This document shows positions 1 through 64,000 of a DNA stretch of 64,000 nt, piece after piece. The stretch's first letter is position 1. Each line of letters starts with the position of its first letter. The position numbers were made by a program, and so were the translations under genes. Origin of the DNA: Chrysochromulina tobinii. Lineage: Eukaryota > Haptophyta > Prymnesiales > Chrysochromulinaceae. The stretch is taken from positions 1 through 64,000 of the forward strand of contig JWZX01003385.1 in NCBI GenBank assembly GCA_001275005.1. The letters run 5' to 3'. Below the pieces are notes generated by a model. That model was not told the origin of the DNA, made no database searches, and saw only the letters and a program-made list of their open reading frames with translations.

Positions 1-297
1 GGCGGGGGCGGCGGCTTCGGCGGCTTGGGCGGCGGCTTCGGCGGCGGCGTGGGCGGCATGGGCGGCTTGGGCATGCGCCCGGCGATGTTGGCACAGGCGC
101 GGCAGATGCTGAACAATCCAGCGATGGCCAATGGGCGGCAGATGATGAACAATCCGCAGATGATGGCGCAGGCGCAGCAGATGATGAATGACCCGCAGGC
201 GATGCAGCAGATCATGCAGATGATGAATCGGGGTGGCACTGACATGGGCGGCGGCTTTCGGGGTGGCTTTGGCGGCGGTGGGTTTGGCGGCTTTTGA
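1..297 (+). CDS. C-terminal part of a Gly/Met-rich protein with STI1-like repeats (5' truncated)
   Basis: The frame is open from base 1 to the TGA at 295-297, so the gene begins outside the window. The visible part is a Gly/Phe-rich stretch, then a Met/Asn/Gln/Pro segment, then a second Gly/Phe-rich tail. The middle segment repeats MxNNPxMM-type units (for example QMMNNPQMMAQAQQMMNDP). These resemble STI1 (heat-shock chaperonin-binding) helices of HOP, ubiquilin and Tic40-type proteins, where amphipathic helices separated by NP/DP turns bind hydrophobic clients. I see no catalytic domain. A co-chaperone role is inferred from the motif only; a low-complexity protein with a chance NP repeat is the alternative. 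Confidence 0.55.
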   Translation, partial: GGGGGFGGLGGGFGGGVGGMGGLGMRPAMLAQARQMLNNPAMANGRQMMNNPQMMAQAQQMMNDPQAMQQIMQMMNRGGTDMGGGFRGGFGGGGFGGF

Positions 298-1285
298 GAG
301 TTTCTGGTGAGAAGAGCTACACACGCACTCGTCTCTTGAACTGAGTGGAGGAGCTGCCGCACGTACAAGTCGTCACAAAACGAGTCTGAACAGTATTTGT
401 TCTCAACAAACATTATATTGGCGCCATGGCGCGCGTTTCCGTGCAAGCCTCCTTGCGCGCGCGTCGGTGGACGCCGGAGCCACACAGTGAAAGCTAGCGC
501 CGGAATATGCAACCCGCGCACCCGATCCAGTCCACTCATCCGGCCACACTCGTTCCGTCAACCTCGGCTCCGGTCTCCGCTCTTTCTACATCGGCGGTGC
601 ACGTTGCGCGATTGATGCGGGTCGGGGCTTCCCGCCGTCCTCTCCTCCCTCGGTGGACTAACACACCGGCGGCGGCATGGGGGGCGGCATGATGGGTGGC
701 GGCTGGGGTGGCAACATGGGTGGCATGGGGGGGCGGTGCTGTGCGAAAAGCCACCTCCACGAGGAGTTCCGTCGGAAAACACAAATGCATGCTACTAATG
801 TGCGGTGGAGTTACTGTACATGTAGTACACTCGGACTAATTGACTTCAGACTTGGACTCGGGCCGACGTGCACGTGGGTGGTAGTAGCGAAAAGCCACCT
901 ACGAGTTCCGTCGGAAAACACAAATGGAGACTTTCCCTAGAATCGAATGTGGATGCTTCGCGATTGATTCATGACGACATGTTGATGAGTTTACCCGGCC
1001 CAGATCCTACCGCGACTTCGCGCCATTGTCCGCGGGCGGGCAATCACCGGCGGCACGCTCGCGTCACACGAACTGACGGCTGGAGCGCCCGAGGGGCGGC
1101 TCCACAGCACTTCTCACCTCTCAGGGTGTTCGTCAATAGGTCGCCGTGAGGAACACGGCTCTAGAGGAACGAAGCCGTGTCACCTGAAGAATCTTCACAG
1201 CGACTCTTCACAGCGACCCTTCACTCGAGGGGCGGGGGCTCGTCGTCGGAGATGACTCTTCACAGCGACTCTTCACAGCGACCCT
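298..1285. other. Gene-poor stretch with decayed duplications
   Basis: No convincing gene. Around 670-735 there is a short Gly/Met/Trp-rich stretch that resembles the coding sequence of the Gly/Met gene at the left edge and may be a decayed copy of its exon. A roughly 40 bp segment occurs twice, at 743-787 and 887-926, sharing the ends gcgaaaagccacct and gttccgtcggaaaacacaaatg-like sequence with one 5 bp indel. The right end overlaps a 65 bp tandem duplication described separately. Confidence 0.5.
743..926. repeat. Two-copy direct repeat of ~40 bp
   Basis: Copies lie at 743-787 (45 bp) and 887-926 (40 bp). They are almost identical apart from a 5 bp insertion in the first copy. They are separated by about 100 bp of unrelated sequence and lie outside any supported gene. 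Confidence 0.8.
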
Positions 1286-1319
1286 TCACTCGAGGGGCGG
1301 GGGCTCGTCGTCGGAGATG
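1190..1319. repeat. 65 bp tandem duplication spanning the 3' end of the minus-strand EF-hand gene
   Basis: Two nearly perfect units have a 65 bp period, starting near 1192 and 1257. The right-hand unit encodes, on the minus strand, the last residues (DDEPPPLE) and the TGA stop of the gene at 1286-2386. The left-hand unit repeats this code and stop downstream, in what would be the 3' UTR. Confidence 0.9.
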
Positions 1320-2386
1320 GCCCCGCCTTCTTGAGGTGGCAGCTGAGCCACCCCCTTAGCCTTCTGCACGAGGGGCTCCGACTTGGGAGAAGAATCCAAA
1401 TGAACGGGCTCCAACGGGAACGGTCCATACAACACGTCACTCTTATGATCAGCGTCCCCATTGAAGCGAAGGCAGGTGCCCACAGCCTTGGCGCCCTTCC
1501 CCACAGCCTTGGCGCCGTCCACCGTTGCCGCTCCGATGGCCTTGATGCCCTCGACAGACTGCGTGCCGATGAAGACGGCGCCATCTCCGATCGCCTTGAC
1601 GCCGCCCACGGTGGCCGCCACGCCCGCATCGACGTGTTTGCCGATGGCCCCATCCGACTTTTTATGCGGCCCGGCGCGCATGATGAGTTTGAACTCCGAA
1701 ACGCCGATCTCTCCTTCCTTATTACGAAGCCAGATCATGGCGTCCGCGGCCATCATCATGTCATCGACGGTCTTGTCGTCGAGGCCCTTGTCGTACACGC
1801 CCCGGATGTACGCCCTCATCTCGGCGGCATCGATGCTGCCGCTCTGGTTTGTGTCCACCGTGGCAAACGCCGCCTCTAGCCCCGCATCCGACTTGTCGAC
1901 GCCCTCGCCAAAGACGGCTTGGAAGCCCGCAGTCACGCCCGTCTTCTCGAGCCCTGTGGCCACGAGGGCGCCGGTGGCCTTGGCACCGTGGACCGTGGCC
2001 GAACCGACGACCTTGGCACCCTCAAGGCTCTTCTGGCCCACAAAGGTGGCGCCATCCACCGTCGCCGTGCCGACAGCCTTGGCGCCGTCCACCGTGGCCG
2101 CGCCGGCCTCGGCTATGTAAGGGCGACGGCTCAAGGGCGACGTGAGCTTGGCGCCAATCTTGCCGCCGCTCAGGGTCCCAGCGCCGATGGCCTTGACGCC
2201 GATTCCAACTGCCTTGACGCCGTCGAACGTGGCGGTTCCGACGGCCTTGATGCTCTCAACGGACTGCTCGACGACCTTTTGACGCCGGAAGATCTTTGAC
2301 GCCGGCTTGGGTTCCAGGAGAACCGGCGCAGGTTCTGGCTCCGGCCCTGGCTCGGCGAAGACAGCTGCTGAAAACTGGGCGTGCAT
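1286..2386 (-). CDS. EF-hand protein flanked by synuclein/LEA-like 11-residue repeats
   Basis: A single-exon 366-residue protein starting at the ATG at 2384-2386. Residues about 45-160 and 260-310 consist of degenerate 11-residue repeats of the type KAVGTATVDGA. These resemble the 11/3 amphipathic repeats of synucleins and some LEA proteins, which bind membranes or stay disordered. Between the arrays lies an EF-hand region with a canonical loop (DTNQSGSIDAAE) and a degenerate second half. The C-terminus is acidic and Pro-rich. There is no signal peptide or membrane segment. A calcium-responsive, membrane-surface protein is plausible but inferred. The last coding bases and the stop lie inside a 65 bp tandem duplication. 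It is divergent from the TIM-barrel-like gene starting at 2739. Confidence 0.8.
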   Translation of the reverse strand: MHAQFSAAVFAEPGPEPEPAPVLLEPKPASKIFRRQKVVEQSVESIKAVGTATFDGVKAVGIGVKAIGAGTLSGGKIGAKLTSPLSRRPYIAEAGAATVDGAKAVGTATVDGATFVGQKSLEGAKVVGSATVHGAKATGALVATGLEKTGVTAGFQAVFGEGVDKSDAGLEAAFATVDTNQSGSIDAAEMRAYIRGVYDKGLDDKTVDDMMMAADAMIWLRNKEGEIGVSEFKLIMRAGPHKKSDGAIGKHVDAGVAATVGGVKAIGDGAVFIGTQSVEGIKAIGAATVDGAKAVGKGAKAVGTCLRFNGDADHKSDVLYGPFPLEPVHLDSSPKSEPLVQKAKGVAQLPPQEGGAISDDEPPPLE

Positions 2387-2738
2387 GTGAAGGATGATTT
2401 TAAAGAACCATTTCGGGATTTTGCGAATGCATGTAAGTCAGTTTTGTCGCGTTCCCCACGCGCGCGCTCACCCCGGTCAATTCGCATCATGCGTTCATGC
2501 CCCGAGACACACACGATCACGAATACAGGTACAATATCCCTGATTAATCCCTGATCCAAGTTCACACAGCACCATCAAGGGAGCACCATCGCACGAGGTA
2601 CCGCCAACCGCTACACACCAAGTAGGTCACTTTTGACCCACATTTCACAGCCAATGGTTAACGAACCCCACAATTCTCACGCCACCGCGATCGCCACCAA
2701 ACCCACGTCGAACTTCGCAAGCGCGCGGCTTCTTCATC
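2387..2738. other. Divergent intergenic region
   Basis: This 352 bp lies between the start codons of two divergently transcribed genes and should hold both promoters. A short repeat, agcaccatc(a/g), occurs around 2568-2590. I see no clear TATA box or other recognisable element. Confidence 0.4.
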
Positions 2739-4054
2739 ATGGCGAAGGTGGCAGTAGTGCTCGTGATGAGCGCGCTCGTCTCGTCGGCGCACACGTTCCC
2801 CATCGCTTCGGCAGCAGCCAGCAAGCTGCGACAATCACTCACGCGCGGTCGGGCACTCGTCGTGGAAGTGACACAGCAGAGGGATTCCGAGGCCTGGAAA
2901 CTCGACGTGACCGAGCTGTCGGCGCGGCTGCGGGACGCAGGTGCGACGGCGCTCCTGGTCCCACCGCATTTGCTCGAGGCGGTACTGGAAGAGCAGGCCA
3001 CCGCCAAGGGCAATTTCCCTGAGCCGCTCCCAGTGCTCTGCACCATCGATGCGTCCGACGCGACGACGACGAGCGGCTCCACGGACGCACTCGGCGCGAT
3101 GAGCAGCGGCCGAGCTGCTGGCGTGGCCGTGCGCCATGCTGGCGAGCCCACCGTGGGACTCGCGTACGTGGCACGCATGACGGAGGACGCTGGGCTACCC
3201 CTCGTCGTCATCGCCTTGGATGAGTTCGCGCACGCGGCTGCGGTGGCGGCGGGCGCCGCCGCGGTCGTCTGCGACTACCAAATCGAGTCGTGTGCGAGCG
3301 CCTCGGCGGTTGGCGCCTCGGCGGTTGGGACGGCCGACGGGTCGACGGCGGTGAGTGCCTCCACGGAGGGATCGGCGGCGGCGGCGGGCGCAGCTCCAGT
3401 GCTCTTGGGCGCGTGGGGAGGGGACGAGGAGGAGATGTACGTGCTGCTCCTAATTGCGACGGATGGCCTCTGATCGGATCGGATGACCTCTGATTGCCTC
3501 TGAGGACCTCCGAGGACCTCTGAGGACCTCTGATTGCCTCTGAGGACCTCTGATTGCCTCTGAGGACCTCTGATGACCTCTGATTGCCTCCCTCATCAGG
3601 TACGATCTGCGCGACGCTGGGTTTGAGCCGATGCTGTTGATCGATGGGTGCCTGGGCGAGATCGGTGCGAGCTGATTACCTCTGATTACCTCTGATGGCC
3701 TCTGATCGGGCAAGAGGTGCTTGGCTGCGTGCGTGAGAGTGTTGTTACCACTGGAGAGTATTGGCACCACTGAGTCTTTCCGCGTGCTTCTGATGGCCTC
3801 TGCTTTGCTGCCCGGCAGGTGTGAACATGGGCTGGTGTGAATCGCGAGTGAAGCTGTTCCGTAGCAAGGCGTCTCGGCAGTGGGGTGGCTCGATGTTCGG
3901 TGCCACCTCTCAGGACTCGACCCCGGCCCAGCGCAACCCACGCCTGTGGGCACAGTCGCAGCGCCAGGCACGCGAGATGATGGATCACAGCGCGAGGTCG
4001 CGGGAGCTGCCACCTCCGAAGCTCAAGAGGAACACGGTGCTGGGAGGCCGCTAG
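2739..4054 (+). CDS. Secreted or plastid-routed TIM-barrel-like protein (indole-3-glycerol-phosphate-synthase-like)
   Basis: Three exons, 2739-3436, 3600-3664 and 3819-4054, join in phase to 332 residues ending at TAG. The N-terminus is a signal peptide (MAKVAVVLVMSALVSSAHTF), consistent with ER entry or bipartite plastid import. The middle shows alternating beta/alpha segments such as GLPLVVIALDEFAHAAAVAAGAAAVV, which recall the barrel of indole-3-glycerol-phosphate synthase, but I do not see its catalytic Glu/Lys set. The C-terminal exon is basic (KLFRSKASRQWGGSMFG). Both introns begin with the same bases as the following exon (GTACG; GTGnGA). Intron 1 is filled with CTGATnnCCTC repeats and ends CTCATCAG. 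Enzyme activity is not claimed. Confidence 0.6.
3479..3599 (+). repeat. Intronic CTGAT(G/T)(A/G)CCTC minisatellite
   Basis: About ten tandem 10-11 bp units with core TCTGATGACCTC or TCTGATTGCCTC fill intron 1 of the TIM-barrel-like gene and end in CTCATCAG. Each unit contains CTGAT, a match to the branch-point consensus YTNAY. Confidence 0.85.
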
Positions 4055-4183
4055 GACGTCTCCGCTCGGTTGCGTACAATGTAGACCTCAAACTTACTTA
4101 CTTTGGAAATTCCGCGTCGCGACGTTTTCCCCAACCCCGCGCGCCTTTTCCGAAGGCACGCGCGCGGCGCGCGTGCTTTTGGA

Positions 4184-7100
4184 ATGGGCGTGCCTGCCTT
4201 CTACCGCTGGCTGGCCGACAAGTACCCGAAGATCGTCGTCGATTGCATCGAGGACGACCCGGCCCACGGGCCGGTCGACGCGAGCCAGCCGAATCCGAAC
4301 GGCCACGAGTTCGACTGCCTCTACCTCGACATGAACGGCATCATCCACCCGTGCGCGCGCCCCGAGGGCCGGCCGCCGCCCGCGACGCACGAGGAGATGT
4401 ACGCGGCGATCTTCAAGTACATTGATCGCATCTTCTCGGTCGTGCGGCCGCGCAAGCTCCTCTTCATGGCCATCGACGGGCCAGCGCCACGCGCCAAGAT
4501 GAACCAGCAGCGCACGCGGCGGTTCAAAGCGGCCAAGGAGCGCGCCGACAAGGCGGCCGAGACGCTTGCGCTGCGTGCGGAGCTTACGGCGCAGGGGCGC
4601 GTGCCGCCGCCGCCTTCGGACAAGACTCCCTTTGATTCGAACGTCATCACGCCCGGGACTCGGTTCATGGCCGACCTCGCCCACTGGCTCCGGTTCTACA
4701 TCCAGCAACGACTGCACTCCGATCCGGGCTTCGAGGGCATTCGGGTGATCCTGTCGGACGCGTCGGTGCCAGGCGAGGGCGAGCACAAGATCATGGAGCA
4801 CATCCGTCGGCAGCGGGCCCTTCCGGGGTACGAGGCCGCCACGCGCCACGCGTGCCCGGCTGCGGCTCGCATGCAAGTGCTCACCACGGCGCCGTCTCTC
4901 CCTGATTAGGTACGAGGCCGACACGCGCCACGTCATCCATGGGCTCGATGCCGATCTGATCATGCTCGCACTCGCGACTCATGAGCCGGTACGCCGAGTG
5001 CATGCTGAGGACCTGCCTTGCATGCAACTGCTCACCACAGCGCTGAGGACCTGCCTCGCATGCAACTGCTCACCACAGCGCGCGCTCTTCCCCACTCCCC
5101 ACTCCCCACAGCACTTTTCAATCCTGCGCGAGGTCGTGCTCGACCGGAAGGCGCAGGAGAAGCAGAAGGAGAAGATCGCCAACGGCCACGTGCCCGGCCC
5201 GACGCCCCTCCAATTCCTGCACGTGTGGACGCTGCGTGAGTACCTGCAGCGCGAGTACTTCGAGGGGGTCGACTGGAGCCTGGTGCCTGCTTGATGACCT
5301 CCTTGATGACCTCCTCGATGACCTCCTGATGACCTCCTGATGACCTCCTTGATGACCTCGTGATGACCTCGTGATGACCTCCTGATGACCTCCTGATGAC
5401 CTCCCTGGGGTGGACTGGAGCCTGGTGCCTGGGGGGCTTCGACCTCGAGCCCAAGCCCTTGCATGCATGCGCTCACCACGGCGCCTCCCTCTTCCCCACA
5501 GGTGCCCGGGGGCTTCGACCTCGAGCGCGTCATCGACGATTTCGTCTTCCTCTGCTTCTTTGTGGGGAACGACTTCCTTCCACATATCCCGGCGCTCGAA
5601 ATCCGCGACGGCGCGATCGATATGCTCATCTACTCTTACAAGGCGTTGCTGCCCTCCCTCGGCGGCTACATCTCGGACGCGGGCCGCGTCCACCTGCCGC
5701 GGGCGGAGGCCGTGCTGCGCGAGGTGGCGCAGTTCGAGGAGGAGGTCTTCGAGCGCTCACGACGGCGCGAGGAGGGGCGAGCTCGCGCGCAGGCGGCACG
5801 CACGATGCAGGAGGGCGGGCAGGTGGCCCCGGGTGCCTTCGGGTCGCTCTACCCGCCGCGTGATAACGGCCAGAAGCTCCTGTGGAATGCGATGAAGGCC
5901 TTCGCCGATGCGGCCGTGATGGACGCCGTACTGCCCATCCCGGCTTCGTCCATTTCGTCCGGCTTCCACAAGGCGTCCTTCCACTTATACCTGACGCTGC
6001 TCAACCTGCACGACGCCTCGCAGCCCGACGGCTCCTTTTTGGTCAAATGCAAGCGCGCGCCGCGCAAAAAGGGCGCTGACGAAGCCGGCTTCGTCGAGCA
6101 TGCGAACGGTCTGCTAGGCGCCGAAGGGGTCGGTGCGGAGGGGGGGGAGGCGTCGGTAGAGTGCACTGTGGACGACTTCAACATGAGGCTCGCGCTGCGC
6201 CTGGAGAAGCTTGAGGAGGCGGCAGCGTCGCAGCCCGATGTGGTGCGTCACGCTGATGAGCACTCATGAGCGCTGATGAGCACTGATGAGCACTGATGAG
6301 CACTGATGAGCACTGATGAGCACTGTCCATCAGGTGCGGTACGGCGAGAGCGGCTGGAAGGAACGTTACTATGCGCACAAGCTGCAGGTGCACAAGGGGG
6401 ATGAGGCGATGAAGCGCTATGTCGTCGGGTGCTATGTGCAAGGCCTCTGCTGGACCCTAATGTACTATTACCAAGGGGTGCAGGACTGGGGCTGGTTCTA
6501 TCCCTTCCACTACGCGCCGTGTGCCTCTGATATCATCGGGTATGCGCCCTCACTGCCTATGCCCTCGCTGCCCTGTGCCCTATGCCTTGTGCCCTAGGCC
6601 CTCGCTGCCCTGTGCCCTATGCCTTGTGCCCTAGGCCCTCGCTGCCCTAGGCCCTCGCCATGCCCTCGCTGCCCTATGCCCTATGCCCTCGCCATGCCCT
6701 CGCCAGTGAGAACACCAGCTGCCCTCCTGAGCATGCCAGTGCTCACCACGGCGCCCTCGCTTCCCCACAGGCTCCACGAGTTTGCCGGCGGCCAGTTCAC
6801 ACTCGGAGCGCCGTTCACACCCTTCCAGCAGCTCATGGCGGTCTTCCCACCGTCCTCCGGCCATGCACTGCCGGAGAGCTACCGCACCCTCATGGTGATT
6901 GCGCCTGATTGCGCCCCTCATCCTGCGCCCCTGATTGCGCCTGATTGCGTCTGATTGCGTCTGATTGCGCCGCATCCTGATTGCGCCCCTCATCCTGCAG
7001 GTGCACCCCGCCTCGCCCATCATCGACTTCTACCCCATCGACTTCCGGATGGACCTCAACGGCAAAAAGTTCTTCTGGCAGGCGATCGCGCTCCTCCCCT

Positions 7101-8027
7101 TCATCGACGCCGCACGGCTGCGCGCCTCGCTCGCGCCGCTCGACACGACGCTCGAGGCCGAGGAGGCGCGACGAAACTCATTCGGGGCCGAGCTCCTCTT
7201 TGCGAGGGCTTCGTCACCGCTGGGCGCGCTCATCGTCGCTGCGACCGCTCACCACGGCGCTGCGAGCGCGGGAGCGCCGTGTCGAGCGCCACTCGACATC
7301 AGCCCGTACGTGCCGGGCTTTGGTGGCGCGCTGTCGTGGGCCGGTACGGTCGCCGATGGACCAATGATGACCGCTGATGACCGCTGATGACCGCTGATGA
7401 CCGCTGATGACCGCTGATGACCGCGTGGGGTGGGCCGGGCTCCCCACTCCCCGCGCATGCAAGTGCTCACCACGGCGCCATCGCCCCCCTCCCCCCACAG
7501 GTGACCGCGTGGGGTCGGCGGGCTCCCCGCTCCCCGCGCCGATCGGCGGCGACGCGTACGGGCTAGCGCCCTTGAAGGAATCCACGGTCGCTGGTGCGGA
7601 GTACACGCCTCCGGCCTACGTGACGCACGTGCCTCGACTGCTGCCGACGATCCACCTGCCGCCGATCGTGCTGCAGCCGCATGATCGCTGCCAGCTCTCG
7701 CGTGACTCCGAGGCGGCGTGCCGCTCCCTCGCCGCCCGCCTCGCGACCTATGGTCCGGGCAGCGCGGTACCCGTCGCGGTGGGCGGGCGTGGCGGCGGAC
7801 CGCGCTACGGCGGAGGCGGCGGAGGCGGCGGCGGCGGAGGCGGCGGCGGCGGCGGCGGCGGAGGCGGCGGAGGCGGCGGAGGCGGAGGCAGAGGCGGACG
7901 TGGAGGCGGCGCTCACGCCGTTGGCCACGCGGTGGCTCTGCAGGGCGGCTATTCACAGCAGGGCCACGCGGGGCTGCCGCCGCAACGGCACCGCTCGGCG
8001 CCGATGCCGCTCGGTGCACGACGATAG
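4184..8027 (+). CDS. XRN: 5'-3' exoribonuclease of the XRN (XRN2/RAT1) family, 8 exons
   Basis: Exons 4184-4827, 4910-4988, 5112-5282, 5502-6242, 6334-6539, 6771-6894, 7001-7343 and 7501-8027 join in phase to 944 residues. The start [15 protein letters not shown] is the invariant XRN N-terminus. Conserved acidic metal-site motifs are visible: [12 protein letters not shown] (D49), [17 protein letters not shown] (D98), [26 protein letters not shown] and [13 protein letters not shown]. The later conserved motif ESGWKERYY and the block [10 protein letters not shown] are also present. The C-terminus is a long Gly/Arg-rich tail encoded by (GGC/GGA)n. No CCHC zinc knuckle is seen. XRNs degrade 5'-monophosphate RNA processively, in nuclear termination and rRNA processing or in cytoplasmic decay. 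Five of the seven introns carry the GCATGC/CTCACC cassette or copies of flanking exon. Confidence 0.95.
4869..4909 (+). repeat. Family-1 intron cassette, XRN intron 1
   Basis: The cassette begins GCATGCAAGTGCTCACCACG and ends at the acceptor (TTAG). In front of it is a 23 bp copy of the next exon's start (4828-4850 versus 4910-4932, one mismatch). The repeat offset of 82 bp equals the intron length. Confidence 0.9.
5020..5111 (+). repeat. Two family-1 intron cassettes, XRN intron 2
   Basis: Two tandem copies start at 5020 and 5058 with GCATGCAACTGCTCACCAC, each preceded by TGAGGACCTGCCT. The second runs through a CTTCCCCACTCCCC tract to the CACAG acceptor at 5111. Confidence 0.85.
5290..5405 (+). 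repeat. Intronic TGATGACCTC(C) minisatellite, XRN intron 3
   Basis: About ten imperfect 10-13 bp units of (C/T)TGATGACCTC. They are followed at about 5409-5450 by a degenerate copy of the flanking exon junction (TGGACTGGAGCCTGGTGCCT), which has gained one extra G. Confidence 0.85.
5461..5501 (+). repeat. Family-1 intron cassette, XRN intron 3
   Basis: Starts GCATGCATGCGCTCACCACG and ends CTTCCCCACAG at the acceptor. It is preceded by the partial copy of the surrounding exon sequence. Confidence 0.9.
6252..6326 (+). repeat. Intronic CTGATGAGCA minisatellite, XRN intron 4
   Basis: Seven near-perfect 11 bp units of CTGATGAGCA(C/T) make up almost all of the 91 bp intron 6243-6333. The intron starts gtgcgtcacg and the next exon starts gtgcggtacg. 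Confidence 0.9.
6555..6715 (+). repeat. Intronic GCCCT-rich minisatellite, XRN intron 5
   Basis: Imperfect repeats of TATGCCCTCGCTGCCCTGTG and CCTAGGCCCTCGCTGCC types fill the upstream part of intron 6540-6770. The downstream part is the family-1 cassette. Confidence 0.8.
6731..6770 (+). repeat. Family-1 intron cassette, XRN intron 5
   Basis: GCATGCCAGTGCTCACCACG followed by GCGCCCTCG and CTTCCCCACAG, ending exactly at the acceptor. Confidence 0.9.
7366..7424 (+). repeat. Intronic TGATGACCGC decamer array, XRN intron 7
   Basis: Six perfect 10 bp units of TGATGACCGC inside intron 7344-7500. The last unit runs straight into an approximately 38 bp copy of the start of exon 8. Confidence 0.9.
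7455..7500 (+). repeat. Family-1 intron cassette, XRN intron 7
   Basis: GCATGCAAGTGCTCACCACG followed by a C/T-rich tract and CACAG. The 38-39 bp immediately before it (7418-7456) nearly duplicate the first bases of exon 8 (7502-7539). Confidence 0.9.
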
Positions 8028-8226
8028 GGATGCTTACATGCATCCCCATTGGAGGTGAGTGGAGGCGAGGTGTCGGGTGGAGCGAGGGTGGGCAGAAAGT
8101 GGCCAATGCGGTGAGCAGAAACAGGCAAACGAAAGAGGGAGTTGCGGCTCTGCACTGTGCCGCTTCTGCCTCATATGATGTAATACTCGGTCGCGTCGGT
8201 TTCGCGTATCCACCGTTTGCGCGTTC

Positions 8227-10789
8227 ATGTGCGTTGGCTCCCGTTTTCCTTTCACAAGCGCCGTTTTTTCCTTTCACACCATCGTCCTGCTGCTCTTTAA
8301 GACGTGTTTCGCGATGCCGATTCAGCCGTGCCACTGCTTCTCCATGTGCACCGTAGATGAGGCACGCCAATTCCATCGCAACCTGCCCGGGCCCATAAAC
8401 CGCAGTAGCCCGTGGGCAGGCTACCTCAACGCCGTGTATGGCACCGAGGCTCGGCTGCCATGGCCATTCGATCTGCGTTCTCTCACCATGTTTTATCACA
8501 ACGACCGGCGCTGGAGTTCACGCCATCCAACGACAGAATGGCCGATGGCGACGTGCGCGCGGCGAGCACAGCCCGAGAGTAGGGGCCTGAGTTGGAATGG
8601 CCCGACGACGACAGTGTGTCCCTCCCACATATGCGCTCGCTGGACTGTGCCGCCGCCGCTGCCCGAGGCCGCTTACTCGGCGTCCGCTCTCCTCCCTCCG
8701 ATGATCCTACTGCCCGAAATCGGCAGGCAACCGCCAGACATCACCACGGCTGGCGCCTACTGGCCACTGCAGCCGGCGGCCCTTGGCGGGTACGCCGCCG
8801 CCGACGGGGCCGAGAGTAGCTCGCCGAACTCGTCCGTGCCGACGGCGAGCTTAACGCCCTCTCGAGTACAATGGGCCGCGACGCGATCTGGAGGCTGGGT
8901 CGAGGTGCTGCGGGAGCCCTCCGGCCTCGAAGGCCAGGCCGGGTACGGCTGCTGGTTCACGCCGGCGAGTGGCACAGGTGTGTGCTGGGTCCACGTGGAT
9001 TGATGGCTATTGATTGCTTTTGATTGGTTAACACCGGCGAGCGGCACCACAGGTGTGTGTGGGTCCAGATTGATTGCTACTTTTCGTTGATTGATGGCTA
9101 CTAATGGCTACTGATTACTCTCTCGGTTGCTTGTGATTGCTATCGACTGCTATTGATCGGTTCACCCCTGCGACCGGCGCAGGCATTTGGGTCAACGTGG
9201 GGCGCACCTGGGCAGTCGCGACCAAGCCGGAGCTATACCTGCCGTGGTCCGAGGGAGACCTCGTCGGCCGTTGGCTTTCCAAATTTGGGTTTCCACAGCG
9301 GCGTCTCGTCGAGGATCGAGATTTCGAGCTCAGCGTGAGCATCTGCCGCGCACACGCGGCCGCCGAGGCGCTCAAGACGGCGCGAGGCGGCGCGCTGAAG
9401 ACCGATCGATGCGAGGCGGAGTGGTTGTTGCGCCGCCGCCCTCCGAATGCGTCTGCGGCGGCGAGGAGGCCGACACCTTCCGTTTCGTCACCTTCCGTTT
9501 CGTCACCTTCCGTTTCGTCACCTTCCGTTTCGTCATCTTCTGTTTCGTCACCTTCTGTTTCGTCACCTTCCGTTTCGTCACCTTCCGTTTCGTCACCTTC
9601 TGTTTCTGCGCTGAGGCCGTTGCCTTCAGGGCCGCCGCTGGCCACGCTCCCTTCAGGCCCTTGTATGATGGCAGGTCATCAGTGGTCGTCAGTGGCAGGA
9701 CATCAGTGGTCATCAGTGCTCTCCTCGGGCCCTATGATAGGAGTGGTCGGCTCGTCGCAAAGCCCGCAGCATGCATGGAACCCGTTGCGCTACCGCCTCG
9801 TGCCGCATGCAATGTGCCGGCTGCACGATACGTGCCGCTGCACGCTCGCGGCTGCCGCGGCGGCATCGGACCCTAGTGCTCTTCCGCGACGCGCCCGGGA
9901 CGGCGCTCAGCACGACGCGGCGCCCGCCAGTCAGCCCACGGGGCATCCGCTCAACACGACGCGCTCGGAGGCTCTCTCGGGGGACGCTCATTGGCTCGGC
10001 TATCCCGAGATATTCCCATTTATGGCATACGAACTTGGCCTCGACAGCGTCCAGATTGGGCCGATCGCAGGCGGGGCGTACCGAGGCGACGCCTCTGTGA
10101 ACGGCCAAGGCGACGCCTCGGTGAGTGGCAGGGCTGCTAGTGCTAGTGCTGACAGTGCTGCTAGTGGCAGTGCTGCTAAAGCCGGTAGTGCTGGGAGTGC
10201 TGGTCCGGCTGCAGGAGCGGGCGGGCAATTAGGGCAATTAGAGCAATTAGGGCAGTTAGGTCAGTTAGGTCAGTTAGGTCCGGCTGCAGGAGCAGGCGGG
10301 CATGGCAGCCGCCGAGCTCGCCCTCTCTCGAGCGCAGCGCGTCCGCTCCCGCCCCCAGGCACCCCAGGCTGGCGGGCGGAGATTGTGATCACGACGGCTG
10401 CATGCATGGGGGCGCCCGTTAGGCGCATGCCCAAACTTGGCTGGCGGACTTGCTTGGATGGTTGGGTGGAGGTGCGAGCGGGCTACTTGGGCGACGATGC
10501 GAGCGGGTCCACGGTGGCTGGCCATCCCAACATGCATCACAATCGCGGGCGGCGAGAGAGCGGTGATGGCACGCGCCGTCAAGTGGGCGCCGTCGCGGGC
10601 GCTGGGCGTGCGTGTGACTGTGACCAAACCGCCCGCCTCCTCAACTGCGATGGCGCCCACTGGAGCTGCCGGCCCTATTGCAGGGCGCCACACCAGTCTG
10701 ACAGCGCTCGCCGCCAGATGCTGTGCTCCCGCGGGGATTGTGCCGGGTGCCAGTTCTGCGCGGCGCCTCGGGGCGTACTTCCGGTTTGA
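8227..10789 (+). CDS. Hypothetical protein, Ser/Ala/Gly repeats, two exons
   Basis: Exon 8227-8977 joined to 9183-10789 keeps phase (ACA G|GC) and gives 785 residues. The N-terminus has a hydrophobic segment (AVFSFHTIVLLLFKTCFAM). The best-conserved-looking parts straddle the splice: GWVEVLREPSGLEGQAGYGC and GIWVNVGRTWAVATKPELYLPW. Low-complexity tracts follow: PSVSS repeats, Ala/Ser/Gly stretches and GQLGQL repeats, with a Cys-rich end. I do not recognise the family. The intron holds three diverged copies of the exon junction (near 8958, 9029 and 9161). The last 500 bp are uncertain: another frame also looks protein-like from about 10437, so a missed intron or indel is possible. Confidence 0.45.
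9476..9605 (+). repeat. 15 bp tandem repeat inside a coding region
   Basis: About nine units of CTTCCGTTTCGTCAC, varying C to T at one position and C to A at another. In the proposed frame they encode PSVSS; the other five frames are also open, so the frame is not secured by the repeat itself. Confidence 0.85.
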
Positions 10790-11124
10790 TACCGACGGTC
10801 TGCGGACTGCGCAGTCGGCGCTCTGGATCGTTCTACGTTCACATCTGCAGCCGCTCACGGTTTGCGGAAACCGCAAGCTCACAGCCGTTTCACACAGGGC
10901 AGTAACCATGTGTTAGAAATCACACACATTCACATTCACACGTGTGTCGTGTTCTCTGTGGCCATCCGCTGGACATCTTCCTGTTTGTGCAGAAGCATCT
11001 TCTTGGGCGTTTCCAGCATGCTCCGATTACAATTGTGTCAGATAATTCACACCAATGGTTTAACCATTCACAATCAGAAAAATTTCTCGATGCGACGCCT
11101 GTGAAGTCCACCTCGTCGGGGACG
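10790..11124. other. Intergenic region with small palindromes
   Basis: 335 bp between the hypothetical gene and the methyltransferase. It contains a perfect 12 bp palindrome GACTGCGCAGTC near 10805, a short hairpin cggtttgcggaaaccg near 10858, and a CA-rich stretch around 10920-10945. I see no gene. Confidence 0.4.
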
Positions 11125-12329
11125 ATGAGCGATCTGCTGCGTCTCTCTGGCGACGGCTCCGGCACTCGTTGGGGCTTCAGGAGCGACGAAGAAGTGCGAG
11201 CCGGACCTGAAGATCATCGTGAGCCTGGGACTCCGAATCCCGTACCGGCGCGCTCACCTGAGAGGCCCATGCCGCCCGATCCTGAGTACGGCACCTCCGA
11301 CTACTGGGAGAGGCGGTATGCTGAGCGCGTGGACGAGCAGACCTTCGAGTGGTATGGCAGCTTCGTCGCCCTCGAGGACGCGATCGTCGCCGCGTTGCCC
11401 TCGACCAAGGCTCTCATCCTGCACGTCGGCAACGGCAACAGCGCGCTGCCCGAGCGGCTCTGGGCGTGCGGGTACACGTGGCAGCACGCGAGTGACATCT
11501 CCCAAAGTGTACACCCAGCATGCGAGTGCTCACCACGGCGCGACTCTCGCTTTCCCCACAGGTACAAGTGGCAGCACGCGAGTGACATCTCGCCCACGGT
11601 GATTTCTCGTATGGCCGAGCGGACGAGGGACTGCGAGGGACTGCACTGGGCAGTGGAGGACGCGACTTGCATGCCGCACGCCATGGAGACGTTCGACGCC
11701 ATCATCGATAAGGGCACGTACGATGCGCTCGCGACCGGATCGTACCGCGAGAGGGCGTTGGTCTCCGAGGCGAGCTTGCATGCAGATTGCGACTGATGAG
11801 CACTGATGGCCTCCCTCATCAGGCGTGGCGGGTGCTCCGAGGCGAGCTTGCATGCTGATTGCGAGTGATGAGCACTGATGGCCTCCCTCATCAGGCGTGG
11901 CGGGTGCTCCGAGGCGAGCTTGCATGCAGATTGCGACTCATGAGCACTGATGGCCTCCCTCATCAGGCGTGGCGGGTGCTCCGAGGCGAGCTTGCATGCT
12001 GATTGCGACTGATGAGCACTGATGGCCTCCCTCATCAGGCGTGGCGGGTGCTCCGGACGGGTGGCGTATACATCCTGATCTCATCACTCGAGTCGACGGA
12101 GCTAGCCCTCGGTCCGCCTGCGTGGAGGCAAGGCGAGTGGCACGTGTCCAAGAGCAGAGTCGAGACGGGCATGGGGCGCAGGTGCTTCGTCTTTCGCGCC
12201 ATCAAGCGTCAAGGTACCACCGACGCGAGCTTGCATGCTGATTGCGACTGATGAGCACTGATGGCCTGTTCCATCAAGCGTCAAGGCACCACCGACGCGC
12301 AGCGAGAACAGGAAGTCAGCGCCACATAG
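11125..12329 (+). CDS. Class I SAM-dependent methyltransferase, METTL13/EEF1A-KMT-like, four exons
   Basis: Exons 11125-11471, 11562-11769, 12039-12213 and 12286-12329 join in phase to 257 residues. The fold signature of METTL13/EFM4-type lysine methyltransferases is present: GTSDYWERRYAER, ALILHVGNGNSALPERLW (motif I), HASDISPTVISRM, DATCMPHAMETFDAIIDKGTYDAL and EAWRVLRTGGVYILIS. Motif I reads HVGNGNS where LGCGNS is usual. The likely role is lysine or N-terminal methylation of a translation factor, inferred from the family. Intron 2 is best read as GC-AG, because SEAWRVLRTGG needs the codons before the GC; a GT donor at 11761 is a phase-compatible alternative. Introns 1 and 3 lie between long direct repeats of exon sequence, and intron 2 is a 72 bp tandem array. 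Confidence 0.85.
11518..11561 (+). repeat. Family-1 intron cassette, methyltransferase intron 1
   Basis: GCATGCGAGTGCTCACCACG followed by CTTTCCCCACAG. A 30 bp copy of the next exon's start (11472-11501 versus 11562-11591, one mismatch) forms the 5' end of the intron. The repeat offset of 90 bp equals the intron length. Confidence 0.95.
11770..12038 (+). repeat. 72 bp tandem array of family-2 intron cassettes
   Basis: Four units begin at 11770, 11842, 11914 and 11986. Each has a 53 bp cassette starting GCGAGCTTGCATGC, containing CTGATGAGCACTGATGG and ending CTCATCAG. The first three are each followed by a 19 bp copy of the exon start GCGTGGCGGGTGCTCCGAG; the fourth leads into the true exon 3 at 12039. 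Units differ by one or two bases. Confidence 0.95.
12199..12299 (+). repeat. 29 bp direct repeat exactly bracketing intron 3 of the methyltransferase
   Basis: Copies at 12199-12227 and 12271-12299 differ at one base (CAAGGT versus CAAGGC). The donor GT is in copy 1 and the acceptor AG is at the same position in copy 2. The offset of 72 bp equals the intron length. The spacer between copies is a family-2 cassette. Confidence 0.95.
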
Positions 12330-12896
12330 AGCGATCCATTTTTGGAGTCGGGTTTGGGGCACGCGCTGTGTTGGCTGCGTGGCAGGCTGCTGCGGGCCGC
12401 TGCGGACGCCGCCGACGCCGAAACCGACGACGAAACCGACGAAGCTGACGAAACCGACGAAGCTGACGAAACTATGCGGGCTGCTGCAGACGCCGCCGAC
12501 GAGCCCTCGGAAGAGCAGTCGGAGCAGTTAGAACGCCTCCAAGCAGAGAGCCCTCACGCGGAGCGCCGTCACGAGCGCGTGGAGCGCCGTCACGAGCACG
12601 CGGAGCGATGGTTCAAGGAGGCGCGCACGGCGCGGCTTGCGGCCGAAGAGGTGCTGCGCACGGCGAACGAAGTGCTCGTCGCCAAGCTGAGCGAAGCCGC
12701 CGCCGGCGCCGCTGGCTGCCGCATGTCGGTAGTTGACAGTGGAATCCTCGGCTCTGCAAGTCTCCCCGTCACGTGGAAACTCTCACACTCAACAAAAGGA
12801 AAAACCTGCGGATTGAAGTGCCCAAAACGGCGGCCGGAGAAGTTTGTGGCGGCGATTTCTCCTCGCCGTCGTCTCCTCTGCGCTCGCTCGAGCAAT
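12330..12896 (+). other. Intergenic stretch with a possible small acidic/coiled-coil ORF
   Basis: An open frame continues from about 12342 into the FKBP gene in the same frame. It encodes an Asp/Glu/Thr repeat (DETDEADETDEADE) followed by a Glu/Arg-rich helical stretch (HERVERRHEHAERWFKEAR). It could be an N-terminal extension of the FKBP or an upstream exon. The FKBP targeting signal at 12897 argues that this region is not part of that protein. No family is recognised. Confidence 0.3.
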
Positions 12897-13550
12897 ATGC
12901 TCGCTCTCGCCGCGTTCGCTGCCGCGGCGCTACGACCTTCGGCCAGTCCGCAGCACTTCTCACGACGCGCTGCGGCTGCGATGGCCGGGCTCGGCCCCAT
13001 GCTGCTGCCATCTCAAGGTGCGCGCGCGCTCGAGGAGACCGTGCGAATGCCGGGGCTCAACGGCCCCGGCAAGAGCAAGACCTTCTTCTCCGATTTCGAG
13101 TTGAGCGCGACTGGCTTGCAGTTCAAAGATTACAAGCTCGGGGCTGGCGCCGCGCCAAAGGTCGGCGACAAGGTGAGCCTCGAGTGGACGGGCGTCACCG
13201 TAGGCTACCAGGGGCGGTACTTTGAGACGCGGAATAAGCCCAAGGGCGGGGCGTTTGCCGACGACGGTTTCCTGCAAGAGCCGCTCGCGTTCACGGTCGG
13301 GGGCGGCACGGTGATACCGGCGATCGACGAGGCGGTGCGAGGGATGGCGTTGGGCGGCATCAGGCGGATCATCGTCCCCGAGGAGATTGGGTACCCCGCT
13401 GACGGCTGGAAGAGGGTCGGCCCGAAGCCCTCGACGTTCAGCGGCCAGCGCGCGCTCGACTTTGTGCTCGCGTCCAAGGACTCGATGATGGACAAGACGC
13501 TCATGTTCGACCTGAAGCTTACAAGTGTGCGGCCGGCGGGGGTCCGCTGA
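12897..13550 (+). CDS. Plastid (thylakoid-lumen type) FKBP peptidyl-prolyl isomerase
   Basis: 217 residues from the ATG at 12897. The N-terminus looks bipartite: a hydrophobic/Ala-rich leader (MLALAAFAAAAL), then a twin-arginine lumen-targeting stretch (SRRAAAAMAGLGPMLL) ending in an ARA cleavage-like site. The FKBP_C domain follows (about residues 70-210): GAGAAPKVGDKVSLEWTG, LAFTVGGGTVIPAIDEAVRG and GMALGGIRRIIVPEEIGYP. FKBP domains catalyse cis-trans isomerisation of prolyl bonds; several plant and algal lumen FKBPs assist photosystem assembly. The start was chosen because the targeting peptide begins there, although the frame is open further upstream. Confidence 0.88.
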   Translation: MLALAAFAAAALRPSASPQHFSRRAAAAMAGLGPMLLPSQGARALEETVRMPGLNGPGKSKTFFSDFELSATGLQFKDYKLGAGAAPKVGDKVSLEWTGVTVGYQGRYFETRNKPKGGAFADDGFLQEPLAFTVGGGTVIPAIDEAVRGMALGGIRRIIVPEEIGYPADGWKRVGPKPSTFSGQRALDFVLASKDSMMDKTLMFDLKLTSVRPAGVR

Positions 13551-13943
13551 CGCTGGAGAGTGGAGACACACTTGATAATGTAGGTGAGCCTTCGATAGTT
13601 CGGTCCAGCTCTGGTTTGGATATAGTTTCTCAAATACCTTGCTCGCAGTCGCGTCGCGCGTTTGAGGCCGTCGTGGCCTCTTTAGCGGAGCCGACGCCTT
13701 TCATCATTGTCGCTTTGAGACGTGAATGTACAATGTGGTGTGCGCTGGGGGGACCGCGACGAAACTGACTGACTGTCTGTGAGCGCGGGGAGACCGCGAC
13801 AAAACTGTCTGAGTGACTGACGGAATCTGTTAGCTGAAACTTGGAAAACTTGAGGAGGAAGACGTTTCATTCCGGGTCGTTTCGTTCGCACGAAGTCCGA
13901 CCGCGCGTGCGAGAGGTTCGCGCAGTCGGCCCTCGCCCCGAAG
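13551..13943. other. Intergenic region
   Basis: 393 bp with a short imperfect repeat (GACCGCGAC(G/A)AAACTG) near 13753 and 13792 and a TGACTGACTG run. Presumably the 5' region of the IQ/EF-hand gene. No gene seen. Confidence 0.4.
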
Positions 13944-16900
13944 ATGGCGGCCTCCCCCATTTTGGTCAAGGAAGCTTTTGGGGTCAAGGTCCCGCGCCCT
14001 CGCGTGCTGCAATACTCCCCACCGTTACCCTTTGAGCGTGACAAGGCCGTGCCATTCGATACGAGCTTCTCGCCGGTTGGCATCATGGCCGACCTTGCCT
14101 CCATCCCTCCCGCGTACGGCCACAAGAACCTCCTGAAGGCGTGGGAGCACGGGGAGCATGCACGCCAGCAGCACTCGCCGCGACCTGGCTTGCCAGCCGT
14201 GCCTTCGACGCATGCGCCGCTCAAGCCCATCCGCCGCCTCGACTTTGGCGCCGACAGGCGGAGCATCGGCCTGCTGCAGGTGCGAGTGCCGTCGTCGTCA
14301 GAGGGCAGTGGTTACCCGGCGAAGCGTCCTTTCAGCCCGCCTATGCACCTCAAGCATCTCTTCGTGATGCCGCACTATTCACCGGAGCTGCGCGCCGGCG
14401 ACGCCCCGCCCTCGCCTCGCCTCTACCTGCCACCGCCAACGCCTCCCCAGTATGGCGTGCCGGTATCGAAACGCAAGCACTCGTCGCAACGGATGGCGAT
14501 TCCACACGAAGGCGGCAGCGTCGGGACCACGGGGGTGGCCTCGGCCCCACTCCTCACGGCCCACTACACGGGCAACTACACGCTCTCGTCGTCCCCTTCG
14601 CTGCCCATGCTACTGCCCTCAGGCCCGCGAAACGCCCCCAGTGGAAACGCCGCCTCCCCTCCTCCCCCCCAAGTTTCGTCACCGTATGGAGGACCCGAGC
14701 TCCCGAGGGCCGCGTGGTCCACCGGCGCCGTGGCGAGCACCGGTCGCAAGTTGACGCCCTCGTCGTCGCTGCCAGCGCTTCCACAGATCCATCCCAGAGC
14801 GCATGCCGATCCGACCCAAATTAGGCAAGACGCGTCTTCTGCTCTGGGCCGACCCAAATTAGGCAAGACGCGTGGAGAGGCTACGATGATGGCCACCGAG
14901 GCCACCGCCATGACGGAGGCGGATCTCGCCGCGATCTCGCCGCGATCTCGAGGCGATCTCGCCGCGATCCGGCTGCAGGCGGTGCGGCGGGGGCAAGTGG
15001 CGCGACGCCGCGCTGTGGTGAGCACTCGAGCGACTCAGCAGCACCTCGCCGCTGCGGCAGAGAAGTATGATCCAAATATGGGACGGCTGCCTAATATGGG
15101 ACGTCCAGCGCTGTGGGAGGCTCGAGATTCCCACAGCGTCGATGAGACCTCTGCGCGCCACCTCGCGGCCATCAAGCTGCAGGCCGCACGTCGCGGGCAC
15201 GCGCAGCGATGCAAGCTGCATGCGGCGCGCCCAGCCCTGCATGACGCGCCCGTCGCGGCGCATGCAAGTGCCCGGCACGGCGCACCGACGGCCTCCGCGA
15301 GTGTGAACGTGAGTGTGAACCCCATCGGCTGGGTGCGCGAGATGGTGGCGCCATTCGCTTGGGTGGTCTCGGATGCGCGCATTGGCCGACTGGAGCACAT
15401 GGCGGCGGGGGGGGGGCTGACCGTTGAAGAGCGTGCTGAACTCCTGGAGGCCGCGCGCACGATGCAGGCCATCCAGCGCAATGAGCGGAGCCAGGCCAGG
15501 GAGCACCGCCATCAGCCGTTGGGGGTGCCAACGGCCGCCCACGACGGCGCCCTGCTCCCGGATCGGCGTGCCAAGGGAGGCGCCCACCACGGCGCCAGCA
15601 AGGGCGCGCAGCACGGCGCGATGAAGGGAAGGAGGGAGGTGCGACGCGCCGTGGTGGGCGAACCGCCGCTGGGCGCTGCGACGGGCGCGACGACGGCGGA
15701 GGCGGCGGCGGTGCCGAAGCGGGCCGCGGACAAAGGCGCGAAGGACATCGCGGCTGCTGCTGCCCAAGACGGCGCCCAAGAGGCCAGGGTGTCCAAGGGC
15801 GCGCCCAAGACGGCGCCCAAGGCGGCGTCGGGAGCGGCGCCGAGCGCGGCGAAGGCGGCGTCCAGGGGCGCGCCCAAGACGGCGCCTCGAGGTGCGTCGG
15901 CAGCGACGGCGACGGCGGCGGCCATGGGCGCCGTCTTGGGCGCGGACGTCTCGAATGGGTTTGCAAGCAGCTTGGGACGCCACTTTTATGCCGTCAATGT
16001 GGATGCGGTCGTGGCGCATGCGGTCCACGAGGTTCTCGACTCCGTCGTGAGCTTGGGCATCGACGAGCACGCGAGCGCCGTCGCGGGCGCAGCCTTGGCG
16101 CCGAGCGTGGCGAAGCCGGCGTCCAAGGCCGCGTCCAAGACGGCGCCCAAGGCGGCGCCCAGCGCGGTGCCGAGCGCGGCGAAGCCGGCATCCCATGCCG
16201 CTCCCAAGACGGCGCCTAGAGCGGCGCCCAGCGCGGCGCCGAGCGCGGTGCCGAGCGCGGCGCCGAGTGCGGCGCCGAGTGCGGCGCCGAGTGCGGCCAA
16301 GTCGGAGGCGGAGGTGGCGGCGGAGGCGTCGGCGAAGGCGGAGCAAGAAGCGGCCGAGAAGGCCACGATCGCCATCCAAGCGCGCGTGCGCTCGAGCTTC
16401 GTCGCCAACGGCTATCGCAACGAGCTCAAAGCGCGCCGCGCGGCTGCCACGATCATGCAGGCCTCCTACCGTGGGCACACCGGCCGATCCGCAGCGGCCA
16501 AGCAGCTGCGTGTGGAGGCGCATGCGGCGGCGCTGGTACAGGCCCTCGTGCGCGGTCGCTCGGAGAGAAAGGTGCAGAAGCTCGCGGTAGCCGCCTCCGA
16601 GCCCTCCTCCGCCGAGCCCGCAGCAGCAAAGCCCGCAAAGCCCGTCATCTCCGAGTCATCTCCGAGTTTAGTCATCTCCGAGCCCACCTCCGCCGAGCCC
16701 GCAGCTGCAAAGCCCGCAAAGCCCGTCATCTCCGAGTCATCTCCGAGTTTAGTCATCTCCGAGCCCACCTCCGCCGAGCCCGCAGCTGCAAAGCCCGCAA
16801 AGCCCGTCATCTCCGAGTCATCTCCGAGTTTAGTCATCTCCGAGCCCACCGCCGTCGACCTCGTCACCCCCAAGCCCGACAGCACTGATACCACCGCCTT

Positions 16901-18971
16901 GGAGAACGCCCCTGCTGATACTACCGCCGCCAAGCTCTCCATCAGCAAGCGGGGCACCACCGCGCCCACCTCCGCCGAGCCCGTCATCGAAGCTGGCGTC
17001 GGACGACCTTCGGCGCCATCGGAGCCTTGGTGGCACCAAACCATGGTGGCAAAGGGCTTGGTGTCGCGACCGCGGAGCGCGCCACTACGCGACCCCGCCG
17101 CGCGTGAGGCGAACCTCTTGGCAGCCTCGCGCGCGTTGACGCTTCTTGATAAGATGCGATCGCAGGACGTCGCAGAGGCCAGCCGCCAGAGGCCAGTAGG
17201 CACACTGGCTGTCGAGTACGATCCATCGCCGTGCAAGTGCCAACCGAACACTGCTTCGTCCAAGGGGCTGGGAGGTTCGTCGAGCCCGACCTCCTTCGTT
17301 GTAGAAGTGCCGAGAGTGTTCGTCGTCGACATGCCGAGAGACGCCAAGCCCGCGACTATCGGCGTGGTGGAACTCGCTCGAGCAGTCCGGGACTCCAAGC
17401 CGGCGCCCAAGCCGCCGTCCAGGCCAAGCTCAGCAGTGAGCATCTCATCAAGCATCTCAGCAGCAAGCATCTATGCGCACATGAAGCACCGCGAGAACTC
17501 CTACATGGGCCTGCGCACCGAGATCTCCCTCGCGCGTGCACAAGCCGCGTTCAGCGGACGAGCACCGCCCAACTATAAGCCATGGCCTGGGCCAGCGCGG
17601 GCACGTCAGAGGCCCCCGAAGCCGGTCCAGCCACGCCCCAGCTCTGCAGTGCCACCGCGTCACGCGCGAGTTCGTCTACTTGCGTCTCATCTCTCTGACC
17701 TCGAGCGGCTCGAGACGATCCTCGATCGGACGCATGAGCGCAGCCTGAATCGACTCGAGCGTAAAGAGAAGGCACGACAGCAGATGGACGCGACCGCGCA
17801 AACGCAACCACTCCAACGGCCACTATCTTCCGGATCCGCACCATCGATCCAAGTGTCTCAGCGACCGTCTGACCCTGCAGCGACTCAGGCAGCGGATGGC
17901 GCCTTCCGTGCCGTGCGGGCCAGCCTCGACCAAAAGTTCCGCCGTGTCATCGACCTTTTCCGCGAAGTCGACGTGAACGACGACGGCGTGCTTAGCCGCG
18001 CCGAGCTCGCGGCGGTCTTCCAACGTGCGGGCCTCTCCGCGCATCACGTCGATCTGGACCTCATGTTCGCGACTCTCGACGCCAACACGGATGGAAAGGT
18101 CAGCTACGATGAGCTGCAGCGTGCGCTCCGAAAGGCACGATCGGACACCCAAGCCGCTTCAGAGGTTCGAAAGGCGCCGAAGGGCACGTCCCCACAGTCC
18201 CCACGCTCTCCGTCGCGAGCTGTTGCCGTACCGTCGCCAAAGCTGAGGCCCGTGCGCGAAGTGTACGCCACCTTTTCCGAGCTCGGCTGCGGAGCTCTAA
18301 CCAAGTCGTCGCCAACGCTCAGCTACGGCTCCTCGTGCTCCTCGCCGTCAGCACCGCACGGCCGTGGCGCCGTGTCGGTCGATGCCTTCGCAGGCTTTCG
18401 AACCAAGGCCCCAACTCAGGTGCAGAAGCACAAGGGAGAGCCTCCTGTGGAAGAGCCTCCTCTGGTTGCGCGTACAGGGAGCGTACCAGTGGTCGGACGG
18501 AAGCTCTGGGGTGCGCTCAGTGCCTCGAAACTGCAAGGGGAAGGCAATGTCACTTCAAAGTACTCGTCGATTGGCCACACGGAGACGCCGCCATGTGCGC
18601 CGCTCGCATCTTCGTATCCTGAGGCCGCGGCTGCGGCTGCAGCGGCCGAACGCCGTCGGGAGATGATGCCCGACATGGCCGTAAACGCCTTCCTGAGTGC
18701 CGCTGCTGATGCCCAGGGACGGCAGCCGGATGGTACGTCGGAGACCGCCGAGGAACGAAGGGCTAAATATGCGCGCGCCGTCGAGGACGCGATCTATTCG
18801 GAGAAGATGATGCGCGCTTGGAAGGACGATATCATCACCAAGCTTGCCGTCATTCCGGCAGACTGGGGGTCGATTGTGAAAGGCGCGCTCGCGAGGGGGG
18901 CGAGATCACCTATTGCTCAGGCAGCCAGCCCTAGCGGCAGCCGAGCGCAATCACCTTCTGCTCATAGCTGA
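13944..18971 (+). CDS. Large IQ-motif and EF-hand protein (1675 residues)
   Basis: A single uninterrupted exon. IQ-type calmodulin-binding helices occur near residue 337 (AIRLQAVRRGQVARRR), 406 (AIKLQAARRGHAQRC), 807-860 (TIAIQARVRSS, ATIMQASYRGHTGR) and 861 (ALVQALVRGRSERK). A C-terminal EF-hand pair lies at about 1330-1405 with loops DVNDDGVLSRAE and DANTDGKVSYDE. Between them are Ala/Pro/Lys low-complexity tracts and three 27-residue repeats (81 bp period). There is no membrane segment or signal peptide. A calcium/calmodulin-responsive cytoskeletal or flagellar scaffold is a reasonable inference from IQ plus EF content. Fragments resembling family-1 intron cassettes occur at 15008-15026 (inverted) and 15260-15283, in frame. 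Confidence 0.8.
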   Translation: MAASPILVKEAFGVKVPRPRVLQYSPPLPFERDKAVPFDTSFSPVGIMADLASIPPAYGHKNLLKAWEHGEHARQQHSPRPGLPAVPSTHAPLKPIRRLDFGADRRSIGLLQVRVPSSSEGSGYPAKRPFSPPMHLKHLFVMPHYSPELRAGDAPPSPRLYLPPPTPPQYGVPVSKRKHSSQRMAIPHEGGSVGTTGVASAPLLTAHYTGNYTLSSSPSLPMLLPSGPRNAPSGNAASPPPPQVSSPYGGPELPRAAWSTGAVASTGRKLTPSSSLPALPQIHPRAHADPTQIRQDASSALGRPKLGKTRGEATMMATEATAMTEADLAAISPRSRGDLAAIRLQAVRRGQVARRRAVVSTRATQQHLAAAAEKYDPNMGRLPNMGRPALWEARDSHSVDETSARHLAAIKLQAARRGHAQRCKLHAARPALHDAPVAAHASARHGAPTASASVNVSVNPIGWVREMVAPFAWVVSDARIGRLEHMAAGGGLTVEERAELLEAARTMQAIQRNERSQAREHRHQPLGVPTAAHDGALLPDRRAKGGAHHGASKGAQHGAMKGRREVRRAVVGEPPLGAATGATTAEAAAVPKRAADKGAKDIAAAAAQDGAQEARVSKGAPKTAPKAASGAAPSAAKAASRGAPKTAPRGASAATATAAAMGAVLGADVSNGFASSLGRHFYAVNVDAVVAHAVHEVLDSVVSLGIDEHASAVAGAALAPSVAKPASKAASKTAPKAAPSAVPSAAKPASHAAPKTAPRAAPSAAPSAVPSAAPSAAPSAAPSAAKSEAEVAAEASAKAEQEAAEKATIAIQARVRSSFVANGYRNELKARRAAATIMQASYRGHTGRSAAAKQLRVEAHAAALVQALVRGRSERKVQKLAVAASEPSSAEPAAAKPAKPVISESSPSLVISEPTSAEPAAAKPAKPVISESSPSLVISEPTSAEPAAAKPAKPVISESSPSLVISEPTAVDLVTPKPDSTDTTALENAPADTTAAKLSISKRGTTAPTSAEPVIEAGVGRPSAPSEPWWHQTMVAKGLVSRPRSAPLRDPAAREANLLAASRALTLLDKMRSQDVAEASRQRPVGTLAVEYDPSPCKCQPNTASSKGLGGSSSPTSFVVEVPRVFVVDMPRDAKPATIGVVELARAVRDSKPAPKPPSRPSSAVSISSSISAASIYAHMKHRENSYMGLRTEISLARAQAAFSGRAPPNYKPWPGPARARQRPPKPVQPRPSSAVPPRHARVRLLASHLSDLERLETILDRTHERSLNRLERKEKARQQMDATAQTQPLQRPLSSGSAPSIQVSQRPSDPAATQAADGAFRAVRASLDQKFRRVIDLFREVDVNDDGVLSRAELAAVFQRAGLSAHHVDLDLMFATLDANTDGKVSYDELQRALRKARSDTQAASEVRKAPKGTSPQSPRSPSRAVAVPSPKLRPVREVYATFSELGCGALTKSSPTLSYGSSCSSPSAPHGRGAVSVDAFAGFRTKAPTQVQKHKGEPPVEEPPLVARTGSVPVVGRKLWGALSASKLQGEGNVTSKYSSIGHTETPPCAPLASSYPEAAAAAAAAERRREMMPDMAVNAFLSAAADAQGRQPDGTSETAEERRAKYARAVEDAIYSEKMMRAWKDDIITKLAVIPADWGSIVKGALARGARSPIAQAASPSGSRAQSPSAHS
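16623..16855 (+). repeat. 81 bp in-frame tandem repeat (three copies)
   Basis: Units start near 16640, 16721 and 16802 and encode KPVISESSPSLVISEPTSAE followed by PAAAKPA. They are near-identical at the DNA level, so the duplication is recent. Confidence 0.9.
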
Positions 18972-19455
18972 GGCAAGGGCTAAAAGGCAGCCAGCCCCTC
19001 GTGCAGCGAGTTATTTATAATGTTGATGAGTTCGCGCAGTTCGTGCGTGAACACGAGTCTCCGGACTGTCGGTCCCACGGACCTCGGGTTCGGCGCGCGA
19101 CAGACGCGCACACCCCGGCGACCCCGCCGCGCGCCCAGTCTGGTGTCTGTGAGCGGTCTGCGTCTCTGAGCGCCGTCCGCCGATGAACCGCCGATCCCGA
19201 TGGCGGATATGCACACCAATCACCATGATGCACACATTCATGGTGGTCCCGAGGCGAGTTTAAGACATGTAGGAATTTTTCCTAGGTCTCTCTTGTACAA
19301 GCATTCTGAGTGCTGGGCGAGGCCGCGCGGACGACGAGTGTGTTTGCCCGCAGCGCTCAGTACGGCGTTTGGAAACTTTTTGGCCGTAACGCACGCCACG
19401 CCCCACTTGTCCGAATCCCACCCTTTCCTAGGTCCAAAACACCGCGCGTGCAGAC
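18972..19455. other. Intergenic region
   Basis: 484 bp between the IQ/EF-hand gene and the cation channel. There is an AT-rich spot (ttatttataatg) near 19011. No gene or structured element recognised. Confidence 0.4.
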
Positions 19456-21057
19456 ATGGCGGCTGTCGCTGCGAGGCTTGCGAAGCTGACTAGGAGGAGG
19501 GGTACTTCGCGTCCTGAAGGGGTCTCCTGGAATGTCTACAAGGCATTCACCAGGATCGACAGAGACGGCAGCGGCATCCTTGAATCGCACGAGATGGTGG
19601 CGTGCTTCGAGCAATTGGGTCGGGGCGTCACACAAAAGCAAGCTGATCGCTTGTGCAAAGAGTGCGGGCCGCTCGTCAATCAGAAGAAAGATCTCACGGA
19701 TGGGGATGGGAATTGTAACGCAGTCGACGTGTTTGGCTTCGCCATGCTGCAGTCAATTATCGATGAATTCAAGCCGCCCGAGCCCTTTTTGAGGCACTCT
19801 ATCATTTCTGATCTCGGTATCGTACGAGTCGACCCGGTTACAGGGTATGGTCGACCGCTGCCTTATCAAAAGGAGGTGCGCGAAGCCTACATGCACCCCA
19901 TTGTCGTGTGGTCCGTCGCGGTCGTCATCGTTGGCAATTTCGTCGTCAACATCCTGGAGAAGGAGTACGACCCCAACCCCAGGATGTTAAAGTACGAGCC
20001 CCTTTGGGACGGCTTTGACACCGCGTTCAATGCCATCTTCCTTGTTGAGCTGCTCTGGAACTTGTACGGCTTCGGCTTTGGGAAGCGCTTCTGGTACAGC
20101 GGGTGGAACGTCTTCGACTTTGTTATCACCGCGGTGGGCGTGGTCCTGTTGTCGGGCGTCTCAGGCCCCATTTCTCAACTCAAGCTGCTGCGAGCGTTCC
20201 GCGTCTTCCGCCTCTTCAAGCGGATCAAGTCGCTGAACAAGATCGTCGTCTCGCTGCTCGGGTCCGTTCCGGGCGTCGCGAACGCCTTCGTGATCCTCTT
20301 CATCTTCTTCTGCATCTACTCCATTCTCGCCGTTGAGCTCTTCCGCGACTTTGGCATCAACGGTACGTACCAGGTGGACGATCTAGGCATAGGCGAGTGG
20401 CAGCCCGAAAGGCATATTCTGGATTCGCATACGCCACGCGGCTACACCCACGGCATTGAGTACTGGGGCCTGTACTCGCGATCGATGCTGACGCTCTTCC
20501 AGATCATGACGGGCGATTCTTGGGCGGAGGGAGTAGCAAGACCGATGACGTTCGGATTGTACCAGAAAAGCACCTTCACCGTGTCCTTCTTCATGGTGAG
20601 CTTCTTCATCCTGACGAACATGGTGCTCGCCAACGTCGTCGTCGCCGTGCTGCTCGACCAGTTTGTCGCGCCGCCCCCCGCGGGCCTGAAAGACAGCGAG
20701 GTGACTGACCTCATCGTGTTCATCAAGGAAACGGTGAAAGAGGTCAGGCACGGCGAAGGAGGCGAGAAGCGTCCAGAGCCGGAAGCGGAGGCGGAGCCCA
20801 GCTCCTTGGACACAGGATCATGCCCCGAATCCCCAACGCAAACGCGTCCTGAGTTTTCGAAGGATGAGCGAGTCGCGAAGCTGGTCGAGCGTATGGAGCA
20901 GTCCCTGCTGCGCACCGAGCGCACAGACCAGTCGCTCCATCGGCTTGAGTCTAAGCTAGAGCAGCTCTTCGGACGCAAGGGAGTCATCGTCGGTGTGGGA
21001 ATTCTTCCGTCGAGCCGGCTCAACTCGACAAGGCCCCTCGATCCGCTTGAGGCATGA
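19456..21057 (+). CDS. Single-domain voltage-gated cation channel with N-terminal EF-hands
   Basis: 533 residues, one exon. Residues about 30-50 form an EF-hand (DRDGSGILESHE), and a second, degenerate one follows near GDGNCNAVD. A six-helix ion-transport domain comes next: S1 HPIVVWSVAVVIVGNFVV, S3 FDFVITAVGVVLL, S4 LKLLRAFRVFRLFKRIKSLN with regularly spaced Arg/Lys, S5 VANAFVILFIFFCIYSILAV, pore loop LFQIMTGDSWAEGV and S6 FFMVSFFILTNMVLANVVVAVLL. The C-terminus is a predicted coiled coil (VAKLVERMEQSLLRTERTDQ). The filter sequence TGDSW resembles single-domain Na+/Ca2+ channels (EukCat, NaChBac and CatSper-type). Such channels assemble as tetramers in the plasma or flagellar membrane. Having EF-hands before, not after, the pore domain is unusual for Cav/Nav relatives. 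Confidence 0.9.
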   Translation: MAAVAARLAKLTRRRGTSRPEGVSWNVYKAFTRIDRDGSGILESHEMVACFEQLGRGVTQKQADRLCKECGPLVNQKKDLTDGDGNCNAVDVFGFAMLQSIIDEFKPPEPFLRHSIISDLGIVRVDPVTGYGRPLPYQKEVREAYMHPIVVWSVAVVIVGNFVVNILEKEYDPNPRMLKYEPLWDGFDTAFNAIFLVELLWNLYGFGFGKRFWYSGWNVFDFVITAVGVVLLSGVSGPISQLKLLRAFRVFRLFKRIKSLNKIVVSLLGSVPGVANAFVILFIFFCIYSILAVELFRDFGINGTYQVDDLGIGEWQPERHILDSHTPRGYTHGIEYWGLYSRSMLTLFQIMTGDSWAEGVARPMTFGLYQKSTFTVSFFMVSFFILTNMVLANVVVAVLLDQFVAPPPAGLKDSEVTDLIVFIKETVKEVRHGEGGEKRPEPEAEAEPSSLDTGSCPESPTQTRPEFSKDERVAKLVERMEQSLLRTERTDQSLHRLESKLEQLFGRKGVIVGVGILPSSRLNSTRPLDPLEA

Positions 21058-21421
21058 CAAACGTGGACCGCCATACCAGAGTCGTCGAAGTTGAAGGCAA
21101 GCATTGAGCTCCGCGATGGGAGGCCACGGGCGCATCGATTGGCTTGGGCGCACGCACTGAGCGTTGATGTAGATGGCCGCGCCGGCTGCCTCCTAGACGC
21201 TTTGGGTGGTTCTGGATGCCTCAGGAGATCTGATCTTTTAGCCTGAGGACGTGGGAGCTGTGTACGGTATATGTGTGTATGAGCGGCATGTTTCTCGCCT
21301 GTGGATGCCCATCCAGTTGACTGCGCGTTGACGACGCACGCGTCGTTGATTTAAGCTGAATACAGTACACTCAACACTGAACTTGGCTAACCCAAATTGG
21401 CCCACCCGGCAAATTGACGAA
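21058..21421. other. Intergenic region
   Basis: 364 bp between the channel and the mitochondrial carrier. No gene, repeat or recognisable regulatory element seen. Confidence 0.4.
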
Positions 21422-22312
21422 ATGACAAAACCGAGCGTCGACACATGCAGTGTCGACGGTGGTAGAGTGACAGCAATACCCACGGCGGCGAGCATGACGT
21501 CGACCGAACGGAGAGGAAGCAAGGCCATTCGCGAATACGCCATCGCAGTGGGCACGGGCGCGCTGTTTGGCGCTACAAACACAATCGTGGGTCATCCATT
21601 TGACACGGTCAAGACAAAGATGCAGGCGCAGAGGGGCTTTGGAGGCTCCGTGCATGAAGCTGTTCGCACCATCGTGGCCACAGACGGCTTGCGCGGTTTT
21701 TTCCATGGCTGCATACCTCCGATGTGGGGCTCGGCCGTTTATCGCTCCGCTCAGTTCGCCGTGTACAACGAGCTGCATGGTGCTCTCGGATCGAGGCCAG
21801 CATTGCGTCAGCATGTAGACCCATTCGGTGTGGGCTCAGAAATGGAGCTGAGAGTCCCCATCGCGGGTGTGGTGGGTGCGACCGCACGCACGATCATCGA
21901 GTCGCCGATAGAGTACGCCAAGGTCAAAGGGCAGACTGGCCAGACATGGCGGTTTGGCGAGATCTATCAAGGTGCACATCTGCAGTGGGCGAGGACTGGT
22001 CCGATGATGACGTTTTACTTCTGCGCCTTCGACATGTGCAAGCGCAATGGGTACACGCAGACGGCACTCGGACAGTTCATCTCAAGCGGCTGCTGCGCCC
22101 TCCTGGGATTCTGGATCGTGTGGCCATTTGAGACGCTCAAGAACCGGGCGCAGGCGGGGATGGATTCGGTGCACAAGATGCCAGGTGGGCTGTTAGGGCT
22201 CTACCGCGGCATCGGTCCAGGCTCGGTCTCCGTCTTCCTACGCAACGGTGCGGCGATGATCGCTATGCAATTCGCCAATCGCAAGATCACCGAGTGGGGC
22301 CTGCGCGACTGA
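21422..22312 (+). CDS. Mitochondrial carrier family (SLC25) transporter
   Basis: 296 residues from the ATG at 21422; an internal ATG at 21494 is an alternative start. Three repeats each carry the carrier signature PX[DE]XX[KR]: HPFDTVKTKMQ, SPIEYAKVKGQ and WPFETLKNRAQ. The six-helix, threefold pseudo-symmetric layout matches the usual ~300-residue family length. Carriers exchange metabolites across the inner mitochondrial membrane. The substrate cannot be assigned from the visible contact residues. Single exon. Confidence 0.93.
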   Translation: MTKPSVDTCSVDGGRVTAIPTAASMTSTERRGSKAIREYAIAVGTGALFGATNTIVGHPFDTVKTKMQAQRGFGGSVHEAVRTIVATDGLRGFFHGCIPPMWGSAVYRSAQFAVYNELHGALGSRPALRQHVDPFGVGSEMELRVPIAGVVGATARTIIESPIEYAKVKGQTGQTWRFGEIYQGAHLQWARTGPMMTFYFCAFDMCKRNGYTQTALGQFISSGCCALLGFWIVWPFETLKNRAQAGMDSVHKMPGGLLGLYRGIGPGSVSVFLRNGAAMIAMQFANRKITEWGLRD

Positions 22313-22506
22313 CTTCTATTGGGCGGGTCGACTGAGCCTGTGTGCGTTAACGTGTGTCCGCGTGGTGCGTTCTGCGTGCGGCGGGTAGCCGGGTAGGCCG
22401 CACGCCAGAGTGTGGCGCGTGCGCATCACGATCACCATCAGAGAGGAGTGTCCCGAGGCCCATACAGCGTTTCAGCTTTAGAAGCGGCGCGCGGTATGGG
22501 TAACCG

Positions 22507-23355
22507 TCACATGCAGACGCGAACCGCGGAACCCGCGCGCGCGGTGAGGCCACGTTTTGACTCTTGTGGCACGCACCGGCACAGCCGCCACTGATTGCCG
22601 CGCGCATGGCGACACAGAGAGAAACTCATCAGAGGACGCTCTCCGCGGCGACGTTCTCTAGGAGACTTGGCGGCCCACGAAAGACAGCCCTCTTCCTTGT
22701 CCTGGCACACCATCGAGCACACGCCGCACGACATCGGGCACTCTGCGTTCATCATGCCCGGGTTTTTGAGGCATTCGTCATCGAGCGCCCAGATGGCACA
22801 CGCCGTCTCGTTGTGGTCGACGCACTTGCCCGTGGCGCACTTGCCCACCTTGCAGCTGTTCGGGCAGGCCTTGAGCGCGTGGCCAGGGTTCTTCACGCAC
22901 TCGCCTTCACGCGACCAACCCGGACAGCTATCGTGCGTGTCGCGGCACGCGCCCTCGCACACGCCGCAACTGACGGGGCAGTGCATGTTCATGAAGCCCG
23001 GGTTCTCCTGGCACTGACCCTTCTTGGCCCAATGGTTACAGTTCGTGTGGATGTCGGCACAGCGCGGCGTGCACAAACCGCAACTGGTTGGGCATTCCCT
23101 GTGCATGAATGCCGTCGCCGTTGCGCACTCGCCGGCCTTCGCCCACGAAGCGCAGGTCTCATTTCGGTCGGAGCAGATCATGGTGCACACGCCGCACGAT
23201 TGCGGGCAGAGGGTCTTCACGTGCTCGCCGTTGGTGCCGTCGCACTCGCCGTCCAGCGCCCATGAGGAGCACGACGTGTCCTTGTCATTGCAGAACCCGA
23301 TCGTCGCTTCGACTCCCGAGAGCGTGACGAGGACGAAGACAGCGACGGTACGCAT
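22507..23355 (-). CDS. Secreted protein with five to six ShK (ShKT) domains
   Basis: Start at the ATG 23353-23355, which gives a signal peptide (MRTVAVFVLVTLSGVEATIG); an in-frame ATG at 23406 adds 17 basic residues and would hide it. Five complete ShKT modules follow, each about 37 residues with six Cys in the pattern C-x-D-x(n)-C-x-x-W-x(n)-G/E-C-x(n)-C-P-x-S-C-x-x-C. A sixth module starts (CQDKEEGCLSWAAK) but is broken off, and the last ~60 residues are basic and unrelated. A missed intron or a decayed last module could explain this. ShKT domains in algae and animals are disulphide-rich extracellular modules, often fused to enzymes; no enzyme domain is seen here. The name derives from a channel-blocking peptide, but nothing here indicates toxicity. 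Confidence 0.85.
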   Translation of the reverse strand: MRTVAVFVLVTLSGVEATIGFCNDKDTSCSSWALDGECDGTNGEHVKTLCPQSCGVCTMICSDRNETCASWAKAGECATATAFMHRECPTSCGLCTPRCADIHTNCNHWAKKGQCQENPGFMNMHCPVSCGVCEGACRDTHDSCPGWSREGECVKNPGHALKACPNSCKVGKCATGKCVDHNETACAIWALDDECLKNPGMMNAECPMSCGVCSMVCQDKEEGCLSWAAKSPRERRRGERPLMSFSLCRHARGNQWRLCRCVPQESKRGLTARAGSAVRVCM

Positions 23356-23606
23356 GCGATGTCGCACTTCTCCTTCTCGAGAATGCTTCCTGGCGACTCT
23401 GTGCATGGCGCCTCACGAATTCCTAGGTTGTGCAATTGGCGGTCGTAGTCGTGTGCATGCAAGCTCACGTGGGGCCGCCCAAGACCCCAACCAAACGCGT
23501 CATGTCGAACGTACTGTCCCGGTAAGTTTACCGGTCATGTTTTCGGTGCAAGTTGTCGGAGCTGTTCGTGTCGCTCGCTCGCACACGCAGCCCGGAAGCG
23601 GGAACA

Positions 23607-25913
23607 ATGGCGCGCATCGGGAGCCTATGCCCGATTGGCCTACCCGAAGCGAAGCAGCTGAGCACGTATGCCCTGCTGCCAATCACCGCAGCATACCGGT
23701 CGGGCATCGAATTGGCCAAGACCGTCGATCGTGGAGTGTGGTCTGCTAGCATGCATGATCAAATCTCCCCTATCCGACCAGAACTGCTGGCTCCAGAGCT
23801 TCGAGGAATGAAGGACTTTGAGCTCAAAATTTTGAGTCCACGGCCACACGTCCGTGCGCCTGGGGACCTGGCTGTTGCAACTCTTTCACAAGAGGGCGCA
23901 GGGTCACCGACACTATCACCTCGAGAAGGTGCAGAGGGTCAAGTCTGGGAGACCGAACTCTTCGGAATTCACCGAATCGAGCCCATCGCGCCTCGGAGTC
24001 TAAAACCACGAGAGTGCCGCCAACCACGCCGAGCTGACACGTGCGCAATAAACGCACCGACAAGCACACCAGTGACTGCCACTGGCGCCGCTGCTGACTT
24101 CGGCAGTAAACCGAAACGCGAGTTGGCACAGTGCGAGATGCCGAGGAGCAGTAGGTCCTCACGCTCTTCTTCCCGCTCTTCAAGATCCGCTGCCGCTGGT
24201 GCCAACGCTGTGAACAATTGCGGCACCCAAGCTATAACCCAACCTACCGGTAGCACCACTCCTCGGGGCTGTCCTGAAGACGAAGCTTGGCGAAGGGTCG
24301 TTTCGGCGGCTCAGATGGAGAAAGTGGAGGAACCTCAACTGCAAACTGGTGGCGCGAACTCCGCTCCTGTCGCTGCTGGCGTTGCGACCTCCAGTGGCGC
24401 CTTGCAGCCCCGCAGAGGCCCGAGGGCAGAGGCTTCACCGCGCATGCCAGCGCAGCTCGCCATCGTCTCAGCGCCACTGCCACCCCGGCGAGCTACCGGT
24501 ACTGCCACTGGGGACTTTGAGCCAGTGCCACCCGAGGACGCTGCGCCCCTCCCACCCCGGCGAGCCGCGATCCATTATGTCGGCTCAGTGTACACAGAGC
24601 CGTATGTGGAGCCGGCCGTCGCGCAGAACCGTATGGAGGTGGCCGTCGCGCGTGCTGTCGGCGCTCCTCGTAGCAGCCTCCCCGCGGGCGCTGGTCGAGC
24701 CTCGGGCCGCAAGCTGTCGCCGCGCCGTCCACCACACGCTGCGGACATCTCGTCACAGAAAGGAAGGCCTTTGCCGACACAGCCGTTACAGCCTACACAG
24801 CTGACCAAGGGAAAGGCTTCGCCCCGACCGGTCGTAAACGCCTCCTTGTCGCCCCCTTCGTCGCCCTCTTCGTTGCGCCGTTCGGCGGCGGCGGCGGCGG
24901 CGGCGGCGGCGGAGGCGGCGACGGCGTTGGCGGAGTTGGCGGCGGCGTCGGCGTCGGCGGCCTTCGGGGCCGTGGCCACGGCGCCATCTGCCATTGCGGA
25001 GACTGCGGAGATTGCGGAGATTGCGGAGATTGAGGAGATTGAGGAGGGCAAGCCCGCGCGGCTGCCTATACTGCCTCCGTCGAGCCTACGCCAATGGGCG
25101 CGCCAACGGGTGATCAAGGACGAGGACTTGCCCGCGTGCACTTTCAACCCGGGCGAGGTCATCATGTTCGGAGGCTCCGCACAAGAAAGGGCGGCTCTCG
25201 GGCGGATGCTGGTTCGAATGGGAGAGGCGCATACCTTCAGCCGGCACGCGCCACGAGCGCGCGCGTTGGGCAGCCGAGGCGCTCTCCTGAGCAGCAGAAG
25301 CAACCGCAGCAGCCGCGGCTGCCGCAGCCGCAAAGCCTCTCGGCAAGGTTCCCCGGAGGGCCTCTCGGGGTGCCATTCTAGGCAAGGATCTTCGGAGGGC
25401 CTCTCAGGGAGCCATTCGGCACGTGAAGCCTTGCCTAATTTGGCACCAGAGCCACATGATGGCATCAGAGCTCCTCGACCGCCTGTGCACAGCGATGCAG
25501 CCATCGCTGCCGGACCGTGGCCGCCACGACCGCCTCCGCACCCGGCACCGCCGATTTCGGGCGGAGACACCAAAGTATACCGTCGGCTGCCAAAGTTCGG
25601 CATCCAAACCGCTAACTTGCAGCCCGACCAGTGGCACATCGAGTCGGCCGCCTCGCCCGCAGCCGCCGCGATGCTGCCGCCGCCTCTGGAGCGGTTTGCG
25701 AACGCAGGCCGCGCCAGTGGAGCCCGTGCGGGGCGGCCCATGCTGCATTCCGTCGAACAGGCGTCTCCGGCGCTCACGTCCATGCAGGGCGCCCTGCGAG
25801 CGCGGCAGGTGAAGGATGTGGTGGAAGGATACGAATCTGCTGGCGGCGGTGAAGATCAAGATGCCATCGCTGGTTGGCCATCAGCTTGGTTAGTACAGCC
25901 GACTGTAGCTTAG
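23607..25913 (+). CDS. Low-complexity hypothetical protein
   Basis: 768 residues from the ATG at 23607, single exon. Composition is rich in Ala, Pro, Arg and Ser: SRSSRSSSRSSRS, poly-Ala ([11 protein letters not shown]), EIAEIAEIEEIEE and two related blocks, RQGSPEGLSGCHS and RQGSSEGLSGSHS. A possibly globular segment is LRQWARQRVIKDEDLPACTFNPGEVIMFGG. I recognise no domain. Long uninterrupted coding through GC-rich repeats and the location between other genes support a real gene. Function unknown. Confidence 0.6.
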   Translation: MARIGSLCPIGLPEAKQLSTYALLPITAAYRSGIELAKTVDRGVWSASMHDQISPIRPELLAPELRGMKDFELKILSPRPHVRAPGDLAVATLSQEGAGSPTLSPREGAEGQVWETELFGIHRIEPIAPRSLKPRECRQPRRADTCAINAPTSTPVTATGAAADFGSKPKRELAQCEMPRSSRSSRSSSRSSRSAAAGANAVNNCGTQAITQPTGSTTPRGCPEDEAWRRVVSAAQMEKVEEPQLQTGGANSAPVAAGVATSSGALQPRRGPRAEASPRMPAQLAIVSAPLPPRRATGTATGDFEPVPPEDAAPLPPRRAAIHYVGSVYTEPYVEPAVAQNRMEVAVARAVGAPRSSLPAGAGRASGRKLSPRRPPHAADISSQKGRPLPTQPLQPTQLTKGKASPRPVVNASLSPPSSPSSLRRSAAAAAAAAAEAATALAELAAASASAAFGAVATAPSAIAETAEIAEIAEIEEIEEGKPARLPILPPSSLRQWARQRVIKDEDLPACTFNPGEVIMFGGSAQERAALGRMLVRMGEAHTFSRHAPRARALGSRGALLSSRSNRSSRGCRSRKASRQGSPEGLSGCHSRQGSSEGLSGSHSAREALPNLAPEPHDGIRAPRPPVHSDAAIAAGPWPPRPPPHPAPPISGGDTKVYRRLPKFGIQTANLQPDQWHIESAASPAAAAMLPPPLERFANAGRASGARAGRPMLHSVEQASPALTSMQGALRARQVKDVVEGYESAGGGEDQDAIAGWPSAWLVQPTVA

Positions 25914-26314
25914 AGTACACTGGTCCCGTCGGTGAGTGAGTGTTCAGTGTACATTTTTTTCACGTCAGGACACTATCCGCACAGCCGCGCATGAACCACA
26001 AGAGACGGCCACCGAGTCCGAGACGAGAAGTGCGAAGCCCAACGATCGAATGCACAACGCGCAACGCTTGAGGCGAGGATGGAACGATGCTCGATGGATC
26101 TCCACGGACCACGCTCCTGGGCGACGCTCCGGCTCGGCGCACGGGGCGGTCGGGGGGGGGGCCACGGGCGCGGATAAAACTAAGAGAGAGATAGAGAGAG
26201 ATTTGGAGAGGGGTGAGGACCCAATAAACACACTACACATTTCACAGCCATTTGGTCGCCTTCTCGCGAGCCAATCGCGCACTTTTGTCCATCCACTTTG
26301 ACACAATCGCGTGA
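25914..26314. other. Intergenic region
   Basis: 401 bp. It contains a G10 run near 26151 and a purine-rich AGAGAGAGATAGAGAGAG stretch near 26183. No gene seen; presumably the promoter of the PH/WW gene. Confidence 0.4.
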
Positions 26315-29300
26315 ATGACGACTGACATTGGGAGGACGACGGCTCGCCCAATGGCTGAGTTGACCCTACCCTCCAAGTTCAAGACTCTTTGGCAGCACTG
26401 CTCCGCACTCTCGAATGCAAACTACTGGGTCAGTGTGGATGGGCTCGGCAATGCGGAGCTGGAGGACGACATGCGCTCGGCGGCTCACGTCGTGCATGGC
26501 GGCATGCTGCACAAGTTCCGCAAGTCTGGCCGCGAGAAGCCGCACCGGCGTTTCGTGCGCGCGACGGGCGGCACAACTGCCCCGGATGGACGGCGCTCAC
26601 CTGTCGTGCTCCAGTGGGACAAGAAGGCCGCGCCGGTGGTGCGTGCTGACGAGCAGGTGTACGAGTCGTGCTTCCAGGGCGGCCCGGCACCGGACGCCCC
26701 TGGTTGCTTCCAGGTCATCCTCGACAAGCGGATGGTCTTCCTCGTCGCCGACTCCGCTGAGGAGAAGCAGATCTGGGTGCTTGGTGACCCTAAATGGAAC
26801 CCTAACCCCAACCCAAACTCTCACCTTAACCCGAACCCGAACCCTAACCCTAGGTGCGCGGCATTAACGCGCTCGTCGCCCAAGGGATCTGCATGCTGCA
26901 GCGTGACGACGAGCGGCTGGGCGCCGAAGTGGCCCCCGACGGGCCGGGCGAGTGGAGCGCAGTCGTTGATGCCGAGACTGGCGCTGTCTACCTTCGCGAC
27001 TACTCGAGTGCGAACGAGCACTGGATCGTTCCCAACCAGAGTACGCTCTCGATCCGCAAGGCTGACCCATGATGACCGATGATGACCTCTGAAGACCAAT
27101 TATGACACCCGATGACCTCTGATGACCTCTGATGACCTCTAATGACCTTCCCGCTCAGGTGCTGCCGGGCTGCCACCGCCGCCACAGGCCGCTGGCCGGT
27201 CGGGTGCACGCCCACCGCCGCTGCCGCCCGAGGCGTACGAGGCCGAGCCGGACCAGAGCGCCAAGAGCGAGGTTGGAGACTATAATGAGGGCGAAGGCCC
27301 AAATATGGACGGAGACCCAAACATGGACGGATACCCACGCGGCAATTCGCGCCTCACGCGTCCGTGCTCATCACAGCGCGCGTGCCTGGAGAGCGCACCC
27401 GCGCTCAAGCCATCGGTGCTCCGCACAGCACTCCCGCCGCCGGGGCTCACGGAGGAGGCGCCGCGCCGTGATGATTCGCACGTGCGGGATCCGCTGGCTA
27501 ATTGGATGATCAATCAGGCCGAGGAGCGCGCGCGCGTCTTCCGCGACCTGCAGGCTCAGGTGGACTGATTGCCTCTCTGATGGCGTGCATGTGATTGCAA
27601 TCGATTGGCATCCCTGAGTGCCTCCCTGCGGGCTTGCATGCTGGTCTCCATGGTGGGTCCTGATGGCCTCCAATGGCGCCTGATGGCCTCTGATGGCTTC
27701 GGATGACCTCTGATGACCTCGGATGACCTCGGATGGCCTCGGATGACCTCTGATGACCTCTTATTGACCTCTGATGACCTCTGATGACCTCTGATGACCT
27801 CGAGTCCGCAGGTGGACGACGAGGAGGAGCGCCGGAGAGTCGATCTCGAGGAGGACGAGCGACGCCAGCGCGAAGTAATCAGGGAGGCAATCAGGGAGGT
27901 GAAGGGCAGGGAGCAGAGGCAGCGCGAAGCCGCCGACGAGGCCGAGAGACATCGCCGGATGGCGGAGGAGCATGCGATCGCTCAGGCCAAGTACTGAGTA
28001 CCTCTGATTACCCCGGATTGGCACTGATGGTCCCTGAATGCTCAAATGAGCACCCCTGATTACCCCTGATTGCATTGCAAGGCATGCAGGTTCAAACAGG
28101 ACAAGTACCTCTGATTACCCCTGGATGCACCTGGTGGTTTGCAGGTACGAACAGGAAAAGGCTGCCTGGGAGGCGGCTGAGAAGATTCGACACACAGCAA
28201 CGGCGACCGACCAGCTGCAGGGGGCGTTGATGACACGGGACGCGCCCACGCTGCGAGCTGCGATCTCGACGTACGGGCCGATCCTCGAGGACGCCGGAGC
28301 GTCGTCCCGGGCGGACTTGGAGTTGGCCAAGGAGTACCTGACGAAGCTCGATGCCGCAGCGGCCACCTTTGCCAGGCAGTACGCTGGATGACCTGATTGA
28401 GCCTGACTGCCCCTGAGTAGCCCCTGAGTACGTTGGATGGCCTGATTGAGCTCGGGCGGGGAGATTGAGCCGCTGAGTACGATGGGTTGCTTCGTACGAC
28501 TCAGCCGTCTGAGTGCCCGCTGAGTGCTTGCTTTCGGATCAAGGCGTGCTTGCTTTCGGATGCTTGCAGGTACAACGCGGCAGTTGCAGAGCTCCACCAG
28601 CTGACCCATGCGGACGTGTCGCAGCTCGAGGCCGGGGCGACGTTGACGAGACTCGGCCACGTGGCGGAGCGCGCCGCGGCGCTCGGCGCACCCGAGGATT
28701 TGATGCATGCAGCGCAGGTGCGCGCGAATGCGCTGCATGCAAGCCACGTGGAGCTGCTGCACGCGCGCGCGCGCGCCGAGGCGGAGGTGCTCGACACGGC
28801 GCGCGCGACGCATGCCATCGGGATCGTGGGGGCAGACGCATTGCGCGCGGCGCTCGCACACGCCGCCTCGGTGCAGCTCGAGGGCGAAGTGCTCACCACG
28901 GCGCAGGCGACGCTCGAGGCGCTCCTTCGTGCCGAAGCCGAGCGTGAGCTTGAGCACGCCGCGGCGACACGCGCGCTGGAGGAGGCGACAGCGGCGGCAC
29001 AAGCCGAGCTCATGCGAGCTGCGGAGACGGGTGAGACGCTGCGTGAGTTTGGACGCTGCGCCACCCTCCATGAGGCCCTCCAACGCGCTCTCGCTCATAA
29101 TCTCGCTGTGCCCGTCGAGCGCCGTGTCGAGCACCGTGGGGCCGAAGAGGCGCGGCAGACGCTGATCTCCCTCGAGCTCGCCGAGCGTGCGCACCTCGAC
29201 GAGGTGCGCCCGGGATTGCCACTGAGTGCCCTTGATTGCATCGCTCATTCACCATGAGGCAGTCTCTGATGGCCTCTGATGGCTTCCCACTAGCATTCCA

Positions 29301-30854
29301 CAGATGGCCTCTCAATTGCCTCCCTCATCAGGTACGGCTCGCCTCCGAGGCCCTCCACGTGGCGCTCGCGAGGGACGACGAGGAGGCGCTCGCCCTCTGC
29401 ATGCCCCACGCGCTGCCCCTACGCCCGTACATCTCGCTGATCTCGCCGGGCCTGATCGAGACCGCGGAGCAGCGCATGCATCTGCTCGCGACGGCGCGTG
29501 CCACGAGGGCGCTCGAGACGGCGCTCGCCCATGCGGAGGAGATCGGAGCCGAGAGCGTCCCCGAGGGCGCGTGGGCGGCGCTCGAGACGGCGCTCCGGCT
29601 GGCCGAGCGGGTGGGCTTGCAAGGGTTGCTCGTGCGCAAGGCGGCGGCCAAGCTCAAGGAGATGACCGAGGCCGAGGAGGCGGCGCGGCGGGAAGCAGAG
29701 GCACTCGAGTACCTTCGCCAGGCAGAGGCAACCAAACGTGAGCAGGCGGAGCGCAGGCGACAGGTAACGTCCTCTGATGGACTCCTGATGGACTCCTGAT
29801 TGGCTCATGATGGACTCCTGATTGGCTCGTGCTGGACTCCTGATGGACTCCTAATGGACTCCTGATGGACTCCTAATGGACTCCTGATTGGCTGATGATG
29901 GACACACTCATACTGGCCTTCATGCTTGGCTCATGTGGTTGACCTCGTGATGATTGACCACTTGATGACCTCGTGATTGGCCTGGTGATGACCTCGTGAT
30001 TGACCTCTTGATTGTTCTGGCAGGAGGAGGGGAAGAAGGAGAAGGAGAAGGAGGCGCGCCGTCGTGAGCGCAAGGAGGCCGAGCGAGCGGCGAAGATCAA
30101 AGAGGACGATGCACTCACGCGCGCTGCGGCGGCGCAGTCGTGGAGCATGCACACCGCCCCCGATGGACGCAAGTACTATCACAATCCGATCACCAGCGTG
30201 ACCACGTGGGACATGCCCGACGAGCTCAGGGCGAGATCGAGATCGGACGAGCTCAAGGAGCGGCAGGCAGACGAGGCGGCCGCCTCCCCGGCTCCACGGT
30301 CAAGCCACGCCTCCTCGAGCACGGCCGTGCAGCAGCCCCCGACCGAGGCGCCGCGGGCTGTGCAGCAGCCCCCCACCGAGGTGCAGCAGCCCCCCACCGA
30401 GGTGCAGCAGGCAGCATACGTCTCTCGTGTGGGCAAGCTCGATGGCGGCGACCACGACGGCGCCTCTCGTGTGGGCAAGCTCGATGGCGGCGACCACGAC
30501 GGCGCCTCTCGTGTGGGCAAGCTCGACGGCGGCGACCACGACGGCGCGACCAACGACCCGTCGAATACGAGCGCGACCAAGGTCGAATATGAGGTCGAAT
30601 ATTCGAATATGAGCGCTAGGCAGCTCCGAAAGTTTTGCGCAGCGCGCAACGTCGAAGTCCCCGACGGCGCGGGTGTGGAGCAGGTGCGCGTACTCGCGCT
30701 CGCCCACCGGAACTTGCCCCCCGTGACGTGGCAGCGCACCAAGGCGCCCGACGGCCGCGACTACTACTACAACCCGAGGACCAAGATGACGAGCTGGACC
30801 AACCCCGAGCCACTCGTCTCGGACCAGCCATCCTGCCATGAGTCAGCTAGATGA
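26315..30854 (+). CDS. PH domain - coiled-coil - two WW domains protein, 8 exons
   Basis: Exons 26315-26776, 26854-27040, 27159-27559, 27812-27990, 28145-28378, 28570-29203, 29332-29763 and 30024-30854 join in phase to 1119 residues. The N-terminus is a PH domain (KFKTLWQHCSALSNANYWVSV ... AEEKQIWVRGINALVAQG), with the C-terminal Trp helix spliced across intron 1. A Pro-rich linker follows. Then comes a long Glu/Arg/Ala helical region (EEERRRVDLEEDERRQREVI and onward). Exon 8 has WW1 (SWSMHTAPDGRKYYHNP ... TTWDMP), three 14-residue repeats SRVGKLDGGDHDGA, a SAP-like helix pair (MSARQLRKFCAARNVEV) and WW2 (TWQRTKAPDGRDYYYNP ... TSWTNP). Likely an adaptor linking membrane lipids to proline-rich partners. 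Most introns start with the same bases as the following exon. An alternative start is the ATG at 26351. Confidence 0.82.
26785..26853 (+). repeat. Telomere-like CCCTAA/CCCGAA repeats in an intron
   Basis: Intron 1 (26777-26853) of the PH/WW gene consists largely of degenerate hexamers: CCCTAA, CCCCAA, CCTTAA, CCCGAA and CCCTAA again, ending CCCTAACCCTAG at the acceptor. On the opposite strand this reads TTAGGG, the commonest eukaryotic telomere unit. Confidence 0.85.
27068..27150 (+). repeat. Intronic (C)TGATGACCTC minisatellite, PH/WW intron 2
   Basis: About eight units of GATGACC(G/T/C)(A/C)TCT types inside intron 27041-27158, in the sense orientation of the gene. Confidence 0.85.
27655..27803 (+). 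repeat. Intronic TGATG(A/G)CCTC minisatellite, PH/WW intron 3
   Basis: About fourteen 10-11 bp units (CTGATGACCTC, CGGATGACCTC, CTGATGGCCTC) inside intron 27560-27811. Confidence 0.88.
29771..30020 (+). repeat. Intronic TGATGGACTCC / TGATTGACC(T) minisatellites, PH/WW intron 7
   Basis: Intron 29764-30023 is built from about ten (C)TGATGGACTC or CTGATTGGCTC units followed by GACCTCGTGAT(T/G) units, again in the sense orientation. Confidence 0.85.
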
Positions 30855-31315
30855 GGGCGCGCCCGTCGTCTCGTGGGAAGGGGGAGGGCGGGATTTGTGG
30901 CAGTGGGGGGGAGGGGGTGTGCGCGCGTGGCAATGACAACTGCTGAGACAAGAGCCAAGACCAATTGCAATACCTGTCGCGGTGTCTGGATTGCAGAACA
31001 ACGGGAACGTCGCCCGCGTGTCTCGTCTGTGGGCGGCGGCAGCGCGTGAGGTGCTTGCCGTTTTCGTCTCGTGGTAGCGTAGAACGGCCGCGGCAGCCGG
31101 ATTTTTTTCGAAAGGCGAAAGGCGAAAGACGAAAGGCGAAAGACGAAAGGCCACGATTCCACAATGACGATCCGCGTACCACGATTCCACAATGTGATGA
31201 ATCGGTCAAGTCCGCGTTACACGAAGCTGACTCGCCCCCGGTCACCTACACAGGTCACCACCCCTTGCAGATGCGCCATTCGGGGCCATTAGAGGTCATT
31301 AGGGGCCATGAGAGG
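30855..31315. other. Convergent intergenic region with short tandem repeats
   Basis: 461 bp between two convergent genes. It holds a run of about six GAAAGGCGAAAGACGAAAGG-type heptamers (31108-31152), a direct repeat ACGATTCCACAATG (31153 and 31180), and the left copy of a 28 bp duplication of the last codons and stop of the PLP-enzyme gene (31252-31279, repeated at 31312-31340). No gene seen. Confidence 0.5.
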
Positions 31316-32787
31316 TCACCACCCCTTGCAGATGCGCCATGTATCGATGATCGTGCGGTCGGTCGGCTCGGCGACGACGTACACGTGCTGGTGCTGGTGC
31401 GTCGCGGCGCACGAGTGGTGCGGCGCGATGGCGAGCAGGCTACCAATCGGGTACCGAGCGTACTCGAGAGGAGCGCCATCCGCCGTGCTCACCTCACCGC
31501 ACTCCTGCTTGAGATTGGAGATGCAATTAGGGAGGCAATCAGGGAGGCAATCAGGGATCATCATCTCACCTGCTTGAGATTGGAGATGCGTAGCTCGGGG
31601 TGCTCGGGGAACCCGCCGTAGCCGGTGGCAGCGCCCTGTCAGAGGTCATTAGGGGCCATTAGAGGTCAGTCCAGCCGTCCGAGGTCATTCGAGGCCATTA
31701 GAGGTCATTCGACGCAATCAGAAGCGATTCGCACTCGGGTGGAGCATCCTGTCATTAGAGCCATTAGAGGTCATTCGAGGCAATCAGAGGCGATTCGCAC
31801 TTGGGCGGAGCATCCTGTCATTAGAGCCATTAGAGGTCATTAGAGGCAATCAGAGGCGATTCGCACTTGGGCGGAGCATCCTGTCCAGCCACAGTCGATG
31901 AGGAGGGTGTTCGAGGACGGGTAGTGACCAACGACGCGAGTGAGGACCCTGACTGCCACGTCGCGCACCGCACACGTGCCGAGCGCCACTTGCGTCATGT
32001 CATAGTACAGAAAGTTGCCCGGGTGCATCTCGTCGATCCCATCGAGGTGACTCGGGGCAAGGCTGCACGTGGGAGTAGACCCAACTCCCGCCCTTGGCAC
32101 ATTGAGGCCGATGGAACGCAGCTTGGTCGCGAAGCCCACGGTGACGTCGCGCTCCTGCTCGGCAATGCGCACGATCTCGGCCGCGTTCGCCGCGTCATAC
32201 GAGTGGCCGCCATGCGTGTAGATGCCCGCGAGCGTCGTCACGCCGCTCTCCGCGAGCATGTGCACCAGCGCCACACTCGACGGATCGTTGGGATCGCAGC
32301 CATCGCGGTGGTACCCGCAGTCGACGCCCACGAAGACGCTGAGCGGGCGCGCGAGCATCTGCTCACGCACCTCGGGCCGTGACAAGCGCGCGATCAGAGC
32401 GGCCGCCTGCTCAGCGTGGTCTATCATCACGTGAAATTGTGCAAGCCCAGCGTGCAGCTTCTCCACGTCGTCCACCTTGTCGGCGGTGAGTGGCACCGCG
32501 TAGAGGATGTCATCGAAGCCAGCATCCGCAAAAAACTTGGCCTCAGCAATCGTGGAGACGGTCACACGCCGGCGCGTCCCGCCAGTTGCAATCACCCCTG
32601 CTTCAACCGTCTTGCAAGTTTTCAGGTGCGGCCGCAAGGAGCAGCCTAGTTCCTCTGCGCGCACTCGCATTCGTGCCGCGTTCGCTTCCAGCGTAGAGCG
32701 ATAGCACACTAGCGCAGGCGTCCTAACGTCGTCGAGCGTTAGTGCCTTGATAACGACGAGAGTCGAGAAGATGAAAGCAAGCAGCAT
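31316..32787 (-). CDS. D-threonine aldolase / D-serine dehydratase-like PLP enzyme, three exons
   Basis: On the minus strand, exon 1 is 32787-31867, exon 2 is 31635-31570 and exon 3 is 31504-31316, joining in phase to 391 residues. The start at 32787 gives a hydrophobic N-terminal segment (MLLAFIFSTLVVIKAL), a possible signal or anchor. The alanine-racemase-like barrel follows, with the PLP lysine motif LRPHLKTCKT (K56), then VGVDCGYHRDGCDP and GIYTHGGHSY. The C-terminal domain has the PHHSC ... HQHQHVYVV motif that binds a metal ion in the DSD1/D-threonine aldolase family. These enzymes cleave or dehydrate D-3-hydroxy amino acids. Intron 1 contains three ~84 bp repeats. Intron 2 (65 bp) ends with a perfect 20 bp copy of exon 2's end. 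Confidence 0.87.
31505..31589 (-). repeat. 20 bp direct repeat bracketing intron 2 of the PLP enzyme
   Basis: GCATCTCCAATCTCAAGCAG (minus strand) occurs at 31570-31589 as the end of exon 2 and at 31505-31524 as the last 20 bases of intron 2. The copies are identical, and the offset of 65 bp equals the intron length. Confidence 0.95.
31636..31866 (-). repeat. Tandem repeats filling intron 1 of the PLP enzyme
   Basis: On the sense (minus) strand, three units each run from ACAGGATGCTCC through AGTGCGAATCGC to CTAATGACCTCTAATGG-type sequence. The unit start duplicates the end of exon 1 including the donor. CTAATGACCTC and CTCTGATTGC units are in the sense orientation. Confidence 0.88.
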
Positions 32788-32895
32788 GTTCGGCCAAAGC
32801 AGCACAAGCGCTTCGAGGGTTTGTGAATTCACAGTCCACCTCAAGCGCCGTTACGGGCACATCTGCGTCACACCAAAACACCGCGGCAACTGCCA

Positions 32896-34740
32896 CTACC
32901 GTACCGCATCCGATGCCATGTGCGAGGCGAGCTTGGGATCCACGAAGCCGTGCATGCACGCCATCAGCTCATCCGCTGTGGCCTCCTCCTGAGCCGTCTG
33001 CAGGGCCTGTAGGGCTGCCTCCGCCGAGGGGTGCTCGCTGAGCAAGAGCCACGGCCTCGAGCGGAAGCACTCGACGAACGCCACGCAAAAGTGCGCCCAG
33101 CGCACGATGAGCGTTGCGTCGAGCGATCCGTGGAATCGACGAAACTCAAGGGTGCCGTGCTTGCGGATCGCCATCAGGTTGATCGAGCACTGGCGTGTCA
33201 GTGCCTCTGCGGGGCTACTCAGTCCAAAGAGGCGTCCGATCTTGTGCTGCTCCGAGAGCTCCTCGAAGCCGTCCGCGTGCACCACCGTCCACACCGCGCG
33301 CACGAAGCTCGGCACATCGTATCTCGCTCGCATCTCGGCATCTGAGATCATCTCCGGGTTCATCTCCGGGGCCTCTGCTGCAGCATCGCCCGCAACGGCG
33401 CTCGCACTTGTGGCAGGCCTCGGACCCTCTGCGGCAGAGTTGCCACTGGAAGGCATCCCGATGTCTCCAGCGTAGACCCATGGGTCCTCGAGCGAGCCCA
33501 TCTCTGCACCCGTCGCGAGCAGCGGCGCGCACGAAGGCTCGCTCCACATCCACGAGCGAGCAAACCGGAGCGTCACCTGATCGAAGCGGATCCACGCGAA
33601 CAGCACGCCGAGCAGCTCCACGGCGCTCAGAAGGGTGCCTCCCGCAGCGGGGTTGCGCACATTGACGTGGACGTGGATCGCTGTTGCGGAATGGCCCACG
33701 GCCGAGATCGAGGTCGCCGCTGCACCCGTCGAAGCAAGGGCCCCGCTCACAAATGCGGCAATCTCGAGGGCTGCGTCGGCCACAAAGCGCAGCTCGTGGG
33801 GCGGCGACGGCGATTGGAATTCGGACTTCATGATCGCGCCGCGCCGTAACAGCATGTGCAGGCTGCGCATTCGCGCATCGGCTCGAACGCGTGGATCGCT
33901 GATGGTGTTGAGGCCTTCGGTCGCCTCCAGCATGCGCTCCGCCAACCCCTCGGGCGTCGCTAAGATGGCTGGATCTATGGTAGCGGTCCAGGCCTCGCAG
34001 CGCCGCAGCGCAGAGCGCAGTGGCTCAAGGGAAGCATGCCCGTCAGGTGCTCCGGCGGTCGGTTCAAGCAAATGGTGGAGCGCCGCACGCATCTGCGCGA
34101 CCTTGAGAGAGTTGCCAATCGCATCACGCGCAGCCTCCGTGAGGTACTCGAGCTCAAGACCGAAGCCTCGCGCGAGCGTGGCCGGGTGCGCGGGCAGTGG
34201 AGGCGCGCGGGCCTCGGCGGATTGGATGTGCGAGAGGAGGCTCCACGCGTCCATGGGCGAGCAGAGCACGGGATCAAAGGTGGCGGACTCTGCCATTGAA
34301 ATCGAAGTGGACGGCTTGGCACCCAACGGTGGCAGCACTAGCCCGTGCAAACTGGCGCCGGCTGTCGGTGGCGCCAGCACATGGAGCCAGCGAGAGCCAC
34401 CGTGCCATCGCAACTCGGCCAGGTACGAAGTTCCTGCGCATGCACCATGCCGACCAAACTTTACGCTAAGAGGTTGCGAGCACTCGCCGGTCACACCTGA
34501 CACCTCCTTGCCGAGTAAGCGAATGGTAAGCCGGCACGAGCCGTGCCAACGAACGGCGGATCCCCACTCGACCCAAACGGCCATTTCAGGAGCATTGAGT
34601 AAAGCACTCCGCGCATCAGTTGGGAGCAGTTCCTGCTGCATGGACAGAGCTTGCGGGCACGAGCATCGAAGGAATGGTGCGCCATCGTAAAAGTTTGAGC
34701 AGATATCGCCGACACGGTTAGCTGGCAGGTCGTCGTTCAT
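32896..34740 (-). CDS. Putative amidoligase (Amidoligase_2 family, glutamine-synthetase-like fold)
   Basis: 614 residues, single exon, ATG at 34738-34740. The spaced motifs of the Amidoligase_2 family are present: FGLELEYL (193-200, acidic metal/ATP strand), AIHVHVNVRNP (354-364) and KHGTLEFRRFHGSLD (527-541) followed by a hydrophobic helix IVRWAHFCVAFVE. Family members are predicted ATP-dependent carboxylate-amine ligases, best known from bacteria and fungi. The first ~190 residues form an extra N-terminal region with no recognised domain. The PLP-enzyme gene starts only 108 bp downstream on the same strand. On the other side, 165 bp separate it from a divergent EF-hand gene. Substrate unknown. 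Confidence 0.75.
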   Translation of the reverse strand: MNDDLPANRVGDICSNFYDGAPFLRCSCPQALSMQQELLPTDARSALLNAPEMAVWVEWGSAVRWHGSCRLTIRLLGKEVSGVTGECSQPLSVKFGRHGACAGTSYLAELRWHGGSRWLHVLAPPTAGASLHGLVLPPLGAKPSTSISMAESATFDPVLCSPMDAWSLLSHIQSAEARAPPLPAHPATLARGFGLELEYLTEAARDAIGNSLKVAQMRAALHHLLEPTAGAPDGHASLEPLRSALRRCEAWTATIDPAILATPEGLAERMLEATEGLNTISDPRVRADARMRSLHMLLRRGAIMKSEFQSPSPPHELRFVADAALEIAAFVSGALASTGAAATSISAVGHSATAIHVHVNVRNPAAGGTLLSAVELLGVLFAWIRFDQVTLRFARSWMWSEPSCAPLLATGAEMGSLEDPWVYAGDIGMPSSGNSAAEGPRPATSASAVAGDAAAEAPEMNPEMISDAEMRARYDVPSFVRAVWTVVHADGFEELSEQHKIGRLFGLSSPAEALTRQCSINLMAIRKHGTLEFRRFHGSLDATLIVRWAHFCVAFVECFRSRPWLLLSEHPSAEAALQALQTAQEEATADELMACMHGFVDPKLASHMASDAVR

Positions 34741-34905
34741 ATTGAGAGTATGGCTGTCGGTCGGTCAAGAGGTCAAGGAGCGCGTGTGTCGCGTCGGCCC
34801 TTCATTTTGCGTTGCGACGATTCCTCCATAAGGCAAGTCGATCCATTTGGCCTTCACAGTCTGTCCGATGCGGATGCTCAGACAAGGACTTCATGATGTG
34901 TCGAG

Positions 34906-37290
34906 ATGGCGGCAAAGGAGCGGTTATTCTTTCCGAACTCTTGTAACGTCATGTCGGCTGGACCCTCTCCTCTGCCCACTCTCGCGGAGAGCGGGGTTCG
35001 GGTTCGGGTGACATCAGATAGCGCACAGGAGACGTCTGCCAGGGAAGTATCGGAGTTGCCATCGCCGCATTTCGGGTGGAAACTGCTCCGCGCGAATTTC
35101 GATGAGGATGAGCTCGCGGCGTCCTGGTCAGAAGTGATGACGAGTGCCCGGGATGCAGCAGCAGCCGCGCGTGCAGCCGCCGCGGCGGCGGCAAAGCGAC
35201 CGCCGCCGCCGCCGCCAAAGCTGTCGGCACTGCCTGCGAGCCTTTCACCTCCAAAAGGGGTTCCCTTGACCCACGCTGTGCCTGCTGCCGATGAGTCAAC
35301 GGACGTGTCGCACTGGAAGTGGGCTTTCAAGGCGCTCGAGCAGCGCAACCGTGAGCTCCTGAGCGAGAACACGGCCCTGCACGCGAAGAACAAGGAGCTC
35401 GAGAAGCAGTCGAGCTTGGTGCAAGCAGCGCTGAACGCTGCGGTCGAGGCGAAGCTGCCTGCGCAACGAAGTGGTGGAGTCCTATCGCCACGCCGGCCAT
35501 CCGTCGCATTCCTTACGGATGGCGCCAGCCCCGGCGCTGAGTCGCCTCGTGTCGTCATCGTCGTCGGTGGCGGCGGCAGCGGCGGCGGCGGCGGCGGCGG
35601 CAGCGGCGGCAGCTTTGCCACCCCGGGCGGCGCAGCCTCGCGCGCGGCGCGGGCGGCGCGCGCGCTGCCAGCACTACCAGAGCCGGGATCGGGCAGCCGG
35701 GCAGCCGGGTACGCGGCCAGACACGCCGGGCAGAAAGCCTCGCCGTCGCCGCCGCCGCCGTCGCAGAAGAAGCCAGAAGAAGGCGCAGCTTCCATACCGG
35801 TAGCTACTAGGGCTCGGTATGGTGGCAGAGCGAAGGAAGACATGGGAGGAGGAGGAGGAGGTGGATTGCCTCCGCTGCCGACGCCGGGTCGCGGGCGGCG
35901 GGGCGCGCCCGAACCTGTCGGGCCATCTAAGGATGCTCGTGCGCGCGCGTATGCTGCCAAGCAGCGCGAGCTTCTACGATGGCGCGCCGAGAGGCATGCT
36001 CGCGTGCAGCTGGACGAGGAAGGGGACGAAGCCAACGACGCCGCTCATCAGGCCGATGACGAGGCCGGCTCGCCGAGTCCAAAGCTCAGCGTGCCGCGCC
36101 GGCGACAGCAGCCTCGGCCGTTGCAGGCGGTCACCGGGGCGCAGCCGGGAGAGTCGCAGGCGCCGGCGCCACCGCCTCCGCCAGCGCCGAGGTCCGAAGC
36201 ACCGGCCCGTCGATACATTCCACCGCCCGAGGGTCGTAAGCCGAAGCCAAAGCCCGTCGCCGCACCCGAGCCTGCGGATACCTTCGTCGATGACTCAACG
36301 CTCTCATTCGACGAGTTCACTGCGCTCGTGGCCACCCTCGAGCCCAAGCGCGACTTTTCCGACGCGGACCTCTCGCGTCGGTTTGATGAGCTCAAGCCGA
36401 GTGCAGACGGGCGCGTGTTTGCGCAGGACGTGCGACTCACCTTGCTCTGGGAGGCATTGTCGCGCAAGGCCGGGCGCGTGATCGACCTCTTCCGAAAATG
36501 GGACGACGACGGCTCGGGTAGCGTCGATGCAGACGAGTTCGGACGCGCACTCTCGCAGCTTGGATTCGTATTCTCGTCCAGGGACACCGCATTCATCTTT
36601 GAGCACCTCGACGTCGACGGCTCGGGAACGGTCGACTACAACGAGCTCAACTCGCGGCTGCGCCCAAAGACGATGGCCCGGCAACTGTACAAGCTGCGCA
36701 CCGACGCGAGTCTCAAGCGCGGCGCCGCGCGCATGAACCTTCAGGGCGGCAAGCAGACTTTGGACCTGTCGCCGGGCGCGCCTCCCGTGCAGGAACAGAT
36801 CCAGGCGATCATCATGGCCAATCGGCTGCGCATCCTCGATACCTTTCGTATGTGGGACGTGGACGGAGACGGCGCCATCTCTTGCGAGGAATTTGCCGAC
36901 GCCTTCGCTGCCCTCGGCTACGCCGCGGCGCGTGCGGACCTCGATGCGGTCTTCGACCGCTTTGATCAGGACGGCTCTGGGCGTGTGGACTACCTTGAGA
37001 TGTCCGCGCAGCTCCGTCCAGGTAAGCGCCACCACAACGCGCCACGACCACAACGACCACCAGCCGCCACGCCCGCCGCCACGCCCGCCGCAGCGCCTGC
37101 CGCAGCGCCTGCCGCAGCGCCCGCCGCTGGCCCCGCCGCTGGCGCCGTCACTGGCGAAAGTTGTAGCTCTCCGCAGAACGCGGCGGCGGCAGACCAGGCA
37201 AGCACCGAGGCCGCTGCAACCGACGGGCTACCTGCCGTAGACGCCTCGGCTGAGGCGCCGCCCGAGGCTGCGGAAGCGCTGCTTGAATGA
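34906..37290 (+). CDS. Four-EF-hand protein with coiled coil and Pro/Ala/Gly low complexity
   Basis: 794 residues, single exon. The N-terminus has poly-Ala and poly-Pro tracts, then a short coiled coil (ALEQRNRELLSENTALHAKN), then a Gly/Ser/Arg-rich stretch. Two EF-hand pairs follow: loops DDDGSGSVDADE (near residue 530) and DVDGSGTVDYNE (565), then DVDGDGAISCEE (647) and DQDGSGRVDYLE (683). All four loops keep the acidic positions 1, 3, 5 and 12. The tail is an (AP)n-type linker. Its layout (long disordered N-part, C-terminal EF pairs) echoes the IQ/EF protein at 13944-18971. A calcium-binding cytoskeletal or flagellar protein is likely but unproven. Confidence 0.85.
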   Translation: MAAKERLFFPNSCNVMSAGPSPLPTLAESGVRVRVTSDSAQETSAREVSELPSPHFGWKLLRANFDEDELAASWSEVMTSARDAAAAARAAAAAAAKRPPPPPPKLSALPASLSPPKGVPLTHAVPAADESTDVSHWKWAFKALEQRNRELLSENTALHAKNKELEKQSSLVQAALNAAVEAKLPAQRSGGVLSPRRPSVAFLTDGASPGAESPRVVIVVGGGGSGGGGGGGSGGSFATPGGAASRAARAARALPALPEPGSGSRAAGYAARHAGQKASPSPPPPSQKKPEEGAASIPVATRARYGGRAKEDMGGGGGGGLPPLPTPGRGRRGAPEPVGPSKDARARAYAAKQRELLRWRAERHARVQLDEEGDEANDAAHQADDEAGSPSPKLSVPRRRQQPRPLQAVTGAQPGESQAPAPPPPPAPRSEAPARRYIPPPEGRKPKPKPVAAPEPADTFVDDSTLSFDEFTALVATLEPKRDFSDADLSRRFDELKPSADGRVFAQDVRLTLLWEALSRKAGRVIDLFRKWDDDGSGSVDADEFGRALSQLGFVFSSRDTAFIFEHLDVDGSGTVDYNELNSRLRPKTMARQLYKLRTDASLKRGAARMNLQGGKQTLDLSPGAPPVQEQIQAIIMANRLRILDTFRMWDVDGDGAISCEEFADAFAALGYAAARADLDAVFDRFDQDGSGRVDYLEMSAQLRPGKRHHNAPRPQRPPAATPAATPAAAPAAAPAAAPAAGPAAGAVTGESCSSPQNAAAADQASTEAAATDGLPAVDASAEAPPEAAEALLE

Positions 37291-37709
37291 GTACGATCAC
37301 CATCGTGAGCGAGTTCGTCTCCGGCGGCTACAACTGCTGTGAACTGAAGTATCCCGAGCGTTCGAGGGCGAGGCTTTCCAGCGCCCATGCCGATAGTCGG
37401 TCAAAAGGTGTGCTTGTCGCGGCTGTGTGTTCGTACCGACCGTGAAGAGGCTCTAGTCGTCAGCAAAATATATCGTGAGGTTGGTGAGAATATTCAATAT
37501 ATCGGCGCATTTAATCAAACAGTCGTCGCGAGATACAGCCTAGGTGCGGTGGGACTCGAGTCTCGACAGTCGACTGTGTAGACAAGCATGAAGCAAGAAC
37601 CGGGTGGGCGGTGGCGGACCGACCGTCCGGAACTCCAGCTGCACCGCAGCAGCGCCAAACGGACCCGACCCTGTGCACCGACCCCATCAGAGGGTAACGG
37701 TCGGCTCCA
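37291..37709. other. Convergent intergenic region
   Basis: 419 bp between the 3' ends of two convergent genes. No gene or repeat recognised; presumably two 3' UTRs. Confidence 0.4.
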
Positions 37710-39230
37710 TCATCGATCCGTAATGCCCATGAGCACGACGCCTTCCAACAGGCCCTCGGGCCTGCCCAGAGCCTCGCCGCCGCGGCGTCCACGTCCTTGA
37801 AAGTGGCCACGCGATGCTTGCTTATGGAACGAGCGTTGAAGCCGTGCTGCTGCTGCATGTGCCTCGATGCCATATGTGCTCTCTCCCGCAGCGTGCTCCT
37901 GCGCGTCGCGTCTGCCTAAGAGCTCCTGGAGCCACTCCCTCACCTCCCCTAACCAGCCAATCGTGCCCTCCATCTGCGCCGCGGGCTGCGCCTCGCGCAC
38001 GATGCGCTGAATCTCGACCATCTTGTGAGCCTCCTCGAGGTCCTCGCGCGAGACGATCGCTTGGATCTGGCTCTTGAGCTGCGGGTGCTCCCGCATGACC
38101 TGGATGAGCTCTGGCATGGGAAGCCCGGCGGCCTTGGGCTGCGTCGCTTTTGTGTGCGGAGTGTTCAGAAGCAATGGATTCTTGAGTATCTCCCGCGATG
38201 CTGGCCGCTGTGTACTGTCTTTCGTGACCATGGCGGCTAGTAGGCCGCATAGCTCGAAAGAGTAGTGGGTACGCAGTGATTGGAGGTCGAGTGGTTGTTT
38301 GCAGATCACGCGCATCAGGTTCATCACGTACGCTGCGCCCTTGGCCTTCACAGCCTGTGATGGAGACGTGCGGGCAATCAGTGAGGTTGAAACAAAGAGC
38401 CGTAGGTCAAGCGGGTCAGACGAGCCCAGCAGACGAGCGTGGCAGGGGAGCATGGCCGCGGGCATATATATATATGGGCTTGCCTGGTCTGTCCAGGGAG
38501 GCTTCAGTGCCATGACGTGGTACAATGTGCAGCCTAGCGCCCAGATGTCAGCGCCACGATCGTATGCAAGGCCCTGACAGAGCTCCGGGCTCATGTACAG
38601 CGGAGTGCCGCACTGAGTCTGCGCTTGCATGTGCGAGGCCGTCAGGGACTTTGACATGCCAAAGTCGCCGATCTTGATGTCGTCCTCCTGTGTTAGCAAG
38701 AGATTGGCTGGCTTTATGTCCCTGTGAAGCAGCTTCAGATGATGGTGACAATATTCGAGTGCAAGAAGGCTCTGTGCAGCCCACTTGAGGACCACGAGCT
38801 CTGGAAAAGGGCATGCTGGGCGGATTTTTGCTTGTCGCTTTATCCGAGTGTCAAGGTCGCCACCTTCAGCAAACTCCATGAACATGTATAGCGACAAAGT
38901 AGACTCCTCGAGGTAGGATGCATGGTACTCGATGAGATGGGGGTGGTGCAGCTTCTTCAGGCAGTTGATTTCTTCAACCTGACGAACAGCTGCACTGATG
39001 CTTAGCCCGCGACACGGCACCTCCTTCATCACGAGCTTCTTGCCAGTCATGCGATGGACCACGAGGAAGACCGTCCCAAACGATCCCGCTCCGAGTTTCT
39101 TCAACTTCTTGTACGCCTTGGCATTTTCTGGCTCATCGTGAACGGGTGAGGTTTGGCTCTCTGGCAACTGGACGAACGCTGGCGCATCGAAGGACACCTG
39201 GCGCGGTGGCGCCGCTGGCTGTCGTCGCAT
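37710..39230 (-). CDS. NEK-like serine/threonine protein kinase
   Basis: 506 residues read as one frame from the ATG at 39228-39230. Kinase subdomains are intact: Gly loop LGAGSFGTV (46-54), ATP-binding lysine in LVMKEV (K69), catalytic HRDIKPANLLL, DFG in KIGDFGMSKS, CGTPLYMSPEL and YDRGADIWALGCTLYHV. The closest family is NEK (NIMA-related), which often acts in cilia and the cell cycle. A 129 bp stretch (38355-38483) between WTDQ and AVKAKG interrupts the C-lobe. It is best read as a GC-AG intron (CAG|GCAAGC ... CATCACAG|GC) that is a multiple of three with no stop; without it the kinase is 463 residues. A helical C-terminal tail follows the kinase domain. Divergent from the F-box gene, 159 bp away. 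Confidence 0.9.
   Translation of the reverse strand: MRRQPAAPPRQVSFDAPAFVQLPESQTSPVHDEPENAKAYKKLKKLGAGSFGTVFLVVHRMTGKKLVMKEVPCRGLSISAAVRQVEEINCLKKLHHPHLIEYHASYLEESTLSLYMFMEFAEGGDLDTRIKRQAKIRPACPFPELVVLKWAAQSLLALEYCHHHLKLLHRDIKPANLLLTQEDDIKIGDFGMSKSLTASHMQAQTQCGTPLYMSPELCQGLAYDRGADIWALGCTLYHVMALKPPWTDQASPYIYMPAAMLPCHARLLGSSDPLDLRLFVSTSLIARTSPSQAVKAKGAAYVMNLMRVICKQPLDLQSLRTHYSFELCGLLAAMVTKDSTQRPASREILKNPLLLNTPHTKATQPKAAGLPMPELIQVMREHPQLKSQIQAIVSREDLEEAHKMVEIQRIVREAQPAAQMEGTIGWLGEVREWLQELLGRRDAQEHAAGESTYGIEAHAAAARLQRSFHKQASRGHFQGRGRRGGEALGRPEGLLEGVVLMGITDR
38355..38483 (-). other. Probable in-frame GC-AG intron in the NEK-like kinase
   Basis: On the minus strand the segment starts GCAAGCCCATATATATATAT and ends TCTCCATCACAG. 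It is 129 bp, in frame and stop-free, but encodes 43 residues that do not fit the kinase C-lobe (ALKPPWTDQ|AVKAKGAAYV is continuous without it). Retention would give a viable longer protein. Confidence 0.7.
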
Positions 39231-39389
39231 AGCAGAAGGGTTGCCGTGCGTCTCCCTGCAACACGGTGCTCGCTTTTCCTGAAAACCTTGGAGAACCTAA
39301 CTTCATGTTTCACCACGTTCGTTGGCCGCGTCATCTTTTACAGCGGTCTTTCCTGAAGGGGAATTCGAGACCGGTTTCTTCTTATCAAC

Positions 39390-41159
39390 ATGTGGGCCCT
39401 CTTGATAGGACTAGGACTGCTCGCTTTGATCACGGTGCTCGCAGTTTTCGGCGTCGTACATCGGCGCTCATCAGCTATCCGCCGCCGTGAAGATCTGAGG
39501 CCCCTCCACCCGAACGGGTCCTTCTCGCTCCGCCGCGCCTTTGGCGTCCTCCTGCAGAGCTCCGGCCGCAGGAGCACTCGCCGGACCCATCCGCCGTGGT
39601 ATGCTGCGCCGTCGCGTGGCCCGGGCCGCATCGTGCGCACCTCGAGTACCCTCTCGTTGAAGGACATCGATAATGTAGCGGCAGACGACAGCTCCGACGA
39701 TGGTATCAACTCCGATGTCGAGGACGCACGCGACATCGAGGACTCGTTCGGCGTGCCCCCATCCGCGAACGACGAACCGTGCGCGCCTTCGCGCGGCGAC
39801 GCGCTGCTGTGCGCGGTGCCTCCGGAACTCTGGGTTGACGTGCTCTGCGCCGCGGGCCCGCACGCGGTCCGCGCCCTGCGCGTCACGTGCCGGCAGATGC
39901 ACAGCCATCTCGACGGCGCATGCTTTTGGCAGTCGCTGTGCAAGCGCGTCTTCGCGCCGTGGGCGGTGGCGCTGCAGCCCACCTCGCTCGGCTGGGAGCT
40001 GGCGGCGCGCCCGGGCGGCTCCTTTTTCAGCGCTCCCCAGCACAACCTGGGCCGCGCATGGCGGCTTCGGTACCTCACGTGCTGCCGTGATCACCACACG
40101 CTGCGTCAGGCGGCCAGTCATGTGGGCTACCGGCCGCCTCCACCGCCCGCACCGGTGGCGCGCCGGCGCCCGCCCGCGCCGCCGCCGCCGCCGCCGCCGG
40201 ACGCATTCGCGGATGGAGCGGCAGCCAACGGCTCGAGCGGAGATGAAACAACTGATGAGACCGAAGAGGGGCCTCGTCCAACTGCCGCCGGCTCGGGCGC
40301 GGCCGCCTCGTGTGTCGCGATCGACCTCGAGTCGAGTGGCGGGCTGCCGAGCGATGAGACGGAGGACGAGGCGGTGGGCCGCGGCGGCGGCGGTGACGAG
40401 GCGTCCGAGGTGGCGGCCCTGGCGGCGGCAGCCTCGAGATCTGAGCTCGACCTCGAGATCTCGATCTCGCCCACCGAGCTCGCCGAGCTCGGTGCGTCCA
40501 CGGCGTCTCTTCACACCATGACGTCTCTTCACACCATCGGCGACGAGCCATCGACCATCTCGAGCTACCTGCCGCACCTGTTGCTCATGGCGTGCCACGC
40601 AGCGGAGTTGCCCTCATTACGGCAGTCGTGGGGAGGGCGAGGGCCCTCAGCGGCACAGGTGGCTCGTGCCCTGATGCGAGAGCAGCAGCCGCGTATCGAG
40701 ACGCTCGTGGCGCTCGTGGCACGCTCGTGCCGCACGCAGCGCCGCCTCGTCCCAGTCTGGCGACGGGCGCGCGTCGATGAGCTACCGGAGATTCCGCTGC
40801 CCGACGGCAGCGGCGGCGGCGGCAGCGGCGGCAGCGGCGGCGGCGAGGACGAGGACGAGGATGAGGACGGTGGCAGCGGCCGCATCGGCAGCGGCCGCAT
40901 CGGCAGCGGCGCTGGCGGCAGGTGCGCCACGCGCAGCGGCCGCGTGCGACAACTCCTTAGCTTGCTCGCGCACGCGGGGGCGGGGCCGCCCGAGTGCTGG
41001 GTGGCGCACCTCGCCAAGGGCGGCGGCCAGGGCGCGGGCGCCGATGGGCTGCTTCCGTCCACGGCAGTCGCGCGCACGACTTGCTGGATGCTCGTCGTGT
41101 CGACGAGCCGCCATGCCGTGTGGCTCGACTTCCTCATGCTGAGGCAGGAGGGCTGGTAG
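39390..41159 (+). CDS. Membrane-anchored F-box-like protein
   Basis: 589 residues, single exon, ATG at 39390. Residues 3-24 form a clear transmembrane or signal-anchor helix (ALLIGLGLLALITVLAVFGVV), followed by basic residues, so the rest should be cytosolic. An F-box-like motif occurs at about 145-195: LLCAVPPELWVDVLCAAGPH ... ALRVTCRQMHSHLDGACFWQSLCKRVF. After it come Pro-, acidic- and Gly-rich tracts (GGGGSGGSGGGEDEDEDEDG). A C-terminal helical region ends SRHAVWLDFLMLRQEGW. F-box proteins present substrates to SCF ubiquitin ligases; here the ligase would be tethered to a membrane. The F-box call rests on spacing of hydrophobics and the Leu-Pro-x-Glu-Leu start. Confidence 0.7.
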   Translation: MWALLIGLGLLALITVLAVFGVVHRRSSAIRRREDLRPLHPNGSFSLRRAFGVLLQSSGRRSTRRTHPPWYAAPSRGPGRIVRTSSTLSLKDIDNVAADDSSDDGINSDVEDARDIEDSFGVPPSANDEPCAPSRGDALLCAVPPELWVDVLCAAGPHAVRALRVTCRQMHSHLDGACFWQSLCKRVFAPWAVALQPTSLGWELAARPGGSFFSAPQHNLGRAWRLRYLTCCRDHHTLRQAASHVGYRPPPPPAPVARRRPPAPPPPPPPDAFADGAAANGSSGDETTDETEEGPRPTAAGSGAAASCVAIDLESSGGLPSDETEDEAVGRGGGGDEASEVAALAAAASRSELDLEISISPTELAELGASTASLHTMTSLHTIGDEPSTISSYLPHLLLMACHAAELPSLRQSWGGRGPSAAQVARALMREQQPRIETLVALVARSCRTQRRLVPVWRRARVDELPEIPLPDGSGGGGSGGSGGGEDEDEDEDGGSGRIGSGRIGSGAGGRCATRSGRVRQLLSLLAHAGAGPPECWVAHLAKGGGQGAGADGLLPSTAVARTTCWMLVVSTSRHAVWLDFLMLRQEGW

Positions 41160-41353
41160 GTAGGCTTCTCAGATTTCTTGAAAGTGCGCATGGTACTTAG
41201 TTAAGTGAAAAGTATAGCGGGTCCTCACCAGATCCGCCCAATGCTCCGCTGATAAGCGCCTGCGACGCGCTCAACGCGGCGCCCAAGTTGGCGCGGCAGC
41301 GGGAAGGTCCATTGCGAGTCGCTTACCACGTGGTGGAGACGGCGCCGAGCGCG

Positions 41354-41844
41354 ATGTCAAAGACTGCTGAGGACCACAAGGCGGATGGCAACAAAGCCTT
41401 CCGCGGGGGTGAGTACGCCGAGGCTGTGCGCAGCTTCACCGAGTCGCTGCGGCTCAACCCGCATGATGCCCTCGTTCTCGGCAACCGCGCTGCAGCTTTC
41501 GACAAGCTGGGCGAGCATGAGCGCGCGATCACGGACTCGATGGCGTCGCTCCGGATCGACCCAACATATCTCAAAGGCTATTTTAGGTTGGCGACGGCGT
41601 ACATCGCCGTCAACCGGCCGCGCGAGGCGCTCGAAGCGGTGAAGCAGGGTCTCATGATCCAGCGCACCAATAGCCAGCTGAGGCAGCTTGAAGAGCAGGC
41701 GACAGCGATGATCGCAGCGCAGGATGGGGCAGAGGAAGACGGCGAGGTGGACGAGGAGGATGACGAGGACGAGGACGAAGACGAGGACGACGAGGACGAC
41801 GAGGACGACGAGGACGACGACGACGACGACGATGAGGGGTATCT

Positions 41845-41886
<42 letters not shown>

Positions 41887-43644
41887 GCAGCACTCGCAGC
41901 CGATGGACACGAGCAGCAGTAGCCGTACGCGAGCACGGGTGCCCGCCGAGAGCCCCGAGCCGGCCGCGCCGTCCGACCCGGCCGAGGCGGCAGAGGCCGC
42001 CAAGGCGCGCGGCAACGACCTGTACAAGCGCGGCGAGTACAGCAACGCTGTCGACTACTACTCGAAGGCGGTGCGGCTGCAACCCACGAACGCTACGTAC
42101 CGGATCAACCGGGCGGCGGCGGCACTGATGCTCGAGCGCGCGGAGGACGCGCTCTCGGACTGCCAGGCGGCGCTCGAGTCCGAGCCGACGAACATCAAGG
42201 CGCACGTTCGAGGGGCTAAGGCCCGCATCATGCTTGGTCAGCTGTCCGAGGCGCGCCGGCACCTCGAGCGGGCAGCGACGCTGCCCACCGCCGACGCGAC
42301 AGTCGCGACGGAGCTTGCGGGGCTGGGCGAGCTCGAGGCGTCGCTCAAGTCCGGAAAGGAGGTGCTAGAGCAGGCGGGTGGCGCGGCTGCGCGGGAGGCT
42401 TTGAGGCTCTTCACCTCGCTCTCGCAGCGCTGCCCTTGCTCCGAAACGGTCGCGTGCCTGCAGATGGAGGCGCTCATGCGGGCACGTCCCGACCAGGGGC
42501 CGCAGCAGGTGGTGGCCGAGTCGGCGCGCTGGCTGCGCAAGTCGGCGGACAACCCCGGACCTGCTCTGCGTGCGCGGCAAGAGCCTGTACAAAACAGGCC
42601 AGCTCGAATCGGCTCTCAAGCACTTTGCAGAGGCGCTGCGGCAGGATCCGGACCACTCGGCGTCTCGTCAGATGCGAGCTCAGCTTCGTCAGATCGAGGA
42701 GGCGAAAAAGGCGGGGAATGAGGCCTTCTCTGCCGGCCGGTACGCCGAGGCGATCCAAAAGTACACCGAGGCACTCGAGATCGACCCCGAGAACGCTGAC
42801 CTGAACGTGACGTTTTGGACGAATCGAGCGACGGCGCGCTTCAAGAACGGCGAGTACACGGCGGCGGTGGCGGATTGCGACGCGGCGCTCGCGGCGGCGC
42901 CGCGCCACATCAAGGCGCTGCTGCGGCGCGCGGCGTGCAAGCTCGAGCTCGAGGACTACAAGGGCGCCATCAGTGATTACGAGGAGGCGCAAGCCATCGA
43001 GCCAGAGGACCAGACCATCCGCCAGGGGCTGCGCAACGCGAAGCTCGAGCTCAAAAAGTCAAGTCGCAAGGACCTGTACAAGGTGCTCGGGATCACGAAG
43101 AACGCGACGGACCACGAGATCAAGAAGGCATATAAGAAGAAGGCGCTCGAGTGCCATCCGGACCGTTTGGGCAGGTCTGATGGCCCCTCATTGCCTGCTG
43201 TTCCGCATGCTGATTGCCCTCCCTCAATGCATGCTGACCTCGAGCATGCATCCGGACCGTCTGGGCAGTGCCCTGATTGCCCTCCCTCATTGCATGCTGA
43301 CCTCGAGCATGCATCCGGACCGTCTGGGCAGTGCCCTGATTGCCCTCCCTCATTGCATGCTGACCTCGAGCATGCATCCGGACCGTCTGGGCAGTGCCAC
43401 ACCCGAAGAGAAGGCCGTCGCCGAGAAGCGGTTCAAGGAGGTAGGCGAGGCGTTCGAAGTCCTCTCCGACCCAGCGAAGAAGCAGCGCTGGGATAGCGGG
43501 GAGACTCTCGACGAGCTCAACGGGAACGGCGGCGGGCGCGGCGGCGGCGGCTTTGGCGGCATCGACCCGTCGGATCTCTTCCGCGCCTATGCGCAGCAGG
43601 GCGGCGGTGGCTTCGGCCGGGGGGGCGGCTCCCGAGGCTTCTGA
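41354..43644 (+). CDS. DNAJC7: DNAJC7-like TPR/J-domain co-chaperone with an apparent 1-nt frameshift
   Basis: TPR units begin at residue 1 (AEDHKADGNKAFRGGEYAEA). A second TPR block starts at AKARGNDLYKRGEYSNAV. A third (AKKAGNEAFSAGRYAEAI) leads into a J domain (KDLYKVLGITKNATDHEIKK ... CHPDRLG) and a Gly/Phe tail, the order of DNAJC7, which links Hsp70 and Hsp90. An acidic (GAC/GAG)n run and a (CAG)n poly-Gln run separate the first TPR blocks. The frame changes at the CCCCGG at 42553-42558: removing one base joins ADNP to DLLCVRGKSLYKTG, the DNAJC7 pattern, and makes the total length a multiple of three (689 residues). Exons 41354-43174 and 43395-43644 are split by an intron inside HPDRLG|SATPEEK. 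The frameshift may be an assembly error, a null allele or programmed. Confidence 0.88.
41740..41890 (+). repeat. (GAC/GAG)n and (CAG)n coding microsatellites
   Basis: About 30 codons of Asp/Glu (41745-41835) are followed by 13 near-consecutive CAG codons (41847-41885). They lie between the first and second TPR blocks of the DNAJC7-like gene. Confidence 0.9.
43155..43394 (+). repeat. 63 bp tandem repeat in an intron carrying copies of the exon end
   Basis: The end of the exon (CATCCGGACCGTTTGGGCAG, 43155-43174) is repeated at 43249, 43312 and 43375 with one change (TTT to TCT). Copies 2-4 are 63 bp apart, separated by TGCCCTGATTGCCCTCCCTC and TGCATGCTGACCTCGAG. The last copy provides the acceptor at 43394; the offset of 220 bp equals the intron length. 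Confidence 0.93.
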
Positions 43645-43880
43645 CCACCAGGCGCAACACGGACGAGACTGGCCGTTTGTCTCGTAGCGCGCGGACGGGC
43701 GCGCGTGTCTGTTGGGACAGTTGGGGCATGCTGCAGGGATTTGTACACGACCGACGCTGAAGCGACTCGCTCGGCAAGGCGCTCGTAATCCCGCGTGGCG
43801 CGATGACGTGCATAATTTGGCGTGTCGACGGCTCGCCGCGTGCTCACCGCCTCATTCGTTAGGATAACTATTCGACGCGA

Positions 43881-45622
43881 ATGTCGACTTCGTGTGAACG
43901 TCAAATTGAAACGCCCGTGTCGAGCGACGAAACTTCTCGCGACGCGACATGGGCTGGGAGTTCCCACCACTGGCCGCGACGGAGTCGCATGAAAAACGCG
44001 CAAGAGCTCATCAGCACGTGGTCAGGTCTTCCCGAGTGCTCGCTCGTCGTTTTCCGACACTTGCAGAAGACGGGCGGTTCGTCCATCGTGCGTGCCTTCC
44101 ATGAACTGGAGCGCGACATGCTATGGACCATCTACGGCTACTGGAGCCCATGTTGGCAAGGCCGCTCGCAGCTCGTGGCCCGTGGGCGAATGCGCTGGCT
44201 GCGCATCGTGCGAATGCTCGGCGAGCGCGCCAACTCGTCAGCCGCAGGCACACGCATGCCGCAGAGCTGGCTGCGCGAGTTAGAGTCCATGCCATGGCCG
44301 ACGCGAATGCTCTTCCATTTGCACCATCCAGACTCGATGGTCTGCGGTGGTCTCGAGTCTGTGCAGGCGGAGCTTGCCAAGCTGCGCCCGGTGTTACCTG
44401 CGCTGGGCTGCCGCGTAACCGTGGCCATGGTCGTGCGCGAGCCATGGTCCTTTTTTGTGAGTTGGTACTATTACATTGGCGCCGCACGCTGCGGCTGGTG
44501 CACCTTTGAGCGCTTCGTCGCGCTCAACCCGAACGCACAGTCGCACTTGACGCTGGGCGGCGCGCCGCGCATTTACAGCGACAAGCTGCGTGCGCAGCAT
44601 GCGCGGCACGACCCTGTGCTGCTCGCGCGCGTGCACACGATCGTCGCAGGCATCGACGTGATCGGCGTGACTGAAAGGCTTGACGAGTTCATGCTCGAGC
44701 TGTGCGACGCTGCCGGGCTGCGCGTGTGCCCGAGGCTGAGCGTGCGCAACGTGCGCAGCCCAGGGGCGGCCTTGGGCGCGCTGCGGGAGGTCGCGTTGCG
44801 CGCCAACGCCTCGGTGCTCGACGTACGCCCTGACGAGAGCTCAGGCTCGTTACACCGACGCGCGGTTGCGGTCGCTGGCTGGCTTGACGAGGCTCTGTAC
44901 AGTCTCGCCTCGACTCGTGCGCGCCGTCGTGGGCAACCGGACCGCGCGAGGCTCGAGGCGTGGCGGATGCAGCCGATGTTCGAGAGTAGCGGCTGCTTCG
45001 GTTTCGCGCCCGTCACGGCGCCCGCACACAGCGCGCGCAAGATGAAGCCGTCCATCGCATCTTCAGCCCGTTCCATATTAGGATCAGCCCGTTCCGAGGC
45101 CATGACGAGTGCGTTCCCCGTGGCGCCCAGAGACGGTGCGGGTGGGCGCAAGGAGAGCCAGGGCGTCTTCGCCGTGCCGTTTGAGCACACGTCGTCCCGA
45201 CAGCACGCCTTCGCCCTCGAGTTGATGCAGAACCTGAGCGTCGTTCCGATGGCAGAGCGCGAGCAGGTGAAGCGCGAGCTGCTACGATTCCAGGCCGAGC
45301 ACGCATGCAAGTGCTCACCACGGCGCCCCCCTTCCCCCCACAGGTGAAGCGCTCGCTGCGCGAACAGCTGCGATGCGCTGACGTGCGTGCGGCGCTGGCG
45401 GGTGTGGGGGCGCGGGCGACGCGCGACCTGCCCGCCGTCCTGCGTCCATGGTTGCTGCCAGAGCGTGCGCAGCCACTGCAGCAGGGGCACGGCGGCGAGC
45501 TGGCCGGGTCTGGAGATTGGCGCGAGATCGTGCAGCACCAGGGCGAGCTCGTCGCCATGTGCTGCACGAAGGTACACTATGCGCATGCGCCACGTTTGGA
45601 TAAGGCGAGCTGCTCGACGTGA
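43881..45622 (+). CDS. Sulfotransferase-like protein, two exons
   Basis: Exons 43881-45266 and 45344-45622 join in phase to 554 residues. The PAPS-binding elements of the sulfotransferase fold are present: 5'-phosphosulfate loop FRHLQKTGGSSIVRAF (58-73) and 3'-phosphate motif VAMVVREPWSFFVSWYYY (181-198). The conserved histidine-containing stretch LFHLHHPDS lies between them. This matches carbohydrate O-sulfotransferases of the heparan sulfate 2-O type. There is no obvious N-terminal membrane anchor, which is unusual for Golgi enzymes of this group. The intron has the exon-copy plus family-1 cassette structure: it starts GTGAAGCGC, as does exon 2. The substrate, probably a polysaccharide or glycan, is inferred. 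Confidence 0.8.
45303..45343 (+). repeat. Family-1 intron cassette, sulfotransferase intron
   Basis: GCATGCAAGTGCTCACCACG followed by GCGCC and CTTCCCCCCACAG, ending at the acceptor. The 36 bp before it (45267-45302) begin with a diverged copy of the next exon (GTGAAGCGC shared). Confidence 0.92.
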
Positions 45623-45984
45623 GCCTCTTTCTCGACGTTTTAACGACGTAGTCGTAGAGACGGCCGGTCGGGGACGAGTGGTGTACCGGGTCGTACGGTT
45701 GCGTGTGGCGTGTAGGGGCGAACGAGAGTCGAGAGGAAGAATGCCTATTTCGAGCGTTGGGGAGGCTCAGAGATAGATACCTTCACGCTTACGACGTAGA
45801 ACTGCACCGCCACCCTAGAGTGCTAGAGGTACTATCAGAGATACTATGTAAACTTCAGGGTCAGAGCATTGGGCCAATGATTCGTCGGATTCGGGATAAA
45901 CTGAAAACTCGCGGCGACGGCGTGTTTCCCCTGTGGCCGGCAGGTGCGGCGAAGGTACAGGTGTGGGTTGACCACGGGTCCATG
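45623..45984. other. Convergent intergenic region
   Basis: 362 bp between convergent genes. A short open frame crosses it (45703-46062), but it has no recognisable domain and runs antisense into the next gene. Nothing else seen. Confidence 0.4.
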
Positions 45985-46560
45985 TTAAATCTTCCATCCA
46001 GCGTGTCCGAGCCCCTGCAATTTCGGTGGCGCTCGTCGAGAATGCACCTCCTGCGCGGATAGCCTCATCCCACGCTCAACCTCATCGCGGGCCGCCCGCA
46101 CAAGGTCGGCAGAGGTGTCCACTGGCGTGGGCAGGTACAGAGCGCGCTGCTGATTGGGCGACCGATATGTTGGTGAGCTGTCGCCCAGGTGTGCCGTGGC
46201 TGCCGCCATCACCTCCGCGCGCGCCATCAGCCGCTGCTCGCGCGCACCAATGATTGACCGCAGCGGTCCTACGCGAGCAATGTTTCGTCGCAGGAAGTCA
46301 ACATTCTCAGGCGGTGGGTCTACTCGAGTTGCCAGCGACGCCTTCAGGCCCGCAATCATCTTCATGTTGTTCGCCACGATGTGGTCCGCGACGGCCGTCA
46401 CGGCCTTGGCCCGCCGGACATGCGCTTCACAATCCTCCTTTTGCTGCCGCAGCGCCTCGCGCTCCTGCTCAGCCCGCGTCTTGCCCGCGCCGTAGGCCGG
46501 CCGATTGGTGGCGTAGGTCGCATACGGCGTCATCGAGTGTTCCATCGAGCAGAGTGGCAT
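45985..46560 (-). CDS. Small hypothetical helical protein
   Basis: 191 residues from the ATG at 46558-46560 (an upstream TTG is less likely). The centre is predicted coiled coil (GAGKTRAEQEREALRQQKED ... RRAKAVTAVADHIVANN). It is followed by a Tyr/Pro-rich segment (SSPTYRSPNQQRALYLPTP) and a second helix (SADLVRAARDEVERGMRL). No family recognised. The acidic/basic helix pattern and consistent codon use make it a plausible real gene. Confidence 0.55.
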   Translation of the reverse strand: MPLCSMEHSMTPYATYATNRPAYGAGKTRAEQEREALRQQKEDCEAHVRRAKAVTAVADHIVANNMKMIAGLKASLATRVDPPPENVDFLRRNIARVGPLRSIIGAREQRLMARAEVMAAATAHLGDSSPTYRSPNQQRALYLPTPVDTSADLVRAARDEVERGMRLSAQEVHSRRAPPKLQGLGHAGWKI

Positions 46561-46673
46561 GCTGGTGAGCCACAAGGTGCGGCACGAACAGCTTTCGAGC
46601 GCCCGGGGACTGGGCCTGGAACAAGCCTTCGAGGGAGGCGGATGGCAGTTAGAGTTTCAAGTTTCGACTTACC

Positions 46674-46744
46674 GGTAAAAAGACACCGGGGGGAGCCGGG
46701 ACACACACGGTAAAAAGACACGGGGGGAGCCGGGACACTCACGG
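46674..46744. repeat. Two-copy ~35 bp tandem repeat
   Basis: Two units of GGTAAAAAGACACCGGGGGG-AGCCGGGACAC, starting at 46674 and 46709 and differing by a one-base deletion and a substitution. They lie between the 5' end of the small helical gene and the 3' end of eIF2B-alpha. Confidence 0.85.
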
Positions 46745-46788
46745 CACACCGGTACTATTGTCAGACTTATAATCATATCAGTGACTGC

Positions 46789-47943
46789 TCACACAGGCCC
46801 CCTCCGTAGCATCTCCTCGGCCACCGCTGAGGGTGTCAACACGCCCACGTCCGTGATCAGCAACGTGATCAGATGGGGAGGCGTCGCGTCGCGTCGCGGC
46901 TCTTCCAGCATGATGGCTGTGGCGCTGCCAGATGCAGATACCCCCCCCGCGGCCGCGCTGCTCGTGCTCCTGGGCGGCATCGGCGCCGGCCTGGCACGCG
47001 CCCTTGTCTGCGCCGCCGCATCCACGTGGTGCGTCGAAGAGAACGCGTAGTGCGCTGCCACCGCGTAAAACGGGCGTCCATGCGCTTGCGCGGCGTAGGC
47101 CATGGTGAGCGTGCCCACGGGTGCGAGGACACCGCCATCGCCCAGGACGGCGTGCGCGCCGCACAGCACCAGCCGGCACTGCGCCATGCAGCGTGCCACC
47201 GCACCTGGTTCGATGATGCGCACAGGGACGCCTGCCTGCATGAGCTCGCTCGCGGTGCGGTGGCCGTCGCCGTCGGGCCGGCCCTCAGAGACGACGAGCG
47301 TGAAGTGCGCCTGCGCGGCCGTCCGTAGCAGCAGCTCCGTCACGTGCGGGCAGTAACCGTGGGTCAGCACACACGAGACCGCACCCGAGGCAGCGCCTGG
47401 TAGGCCGCCTGGGAGTGCTGCTGTCGCCAGGCTGCCAATCGAGAGACTCTCCAACGATGCTGGCATGGCGCTACTCGAGCTGTTGCGCTCTCGGGCGGGG
47501 GAGGCGATGCAATCGTCGAGGCTCGCGCTTCGCCCGCTCGCGCCGCGCAGCAGCGAGCCGAGCAGGCTGCTGCCGTTTGCTACCACGCGGCATGAGCTCT
47601 CCCCAACCAACTTCAAATAGCGATCGCTGCGCTGCTGCAACCAATCATGCAAGGCGCCACCATCAGTGGACGCACCCGATGGCACCGGACGCAGCATCAG
47701 CTCGAGATACGCTTGGCAGCCGAGCAGCACCTCATTGCGCCGTTGCTCGCTCGACTCGGCGGAGATCAGCTGGTCAGCAGCCGCACGGAGGCGCACCTGT
47801 GTGGCCAGCAACGTGAGCTGCGGTGCGCGGCAAGCATTGCGCATCTCGAGCGCGAGCGAGTGCATGGCTGCCACCGCGGGTGGTGGTGCCACCGGCTCCT
47901 GCACCACGACCGTAGTCGGCTCTTGCGAGCTGTGGGCCACCAT
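46789..47943 (-). CDS. EIF2B1: Translation initiation factor eIF2B, alpha subunit
   Basis: 384 residues from the ATG at 47941-47943, single exon. The frame is open further upstream, but the upstream part lacks family similarity. Conserved eIF2B-alpha/delta/beta features are present: SCVLTHGYCPHVTELLLRTA, FTLVVSEGRPDGDGHRTASELMQAGVPV, CRLVLCGAHAVLGDGGVLAPVGTLTMAYAA and RPFYAVAAHYAF. The alpha subunit is part of the regulatory core of eIF2B, the GDP/GTP exchange factor for eIF2, and senses eIF2 phosphorylation in the integrated stress response. A Ser/Gly-rich insert (SGRSASLDDCIASPARERN) and an Ala/Pro insert near the C-terminus lengthen it relative to the ~305-residue human protein. Confidence 0.9.
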   Translation of the reverse strand: MVAHSSQEPTTVVVQEPVAPPPAVAAMHSLALEMRNACRAPQLTLLATQVRLRAAADQLISAESSEQRRNEVLLGCQAYLELMLRPVPSGASTDGGALHDWLQQRSDRYLKLVGESSCRVVANGSSLLGSLLRGASGRSASLDDCIASPARERNSSSSAMPASLESLSIGSLATAALPGGLPGAASGAVSCVLTHGYCPHVTELLLRTAAQAHFTLVVSEGRPDGDGHRTASELMQAGVPVRIIEPGAVARCMAQCRLVLCGAHAVLGDGGVLAPVGTLTMAYAAQAHGRPFYAVAAHYAFSSTHHVDAAAQTRARARPAPMPPRSTSSAAAGGVSASGSATAIMLEEPRRDATPPHLITLLITDVGVLTPSAVAEEMLRRGPV

Positions 47944-48461
47944 GAAAAGCGCAGGTGTGAACACAAGTTGGAAGAAATTGTGATGCCCAAAACTTCGAAG
48001 TGTCTTCCTAGTGCACGGCCAGATACAGGACGAGAGGAACAGAGGGCGGATAGAGGGCGGAGGCCGAGGCGGCCAGTGCGCAGTGAGTGAGTGAGTGAGC
48101 ACTCACTCACGAGGCGGCCACAGTGCTGCAGCGCACGTGGAGGCAGCGCACGCTCAGGCGCACGGCTCGCCAGCCAACTCCTACTCCACGTCCTACCGCC
48201 GACGCGCGACGGGGCCGCGGCAATACTCACGACTCAGCGCGCAAACGGCTTGCACCGGGCGCTGACGGCGAGCAAGGGACGGCGAGTCGCACCTTAGTCG
48301 ACACGTACATGCACGTGAGCCACGCGCTGCATCAGCACACCAGCCCCGTCTGCCGTCACGCCCGTGACGACGCGTCGTCGAGTCCGCGCGTCGGTGCTCG
48401 ACGTGCACTGAGCCAGCCGGGCGGCGCGTCGCTAAACCTAGAGCGATTCTTATGGGTCCCA
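47944..48461. other. Intergenic region with a hairpin between short direct repeats
   Basis: 518 bp between eIF2B-alpha and the bestrophin. An 11 bp inverted repeat (GTGAGTGAGTG ... CACTCACTCAC, 48083-48110) sits between two copies of GAGGCGGCCA (48067-48076 and 48111-48120). No gene recognised. Confidence 0.5.
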
Positions 48462-49787
48462 TCACTTACCCCCCGAAGACAACTTGACCACTCCTGGCGT
48501 GGCCACCATCCCCTTGCCACGATAGGATGGGGCCCTGATTTCCCGAACGTTCAGGTCGGAGAGAGACTCGTGCGAGCGCCACTGTTTGAGGAAGCGATTT
48601 GTCGCGCGGCGCACATCGGCCGCCTCCAGCTCGGCACACTCGCCCCAGTACTTGTCGACGTCCTCTTCCTCGTCGCTTTTGTACACGACCGCGTCCGCGG
48701 GCCGGCGGACGGCATCGAGGGTTGTGAGCAGGCGGTTGTTGAACGCGCACTGCATCGCGTTTCCGGGCAGGTCGTTGGGCGGATGTACGCAGGGGTCCTC
48801 GAGGGCTCGTGAGACAATGTCGAGGGTCACGTAGGAGGTGCTCGTGATGAACCCCAGGAACGGGCCGACCCAATAGTTGGGGGCAATGCACGTCTTATCC
48901 GCGCCGCAGTTGGCGAAGTGCGCGAGGACGAGAGGGAAGACGACGATGAACAAATATGTCATGGCCGTGACGGCCTGCGTGTACGGCCACGGGAAGGGGA
49001 TGTCCTCGATCTTGCGCGCCTGCCGCATCCCGATACTCCCGTCGCCGAGAACCTGCCAGTAGCGCGAGAGCACTGGCGGGTCCGAGCCCAGACCGCCGTC
49101 GCAGCGCCGCTGTGCGCTGATGTGCATGATCTGGGCAAAGATGAAGCCGACGCGGTCGGCACTATTCTCGAGCGTCTGGATCTCGGACTCTGTGAGGCCA
49201 CCGAGCACCTCGAGCTGCTGCCACTTGGGGTCCGCACGGCTCGATGGCTGATTCATGCCGCCAAACGCACCCGGCCCCATCGGCACCGACGGCTTGCGCC
49301 CAGCTTCCGGGGCCTCCACCAGGTTGCTCAGGCTGTCATCGCGGCGCACGTACTGCAGCGCGAGCGCGTGACAGAGCGAGTAGCGGCGGGCCATGAGCAT
49401 CTGGTACCGCCGCCGCACCTCGAGCCACTTCGCGCCGGCCTCGCCATACTCACGCTTGTTAGTGTTGATGAGCTCATCGAAGGTGATGGCTTCGGTGAAC
49501 GCGTCGCCCCACTTGCCTGACATCAAGGTGAGAGCGGTGGCGCACTCCCAGAAGCGGTTGTACGCAACTTGGGTGCGGAAGACAAGCGCAAACGCCGAGA
49601 TGTACGCAAACGGCTGGAATGGGTAAGGGTGCTGCATCAGGTTGCTCAAAACCGACGCGGGCACGAACAACTCGATCAGGAGCGTGAAGATGGCGGTATA
49701 CAGCCCAAAGGGAATCGCCTGGGGGATGGCCGAGCCTGTCAACCGAAACATGTGCAGAAAGGGCGTGCCTTTGCGGTAGATCAGCAT
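48462..49787 (-). CDS. Bestrophin-family anion channel
   Basis: 441 residues, single exon, ATG at 49785-49787. It shows the bestrophin/UPF0187 layout: N-terminal GTPFLHMFRLTGSAIPQ, TM1 LYTAIFTLLIELFV, then FAYISAFALVFRTQVAYNRFWE, which matches the family motif of TM2 with R/Y-x-R-F/W-E. A long helical stretch leads to RKIEDIPFPWPYTQAVTAMTYLFIVVFPLV and a C-terminal acidic cluster (YKSDEEEDVDKYWGE). In algae, bestrophins conduct chloride or bicarbonate and some act in the carbon-concentrating mechanism at thylakoids. No plastid-targeting peptide is visible, so location is open. Confidence 0.9.
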   Translation of the reverse strand: MLIYRKGTPFLHMFRLTGSAIPQAIPFGLYTAIFTLLIELFVPASVLSNLMQHPYPFQPFAYISAFALVFRTQVAYNRFWECATALTLMSGKWGDAFTEAITFDELINTNKREYGEAGAKWLEVRRRYQMLMARRYSLCHALALQYVRRDDSLSNLVEAPEAGRKPSVPMGPGAFGGMNQPSSRADPKWQQLEVLGGLTESEIQTLENSADRVGFIFAQIMHISAQRRCDGGLGSDPPVLSRYWQVLGDGSIGMRQARKIEDIPFPWPYTQAVTAMTYLFIVVFPLVLAHFANCGADKTCIAPNYWVGPFLGFITSTSYVTLDIVSRALEDPCVHPPNDLPGNAMQCAFNNRLLTTLDAVRRPADAVVYKSDEEEDVDKYWGECAELEAADVRRATNRFLKQWRSHESLSDLNVREIRAPSYRGKGMVATPGVVKLSSGGK

Positions 49788-50354
49788 GGTTGCTGGGCGG
49801 CCTGAACACGGTTGCGCAGGTGAAGAAGATCGGCACTCGGCAGCTTCGCGTGAATATGCAGAGCGTCGTGTTGGGCGACATCTCGACGCCGCAGAGAGGA
49901 CTCGTCTGCCCCCTTTTGTTCCTGACCAGGTTTAACCAGGTTTACTGTAACTATCGATTATCCAAACATGTAATGAGGTTTTCAGCCCAAAAGCCCGCGT
50001 GAATCTTATGAATCGACATGAAATATCGACCGACTGACCCTTCAAAGCACGAGGGCCCAAAGCTAACAACAGAGACGGGGCGCTGGAGAGAAAGATACGG
50101 TAAGGGCTGGCAGGGGTGATGCTCGATTGCTTCGTTGGCTGCGCTGCGGCCGCCCGCCTCACGCGCCACGAACATCTGGTCGACGGTACGACGCCTCTCC
50201 CTCTGGTCGCCCGGGCATTCACACACGCAAAACGCAAAACTCGCTCCACTATGTGTGTAGTGTACAAACAATGGCGCGTACGATATTTTGCGCCCGTACT
50301 TGTAAGCGAACGTATACATGTAACGATGTGATGACTTTTGATGTCAACGACCGA
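49788..50354. other. Intergenic region
   Basis: 567 bp upstream of the bestrophin and downstream of the K+ channel (both minus strand). No gene, repeat array or recognised element. Confidence 0.4.
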
Positions 50355-53257
50355 TCATGCAGTCAACTGAACTACCAATAATTTCCCCTTCGACGTGGCC
50401 CTTTTGATTATAGGGGGCGTTTGTAGAGGCGGCACTTGGGGCCTCTCAGCTGGAGGTGAGGCTTGCCGCGCAGCGGGGAGCGAGCCTTGCCGCGGTGTCC
50501 TGGCAAGGGGCTCGGTGGCTGATGCGTTCTCCGAGCGGTCTCCGATGCGGTCGGTTGCCAAGCCAGCCATTGCCGAGGGTACATGCTGCGCCGTCGGCAG
50601 TGGCAGCCTAACATGGCCTTCTACCGCTTCCTGGAGCGCAAGAAGCTGCGCCGAAAGTGCTCGCATGCCATCGACGACCGTTGTGTCGAGCGCATGTTGC
50701 TTCTGTGTGACAGCCTGCAGCTCGATCTGCAGCTTGGCATGGGCCTGCTCCAAAAGCTTCTCCATCTCCACCAGCGGCTCCGCCTGCATCAGCGCCGCCC
50801 GTCGTATCTTTTGCGCTCCGAAGAGCCTCGCGGCCTCCTCGATCTCGATCTGGTGCGCCTTCTCCTCTCGTTCTTTGGTGATCCGCTTCTCTCGCGTCGA
50901 CTCGCGGCGTCGCGCTTGCGACGACTTATCTTTCGAAATCCGTGATATTTGCCGTCGGGAGACCGATCGCAACTGCGCATCGACCACAGCCGGAGTAGAC
51001 TGCATATCGACCACCTCTGATACCGTTTCATTGTTGCCGTCATCCATCCACCACTCGCTGGTCTCCTTCACACCCTTCGAGTGGCGCCCAAGCGTGCCCA
51101 CGTGCGTGAGGCCGGGCTTGCCGTACAGAGGGTAATTGCGCCCAAAGAACGTCAGCCCTTGCCCGAACATGGCGAGCTCCGCGGCGTGCACGATCATGCG
51201 GCGGCATGCCCAACGTAAGCGCACTCGGTCCAGTTTCTTACTCAGCTCGGGGAGGCTCGCGAAGATGGATGCGAGGGACGATGGATCCATCACGTACAGT
51301 GTGATGTAGCTCATCGCTAGAGCCGACACATGCAGCTGAAGCGACTCGTTGCCCAGTAAGATGTCCTCTCCCCATGCCACCGTCGCGCGCTTCACTTTGC
51401 CAGCGTAGAGAGCGACGCCGCGATTCAGTATGTACATGTAGCCCGGCGGCACGTGCTCACCTTGCGGCAGCATGAGCAGGCGCAGCTTGCTTGCCAGCTC
51501 GATCTTGAGCACGGGGTGTTGCTCATGCACATACCACACGCAATCGAGACGATGCGCCGACACGTTCATGGCCACCTCGCCTTGGAGAGACTGTGTGGGC
51601 ATGGGGCAGTCACACACACTCTCAGAGCCCAGCGCAGTCAGAGGGCGCACAGTCAGAGCGCAATGACAGCGCGCTGTCAGAGCGCGATCAATCCTCACAT
51701 CAATCTTCTCATCTCACCGGCGAGAAGAGATCCATCAAGACATGAGCCTTGTGTTCCTTGAAGGCTTCGTTCGCCTCAAAGATGTACTCGCGCAGTCGGT
51801 AGCGGAGGAAGCTTGGCAGCCCCGCGTCATGCATGAACGCGTTGAGGGTGCTCAATCGCTCCCGCTTCTCTCGCGTATCCGGATCGATGGACGCCGCGAG
51901 CCCGCAGAAGGTGCCCACCAAATTGGCCCAAAGGAGTCCGCCGAAGAGGACCATGCACGTACAGACTGCGCGGGCACACAGGACGTGGGTTGGTGCGCTG
52001 AGTCAGGTAAGAGGTCAGACGGACCTGAGTGCTGAGACGGACCTCAAGGTTGGGCACAGCGCGCACACAAGCGGAAGGTAGGGCATGCAGCCAGTATGCA
52101 GCCAGGGAGGGGATCTCGATAGGGCATGCAGCCAGGGAGGGGATCTCGATAGGGCATGCAGCCAGGGAGGGGATCTCGACTCAGAGTGTCACTCCACAGC
52201 ACACTCTATCTCCACTCACAACTCAGGCTCACGCACTGATTTGTTCGACGCTGTTATGGCGCGAGGCGCTCACGTCACCGTAGCCAACGCTCACGATTGT
52301 CACCGTCGCGAAGTAGATCGAGATGATGTACGACTCGAAAGCGCCCTTGCATATGGTGCCGCCCGAGCACTCGAGCGCATTGCAGCTCTGAAAGTCGCAC
52401 TGCATGTTGGAGGGGCAGGTTGCGAGCAGAGCTCGGGCTTCGACAGGGCTGACTGTGCACGCCGATCCCGCGTCCTGCACGCCGCTCCCAGAGTCTCCCT
52501 CGAAGCAGAGTGGAGTGCAAAAACCGATGGTGCCCAGCCAGGTGCCAAGTGGATTAAAGCTTGCCTGGAGGCCCCATATGCATGCAAACCAATGGATCGT
52601 CGTCAGAATCGACACAAGCGTCTGTACCAGGCCGAGGTACGCGTAGTTGATGCTCATGCGCTTCTCCCAGCGCAGCAGCATGCGCGAGCCGCGCAGGAGA
52701 CGTATGAGCTTGATGAGACGAAGCGCACGCAGTGAGCGGAGTGCAAAGAGGTCGGGAGTCGCGTTGTCTCCGCCGCCGCCGCCGGTGATGTCAAGAACAG
52801 AGGTGGCGATGGCGAGCAAGTCGAGCAGAAACCACCACGATGTTGAATAATGAAAAACAATCTCTCGCGCGTTGAAAACCCAACGCTTGCCCGAGCGCTC
52901 GATGATGTTATCCTCTTCATACCCCAAGCAAAACTGCAGGAGCATGTCACTGAGAAACACGCTGTCGATGGCGCGATTCACCAAGAAGAGAACGTTCGAG
53001 TCACGCTCGTCGGGAGGCACCGGCGACAAGAACCCGACCTCGAAGGGTGTGACGAAGGCGGTGAATATGAGGGCGAGCGACGCTATGAAGTCCCAATAGC
53101 CGATGCCCCGGCTGGTCCGCGGGTCTATGACCCATGGCATTCTTGTCGCAGTGTTCGGGTCGGTCTTCTTCTGGTGGTACATGTTCAATAGTTTTGTGCG
53201 CGTGGTTTCCTTGCTGAGCTTCTTCCCCTTGTGCTGATGCACTCCCTCTACGCGCAT
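50355..53257 (-). CDS. KCNH/CNG-like voltage-gated potassium channel, three exons
   Basis: Minus strand, exon 1 53257-52237, exon 2 51965-51718, exon 3 51590-50355, in phase, 834 residues. Start at ATG 53255-53257; the frame is open a little further upstream without an ATG, so an upstream exon is possible. S1 begins PWVIDPRTSRGIGYWDFIAS. S4 is LRSLRALRLIKLIRLLRGSRM, with seven basic residues. The pore motif ATVTIVSVGYGD gives K+ selectivity. After S6 (MVLFGGLLWANLVGTFCGLAAS) come a C-linker and a cyclic-nucleotide-binding-like fold (LPQGEHVPPGYMYILNRGVALYAG) that lacks the FGE ... RxA phosphate cassette, as in KCNH channels. A long coiled-coil tail follows. Introns are canonical GT-AG; intron 1 contains a 30 bp tandem repeat. 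Confidence 0.9.
52081..52180 (-). repeat. 30 bp tandem repeat in K+ channel intron 1
   Basis: Three units of GGGCATGCAGCCAGGGAGG-GGATCTCGATA on the plus strand, with starts 30 bp apart near 52121 and 52151 and a partial first unit. Sense orientation carries CCCTCCCTGGCTGCATGC, again with GCATGC but without the CTCACC core. Confidence 0.9.
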
Positions 53258-53608
53258 GATTTCGTAGTCGTGGGTCGTGCCGGGCACGTAGGAGAGCAGG
53301 TCGGTGTTGCTGAATTTTGGGTTGGATGCGTGCGATGTTGATTAAATATGGCTTTTGGGTAATTATCTTTACGGCGTGCATGCACCTGTAGCTGGTCGAA
53401 TCAGGTTGGCGCGATTGGCCGGATGCACGTTGTGCGTCCGTGCCCAAACTTCGTCGTGAACATCGGCCAATTTATTGGAAGTTTGCTCGATGCCCCTGCG
53501 CGCGATTTTTGCTCAACTTCGTGGCGAGGTGCGTCCCAATCCGCGTGGCTCGCCGCTGCGGCTCACCCATACGCCGCGGACGAACAGTTTGGTGATTACC
53601 ACATTGCC
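53258..53608. other. Divergent intergenic region
   Basis: 351 bp between divergent genes (K+ channel and EF-hand coiled-coil protein). An AT-rich patch (attaaatatggcttttgggtaattatc) lies at 53341-53367, unusual for this GC-rich sequence and a candidate core promoter. The EF-hand frame is open from an ATG at 53423, but the 62 residues before 53609 look non-conserved. Confidence 0.4.
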
Positions 53609-55324
53609 ATGGCACCTAAGAAGGACAAGCTCAAGAAGGACGTGACCAAGCTGCCAGCATCAGGTGCCAGCTCGCACCGCAGCGACGCCCCGAGCCATCG
53701 TGGCGACACCCCGAGCAAGGAGAAGAAATCCAGCCGCGGCAAAGCCGAGAAAAAGGGTAAGAGCGAGAAGAAGAAGTCTGCGTTGGACACTGTCTCAGAG
53801 GAAGGCGTGCTGGAGCAGGAGACCTCCCGGGTTGAGCCGCTGAACGAGCTGCTCGCCCCTCTAGAGGAGCTGCTCGAAGCGAAGCGGGCCGAGCTTGGCC
53901 AGGTGGAGAACGAGCTTGAGAGCATCAATGAGGAGCTCGAGGAGCCCGAGGAGCCCGGCGGCGGCGGCAGCGTGCCGGACGAGGCCACGCCACGCAAACT
54001 GGTCCCCTCGGAGTCCTTTGTCATCAAGCGCACGCAAGCTATCAAGATTTGGAAGAGCTTTGCGAACGCCAAGCTCGCCGAGATGGCCTCGAGCCTGGAC
54101 GCGGCGCTGCACAACGACGAGAAGCTGCGCACGCTGTTTGCGCACATGGATGCGGACCTGGGCGGTAGCATCGACAAGGACGAGCTCAAGGGCGCGCTCG
54201 ATGCCGCAGGAAAGAAGGTCACCGACGAGCAGCTCCAGCACATGTTCGACCACGCGGATGAGGACGGAGGCGGCGACATCGATTACGACGAGTTTGCGAA
54301 AGTGGTCAAGGGCGTCAAGGCGAGCAGGGCCGCCTTCATCATTGAGCGCGGCGTGCGCCGGCATCAGGAGGCGGCGACCAAGAAGCGGACGAAACTGACT
54401 ATGGAGGAGCTCGAAGCGGCGCTTCGGAGGGCCCTGCTCACCAAGACGCCCAAGGAGGTACTCGCCGAGTTCGATGTGAACAAGAACGGGGTGATCTCAC
54501 GCGCCGAGTTCCGCGATGGCGTGAGTAACATCCTCAAGCTCGAGTTCAAGCCAAAAGACCTCGACGCGCTCTTCGACACGTTTGATCACAATCGTGACCA
54601 CAGCATCGACATCAACGAGCTACAAGAGAGCTTTAAGAGCCTCAGGGAGGTGACCAAGCGAATCAAGGCACAGGTGGCCAACTTGCGCGCGCAGCGCGCG
54701 AAGCTCAAGACGGCGCTAGTCGTGCTCGAGGCGCGGCGCGCCGACGTGAGCGCCGTGACGCAAGCTTCGTTCGACGAGGACGCTCTGCTGGTTGCACACC
54801 GTTCAGCGCAGCGCGTGGACGCGAAGGTGGGCGCGGTGCTCAACGGCCGGATCAAGTCCGAGAGCAACCCGAAGGGCGTGTTCTCCTTCGAAGATATGGT
54901 CGCGAAGTGGGATAATCGGCGCAAGGTGGAGGGGTTCATGGACCTGGACGAGTTCACAACGCTCGTCAAGGCTGAATTGACGGCCAGCAAGTCCAAGCTG
55001 ACGGCTGCACAAACGTTGTTTAACTTGGGGCAGACGGCGCTCGATCAAAGCGAGATCCAGGCGCAGTTTGCGGCGCTGGACCCGGAGGGCACGGGGAGCA
55101 TCCAGATTCGGCAGAGCCTCAAGAGGATGATAGACGCCGAGTTCGCACGTGCAGGCAGGGATGCGGCCCTCGTCACCTCATGCGCGGAACGCAAGGCGGC
55201 AGCTCTCGAGGCGCAAGCTGCCTTCAAAAAGCTCGTGTTTGAGTTTGTGCAGCAAGAGCAAGAGGCGGCGGATGCGGCGATGCAGACCCCGCTAGCGCTG
55301 GCGGACGCTGCCGAGATCAACTGA
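53609..55324 (+). CDS. EF-hand and coiled-coil protein
   Basis: 571 residues from the ATG at 53609 (MAPKKDKLKKDVTKL); a longer start at 53423 is possible. The N-terminus is Lys/Ser-rich. Then comes a Glu-rich coiled coil (ELLEAKRAELGQVENELESI). Calcium-binding loops follow: DADLGGSIDKDE (near residue 180), DEDGGGDIDYDE (215), DVNKNGVISRAE (287), DHNRDHSIDINE (324) and a weaker DPEGTGSIQIRQ (490). A coiled coil (RIKAQVANLRAQRAKLKTAL) separates the last two. The set resembles centrin/calmodulin-like proteins extended by coiled coils, typical of axonemal or basal-body components. No membrane or targeting signal. Single exon. Confidence 0.85.
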   Translation: MAPKKDKLKKDVTKLPASGASSHRSDAPSHRGDTPSKEKKSSRGKAEKKGKSEKKKSALDTVSEEGVLEQETSRVEPLNELLAPLEELLEAKRAELGQVENELESINEELEEPEEPGGGGSVPDEATPRKLVPSESFVIKRTQAIKIWKSFANAKLAEMASSLDAALHNDEKLRTLFAHMDADLGGSIDKDELKGALDAAGKKVTDEQLQHMFDHADEDGGGDIDYDEFAKVVKGVKASRAAFIIERGVRRHQEAATKKRTKLTMEELEAALRRALLTKTPKEVLAEFDVNKNGVISRAEFRDGVSNILKLEFKPKDLDALFDTFDHNRDHSIDINELQESFKSLREVTKRIKAQVANLRAQRAKLKTALVVLEARRADVSAVTQASFDEDALLVAHRSAQRVDAKVGAVLNGRIKSESNPKGVFSFEDMVAKWDNRRKVEGFMDLDEFTTLVKAELTASKSKLTAAQTLFNLGQTALDQSEIQAQFAALDPEGTGSIQIRQSLKRMIDAEFARAGRDAALVTSCAERKAAALEAQAAFKKLVFEFVQQEQEAADAAMQTPLALADAAEIN

Positions 55325-55549
55325 GATCGTGCCCGAGACGAGATCGTATAGCCGAGCATTCGCCATGACAGAACCTCAGAAGCATGTTTGGAAGGGGTGG
55401 GAACTTGGCAACGTGCAACGTGGAATGAGAGTCCCAGCCGTGGCGTGTAGCCATGGGTGTGGACGACGTAGCGTCTTTCAAACTGTTTCAGAATCGGCCA
55501 AAAGCAAAACATAAACTTTCGCGATCCTTCGCGGCGGCAACTCACACAC

Positions 55550-58500
55550 ATGGACGGCAGGAGGGCGTCGCCCCTCACTATCGGGCGGCCCGAATGGGAT
55601 ATCTTCCTCGTGGACGCTTCAGAGGATCGGCTGTACCATGCCATTGGATCGGGCCCGCTCCACGGCAAGGCGTCGTTGCTGCTACGTGGCAAACGTGGAA
55701 GCCCTAAGAGCTCAGAGTTAAGTATGGCCACAGGTGCGCCGTCATCGCTCCCACGCTTGGCCTTTCCTGGCGTCGCCGGCACGCCTGCCAAGGCAAAATC
55801 GGACGATCAGCCAACCAAGGCCAAACCGGTCTCACTCACCAAGAGCACGCCAGGCAAGACCAGCAAGGCCGGCAAGGCCGGTAGGACCAGAGAGACGTTG
55901 GAAAGTGAGACACGGGACGATGTGCGGTACACGAGCGCCGTGCGTATGCAGAAGATGCAGCGCGGCCACTCGACGCGCCTAAGGCTGCGCGCCGAGCACC
56001 TGACTGTTGAGGATGCTCGCGCCGTCACGAAGATCCAGGCAGTCGCGCGCGGTCGCATGGTGCGCAGGCGCGAGGCGGCCAAAGAGGCGGCGAAGCAGGC
56101 CAAAGCAGCGACGAAGCTGGCCACAGTGATGCGGGGTTAGCTCGAGCGACGCGCGGTCCGAAAGGCCAAAGAGATCATCGAGCTCGAGGTGACGAAACTG
56201 GTGCGGCAGGCAGAGGAGCGGGCGGCACACCAAGCGAGTCTCGTGTCCAAGGGGCGAAAGGCGCAAGCGGAACTGCATGCCCTGGTGGCGTCGACGCAGC
56301 AGGGCCCCAACGCCAGCTGGTCCGAGAGCATTGGGATGCGCATGCGTGCGGCTGAAGCGACGCGTGACAAGCAGTTGGAACTATTGTACAAGGAAAAGAA
56401 GGAACGCGCGCTGGTGGAGCTGTTGCAGATGGTGGCGGAGTCGGAGGAGGCGGTGGCCTCACGGGAGGTCCACACGGCCACGGCGGCGGCGGTACAGGGT
56501 CGGTTGCTCGGTCTCGTGAGCCAGGCGCAGACGGCGATGGCCGCTGAGGCCGAGGGTGGTCGGAAGGTCAACGAGGGCGCACGTCGTTGCGCGTTGCACG
56601 ACCTCGTCTCACTCGCCAAAGTGGAGGCCGAGGCCGAGGCGGCCGCCGAAGCCGAGAGGATGGCGCGCGCCAAGTCGGAGGCCGTGCTCGGCCGGCTAGG
56701 GATCCTGCTCTCGCTTGTGCAGACGCTCGTGCAAGCGGCGGCGACGATGCAGCTCGGGGCGACGCAGGAGAAGCTGCGCGAGATCGTGAAGCTTGCGCGG
56801 AGCGTCGGGGAGGCTGAGCTCGCTGAGGCCGCGGGCGCCGAGGCAGCAGGCGCCGCGGCCGATGCAGCGGCCAACGCGGCGGCGGTGCGCGTGCGGCTCC
56901 ATAAGCTGGTGGGCCTAGCACAGGAGGTGGCGGCGGCGGCGGGGGATGCAGTGCCGAGGGAGCTGAAGCTACGCGAGCTCCTGAGGATGGCTCAGGAGGT
57001 ATGCCGGTCTCAGAAGGCCAGCGAGGCCGAGGCGACCGAGCGCGCGAAGGCGTCCGCCGTGCGCTCCTGCATCCCGAAGGCGACCGCTGAGGCGCAGGCG
57101 CTGGTGGCAGAGGGAACTGATGCGTAGCGGGAGCAGCTCCGCTCGCTGGTCGAGATGGCGAGTGAGGTCAAGTTGCGGGAGATGGCCGATCATGCTGCAC
57201 GCGAGGTGAACGCCAAGGCCGCCGGCGTACGCACGCAGCTTGCCAACCTGCTCAGCGCGACCAAAACAGCCAAGGCTGAGGACGCCAGTGGAGTCCATTC
57301 TTCCACCGAGCTGGGCGACCAGATGAGAGAGCTCATCAGCCTGGCGAAGCAAGTGGCCAAGGCGGAGGTGGCGGCCGAGTCGGAGGCGACCAAAGCGGCG
57401 GAGGCGGCGGAGATGGCAGCGTGTGCCAAGGCGGTTGCGGTTCACGGGCACCTCGAGGCGCTCGTTCGCGTCGCCGCGGCAATCGCCGACTCGGACGACG
57501 TGCGATCGCCGACGGCAGATCCGCAGTTCAAGCAACTCGCGCTGCAGCTTCGTGTGCTCGCGCGCGAACTGCTACGTATGGACGGCGACGCGGACGCCGA
57601 AGCGCGCGCCGTGCTGGGCGAGCACGTGGGTGGGCCGCGTGCGGAGCACCTAGGCGAGTTCATCCTAGGGCCGAAGGCGTCGGCTTTGCGTAGCAAGCTG
57701 CAACACCTTGTAGCGATGGCGAGCGCTTGCGAGCTAAGAGTGGCGAATGACATGACGCTCGTCTCCCGCGCCGCCGCAGCCGGGGCCGCCGCCGCCCTCG
57801 CCGTAGCCGCCCTCCCTGGCTATCTCTTTTCTGCCGCCACAAGTAAAGCCAGCGCCCTCCCTCGCGCCGCCTCCGTGGCCGCTGGGGACATTCGAACCCT
57901 TCCCTCCGGCGAGTCCGCCGAGGGGGCTACGGTGCAAGAGCAGCTGCGCGCGCTCTTATCTCTTGCCATGGAGGTGGCTCGAATGGAGAATGAGCTCTTC
58001 GGCGTCTCGGACATCGAGGCGGCGGCCAACGAGGCCATCCAGAACACGTTGGGAGGGAGCTCGGAGGCCAGCAAGTTGGCCAGCCGTGTGCTCTCCGCGG
58101 CCACCACTCGCATGGCCGCCCAGCGTGCCAAGGCAGCGACCAAGATCGAGGCGGTCTGCAGGGGAAAGCACGCGCGCAAGGAGGTGGCTGAGGGGCTCAC
58201 TAGGCAACAGCTCAAGCTCCAACGGTACGTTGCGTTCACCGGAGGCGAGGCTGGCATGGGCGGCCTGCTCAGCGGCGGCACTGACAGTTTCCTAATTTGG
58301 GCGGCCACGCGCCCCACGGTGGCGTACCCCGAGGTGATCCTGAACGATCTGTTCTCGCAGCGCAAGACGTGCGTCGCGCGGCTGCGCACGAACTCCGACC
58401 TGACGCGCCTGCTTCGCAACGGAGACTACTATGTTGCCGTGCCAGAGCAGGGCGGCGAGGGAGGGGCCGGCGCAGGGCCCCTTCTGACGTACAAGCAGGC

Positions 58501-59173
58501 ATCGGATGCGACGGTGCCGGGGTCGGCGGAGGCCAAGGCAGCGATCACGGCCGTCGTGGCGCACGAGTCGGCGAACGCGTACGACAACTCGCACAAGCCG
58601 TGGCGCGTGCCCGCCAACACCAAGAGTGCTCCGCCCGTGTACAAGGGTCAGCACCTGCTGCTGCGCTGCTGGGCCATTGAGTCGCATGCCGAGTTTGGGT
58701 CGGCGTGGCGGAGCCCTAATATGGGAAGCCACCTTGTGACGCCCAACATGCAGAAGGCGTGCGGCATCGAGGTGCACGACGCCTCCGATGTGCAGCGGCT
58801 CTACGACCGGCTGTATCCCGATGACGACCTCACTGAGATCCTGCCCAAGCCCGATGCGGTCATCTGCCACGTCGTCGAGCTCGTCGCCGAGCTCTCGCTA
58901 CCACACGAAGCCACCGCAGCATCCACGCGAGACTACAGAGTGACCAAGGCACTCGAGCCGAGCACACAGGCCATCCTCGCGAGTAAAGAGAAGGCCAAGA
59001 AGAAGAAGAAGAAGGTCCTCAAGGCACTCCCCGAGCCGCTCCCATCCGGTGCCGTTGCCGCCCCCGAACCGCCGCCCTCAAAACGATCACCAACGACGTC
59101 CATGACGGCGGCCAAATCGCCGACGGCCAAAGCGACCCCCAAAGCGACCCCCCCGCCGAGCTTTCGCCGATGA
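55550..59173 (+). CDS. IQ-motif and novel helical-repeat protein interrupted by two in-frame TAG codons
   Basis: One reading frame spans 3624 bp from the ATG at 55550 to the TGA at 59171-59173, broken only by TAG at 56138-56140 (codon 197) and 57125-57127 (codon 526). Sequence character is unchanged across both. An IQ motif precedes the first TAG (VTKIQAVARGRMVRRREA); another IQ-like stretch is at ATKIEAVCRGKHARKE. Between lie about ten helical repeats of roughly 45 residues with core L(R)xLLxLAxxVAxAE followed by an Ala/Glu-rich linker. The C-terminal ~300 residues look globular (GGTDSFLIWAATRPTVAYPE, HLLLRCWAIESHAEFG) with a Lys-rich tail. TAG is the normal stop of other genes here, so this is either readthrough, a recent pseudogene, or a sequence error. 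Function unknown; scaffold role inferred. Confidence 0.65.
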
Positions 59174-59638
59174 GAGGACTGAAATGAGAGTCGAGGGTCT
59201 CTCTCGGCGTATCTTGGACAGGAGGTGTACCTGAAGGTGGATCCTCTAGGGACACAGGGGGTTCCGGTTCCCAGTGCAAGAACCAAGATCGGCTGAAGAT
59301 CGGTTACAGATTGCAGTAAGGTAGTACCGGCAATGTGCGTCGATAGGACGTAGGTCATTCCGCTGTCTCATTCGTCATTGAAAAGGACGGCTTTTTACGA
59401 AAGCTCGTTCGGGATATACGTCGGGGTAAATTATTATTTCGTCAACCGACGAACCCGACGAACCCGACGAACCTGAGCACCCGTACGCGCCAAAGTTCTC
59501 AACTTGTCGACCGTTACGCGTTTTAGACGAGCGGAGCGCGGATCGTTTGGCTCGTTCGTCACGACTCAAGTTCAAGACGCGTTTCGACTTTCATCAACTC
59601 CGGGTTCGAGGGGAACTCGTAAAAGAAACGAACTGTGA
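59174..59638. other. Intergenic region
   Basis: 465 bp. A (C)GACGAACC repeat of four units lies near 59441-59472. No gene seen; presumably the 5' region of the GTP cyclohydrolase gene. Confidence 0.4.
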
Positions 59639-60523
59639 ATGATCGTGGGATCGCGAAAAGGAAGGAAGGCGAGAGAAAAGCCCAGGCTTTCGATCACGTC
59701 GCCCGACGGCCTTTCCGAGATCCTCACAATGCAGTTCAACCGTGCACCGGCGGACCGCGTGTGCAAACCGTGCGGGCCGCAGCCGCTGGTGGAGAAGGCC
59801 GCATCCTCAACGTCCGTCTCGGATCAGCAGCTCGAGGCGGCTTACGAGATTATCCTAAGGGCAATCGGCGAGGATCCCAGTCGCGAGGGCTTGAGGAAGA
59901 CTCCTGCGCGCGCGGCCAAAGCGATGCGAGCACTTACGTCGGGGTATTCCGTCGAGCCCAGCGAATTGGCGCGCGACGCACTCTTCACTGTCGAACCTCG
60001 AAGTGAAGAGCCGCTTGGGATGGTCGTCGTGGTGCGTTACCCCTATCTTTCGCCTATCTTTCGCCCATGCACTTTCGCCCGTATGCACGACGCCACATTC
60101 TAGCTCACCCTCGCATTCGTCTCGGCTGTCCCTCCTGCTCGCAGCGCGACATCCGAATCAACTCCTTGTGCGAGCACCACCTGCTACCCTTTTACGGCCG
60201 GTGCCACATCGGCTACCTGCCCGACCGCGCTGTGCTTGGCCTCTCGAAGTTTGCGCGCGTGGCGGACGTGTGCGCGCGCCGGCTGCAGATGCAGGAGCGG
60301 CTCACAGAACAGATTGCCGACGCGCTCATGGAGGCATCAGCAGCGCGCGGCGTGATAGTAGCAGTCGAGTGCGCACATATGTGCATGTGCTCTCGTGGCG
60401 TCAAGCAGACGGAAACAACGACGTTCACGGCGGCGCCAGCGCGGTGCCTTCGCAAAGGATGAGGCGCTGCGCCGCGACTTTTGGCAGCAGGTCAATCCGG
60501 GCACGCCCACATCGCGACTGTAA
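59639..60523 (+). CDS. folE: GTP cyclohydrolase I, two exons, with an apparent 1-nt frameshift near the 3' end
   Basis: Exons 59639-60031 and 60145-60523. Exon 1 encodes [37 protein letters not shown]. Exon 2 encodes the zinc-site motif [52 protein letters not shown] and [17 protein letters not shown] (Cys and two His as ligands). The enzyme converts GTP to dihydroneopterin triphosphate, the first step of folate and pterin synthesis. After TTFTAAPAR the frame runs to a stop at 60460-60462. The next frame continues [17 protein letters not shown], the expected C-terminus, to TAA at 60521. Skipping one base between about 60415 and 60443 restores 256 residues. The disruption may be an assembly error, a null allele or a programmed shift. 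Confidence 0.88.
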
Positions 60524-60660
60524 CCATGTTGCGGTGGCGCCACGCATCGCTCAAATCGAGGGTGTGGTTTTGTTCCAAGTTGTTTTTCCCGGTCTCTCGA
60601 GGTGAGGCGGCCGAACTCCTTTCACGATTCACTCCTTAGTTCAGAATTCACAGCACAAAT

Positions 60661-61365
60661 ATGCGCTGTCAGGCGCTCACCATCGCGGTCACGCTCGTTG
60701 CGGGCGACGGCGCCAGCCTAAGCAAGGTGAGCACGCGTCCTGCCGATGGTTCGCCACGTGTGAGCAGCAGCAGCAGCAGCAGCAGTAGCATTTATCATGA
60801 GCTGAGTGCCATTTCGCAGCGCCTTCTTGTTCAGCACCAAAATGCGCAGCAGCAGCAACACCAGCAGCAGGAACCGAATGCGCCGCCGCCACATGCGCCA
60901 CCGAGCACTATGACTCCAGCAGACGTAGACGCTACTACTTACGACGATTCCGTCGCCATGACGTACGATGCGTATGGAGGGGATGAGGGTGAGGGTGAGG
61001 AGCTGGACGATGCCGCCTTGGACGGCCACCTGTACGAAGACACGCTCAAGGACGAGCTGGACGTGGACGATGAGCGTCACGAGCCCATTCTGAAGACGGC
61101 AGTCGTTCTCGTCGCGCTGGCGATGCTCTTCATGGGATGGCGCATGCATTGCAGCAGCAACGCCTCAGCGGGCGATGCATACTCAGGCGTCGGCGGAGGG
61201 CGGCACTCACCATTTCCGTTCGACGCGAGCGACGATTTGGATCTCGACGATTTTGGCGACTCGACGCGGCGGCATCGGGCGGACCCTCCACCCAGACGAA
61301 CGGCTGACGCGCAAGATGTTGTCTCGGTTGTGCCTATGCCTCGAACTCACTGGGACATAGAGTAA
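60661..61365 (+). CDS. Single-pass membrane protein of unknown function
   Basis: 234 residues, single exon, ATG at 60661. The N-terminus is weakly hydrophobic (MRCQALTIAVTLVAGDGASL), possibly a signal peptide. It is followed by poly-Ser, poly-Gln/His and a Pro-rich stretch, then an acidic region (EGEGEELDDAALDGHLYEDT). A clear transmembrane helix is at about 144-160 (LKTAVVLVALAMLFMGW). The short tail ends with acidic (DDLDLDDFGD) then basic residues. The layout suggests a type I membrane protein with a disordered luminal or extracellular part. No family recognised. Confidence 0.6.
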   Translation: MRCQALTIAVTLVAGDGASLSKVSTRPADGSPRVSSSSSSSSSIYHELSAISQRLLVQHQNAQQQQHQQQEPNAPPPHAPPSTMTPADVDATTYDDSVAMTYDAYGGDEGEGEELDDAALDGHLYEDTLKDELDVDDERHEPILKTAVVLVALAMLFMGWRMHCSSNASAGDAYSGVGGGRHSPFPFDASDDLDLDDFGDSTRRHRADPPPRRTADAQDVVSVVPMPRTHWDIE

Positions 61366-61991
61366 TTACATGTCACGCTCTTGTCTGTTGCTTGACGAGA
61401 TGATAAAGATACCATTTCCTATAACCGGCTTGCGGTTGTAGCCTCTCGGCCTCGCTCTGAGGGCCTGTTTTTTCTGCTTCTGGATTCTGGATTGACATTG
61501 GACTTTGCTCTTTGGACGATGTTTCATTTCACATTTGATAATCATTATTTGTTTCTGCTTGTGGTTCTGCGCGCGCTCAACAGCTACATTTCATTGGCCG
61601 ATCGCGCGCGTCCGGGGTCCGGCGCCCGCGGCCTGCCGTCACGACATGTTGACGTCGGTCAGAGAAATAGAAAGCGAGATCTCCCCCGTTTGTGCCAAAG
61701 AACCACTCCACCCGACTCCACCTGCGCTGGGGACGTGCATGCTCACACATCTGTTGCATGGGACTCACTACACTCTTGCCGACCACGCCAAGAGGTGTAC
61801 CCTTTACTCCGCCGGACTTGTACTCTACTGTACTTGTATACTAGAGACATGAAAAATAAATTCAATAGAGGTGAGCCCTGTTCTAGCCTGGACCCCTTTT
61901 ACGTACCGCTGTATCGCGCCGTTTTGAGCAAACGTCCTGCGGCACCGTGTTTTCCATCTCGACGCATCTCGGTAGTCCACTCCGACGAGAA
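61366..61991. other. Intergenic region
   Basis: 626 bp, noticeably less GC-rich than its surroundings, for example around 61500-61560. No gene seen. It should hold the promoter of the ispG gene. A short open frame (61492-61995) has no recognisable feature. Confidence 0.4.
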
Positions 61992-64000
61992 ATGATCTAT
62001 CCGACCGCCCGCGCCATTGCCCTCGGACTGCTGTGCGCTCCGACGGCGGCCCTACTGCTCGGGCCATCGCCGGCGCCCGTGTGCCGTGCGTCGCCGCGCG
62101 CCGCGAGCGCGGCCCTGCGCATGGCGGAGGGCTTCACGAGCAAGGAGGAGCTGCTGCTCGTTGACGAGGTGGATCGCAGCGGCGTTGAGGTTGATGCGAC
62201 CAGGGAGTCGGTGACGGCAGTGGATACGTCTCTGGTCAATGCGGTCAAGTGGACGCCGTCGGCGCGCGGTGAGCCCGGCAAGACGCCGCGCGACCTCGCC
62301 TTTGGCCCCATCAAGGCCTACTGCGCCGACCTAAAAGAGGTGAAGCGGCGGCCGACGCGCACGGTCGAGTGCGGCCCGATCAAATTTGGCTCGGAGCACC
62401 GGCTCGTGCGCCAGACTATGGCGACGACGCTCACCTCCGACGTAGAGGGCACCATCGAGCAGGTCATCCGCTGCGCCGACGAGGGCTTCGACCTCGTGCG
62501 CGTGACGGTCGTCGGCATGAAGGACGCGATTGCGTGCAAGAAGATCCGTGAGGGCCTCGACGCGCGCGGGTACAATATCCCGCTGGCCGCTGACATGCAC
62601 TTCGCGCCCAAGGTCGCGCTTGCCGTCGCCGACGCCGTCGAGAAGATCCGTATCAACCCGGGCAACTTCGTGGATGGGCGCAAGACGTTCGAGACGATGG
62701 TGTACGAGACGGATGAGGACTACTTCAAGGAACGCGCCTTTTTCGTGGAGGCATTCACGCCGCTCGTGAAGAAGTGCAAGGAGCTCAACCGGTGCATGCG
62801 CATCGGCACCAACCACGGCTCGCTCTCGGCGCGCGTCCTCTCCTTTTACGGCGACACGCCGCGCGGCATGGTCGAGAGCGCGATCGAGTTCGCCGACATC
62901 TGCCGCTCGCTCGACTTCCACAACTTCGTTTTCTCGATGAAGGCGTCCAACCCGCTGGTGATGGTGCAGGCGTACCGGCTGCTCGCGGCCGAGATGGACC
63001 GGCTCGGCTGGGACTACCCCCTCCACCTCGGCGTCACCGAGGCGGGCGAGGGTGAAGATGGGCGAATGAAGAGCGCCATCGGCATCGGCGCTCTCCTCGC
63101 GGACGGTCTGGGCGATACGATCCGCGTGTCGCTCACGGAGGACCCCGAGTTCGAGTACGCGCCGTGCAACCGGCTGGCCGAGATTGCGGACGCCAAGCTC
63201 TTGCCCTCCGCGCTGGCCACCCAGCGCGCCGTGCCTCCGTACGTCGACATCCGCGACATTACCTCGTTCGCGCGCCGCTCGGGCCGCCTTCCAGCTCAGA
63301 AGGAGGGCGACACCTTCGACTACCGTGGGCTGCTCAACCGCGACGGCTCGGTGCTGTCGGCGGTGACGGCCAAGGAGCTGCGCGAGCCGAACACTCTGTA
63401 CAACGCTCTTGGGTGCAAGACCGTCGTCGGCCTCCCCTTCAAGGACATTGCGACCTCCGACACGCTCATGCTCCGCGAGCCGCCGGCTCTCGATGACGAG
63501 ATCGCGCGCCGCACGCTCAAGCGGCTGATGGACGTGGCGGTGCTGCCGGTCGTGCCCGCGGATGCGCTGGCCAAGGCCCCGATCGAGGGCGCGGTCGCGC
63601 TCATGTCCCTCGACGAGGCGGCCTCCGGTGCCAAGAAGCCCGCGTGCGCGTCGCGCGTCGTCCTGTCCGTGCGCGGCGACGAGTCCGCAGAGCTGATGAA
63701 CAAGATCAAGGGGATCGAGCACGCGTTCGTGCTGCTCGACCCGCCCCCGACGCTCTCGCGCCTGCACGCCGCGCGCCGCCTCTTCAGCCTCTTCGGCGCG
63801 CTCAACATCGACTCGGCGGTGATCCATCATTTCCGTCCCGTCCCGTCGGACAGCAGCGAGCTCGCCCTCCAGATGGGCACCGAGGTGGGTGGGCTGCTCG
63901 TCGACGGTCTGGGCGATGGCGTGCTCGTCGAGCCGCAGACGCCGGGCAGCTTCGAGCTCAGCATGCTGCGCACGGTCTCATTCGGGCTCCTTCAGGGAAG
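61992..64000 (+). CDS. ispG: 4-hydroxy-3-methylbut-2-enyl diphosphate synthase (HDS/IspG), 3' truncated by window edge
   Basis: Start at the ATG 61992, which gives a signal-peptide-like leader (MIYPTARAIALGLLCAPTAA) followed by an Ala/Arg-rich transit-like stretch (CRASPRAASAALRMAEG), the bipartite form used for plastids of secondary endosymbiotic origin. The mature TIM-barrel domain is clear: RRPTRTVECGPIKFGSEHRLVRQTM, ADEGFDLVRVTVVGMKDA, PLAADMHFAPKVALAVAD, EKIRINPGNFVDGRK, CMRIGTNHGSLS and HLGVTEAGEGEDGRMKSAIGIGALLADGLGDTIRVSLTEDP. After it lies the large central domain found in plant and algal but not most bacterial IspG. The C-terminal [4Fe-4S] domain is beyond base 64000. The enzyme makes HMBPP in the plastid MEP isoprenoid pathway. 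No intron in the visible part. Confidence 0.96.
   Translation, partial: MIYPTARAIALGLLCAPTAALLLGPSPAPVCRASPRAASAALRMAEGFTSKEELLLVDEVDRSGVEVDATRESVTAVDTSLVNAVKWTPSARGEPGKTPRDLAFGPIKAYCADLKEVKRRPTRTVECGPIKFGSEHRLVRQTMATTLTSDVEGTIEQVIRCADEGFDLVRVTVVGMKDAIACKKIREGLDARGYNIPLAADMHFAPKVALAVADAVEKIRINPGNFVDGRKTFETMVYETDEDYFKERAFFVEAFTPLVKKCKELNRCMRIGTNHGSLSARVLSFYGDTPRGMVESAIEFADICRSLDFHNFVFSMKASNPLVMVQAYRLLAAEMDRLGWDYPLHLGVTEAGEGEDGRMKSAIGIGALLADGLGDTIRVSLTEDPEFEYAPCNRLAEIADAKLLPSALATQRAVPPYVDIRDITSFARRSGRLPAQKEGDTFDYRGLLNRDGSVLSAVTAKELREPNTLYNALGCKTVVGLPFKDIATSDTLMLREPPALDDEIARRTLKRLMDVAVLPVVPADALAKAPIEGAVALMSLDEAASGAKKPACASRVVLSVRGDESAELMNKIKGIEHAFVLLDPPPTLSRLHAARRLFSLFGALNIDSAVIHHFRPVPSDSSELALQMGTEVGGLLVDGLGDGVLVEPQTPGSFELSMLRTVSFGLLQG

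Follow-up and report, generated by a model that had tools for sequence, protein, structure and literature searches.

A very short, probable introner with long and variable target duplications

How new introns arise in genomes has long been unsettled, and for most known introner families an origin by cut-and-paste DNA transposons has been argued. The first-pass annotation of the window, as we call the whole stretch of 64,000 nucleotides analysed here, had noticed a short sequence recurring in the introns of unrelated genes and had taken it for a mobile 3'-splice-site cassette that borrows its GT from a duplicated exon. Did this sequence make the introns in which it lies and, if so, by what route? 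We consider it probable, at roughly 0.87, that the element is an introner, very short and mobile, which enters exons and leaves about 12-46 bp of its target duplicated, the family perhaps being that of a haptophyte. The cassette interpretation is supported by long direct repeats, restored reading frames and filled and empty alleles, and none of the outcomes named in the first-pass annotation as refuting it was observed. To it are added a duplication that is long and variable in size, a ragged left end, a second family, and differences in presence and absence among relatives.

Nine matches to the 20-mer core were found in the window at no more than 3 mismatches, against 0.03 expected; none of 100 shuffles reached nine. 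They start at 4869, 5020, 5058, 5461, 6731, 7455, 11518, 15260 and 45303, all on the + strand. All but the match at 15260 had been named in the first-pass annotation, and these eight copies, spread over three genes, are real and lie in the sense orientation described for them. Copies adjoining an acceptor end in CACAG in six of seven cases, with TTAG at 4869, while the 5020 copy, which leads a tandem pair, lacks an acceptor of its own. The partial match at 15260..15279 (+ strand) lies inside a long open frame and is apparently coding; having neither a tract AG nor a duplication, it was left out of the count of intron-forming copies.

In the XRN gene, intron i (82 nt, 4828..4909, + strand) consists of target copy 1 (4828-4850), an 18 nt filler and the core at 4869, with the TTAG acceptor at 4909 and target copy 2 from 4910. 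Intron ii (4989..5111, +) contains the tandem cores 5020 and 5058 and ends at acceptor 5111. Intron iii (5283..5501, +) holds a GATGACCTCCT tandem array (5292 to about 5405) and then a copy of both exon edges; its core lies at 5461 and its acceptor at 5501. The frame is restored on excision of each, and the gene with its introns excised encodes an in-frame XRN_N domain (profile 1-240 of 241). Cassettes also form the 3' ends of two further XRN introns: that at 6731..6770 (+; acceptor 6770), where an exon duplication was sought in the flanks and none detected, and that at 7455..7500 (+; acceptor 7500), where a duplication of about 36 nt, with one indel, abuts the core. The methyltransferase intron at 11472..11561 (90 nt, +; acceptor 11561) comprises target copy 1 (11472-11501), a 16 nt filler and the core at 11518, and is followed by target copy 2 (11562-11591). 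A methyltransferase was recovered once introns were excised, and both gene names given previously are confirmed. In the gene at 43881, the 77 nt intron 45267..45343 (+) has target copy 1, a 20 nt filler, the core at 45303 and the acceptor at 45343, with target copy 2 from 45344. The frame is open across the exon junction after excision, but no Pfam family at E 0.001 bears out the name sulfotransferase that this gene had received.

A search of the assembly with the core, covering part of what had been proposed in the first-pass annotation, gave 2,410 matches, compared with 5 for the reversed pattern. Acceptors follow at many places: CCCACAG occurs within 3-13 nt of the core at 518 places and CCACAGGT after it at 429, with controls of 0 for both. 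The element can be written as GCATGCAAGTGCTCACCACGGCGCC, a variable pyrimidine tract and CCCCACAG, and is about 41 nt long (30-53 across 39 copies); a pyrimidine-tract AG is present in 39 of 42 unclustered copies. CTCAC is the putative branch point, and the distance from its A to the G of the AG was measured at 22-33 nt in 31 copies, which corrects the 28-35 nt stated previously. Some copies have inverted or tandem local rearrangements beside them. In genome_contigs, which may omit records near this genome, the core 22-mer has no exact match outside this genome. One exact core match occurs in viral_contigs, subject to the same possible omission, close to the end of an IMG/VR contig of 4,554 bp that we suspect to be a chimera. 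As to the host, the named protein hit that ranked highest in one search is from Prymnesium sp. (71% identity over 20% of the query), the other named hits being from a fungus, a brown alga and a plant; in a second search they came from green plants, Klebsormidium and a chlorarachniophyte, and assignment to the haptophytes is a guess. No Rfam family was detected in the window at gathering thresholds, and RNA folding gave z-scores of -1.18, -0.27 and -1.06 for one element and two introns, indicating no notable structure.

Among environmental ORFs, compared at the protein level, the same introns occur in some near-identical genes and are missing from others. The methyltransferase site 11472..11561 is filled in P0122, P0123, P0124 and P0126 and empty in P0125, P0127 and P0128, the empty alleles having, again at the protein level, a single copy of the target sequence; some environmental ORFs, possibly P0125 and P0122 among them, could be partly spliced transcripts. 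XRN intron i is missing from relatives P0004, P0006 and P0007, and intron iii from environmental ORF P0010, which has a cassette, read through, at the site of intron ii. The second family occurs in the methyltransferase gene: an intron at 11770..12038 (+), built of 72-nt tandem units ending CCTCCCTCATCAG, is missing from P0122, and a 72 nt intron resembling this family at the 3' end of the gene (12214..12285, +) is missing from P0136, P0137, P0138 and P0140. P0136 does carry a cassette between 12-codon repeats, and P0137, P0138 and P0140 are without it. The second family has no match in viral_contigs, a collection which may omit records near this genome.

Could these simply be old introns that never moved, sharing a branch-point and acceptor consensus through constraint or gene conversion? 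The core does contain plausible splice signals, and its positions 11-15 hardly vary (45-46 of 46 copies). However, conservation also spans GCATGC and GCGC in these 46 copies, which goes past the needs of splicing, although the sample had been chosen at no more than 3 mismatches. Moreover, sites vary among close relatives, and in XRN relatives at 52-57% identity all three introns compared are missing, so that persistence from a distant ancestor was not seen. We find immobility scarcely credible, and some of the introns appear recent enough to be missing from close relatives.

Duplications were counted in a non-random sample of 62 copies: 47 came from the first 30 exact-match loci in contig order, 9 lie in the window and 6 at other loci. 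One set of 20 genomic regions consisted of contig starts throughout. To be counted, a copy needed at least 130 nt of upstream and 160 nt of downstream sequence, and duplicates with the same 90 nt around the core were set aside; a further 20 of the 62, which sit in clusters, were excluded from the summary counts, leaving 42. Of the 39 unclustered copies having a tract AG, 35 are bordered by a direct repeat of downstream exon sequence and four show none, compared with repeats in 55 of 1,360 cases where flanks were mispaired between contigs. When any AG was accepted, in an earlier count, the figures were 35/42 and, in the mispaired control, 10/208; in six rows of that count and of the filler-templating test described below, the chosen AG had five or fewer pyrimidines before it, and the recount required a tract AG. 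The duplications are 12-46 bp long (median 24). Long repeats also accompany the second family, in 4 of 14 simple copies (control 0/77). An unbiased scan for GT- or GC-started direct repeats following each dinucleotide placed AG at the top (134/5,145; CT 112/5,799; CG 155/9,019) and, swamped as it is by tandem repeats, gives weak support to an AG-linked duplication.

The position of the repeat suggests how the splice sites arise. It begins at the first base past the AG (offset 0) in 22 of the 35, and at these copies the start of the upstream repeat copy, which is the donor, reads GT in 19, GC in two and GA in one, with G at exon base -1 in 20. The 22 introns measure 63-93 nt (median 78.5), the distance from GT to core being 25-46 nt. 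In the other 13 the repeat lies elsewhere: at window copies 5461 and 7455 and at loci L005, L011 and L027 because of early mismatches or indels, while the others are weak or of low complexity (e.g. L017 at 1500, L023 at 2180, and L051). The element thus brings the pyrimidine tract and AG along with a branch-point-like sequence, the GT lying in the duplicated target. The spliceosome should then remove target copy 1 together with the element and leave the message unchanged, and we infer that these introns are indeed spliced in cells.

A codon test on the joined exons of 31 copies, of which six belong to clusters, agrees with this arrangement. The best score fell in the sense direction of the element in 24 copies and in antisense in seven, so the family is not mostly antisense. 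Joined exons were free of stops in sense in 22, and the frame continues across the junction in 15, where about 2.6 would be expected with the six frames random; in 8 of these 15 the intron length is not a multiple of three. The sense bias is what might be expected if freed intron RNA were reverse-spliced into another transcript, then reverse-transcribed and recombined into the gene, a process proposed for fungal introners without target duplications in passages of PMC9860276. Such a process predicts no exon duplication, whereas one is found in 35 of 39 acceptor-bearing copies and the target occurs once in the empty alleles; we therefore hold it to be very improbable.

The two ends of the element differ. 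The left end is ragged: the gap between target and core ranges from zero to 28 nt, with a single case of 46 nt. A 5'-extended form has 260 matches in the genome, and loci L010 and L053 have a common left extension with different repeats. Of 23 places returned by a scan for left-truncated copies, most are chance or coding repeats (several in L017), and one, at L049 (4073), is clearly truncated and has a 43 bp repeat. When fillers were sought elsewhere in the genome, one of four was common to another element copy; a second match turned out to be unrelated. The right end is mostly fixed at the AG, but repeats are present and the AG absent at L053 and in an L017 tandem, so the right end is not invariably AG. 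The statement that the cassette makes an intron wherever it lands was accordingly too strong: three of 42 unclustered copies, L053 and one L017 tandem are without a tract AG. Terminal inverted repeats were not found when the first 15 nt were compared, in one register, with the reverse complement of the last 15 in 39 copies: 2-5 positions match in 37, most often 2-4, and 6 and 7 in the other two.

These ends bear on the manner of movement. A transposase acting in trans on a MITE-type introner, by cut and paste, would move the element and make the duplication, and the mostly sharp right end suits it. DDE transposases, however, produce duplications of near-fixed length, and here inverted ends are absent and the left end is ragged. 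Introners whose target duplication supplies the 5' splice site are known, as with the 4 bp of Symbiodinium, but passages of PMC9860276 give introner target duplications as 3-9 bp, against 12-46 bp here. On balance, cut and paste appears unlikely.

Somewhat less unlikely, though still doubtful, is capture during repair, in which DNA opened by staggered breaks, or by paired nicks 20-45 nt apart, is filled in and receives a patch copied out of an existing intron. On this view it would be splice-competence, and not recognition by an enzyme, that lets the sequence spread. Direct repeats of 4-12 bp are the proposed signature of new Daphnia introns in passages of PMC4202315, and the variable fillers, the long repeats of the second family and the local rearrangements beside some copies point the same way. 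Against this, one core exists in thousands of copies whose end at the AG is mostly exact, which points to a dedicated process, and fillers show little local templating: among 15 tested, the shuffle fraction was below 0.05 in two for direct and in none for inverted templating, with no consistent signal.

We tentatively favour, at a little under even odds, a mechanism resembling retro-insertion. The template would be an RNA ending 3' in the AG, reverse-transcribed at a nicked target, and a second, staggered cut of the target would yield the duplication. This would account for the mostly fixed right end, the ragged left end and the long, variable duplication. The genome has 26 matches to the reverse-transcriptase domain RVT_1, 22 over the Pfam cut-off, unclassified and unlinked to the element, and no autonomous partner element was identified. 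The duplications are longer than those of LINEs. A more speculative version, possible but not one we would bet on, makes spliced-out introns themselves the mobile template, the excised RNA, its 3' end cut at the AG by the spliceosome, being copied by reverse transcription where another gene carries a staggered nick. If so, new copies would inherit branch point, tract and AG, the 5' splice site would be rebuilt from the long duplication of the new host exon, and introns would beget introns by retro-insertion without dedicated transposon ends.

The family thus combines a very small introner with a very high copy number, and filled and empty alleles apparently coexist among close relatives in environmental samples. 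Since its mostly fixed AG end, ragged opposite end and long, variable duplications do not fit the cut-and-paste model, the system could make the mechanism testable. LINE and SINE retrotransposition, primed at the target, leaves one fixed and one ragged end and variable target duplications, a pattern that most copies here share. However, the L053 and L017 copies are without the usual 3' end, the element is far shorter, no A-tail was seen on it, the duplications are longer and no partner element was identified. Among introners as described in passages of PMC9860276, those of Symbiodinium microadriaticum have a 4 bp duplication and terminal inverted repeats, unlike the 12-46 bp and lack of inverted ends here. 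Those of a Chrysochromulina sp. TARA MAG, possibly from the same broad algal group, resemble the present family in having no inverted repeats, but have a 4 bp duplication, carry the 5' splice site and co-opt the 3' one, the mirror of the arrangement here. The introner elements of Amoebophrya are also repeated introns with direct repeats at their borders, although these are 3-5 nt long and accompanied by inverted repeats of 8-20 nt and non-canonical splice sites, as given in sections of PMC7789003. The new introns of Daphnia pulex are recent and polymorphic too, and some have flanking direct repeats put down to staggered breaks; their mean of 77.7 bp is near the median of 78.5 nt here, but their repeats are of 4-12 bp and are explained by double-strand-break repair, according to parts of PMC4202315. 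Compared with known introners, the present family is distinctive in its duplication, long and variable at 12-46 bp and without terminal inverted repeats.

The 20-mer of the first-pass annotation is found at nine places in the window when up to three mismatches are allowed, all on the plus strand and against an expectation of 0.03. All eight copies listed by the first-pass annotation are among them, and the ninth, at 15260, lies inside a long open frame without a tract AG. Across the assembly holding the window (53.15 Mb, 2,253 contigs) there are 1,163 forward and 1,247 reverse matches, far above the 1 + 4 given by the pattern read backwards. CCCACAG follows the core by 3-13 nt at 518 places, and the core plus CCACAGGT occurs at 429, the control value being 0 in each case. 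A few core copies (locus L017 at 1213 and 1261, minus strand; locus L034 at 8577; window 15260) have no acceptor and apparently encode in-frame peptides on inspection by eye; those in L017 are in-frame 48 bp repeats, and related 18 bp coding-like repeats are also present there. An exact cassette, accompanied by a long repeat and a tandem array of small size, was also seen at the end of a viral contig, IMGVR_UViG_3300027760_000958 (~4380-4554), an end that is possibly a chimeric assembly.

Sufficient flanking sequence was available for 62 distinct copies, 42 of them unclustered. The unit reads, in order, exon, target copy 1 (usually starting GT), often a filler, the core GCATGCAAGTGCTCACCACGGCGC(C), a variable pyrimidine-rich stretch, an acceptor end that is mostly CCCCACAG, and target copy 2, which is the exon continuing downstream. 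An initial count accepting any AG gave a direct repeat in 35/42 unclustered copies (mispaired flanks, 10/208), with 25 at offset 0, where the repeat follows the AG without a gap. For a recount, the acceptor was defined as the tract AG and repeats were counted at a score of at least 10. A tract AG is present in 39/42 copies, whose elements span 30-53 nt (median 41), and a direct repeat accompanies 35 of these 39, compared with 55/1,360 for flanks paired across contigs. Repeats are 12-46 bp long (median 24; mean identity 95%; n=35) and abut the core directly in 7/35. Twenty-two of the 35 are at offset 0; of the other 13, some are displaced because a mismatch or indel falls early in the repeat, and several are of low complexity or weak. 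The offset-0 introns measure 63-93 nt, G is the exon base before the donor in 20/22, and the donors are GT (19), GC (2) and GA (1), which agrees with the earlier proposal that the GT is borrowed from duplicated exon. The exact GT start may reflect selection for splicing instead of target choice, and minimum intron size may have trimmed the repeat lengths observed.

Removal of the introns restores coding frames. Excising three introns (4828..4909, 4989..5111 and 5283..5501) from the front of the XRN gene leaves a single open frame with an XRN_N domain covering profile positions 1-240 of 241 (325.6 bits). The methyltransferase is open after excision (cassette intron 11472..11561; Methyltransf_11, 31.6 bits), and in the gene at 43881 the frame runs across the exon junction (intron 45267..45343) to a later stop. 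Codon statistics derived from eleven long ORFs of the window were applied to the joined exons of 31 copies: the sense direction of the element scored best in 24 and was stop-free in 22, and the other 7 copies scored best in antisense. The frame carries over the junction in 15/31, where ~2.6 would be expected were the six frames random, and 8 of these 15 introns are not a multiple of three in length.

Environmental ORFs recovered by protein search read through unspliced cassettes and therefore report the DNA state, unless they derive from transcripts spliced in part. In the methyltransferase, four ORFs (P0122, P0123, P0124, P0126) carry at the cassette site a 30-codon insert that includes the cassette and a second target copy, and three (P0125, P0127, P0128) lack exactly this insert and have just one target copy. 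Linked substitutions are common to P0127 and P0128, and both ORFs still read into the downstream second-family intron, making transcript splicing an unlikely cause of their empty site; splicing may account for the empty site of P0125 and for the absence at the next site in P0122. Elsewhere, a stretch of 12 codons stands on either side of a cassette in P0136, and P0137, P0138 (occurring on contigs up to 14,227 bases) and P0140 have that stretch once. Among XRN ORFs, P0010 (97% identical across 41% of the query) has a cassette at 4989..5111 and lacks the intron at 5283..5501, and P0005 has one where the window gene has none. More distant relatives with introns at the same sites would have marked these as old; P0004, P0006 and P0007 (52-57% identity) have no intron at any of the three. 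Towards its C-terminal end P0010 passes from TMQ to VHKGDE, resembling a peptide further downstream in the window gene, a switch that may be a rearrangement or another intron; P0003 apparently starts, at its N-terminal end, in second-family sequence directly ahead of TMQEGG, a place with no intron in the window. Direct repeats, restored frames and filled and empty ORFs among relatives together support the mobile cassette first proposed: judged from sequence, it is a real introner family, recently mobile.

The two ends of the element differ. The right end is mostly AG; the left is ragged, the gap between target copy 1 and the core running from 0 to 28 nt and once reaching 46, and one copy, at L049, is truncated inside the core beside a 43 bp repeat. 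With up to three mismatches allowed, 260 places match a form that is extended on its 5' side. One of the four fillers tested is common to another copy: that of L010 recurs, with 3 mismatches, upstream of the core at L053, two window fillers are unique in the genome, and the second match to the L038 filler was rejected as unrelated. L053 (G000 C206:11690-11890) is an insertion with its own repeat of ~24 bp and neither pyrimidine tract nor AG; insertion of the element need not yield an intron. On the minus strand of L001 (~1102-1160) and L005 (~826-880), copies are linked by a short inverted target copy (CGGCGGTGTG / ACACCGCCG), as if from template switching. Cut-and-paste insertion fits less well, given the long duplications of variable length, the lack of inverted ends and the pairing of one mostly sharp end with a ragged one. 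For these reasons a copying process fits better, in which a staggered nick would be opened in the target exon and copying into it would start from the AG end of the element. The mostly sharp and ragged ends and the variable duplication recall target-primed reverse transcription. Matches to a reverse-transcriptase domain number 26 in the genome, 22 of them exceeding the cut-off. A repair-capture process as the source of the insertions is a serious rival to such nick-primed copying.

A second, larger intron family shares the genome, with 3,302 matches to CTGATTGCCTCCCTCATCAG at up to two mismatches (control 0) and 782 exact matches to TGCCTCCCTCATCAGGT. Its introns end CCTCCCTCATCAG (window 11770-12038 and 12214-12285; L043 5021-5255) and in places form tandem arrays in which each unit joins the intron to a small part of an exon; the array at window 43170-43410 is similar, not identical. 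Long repeats flank 4 of its 14 simple copies (43 copies in all; control 0/77). Several other XRN introns (5292-5405, 6240-6335, 6540-6715, 6900-6990, 7365-7425) are composed of short tandem repeats, with GATGACCTCCT, TGATGAGCAC and CTGATTGCG among them.

Within the open-access literature searched, PMC3443670, PMC12768974 and PMC11782384 included, no report of introner duplications as long as 12-46 bp was found, and it is by these long, variable duplications that the family stands out there. Direct repeats are described as 3-5 nt (PMC7789003) and 4-12 bp (PMC4202315) long, and, for characterised introners, duplications of 3-9 bp in families of up to >2,000 copies (PMC9860276). One Chrysochromulina introner in the last of these differs on two counts: its duplication is 4 bp, against 12-46 bp here, and it brings its own 5' splice site, whereas in the present family the GT usually starts target copy 1.
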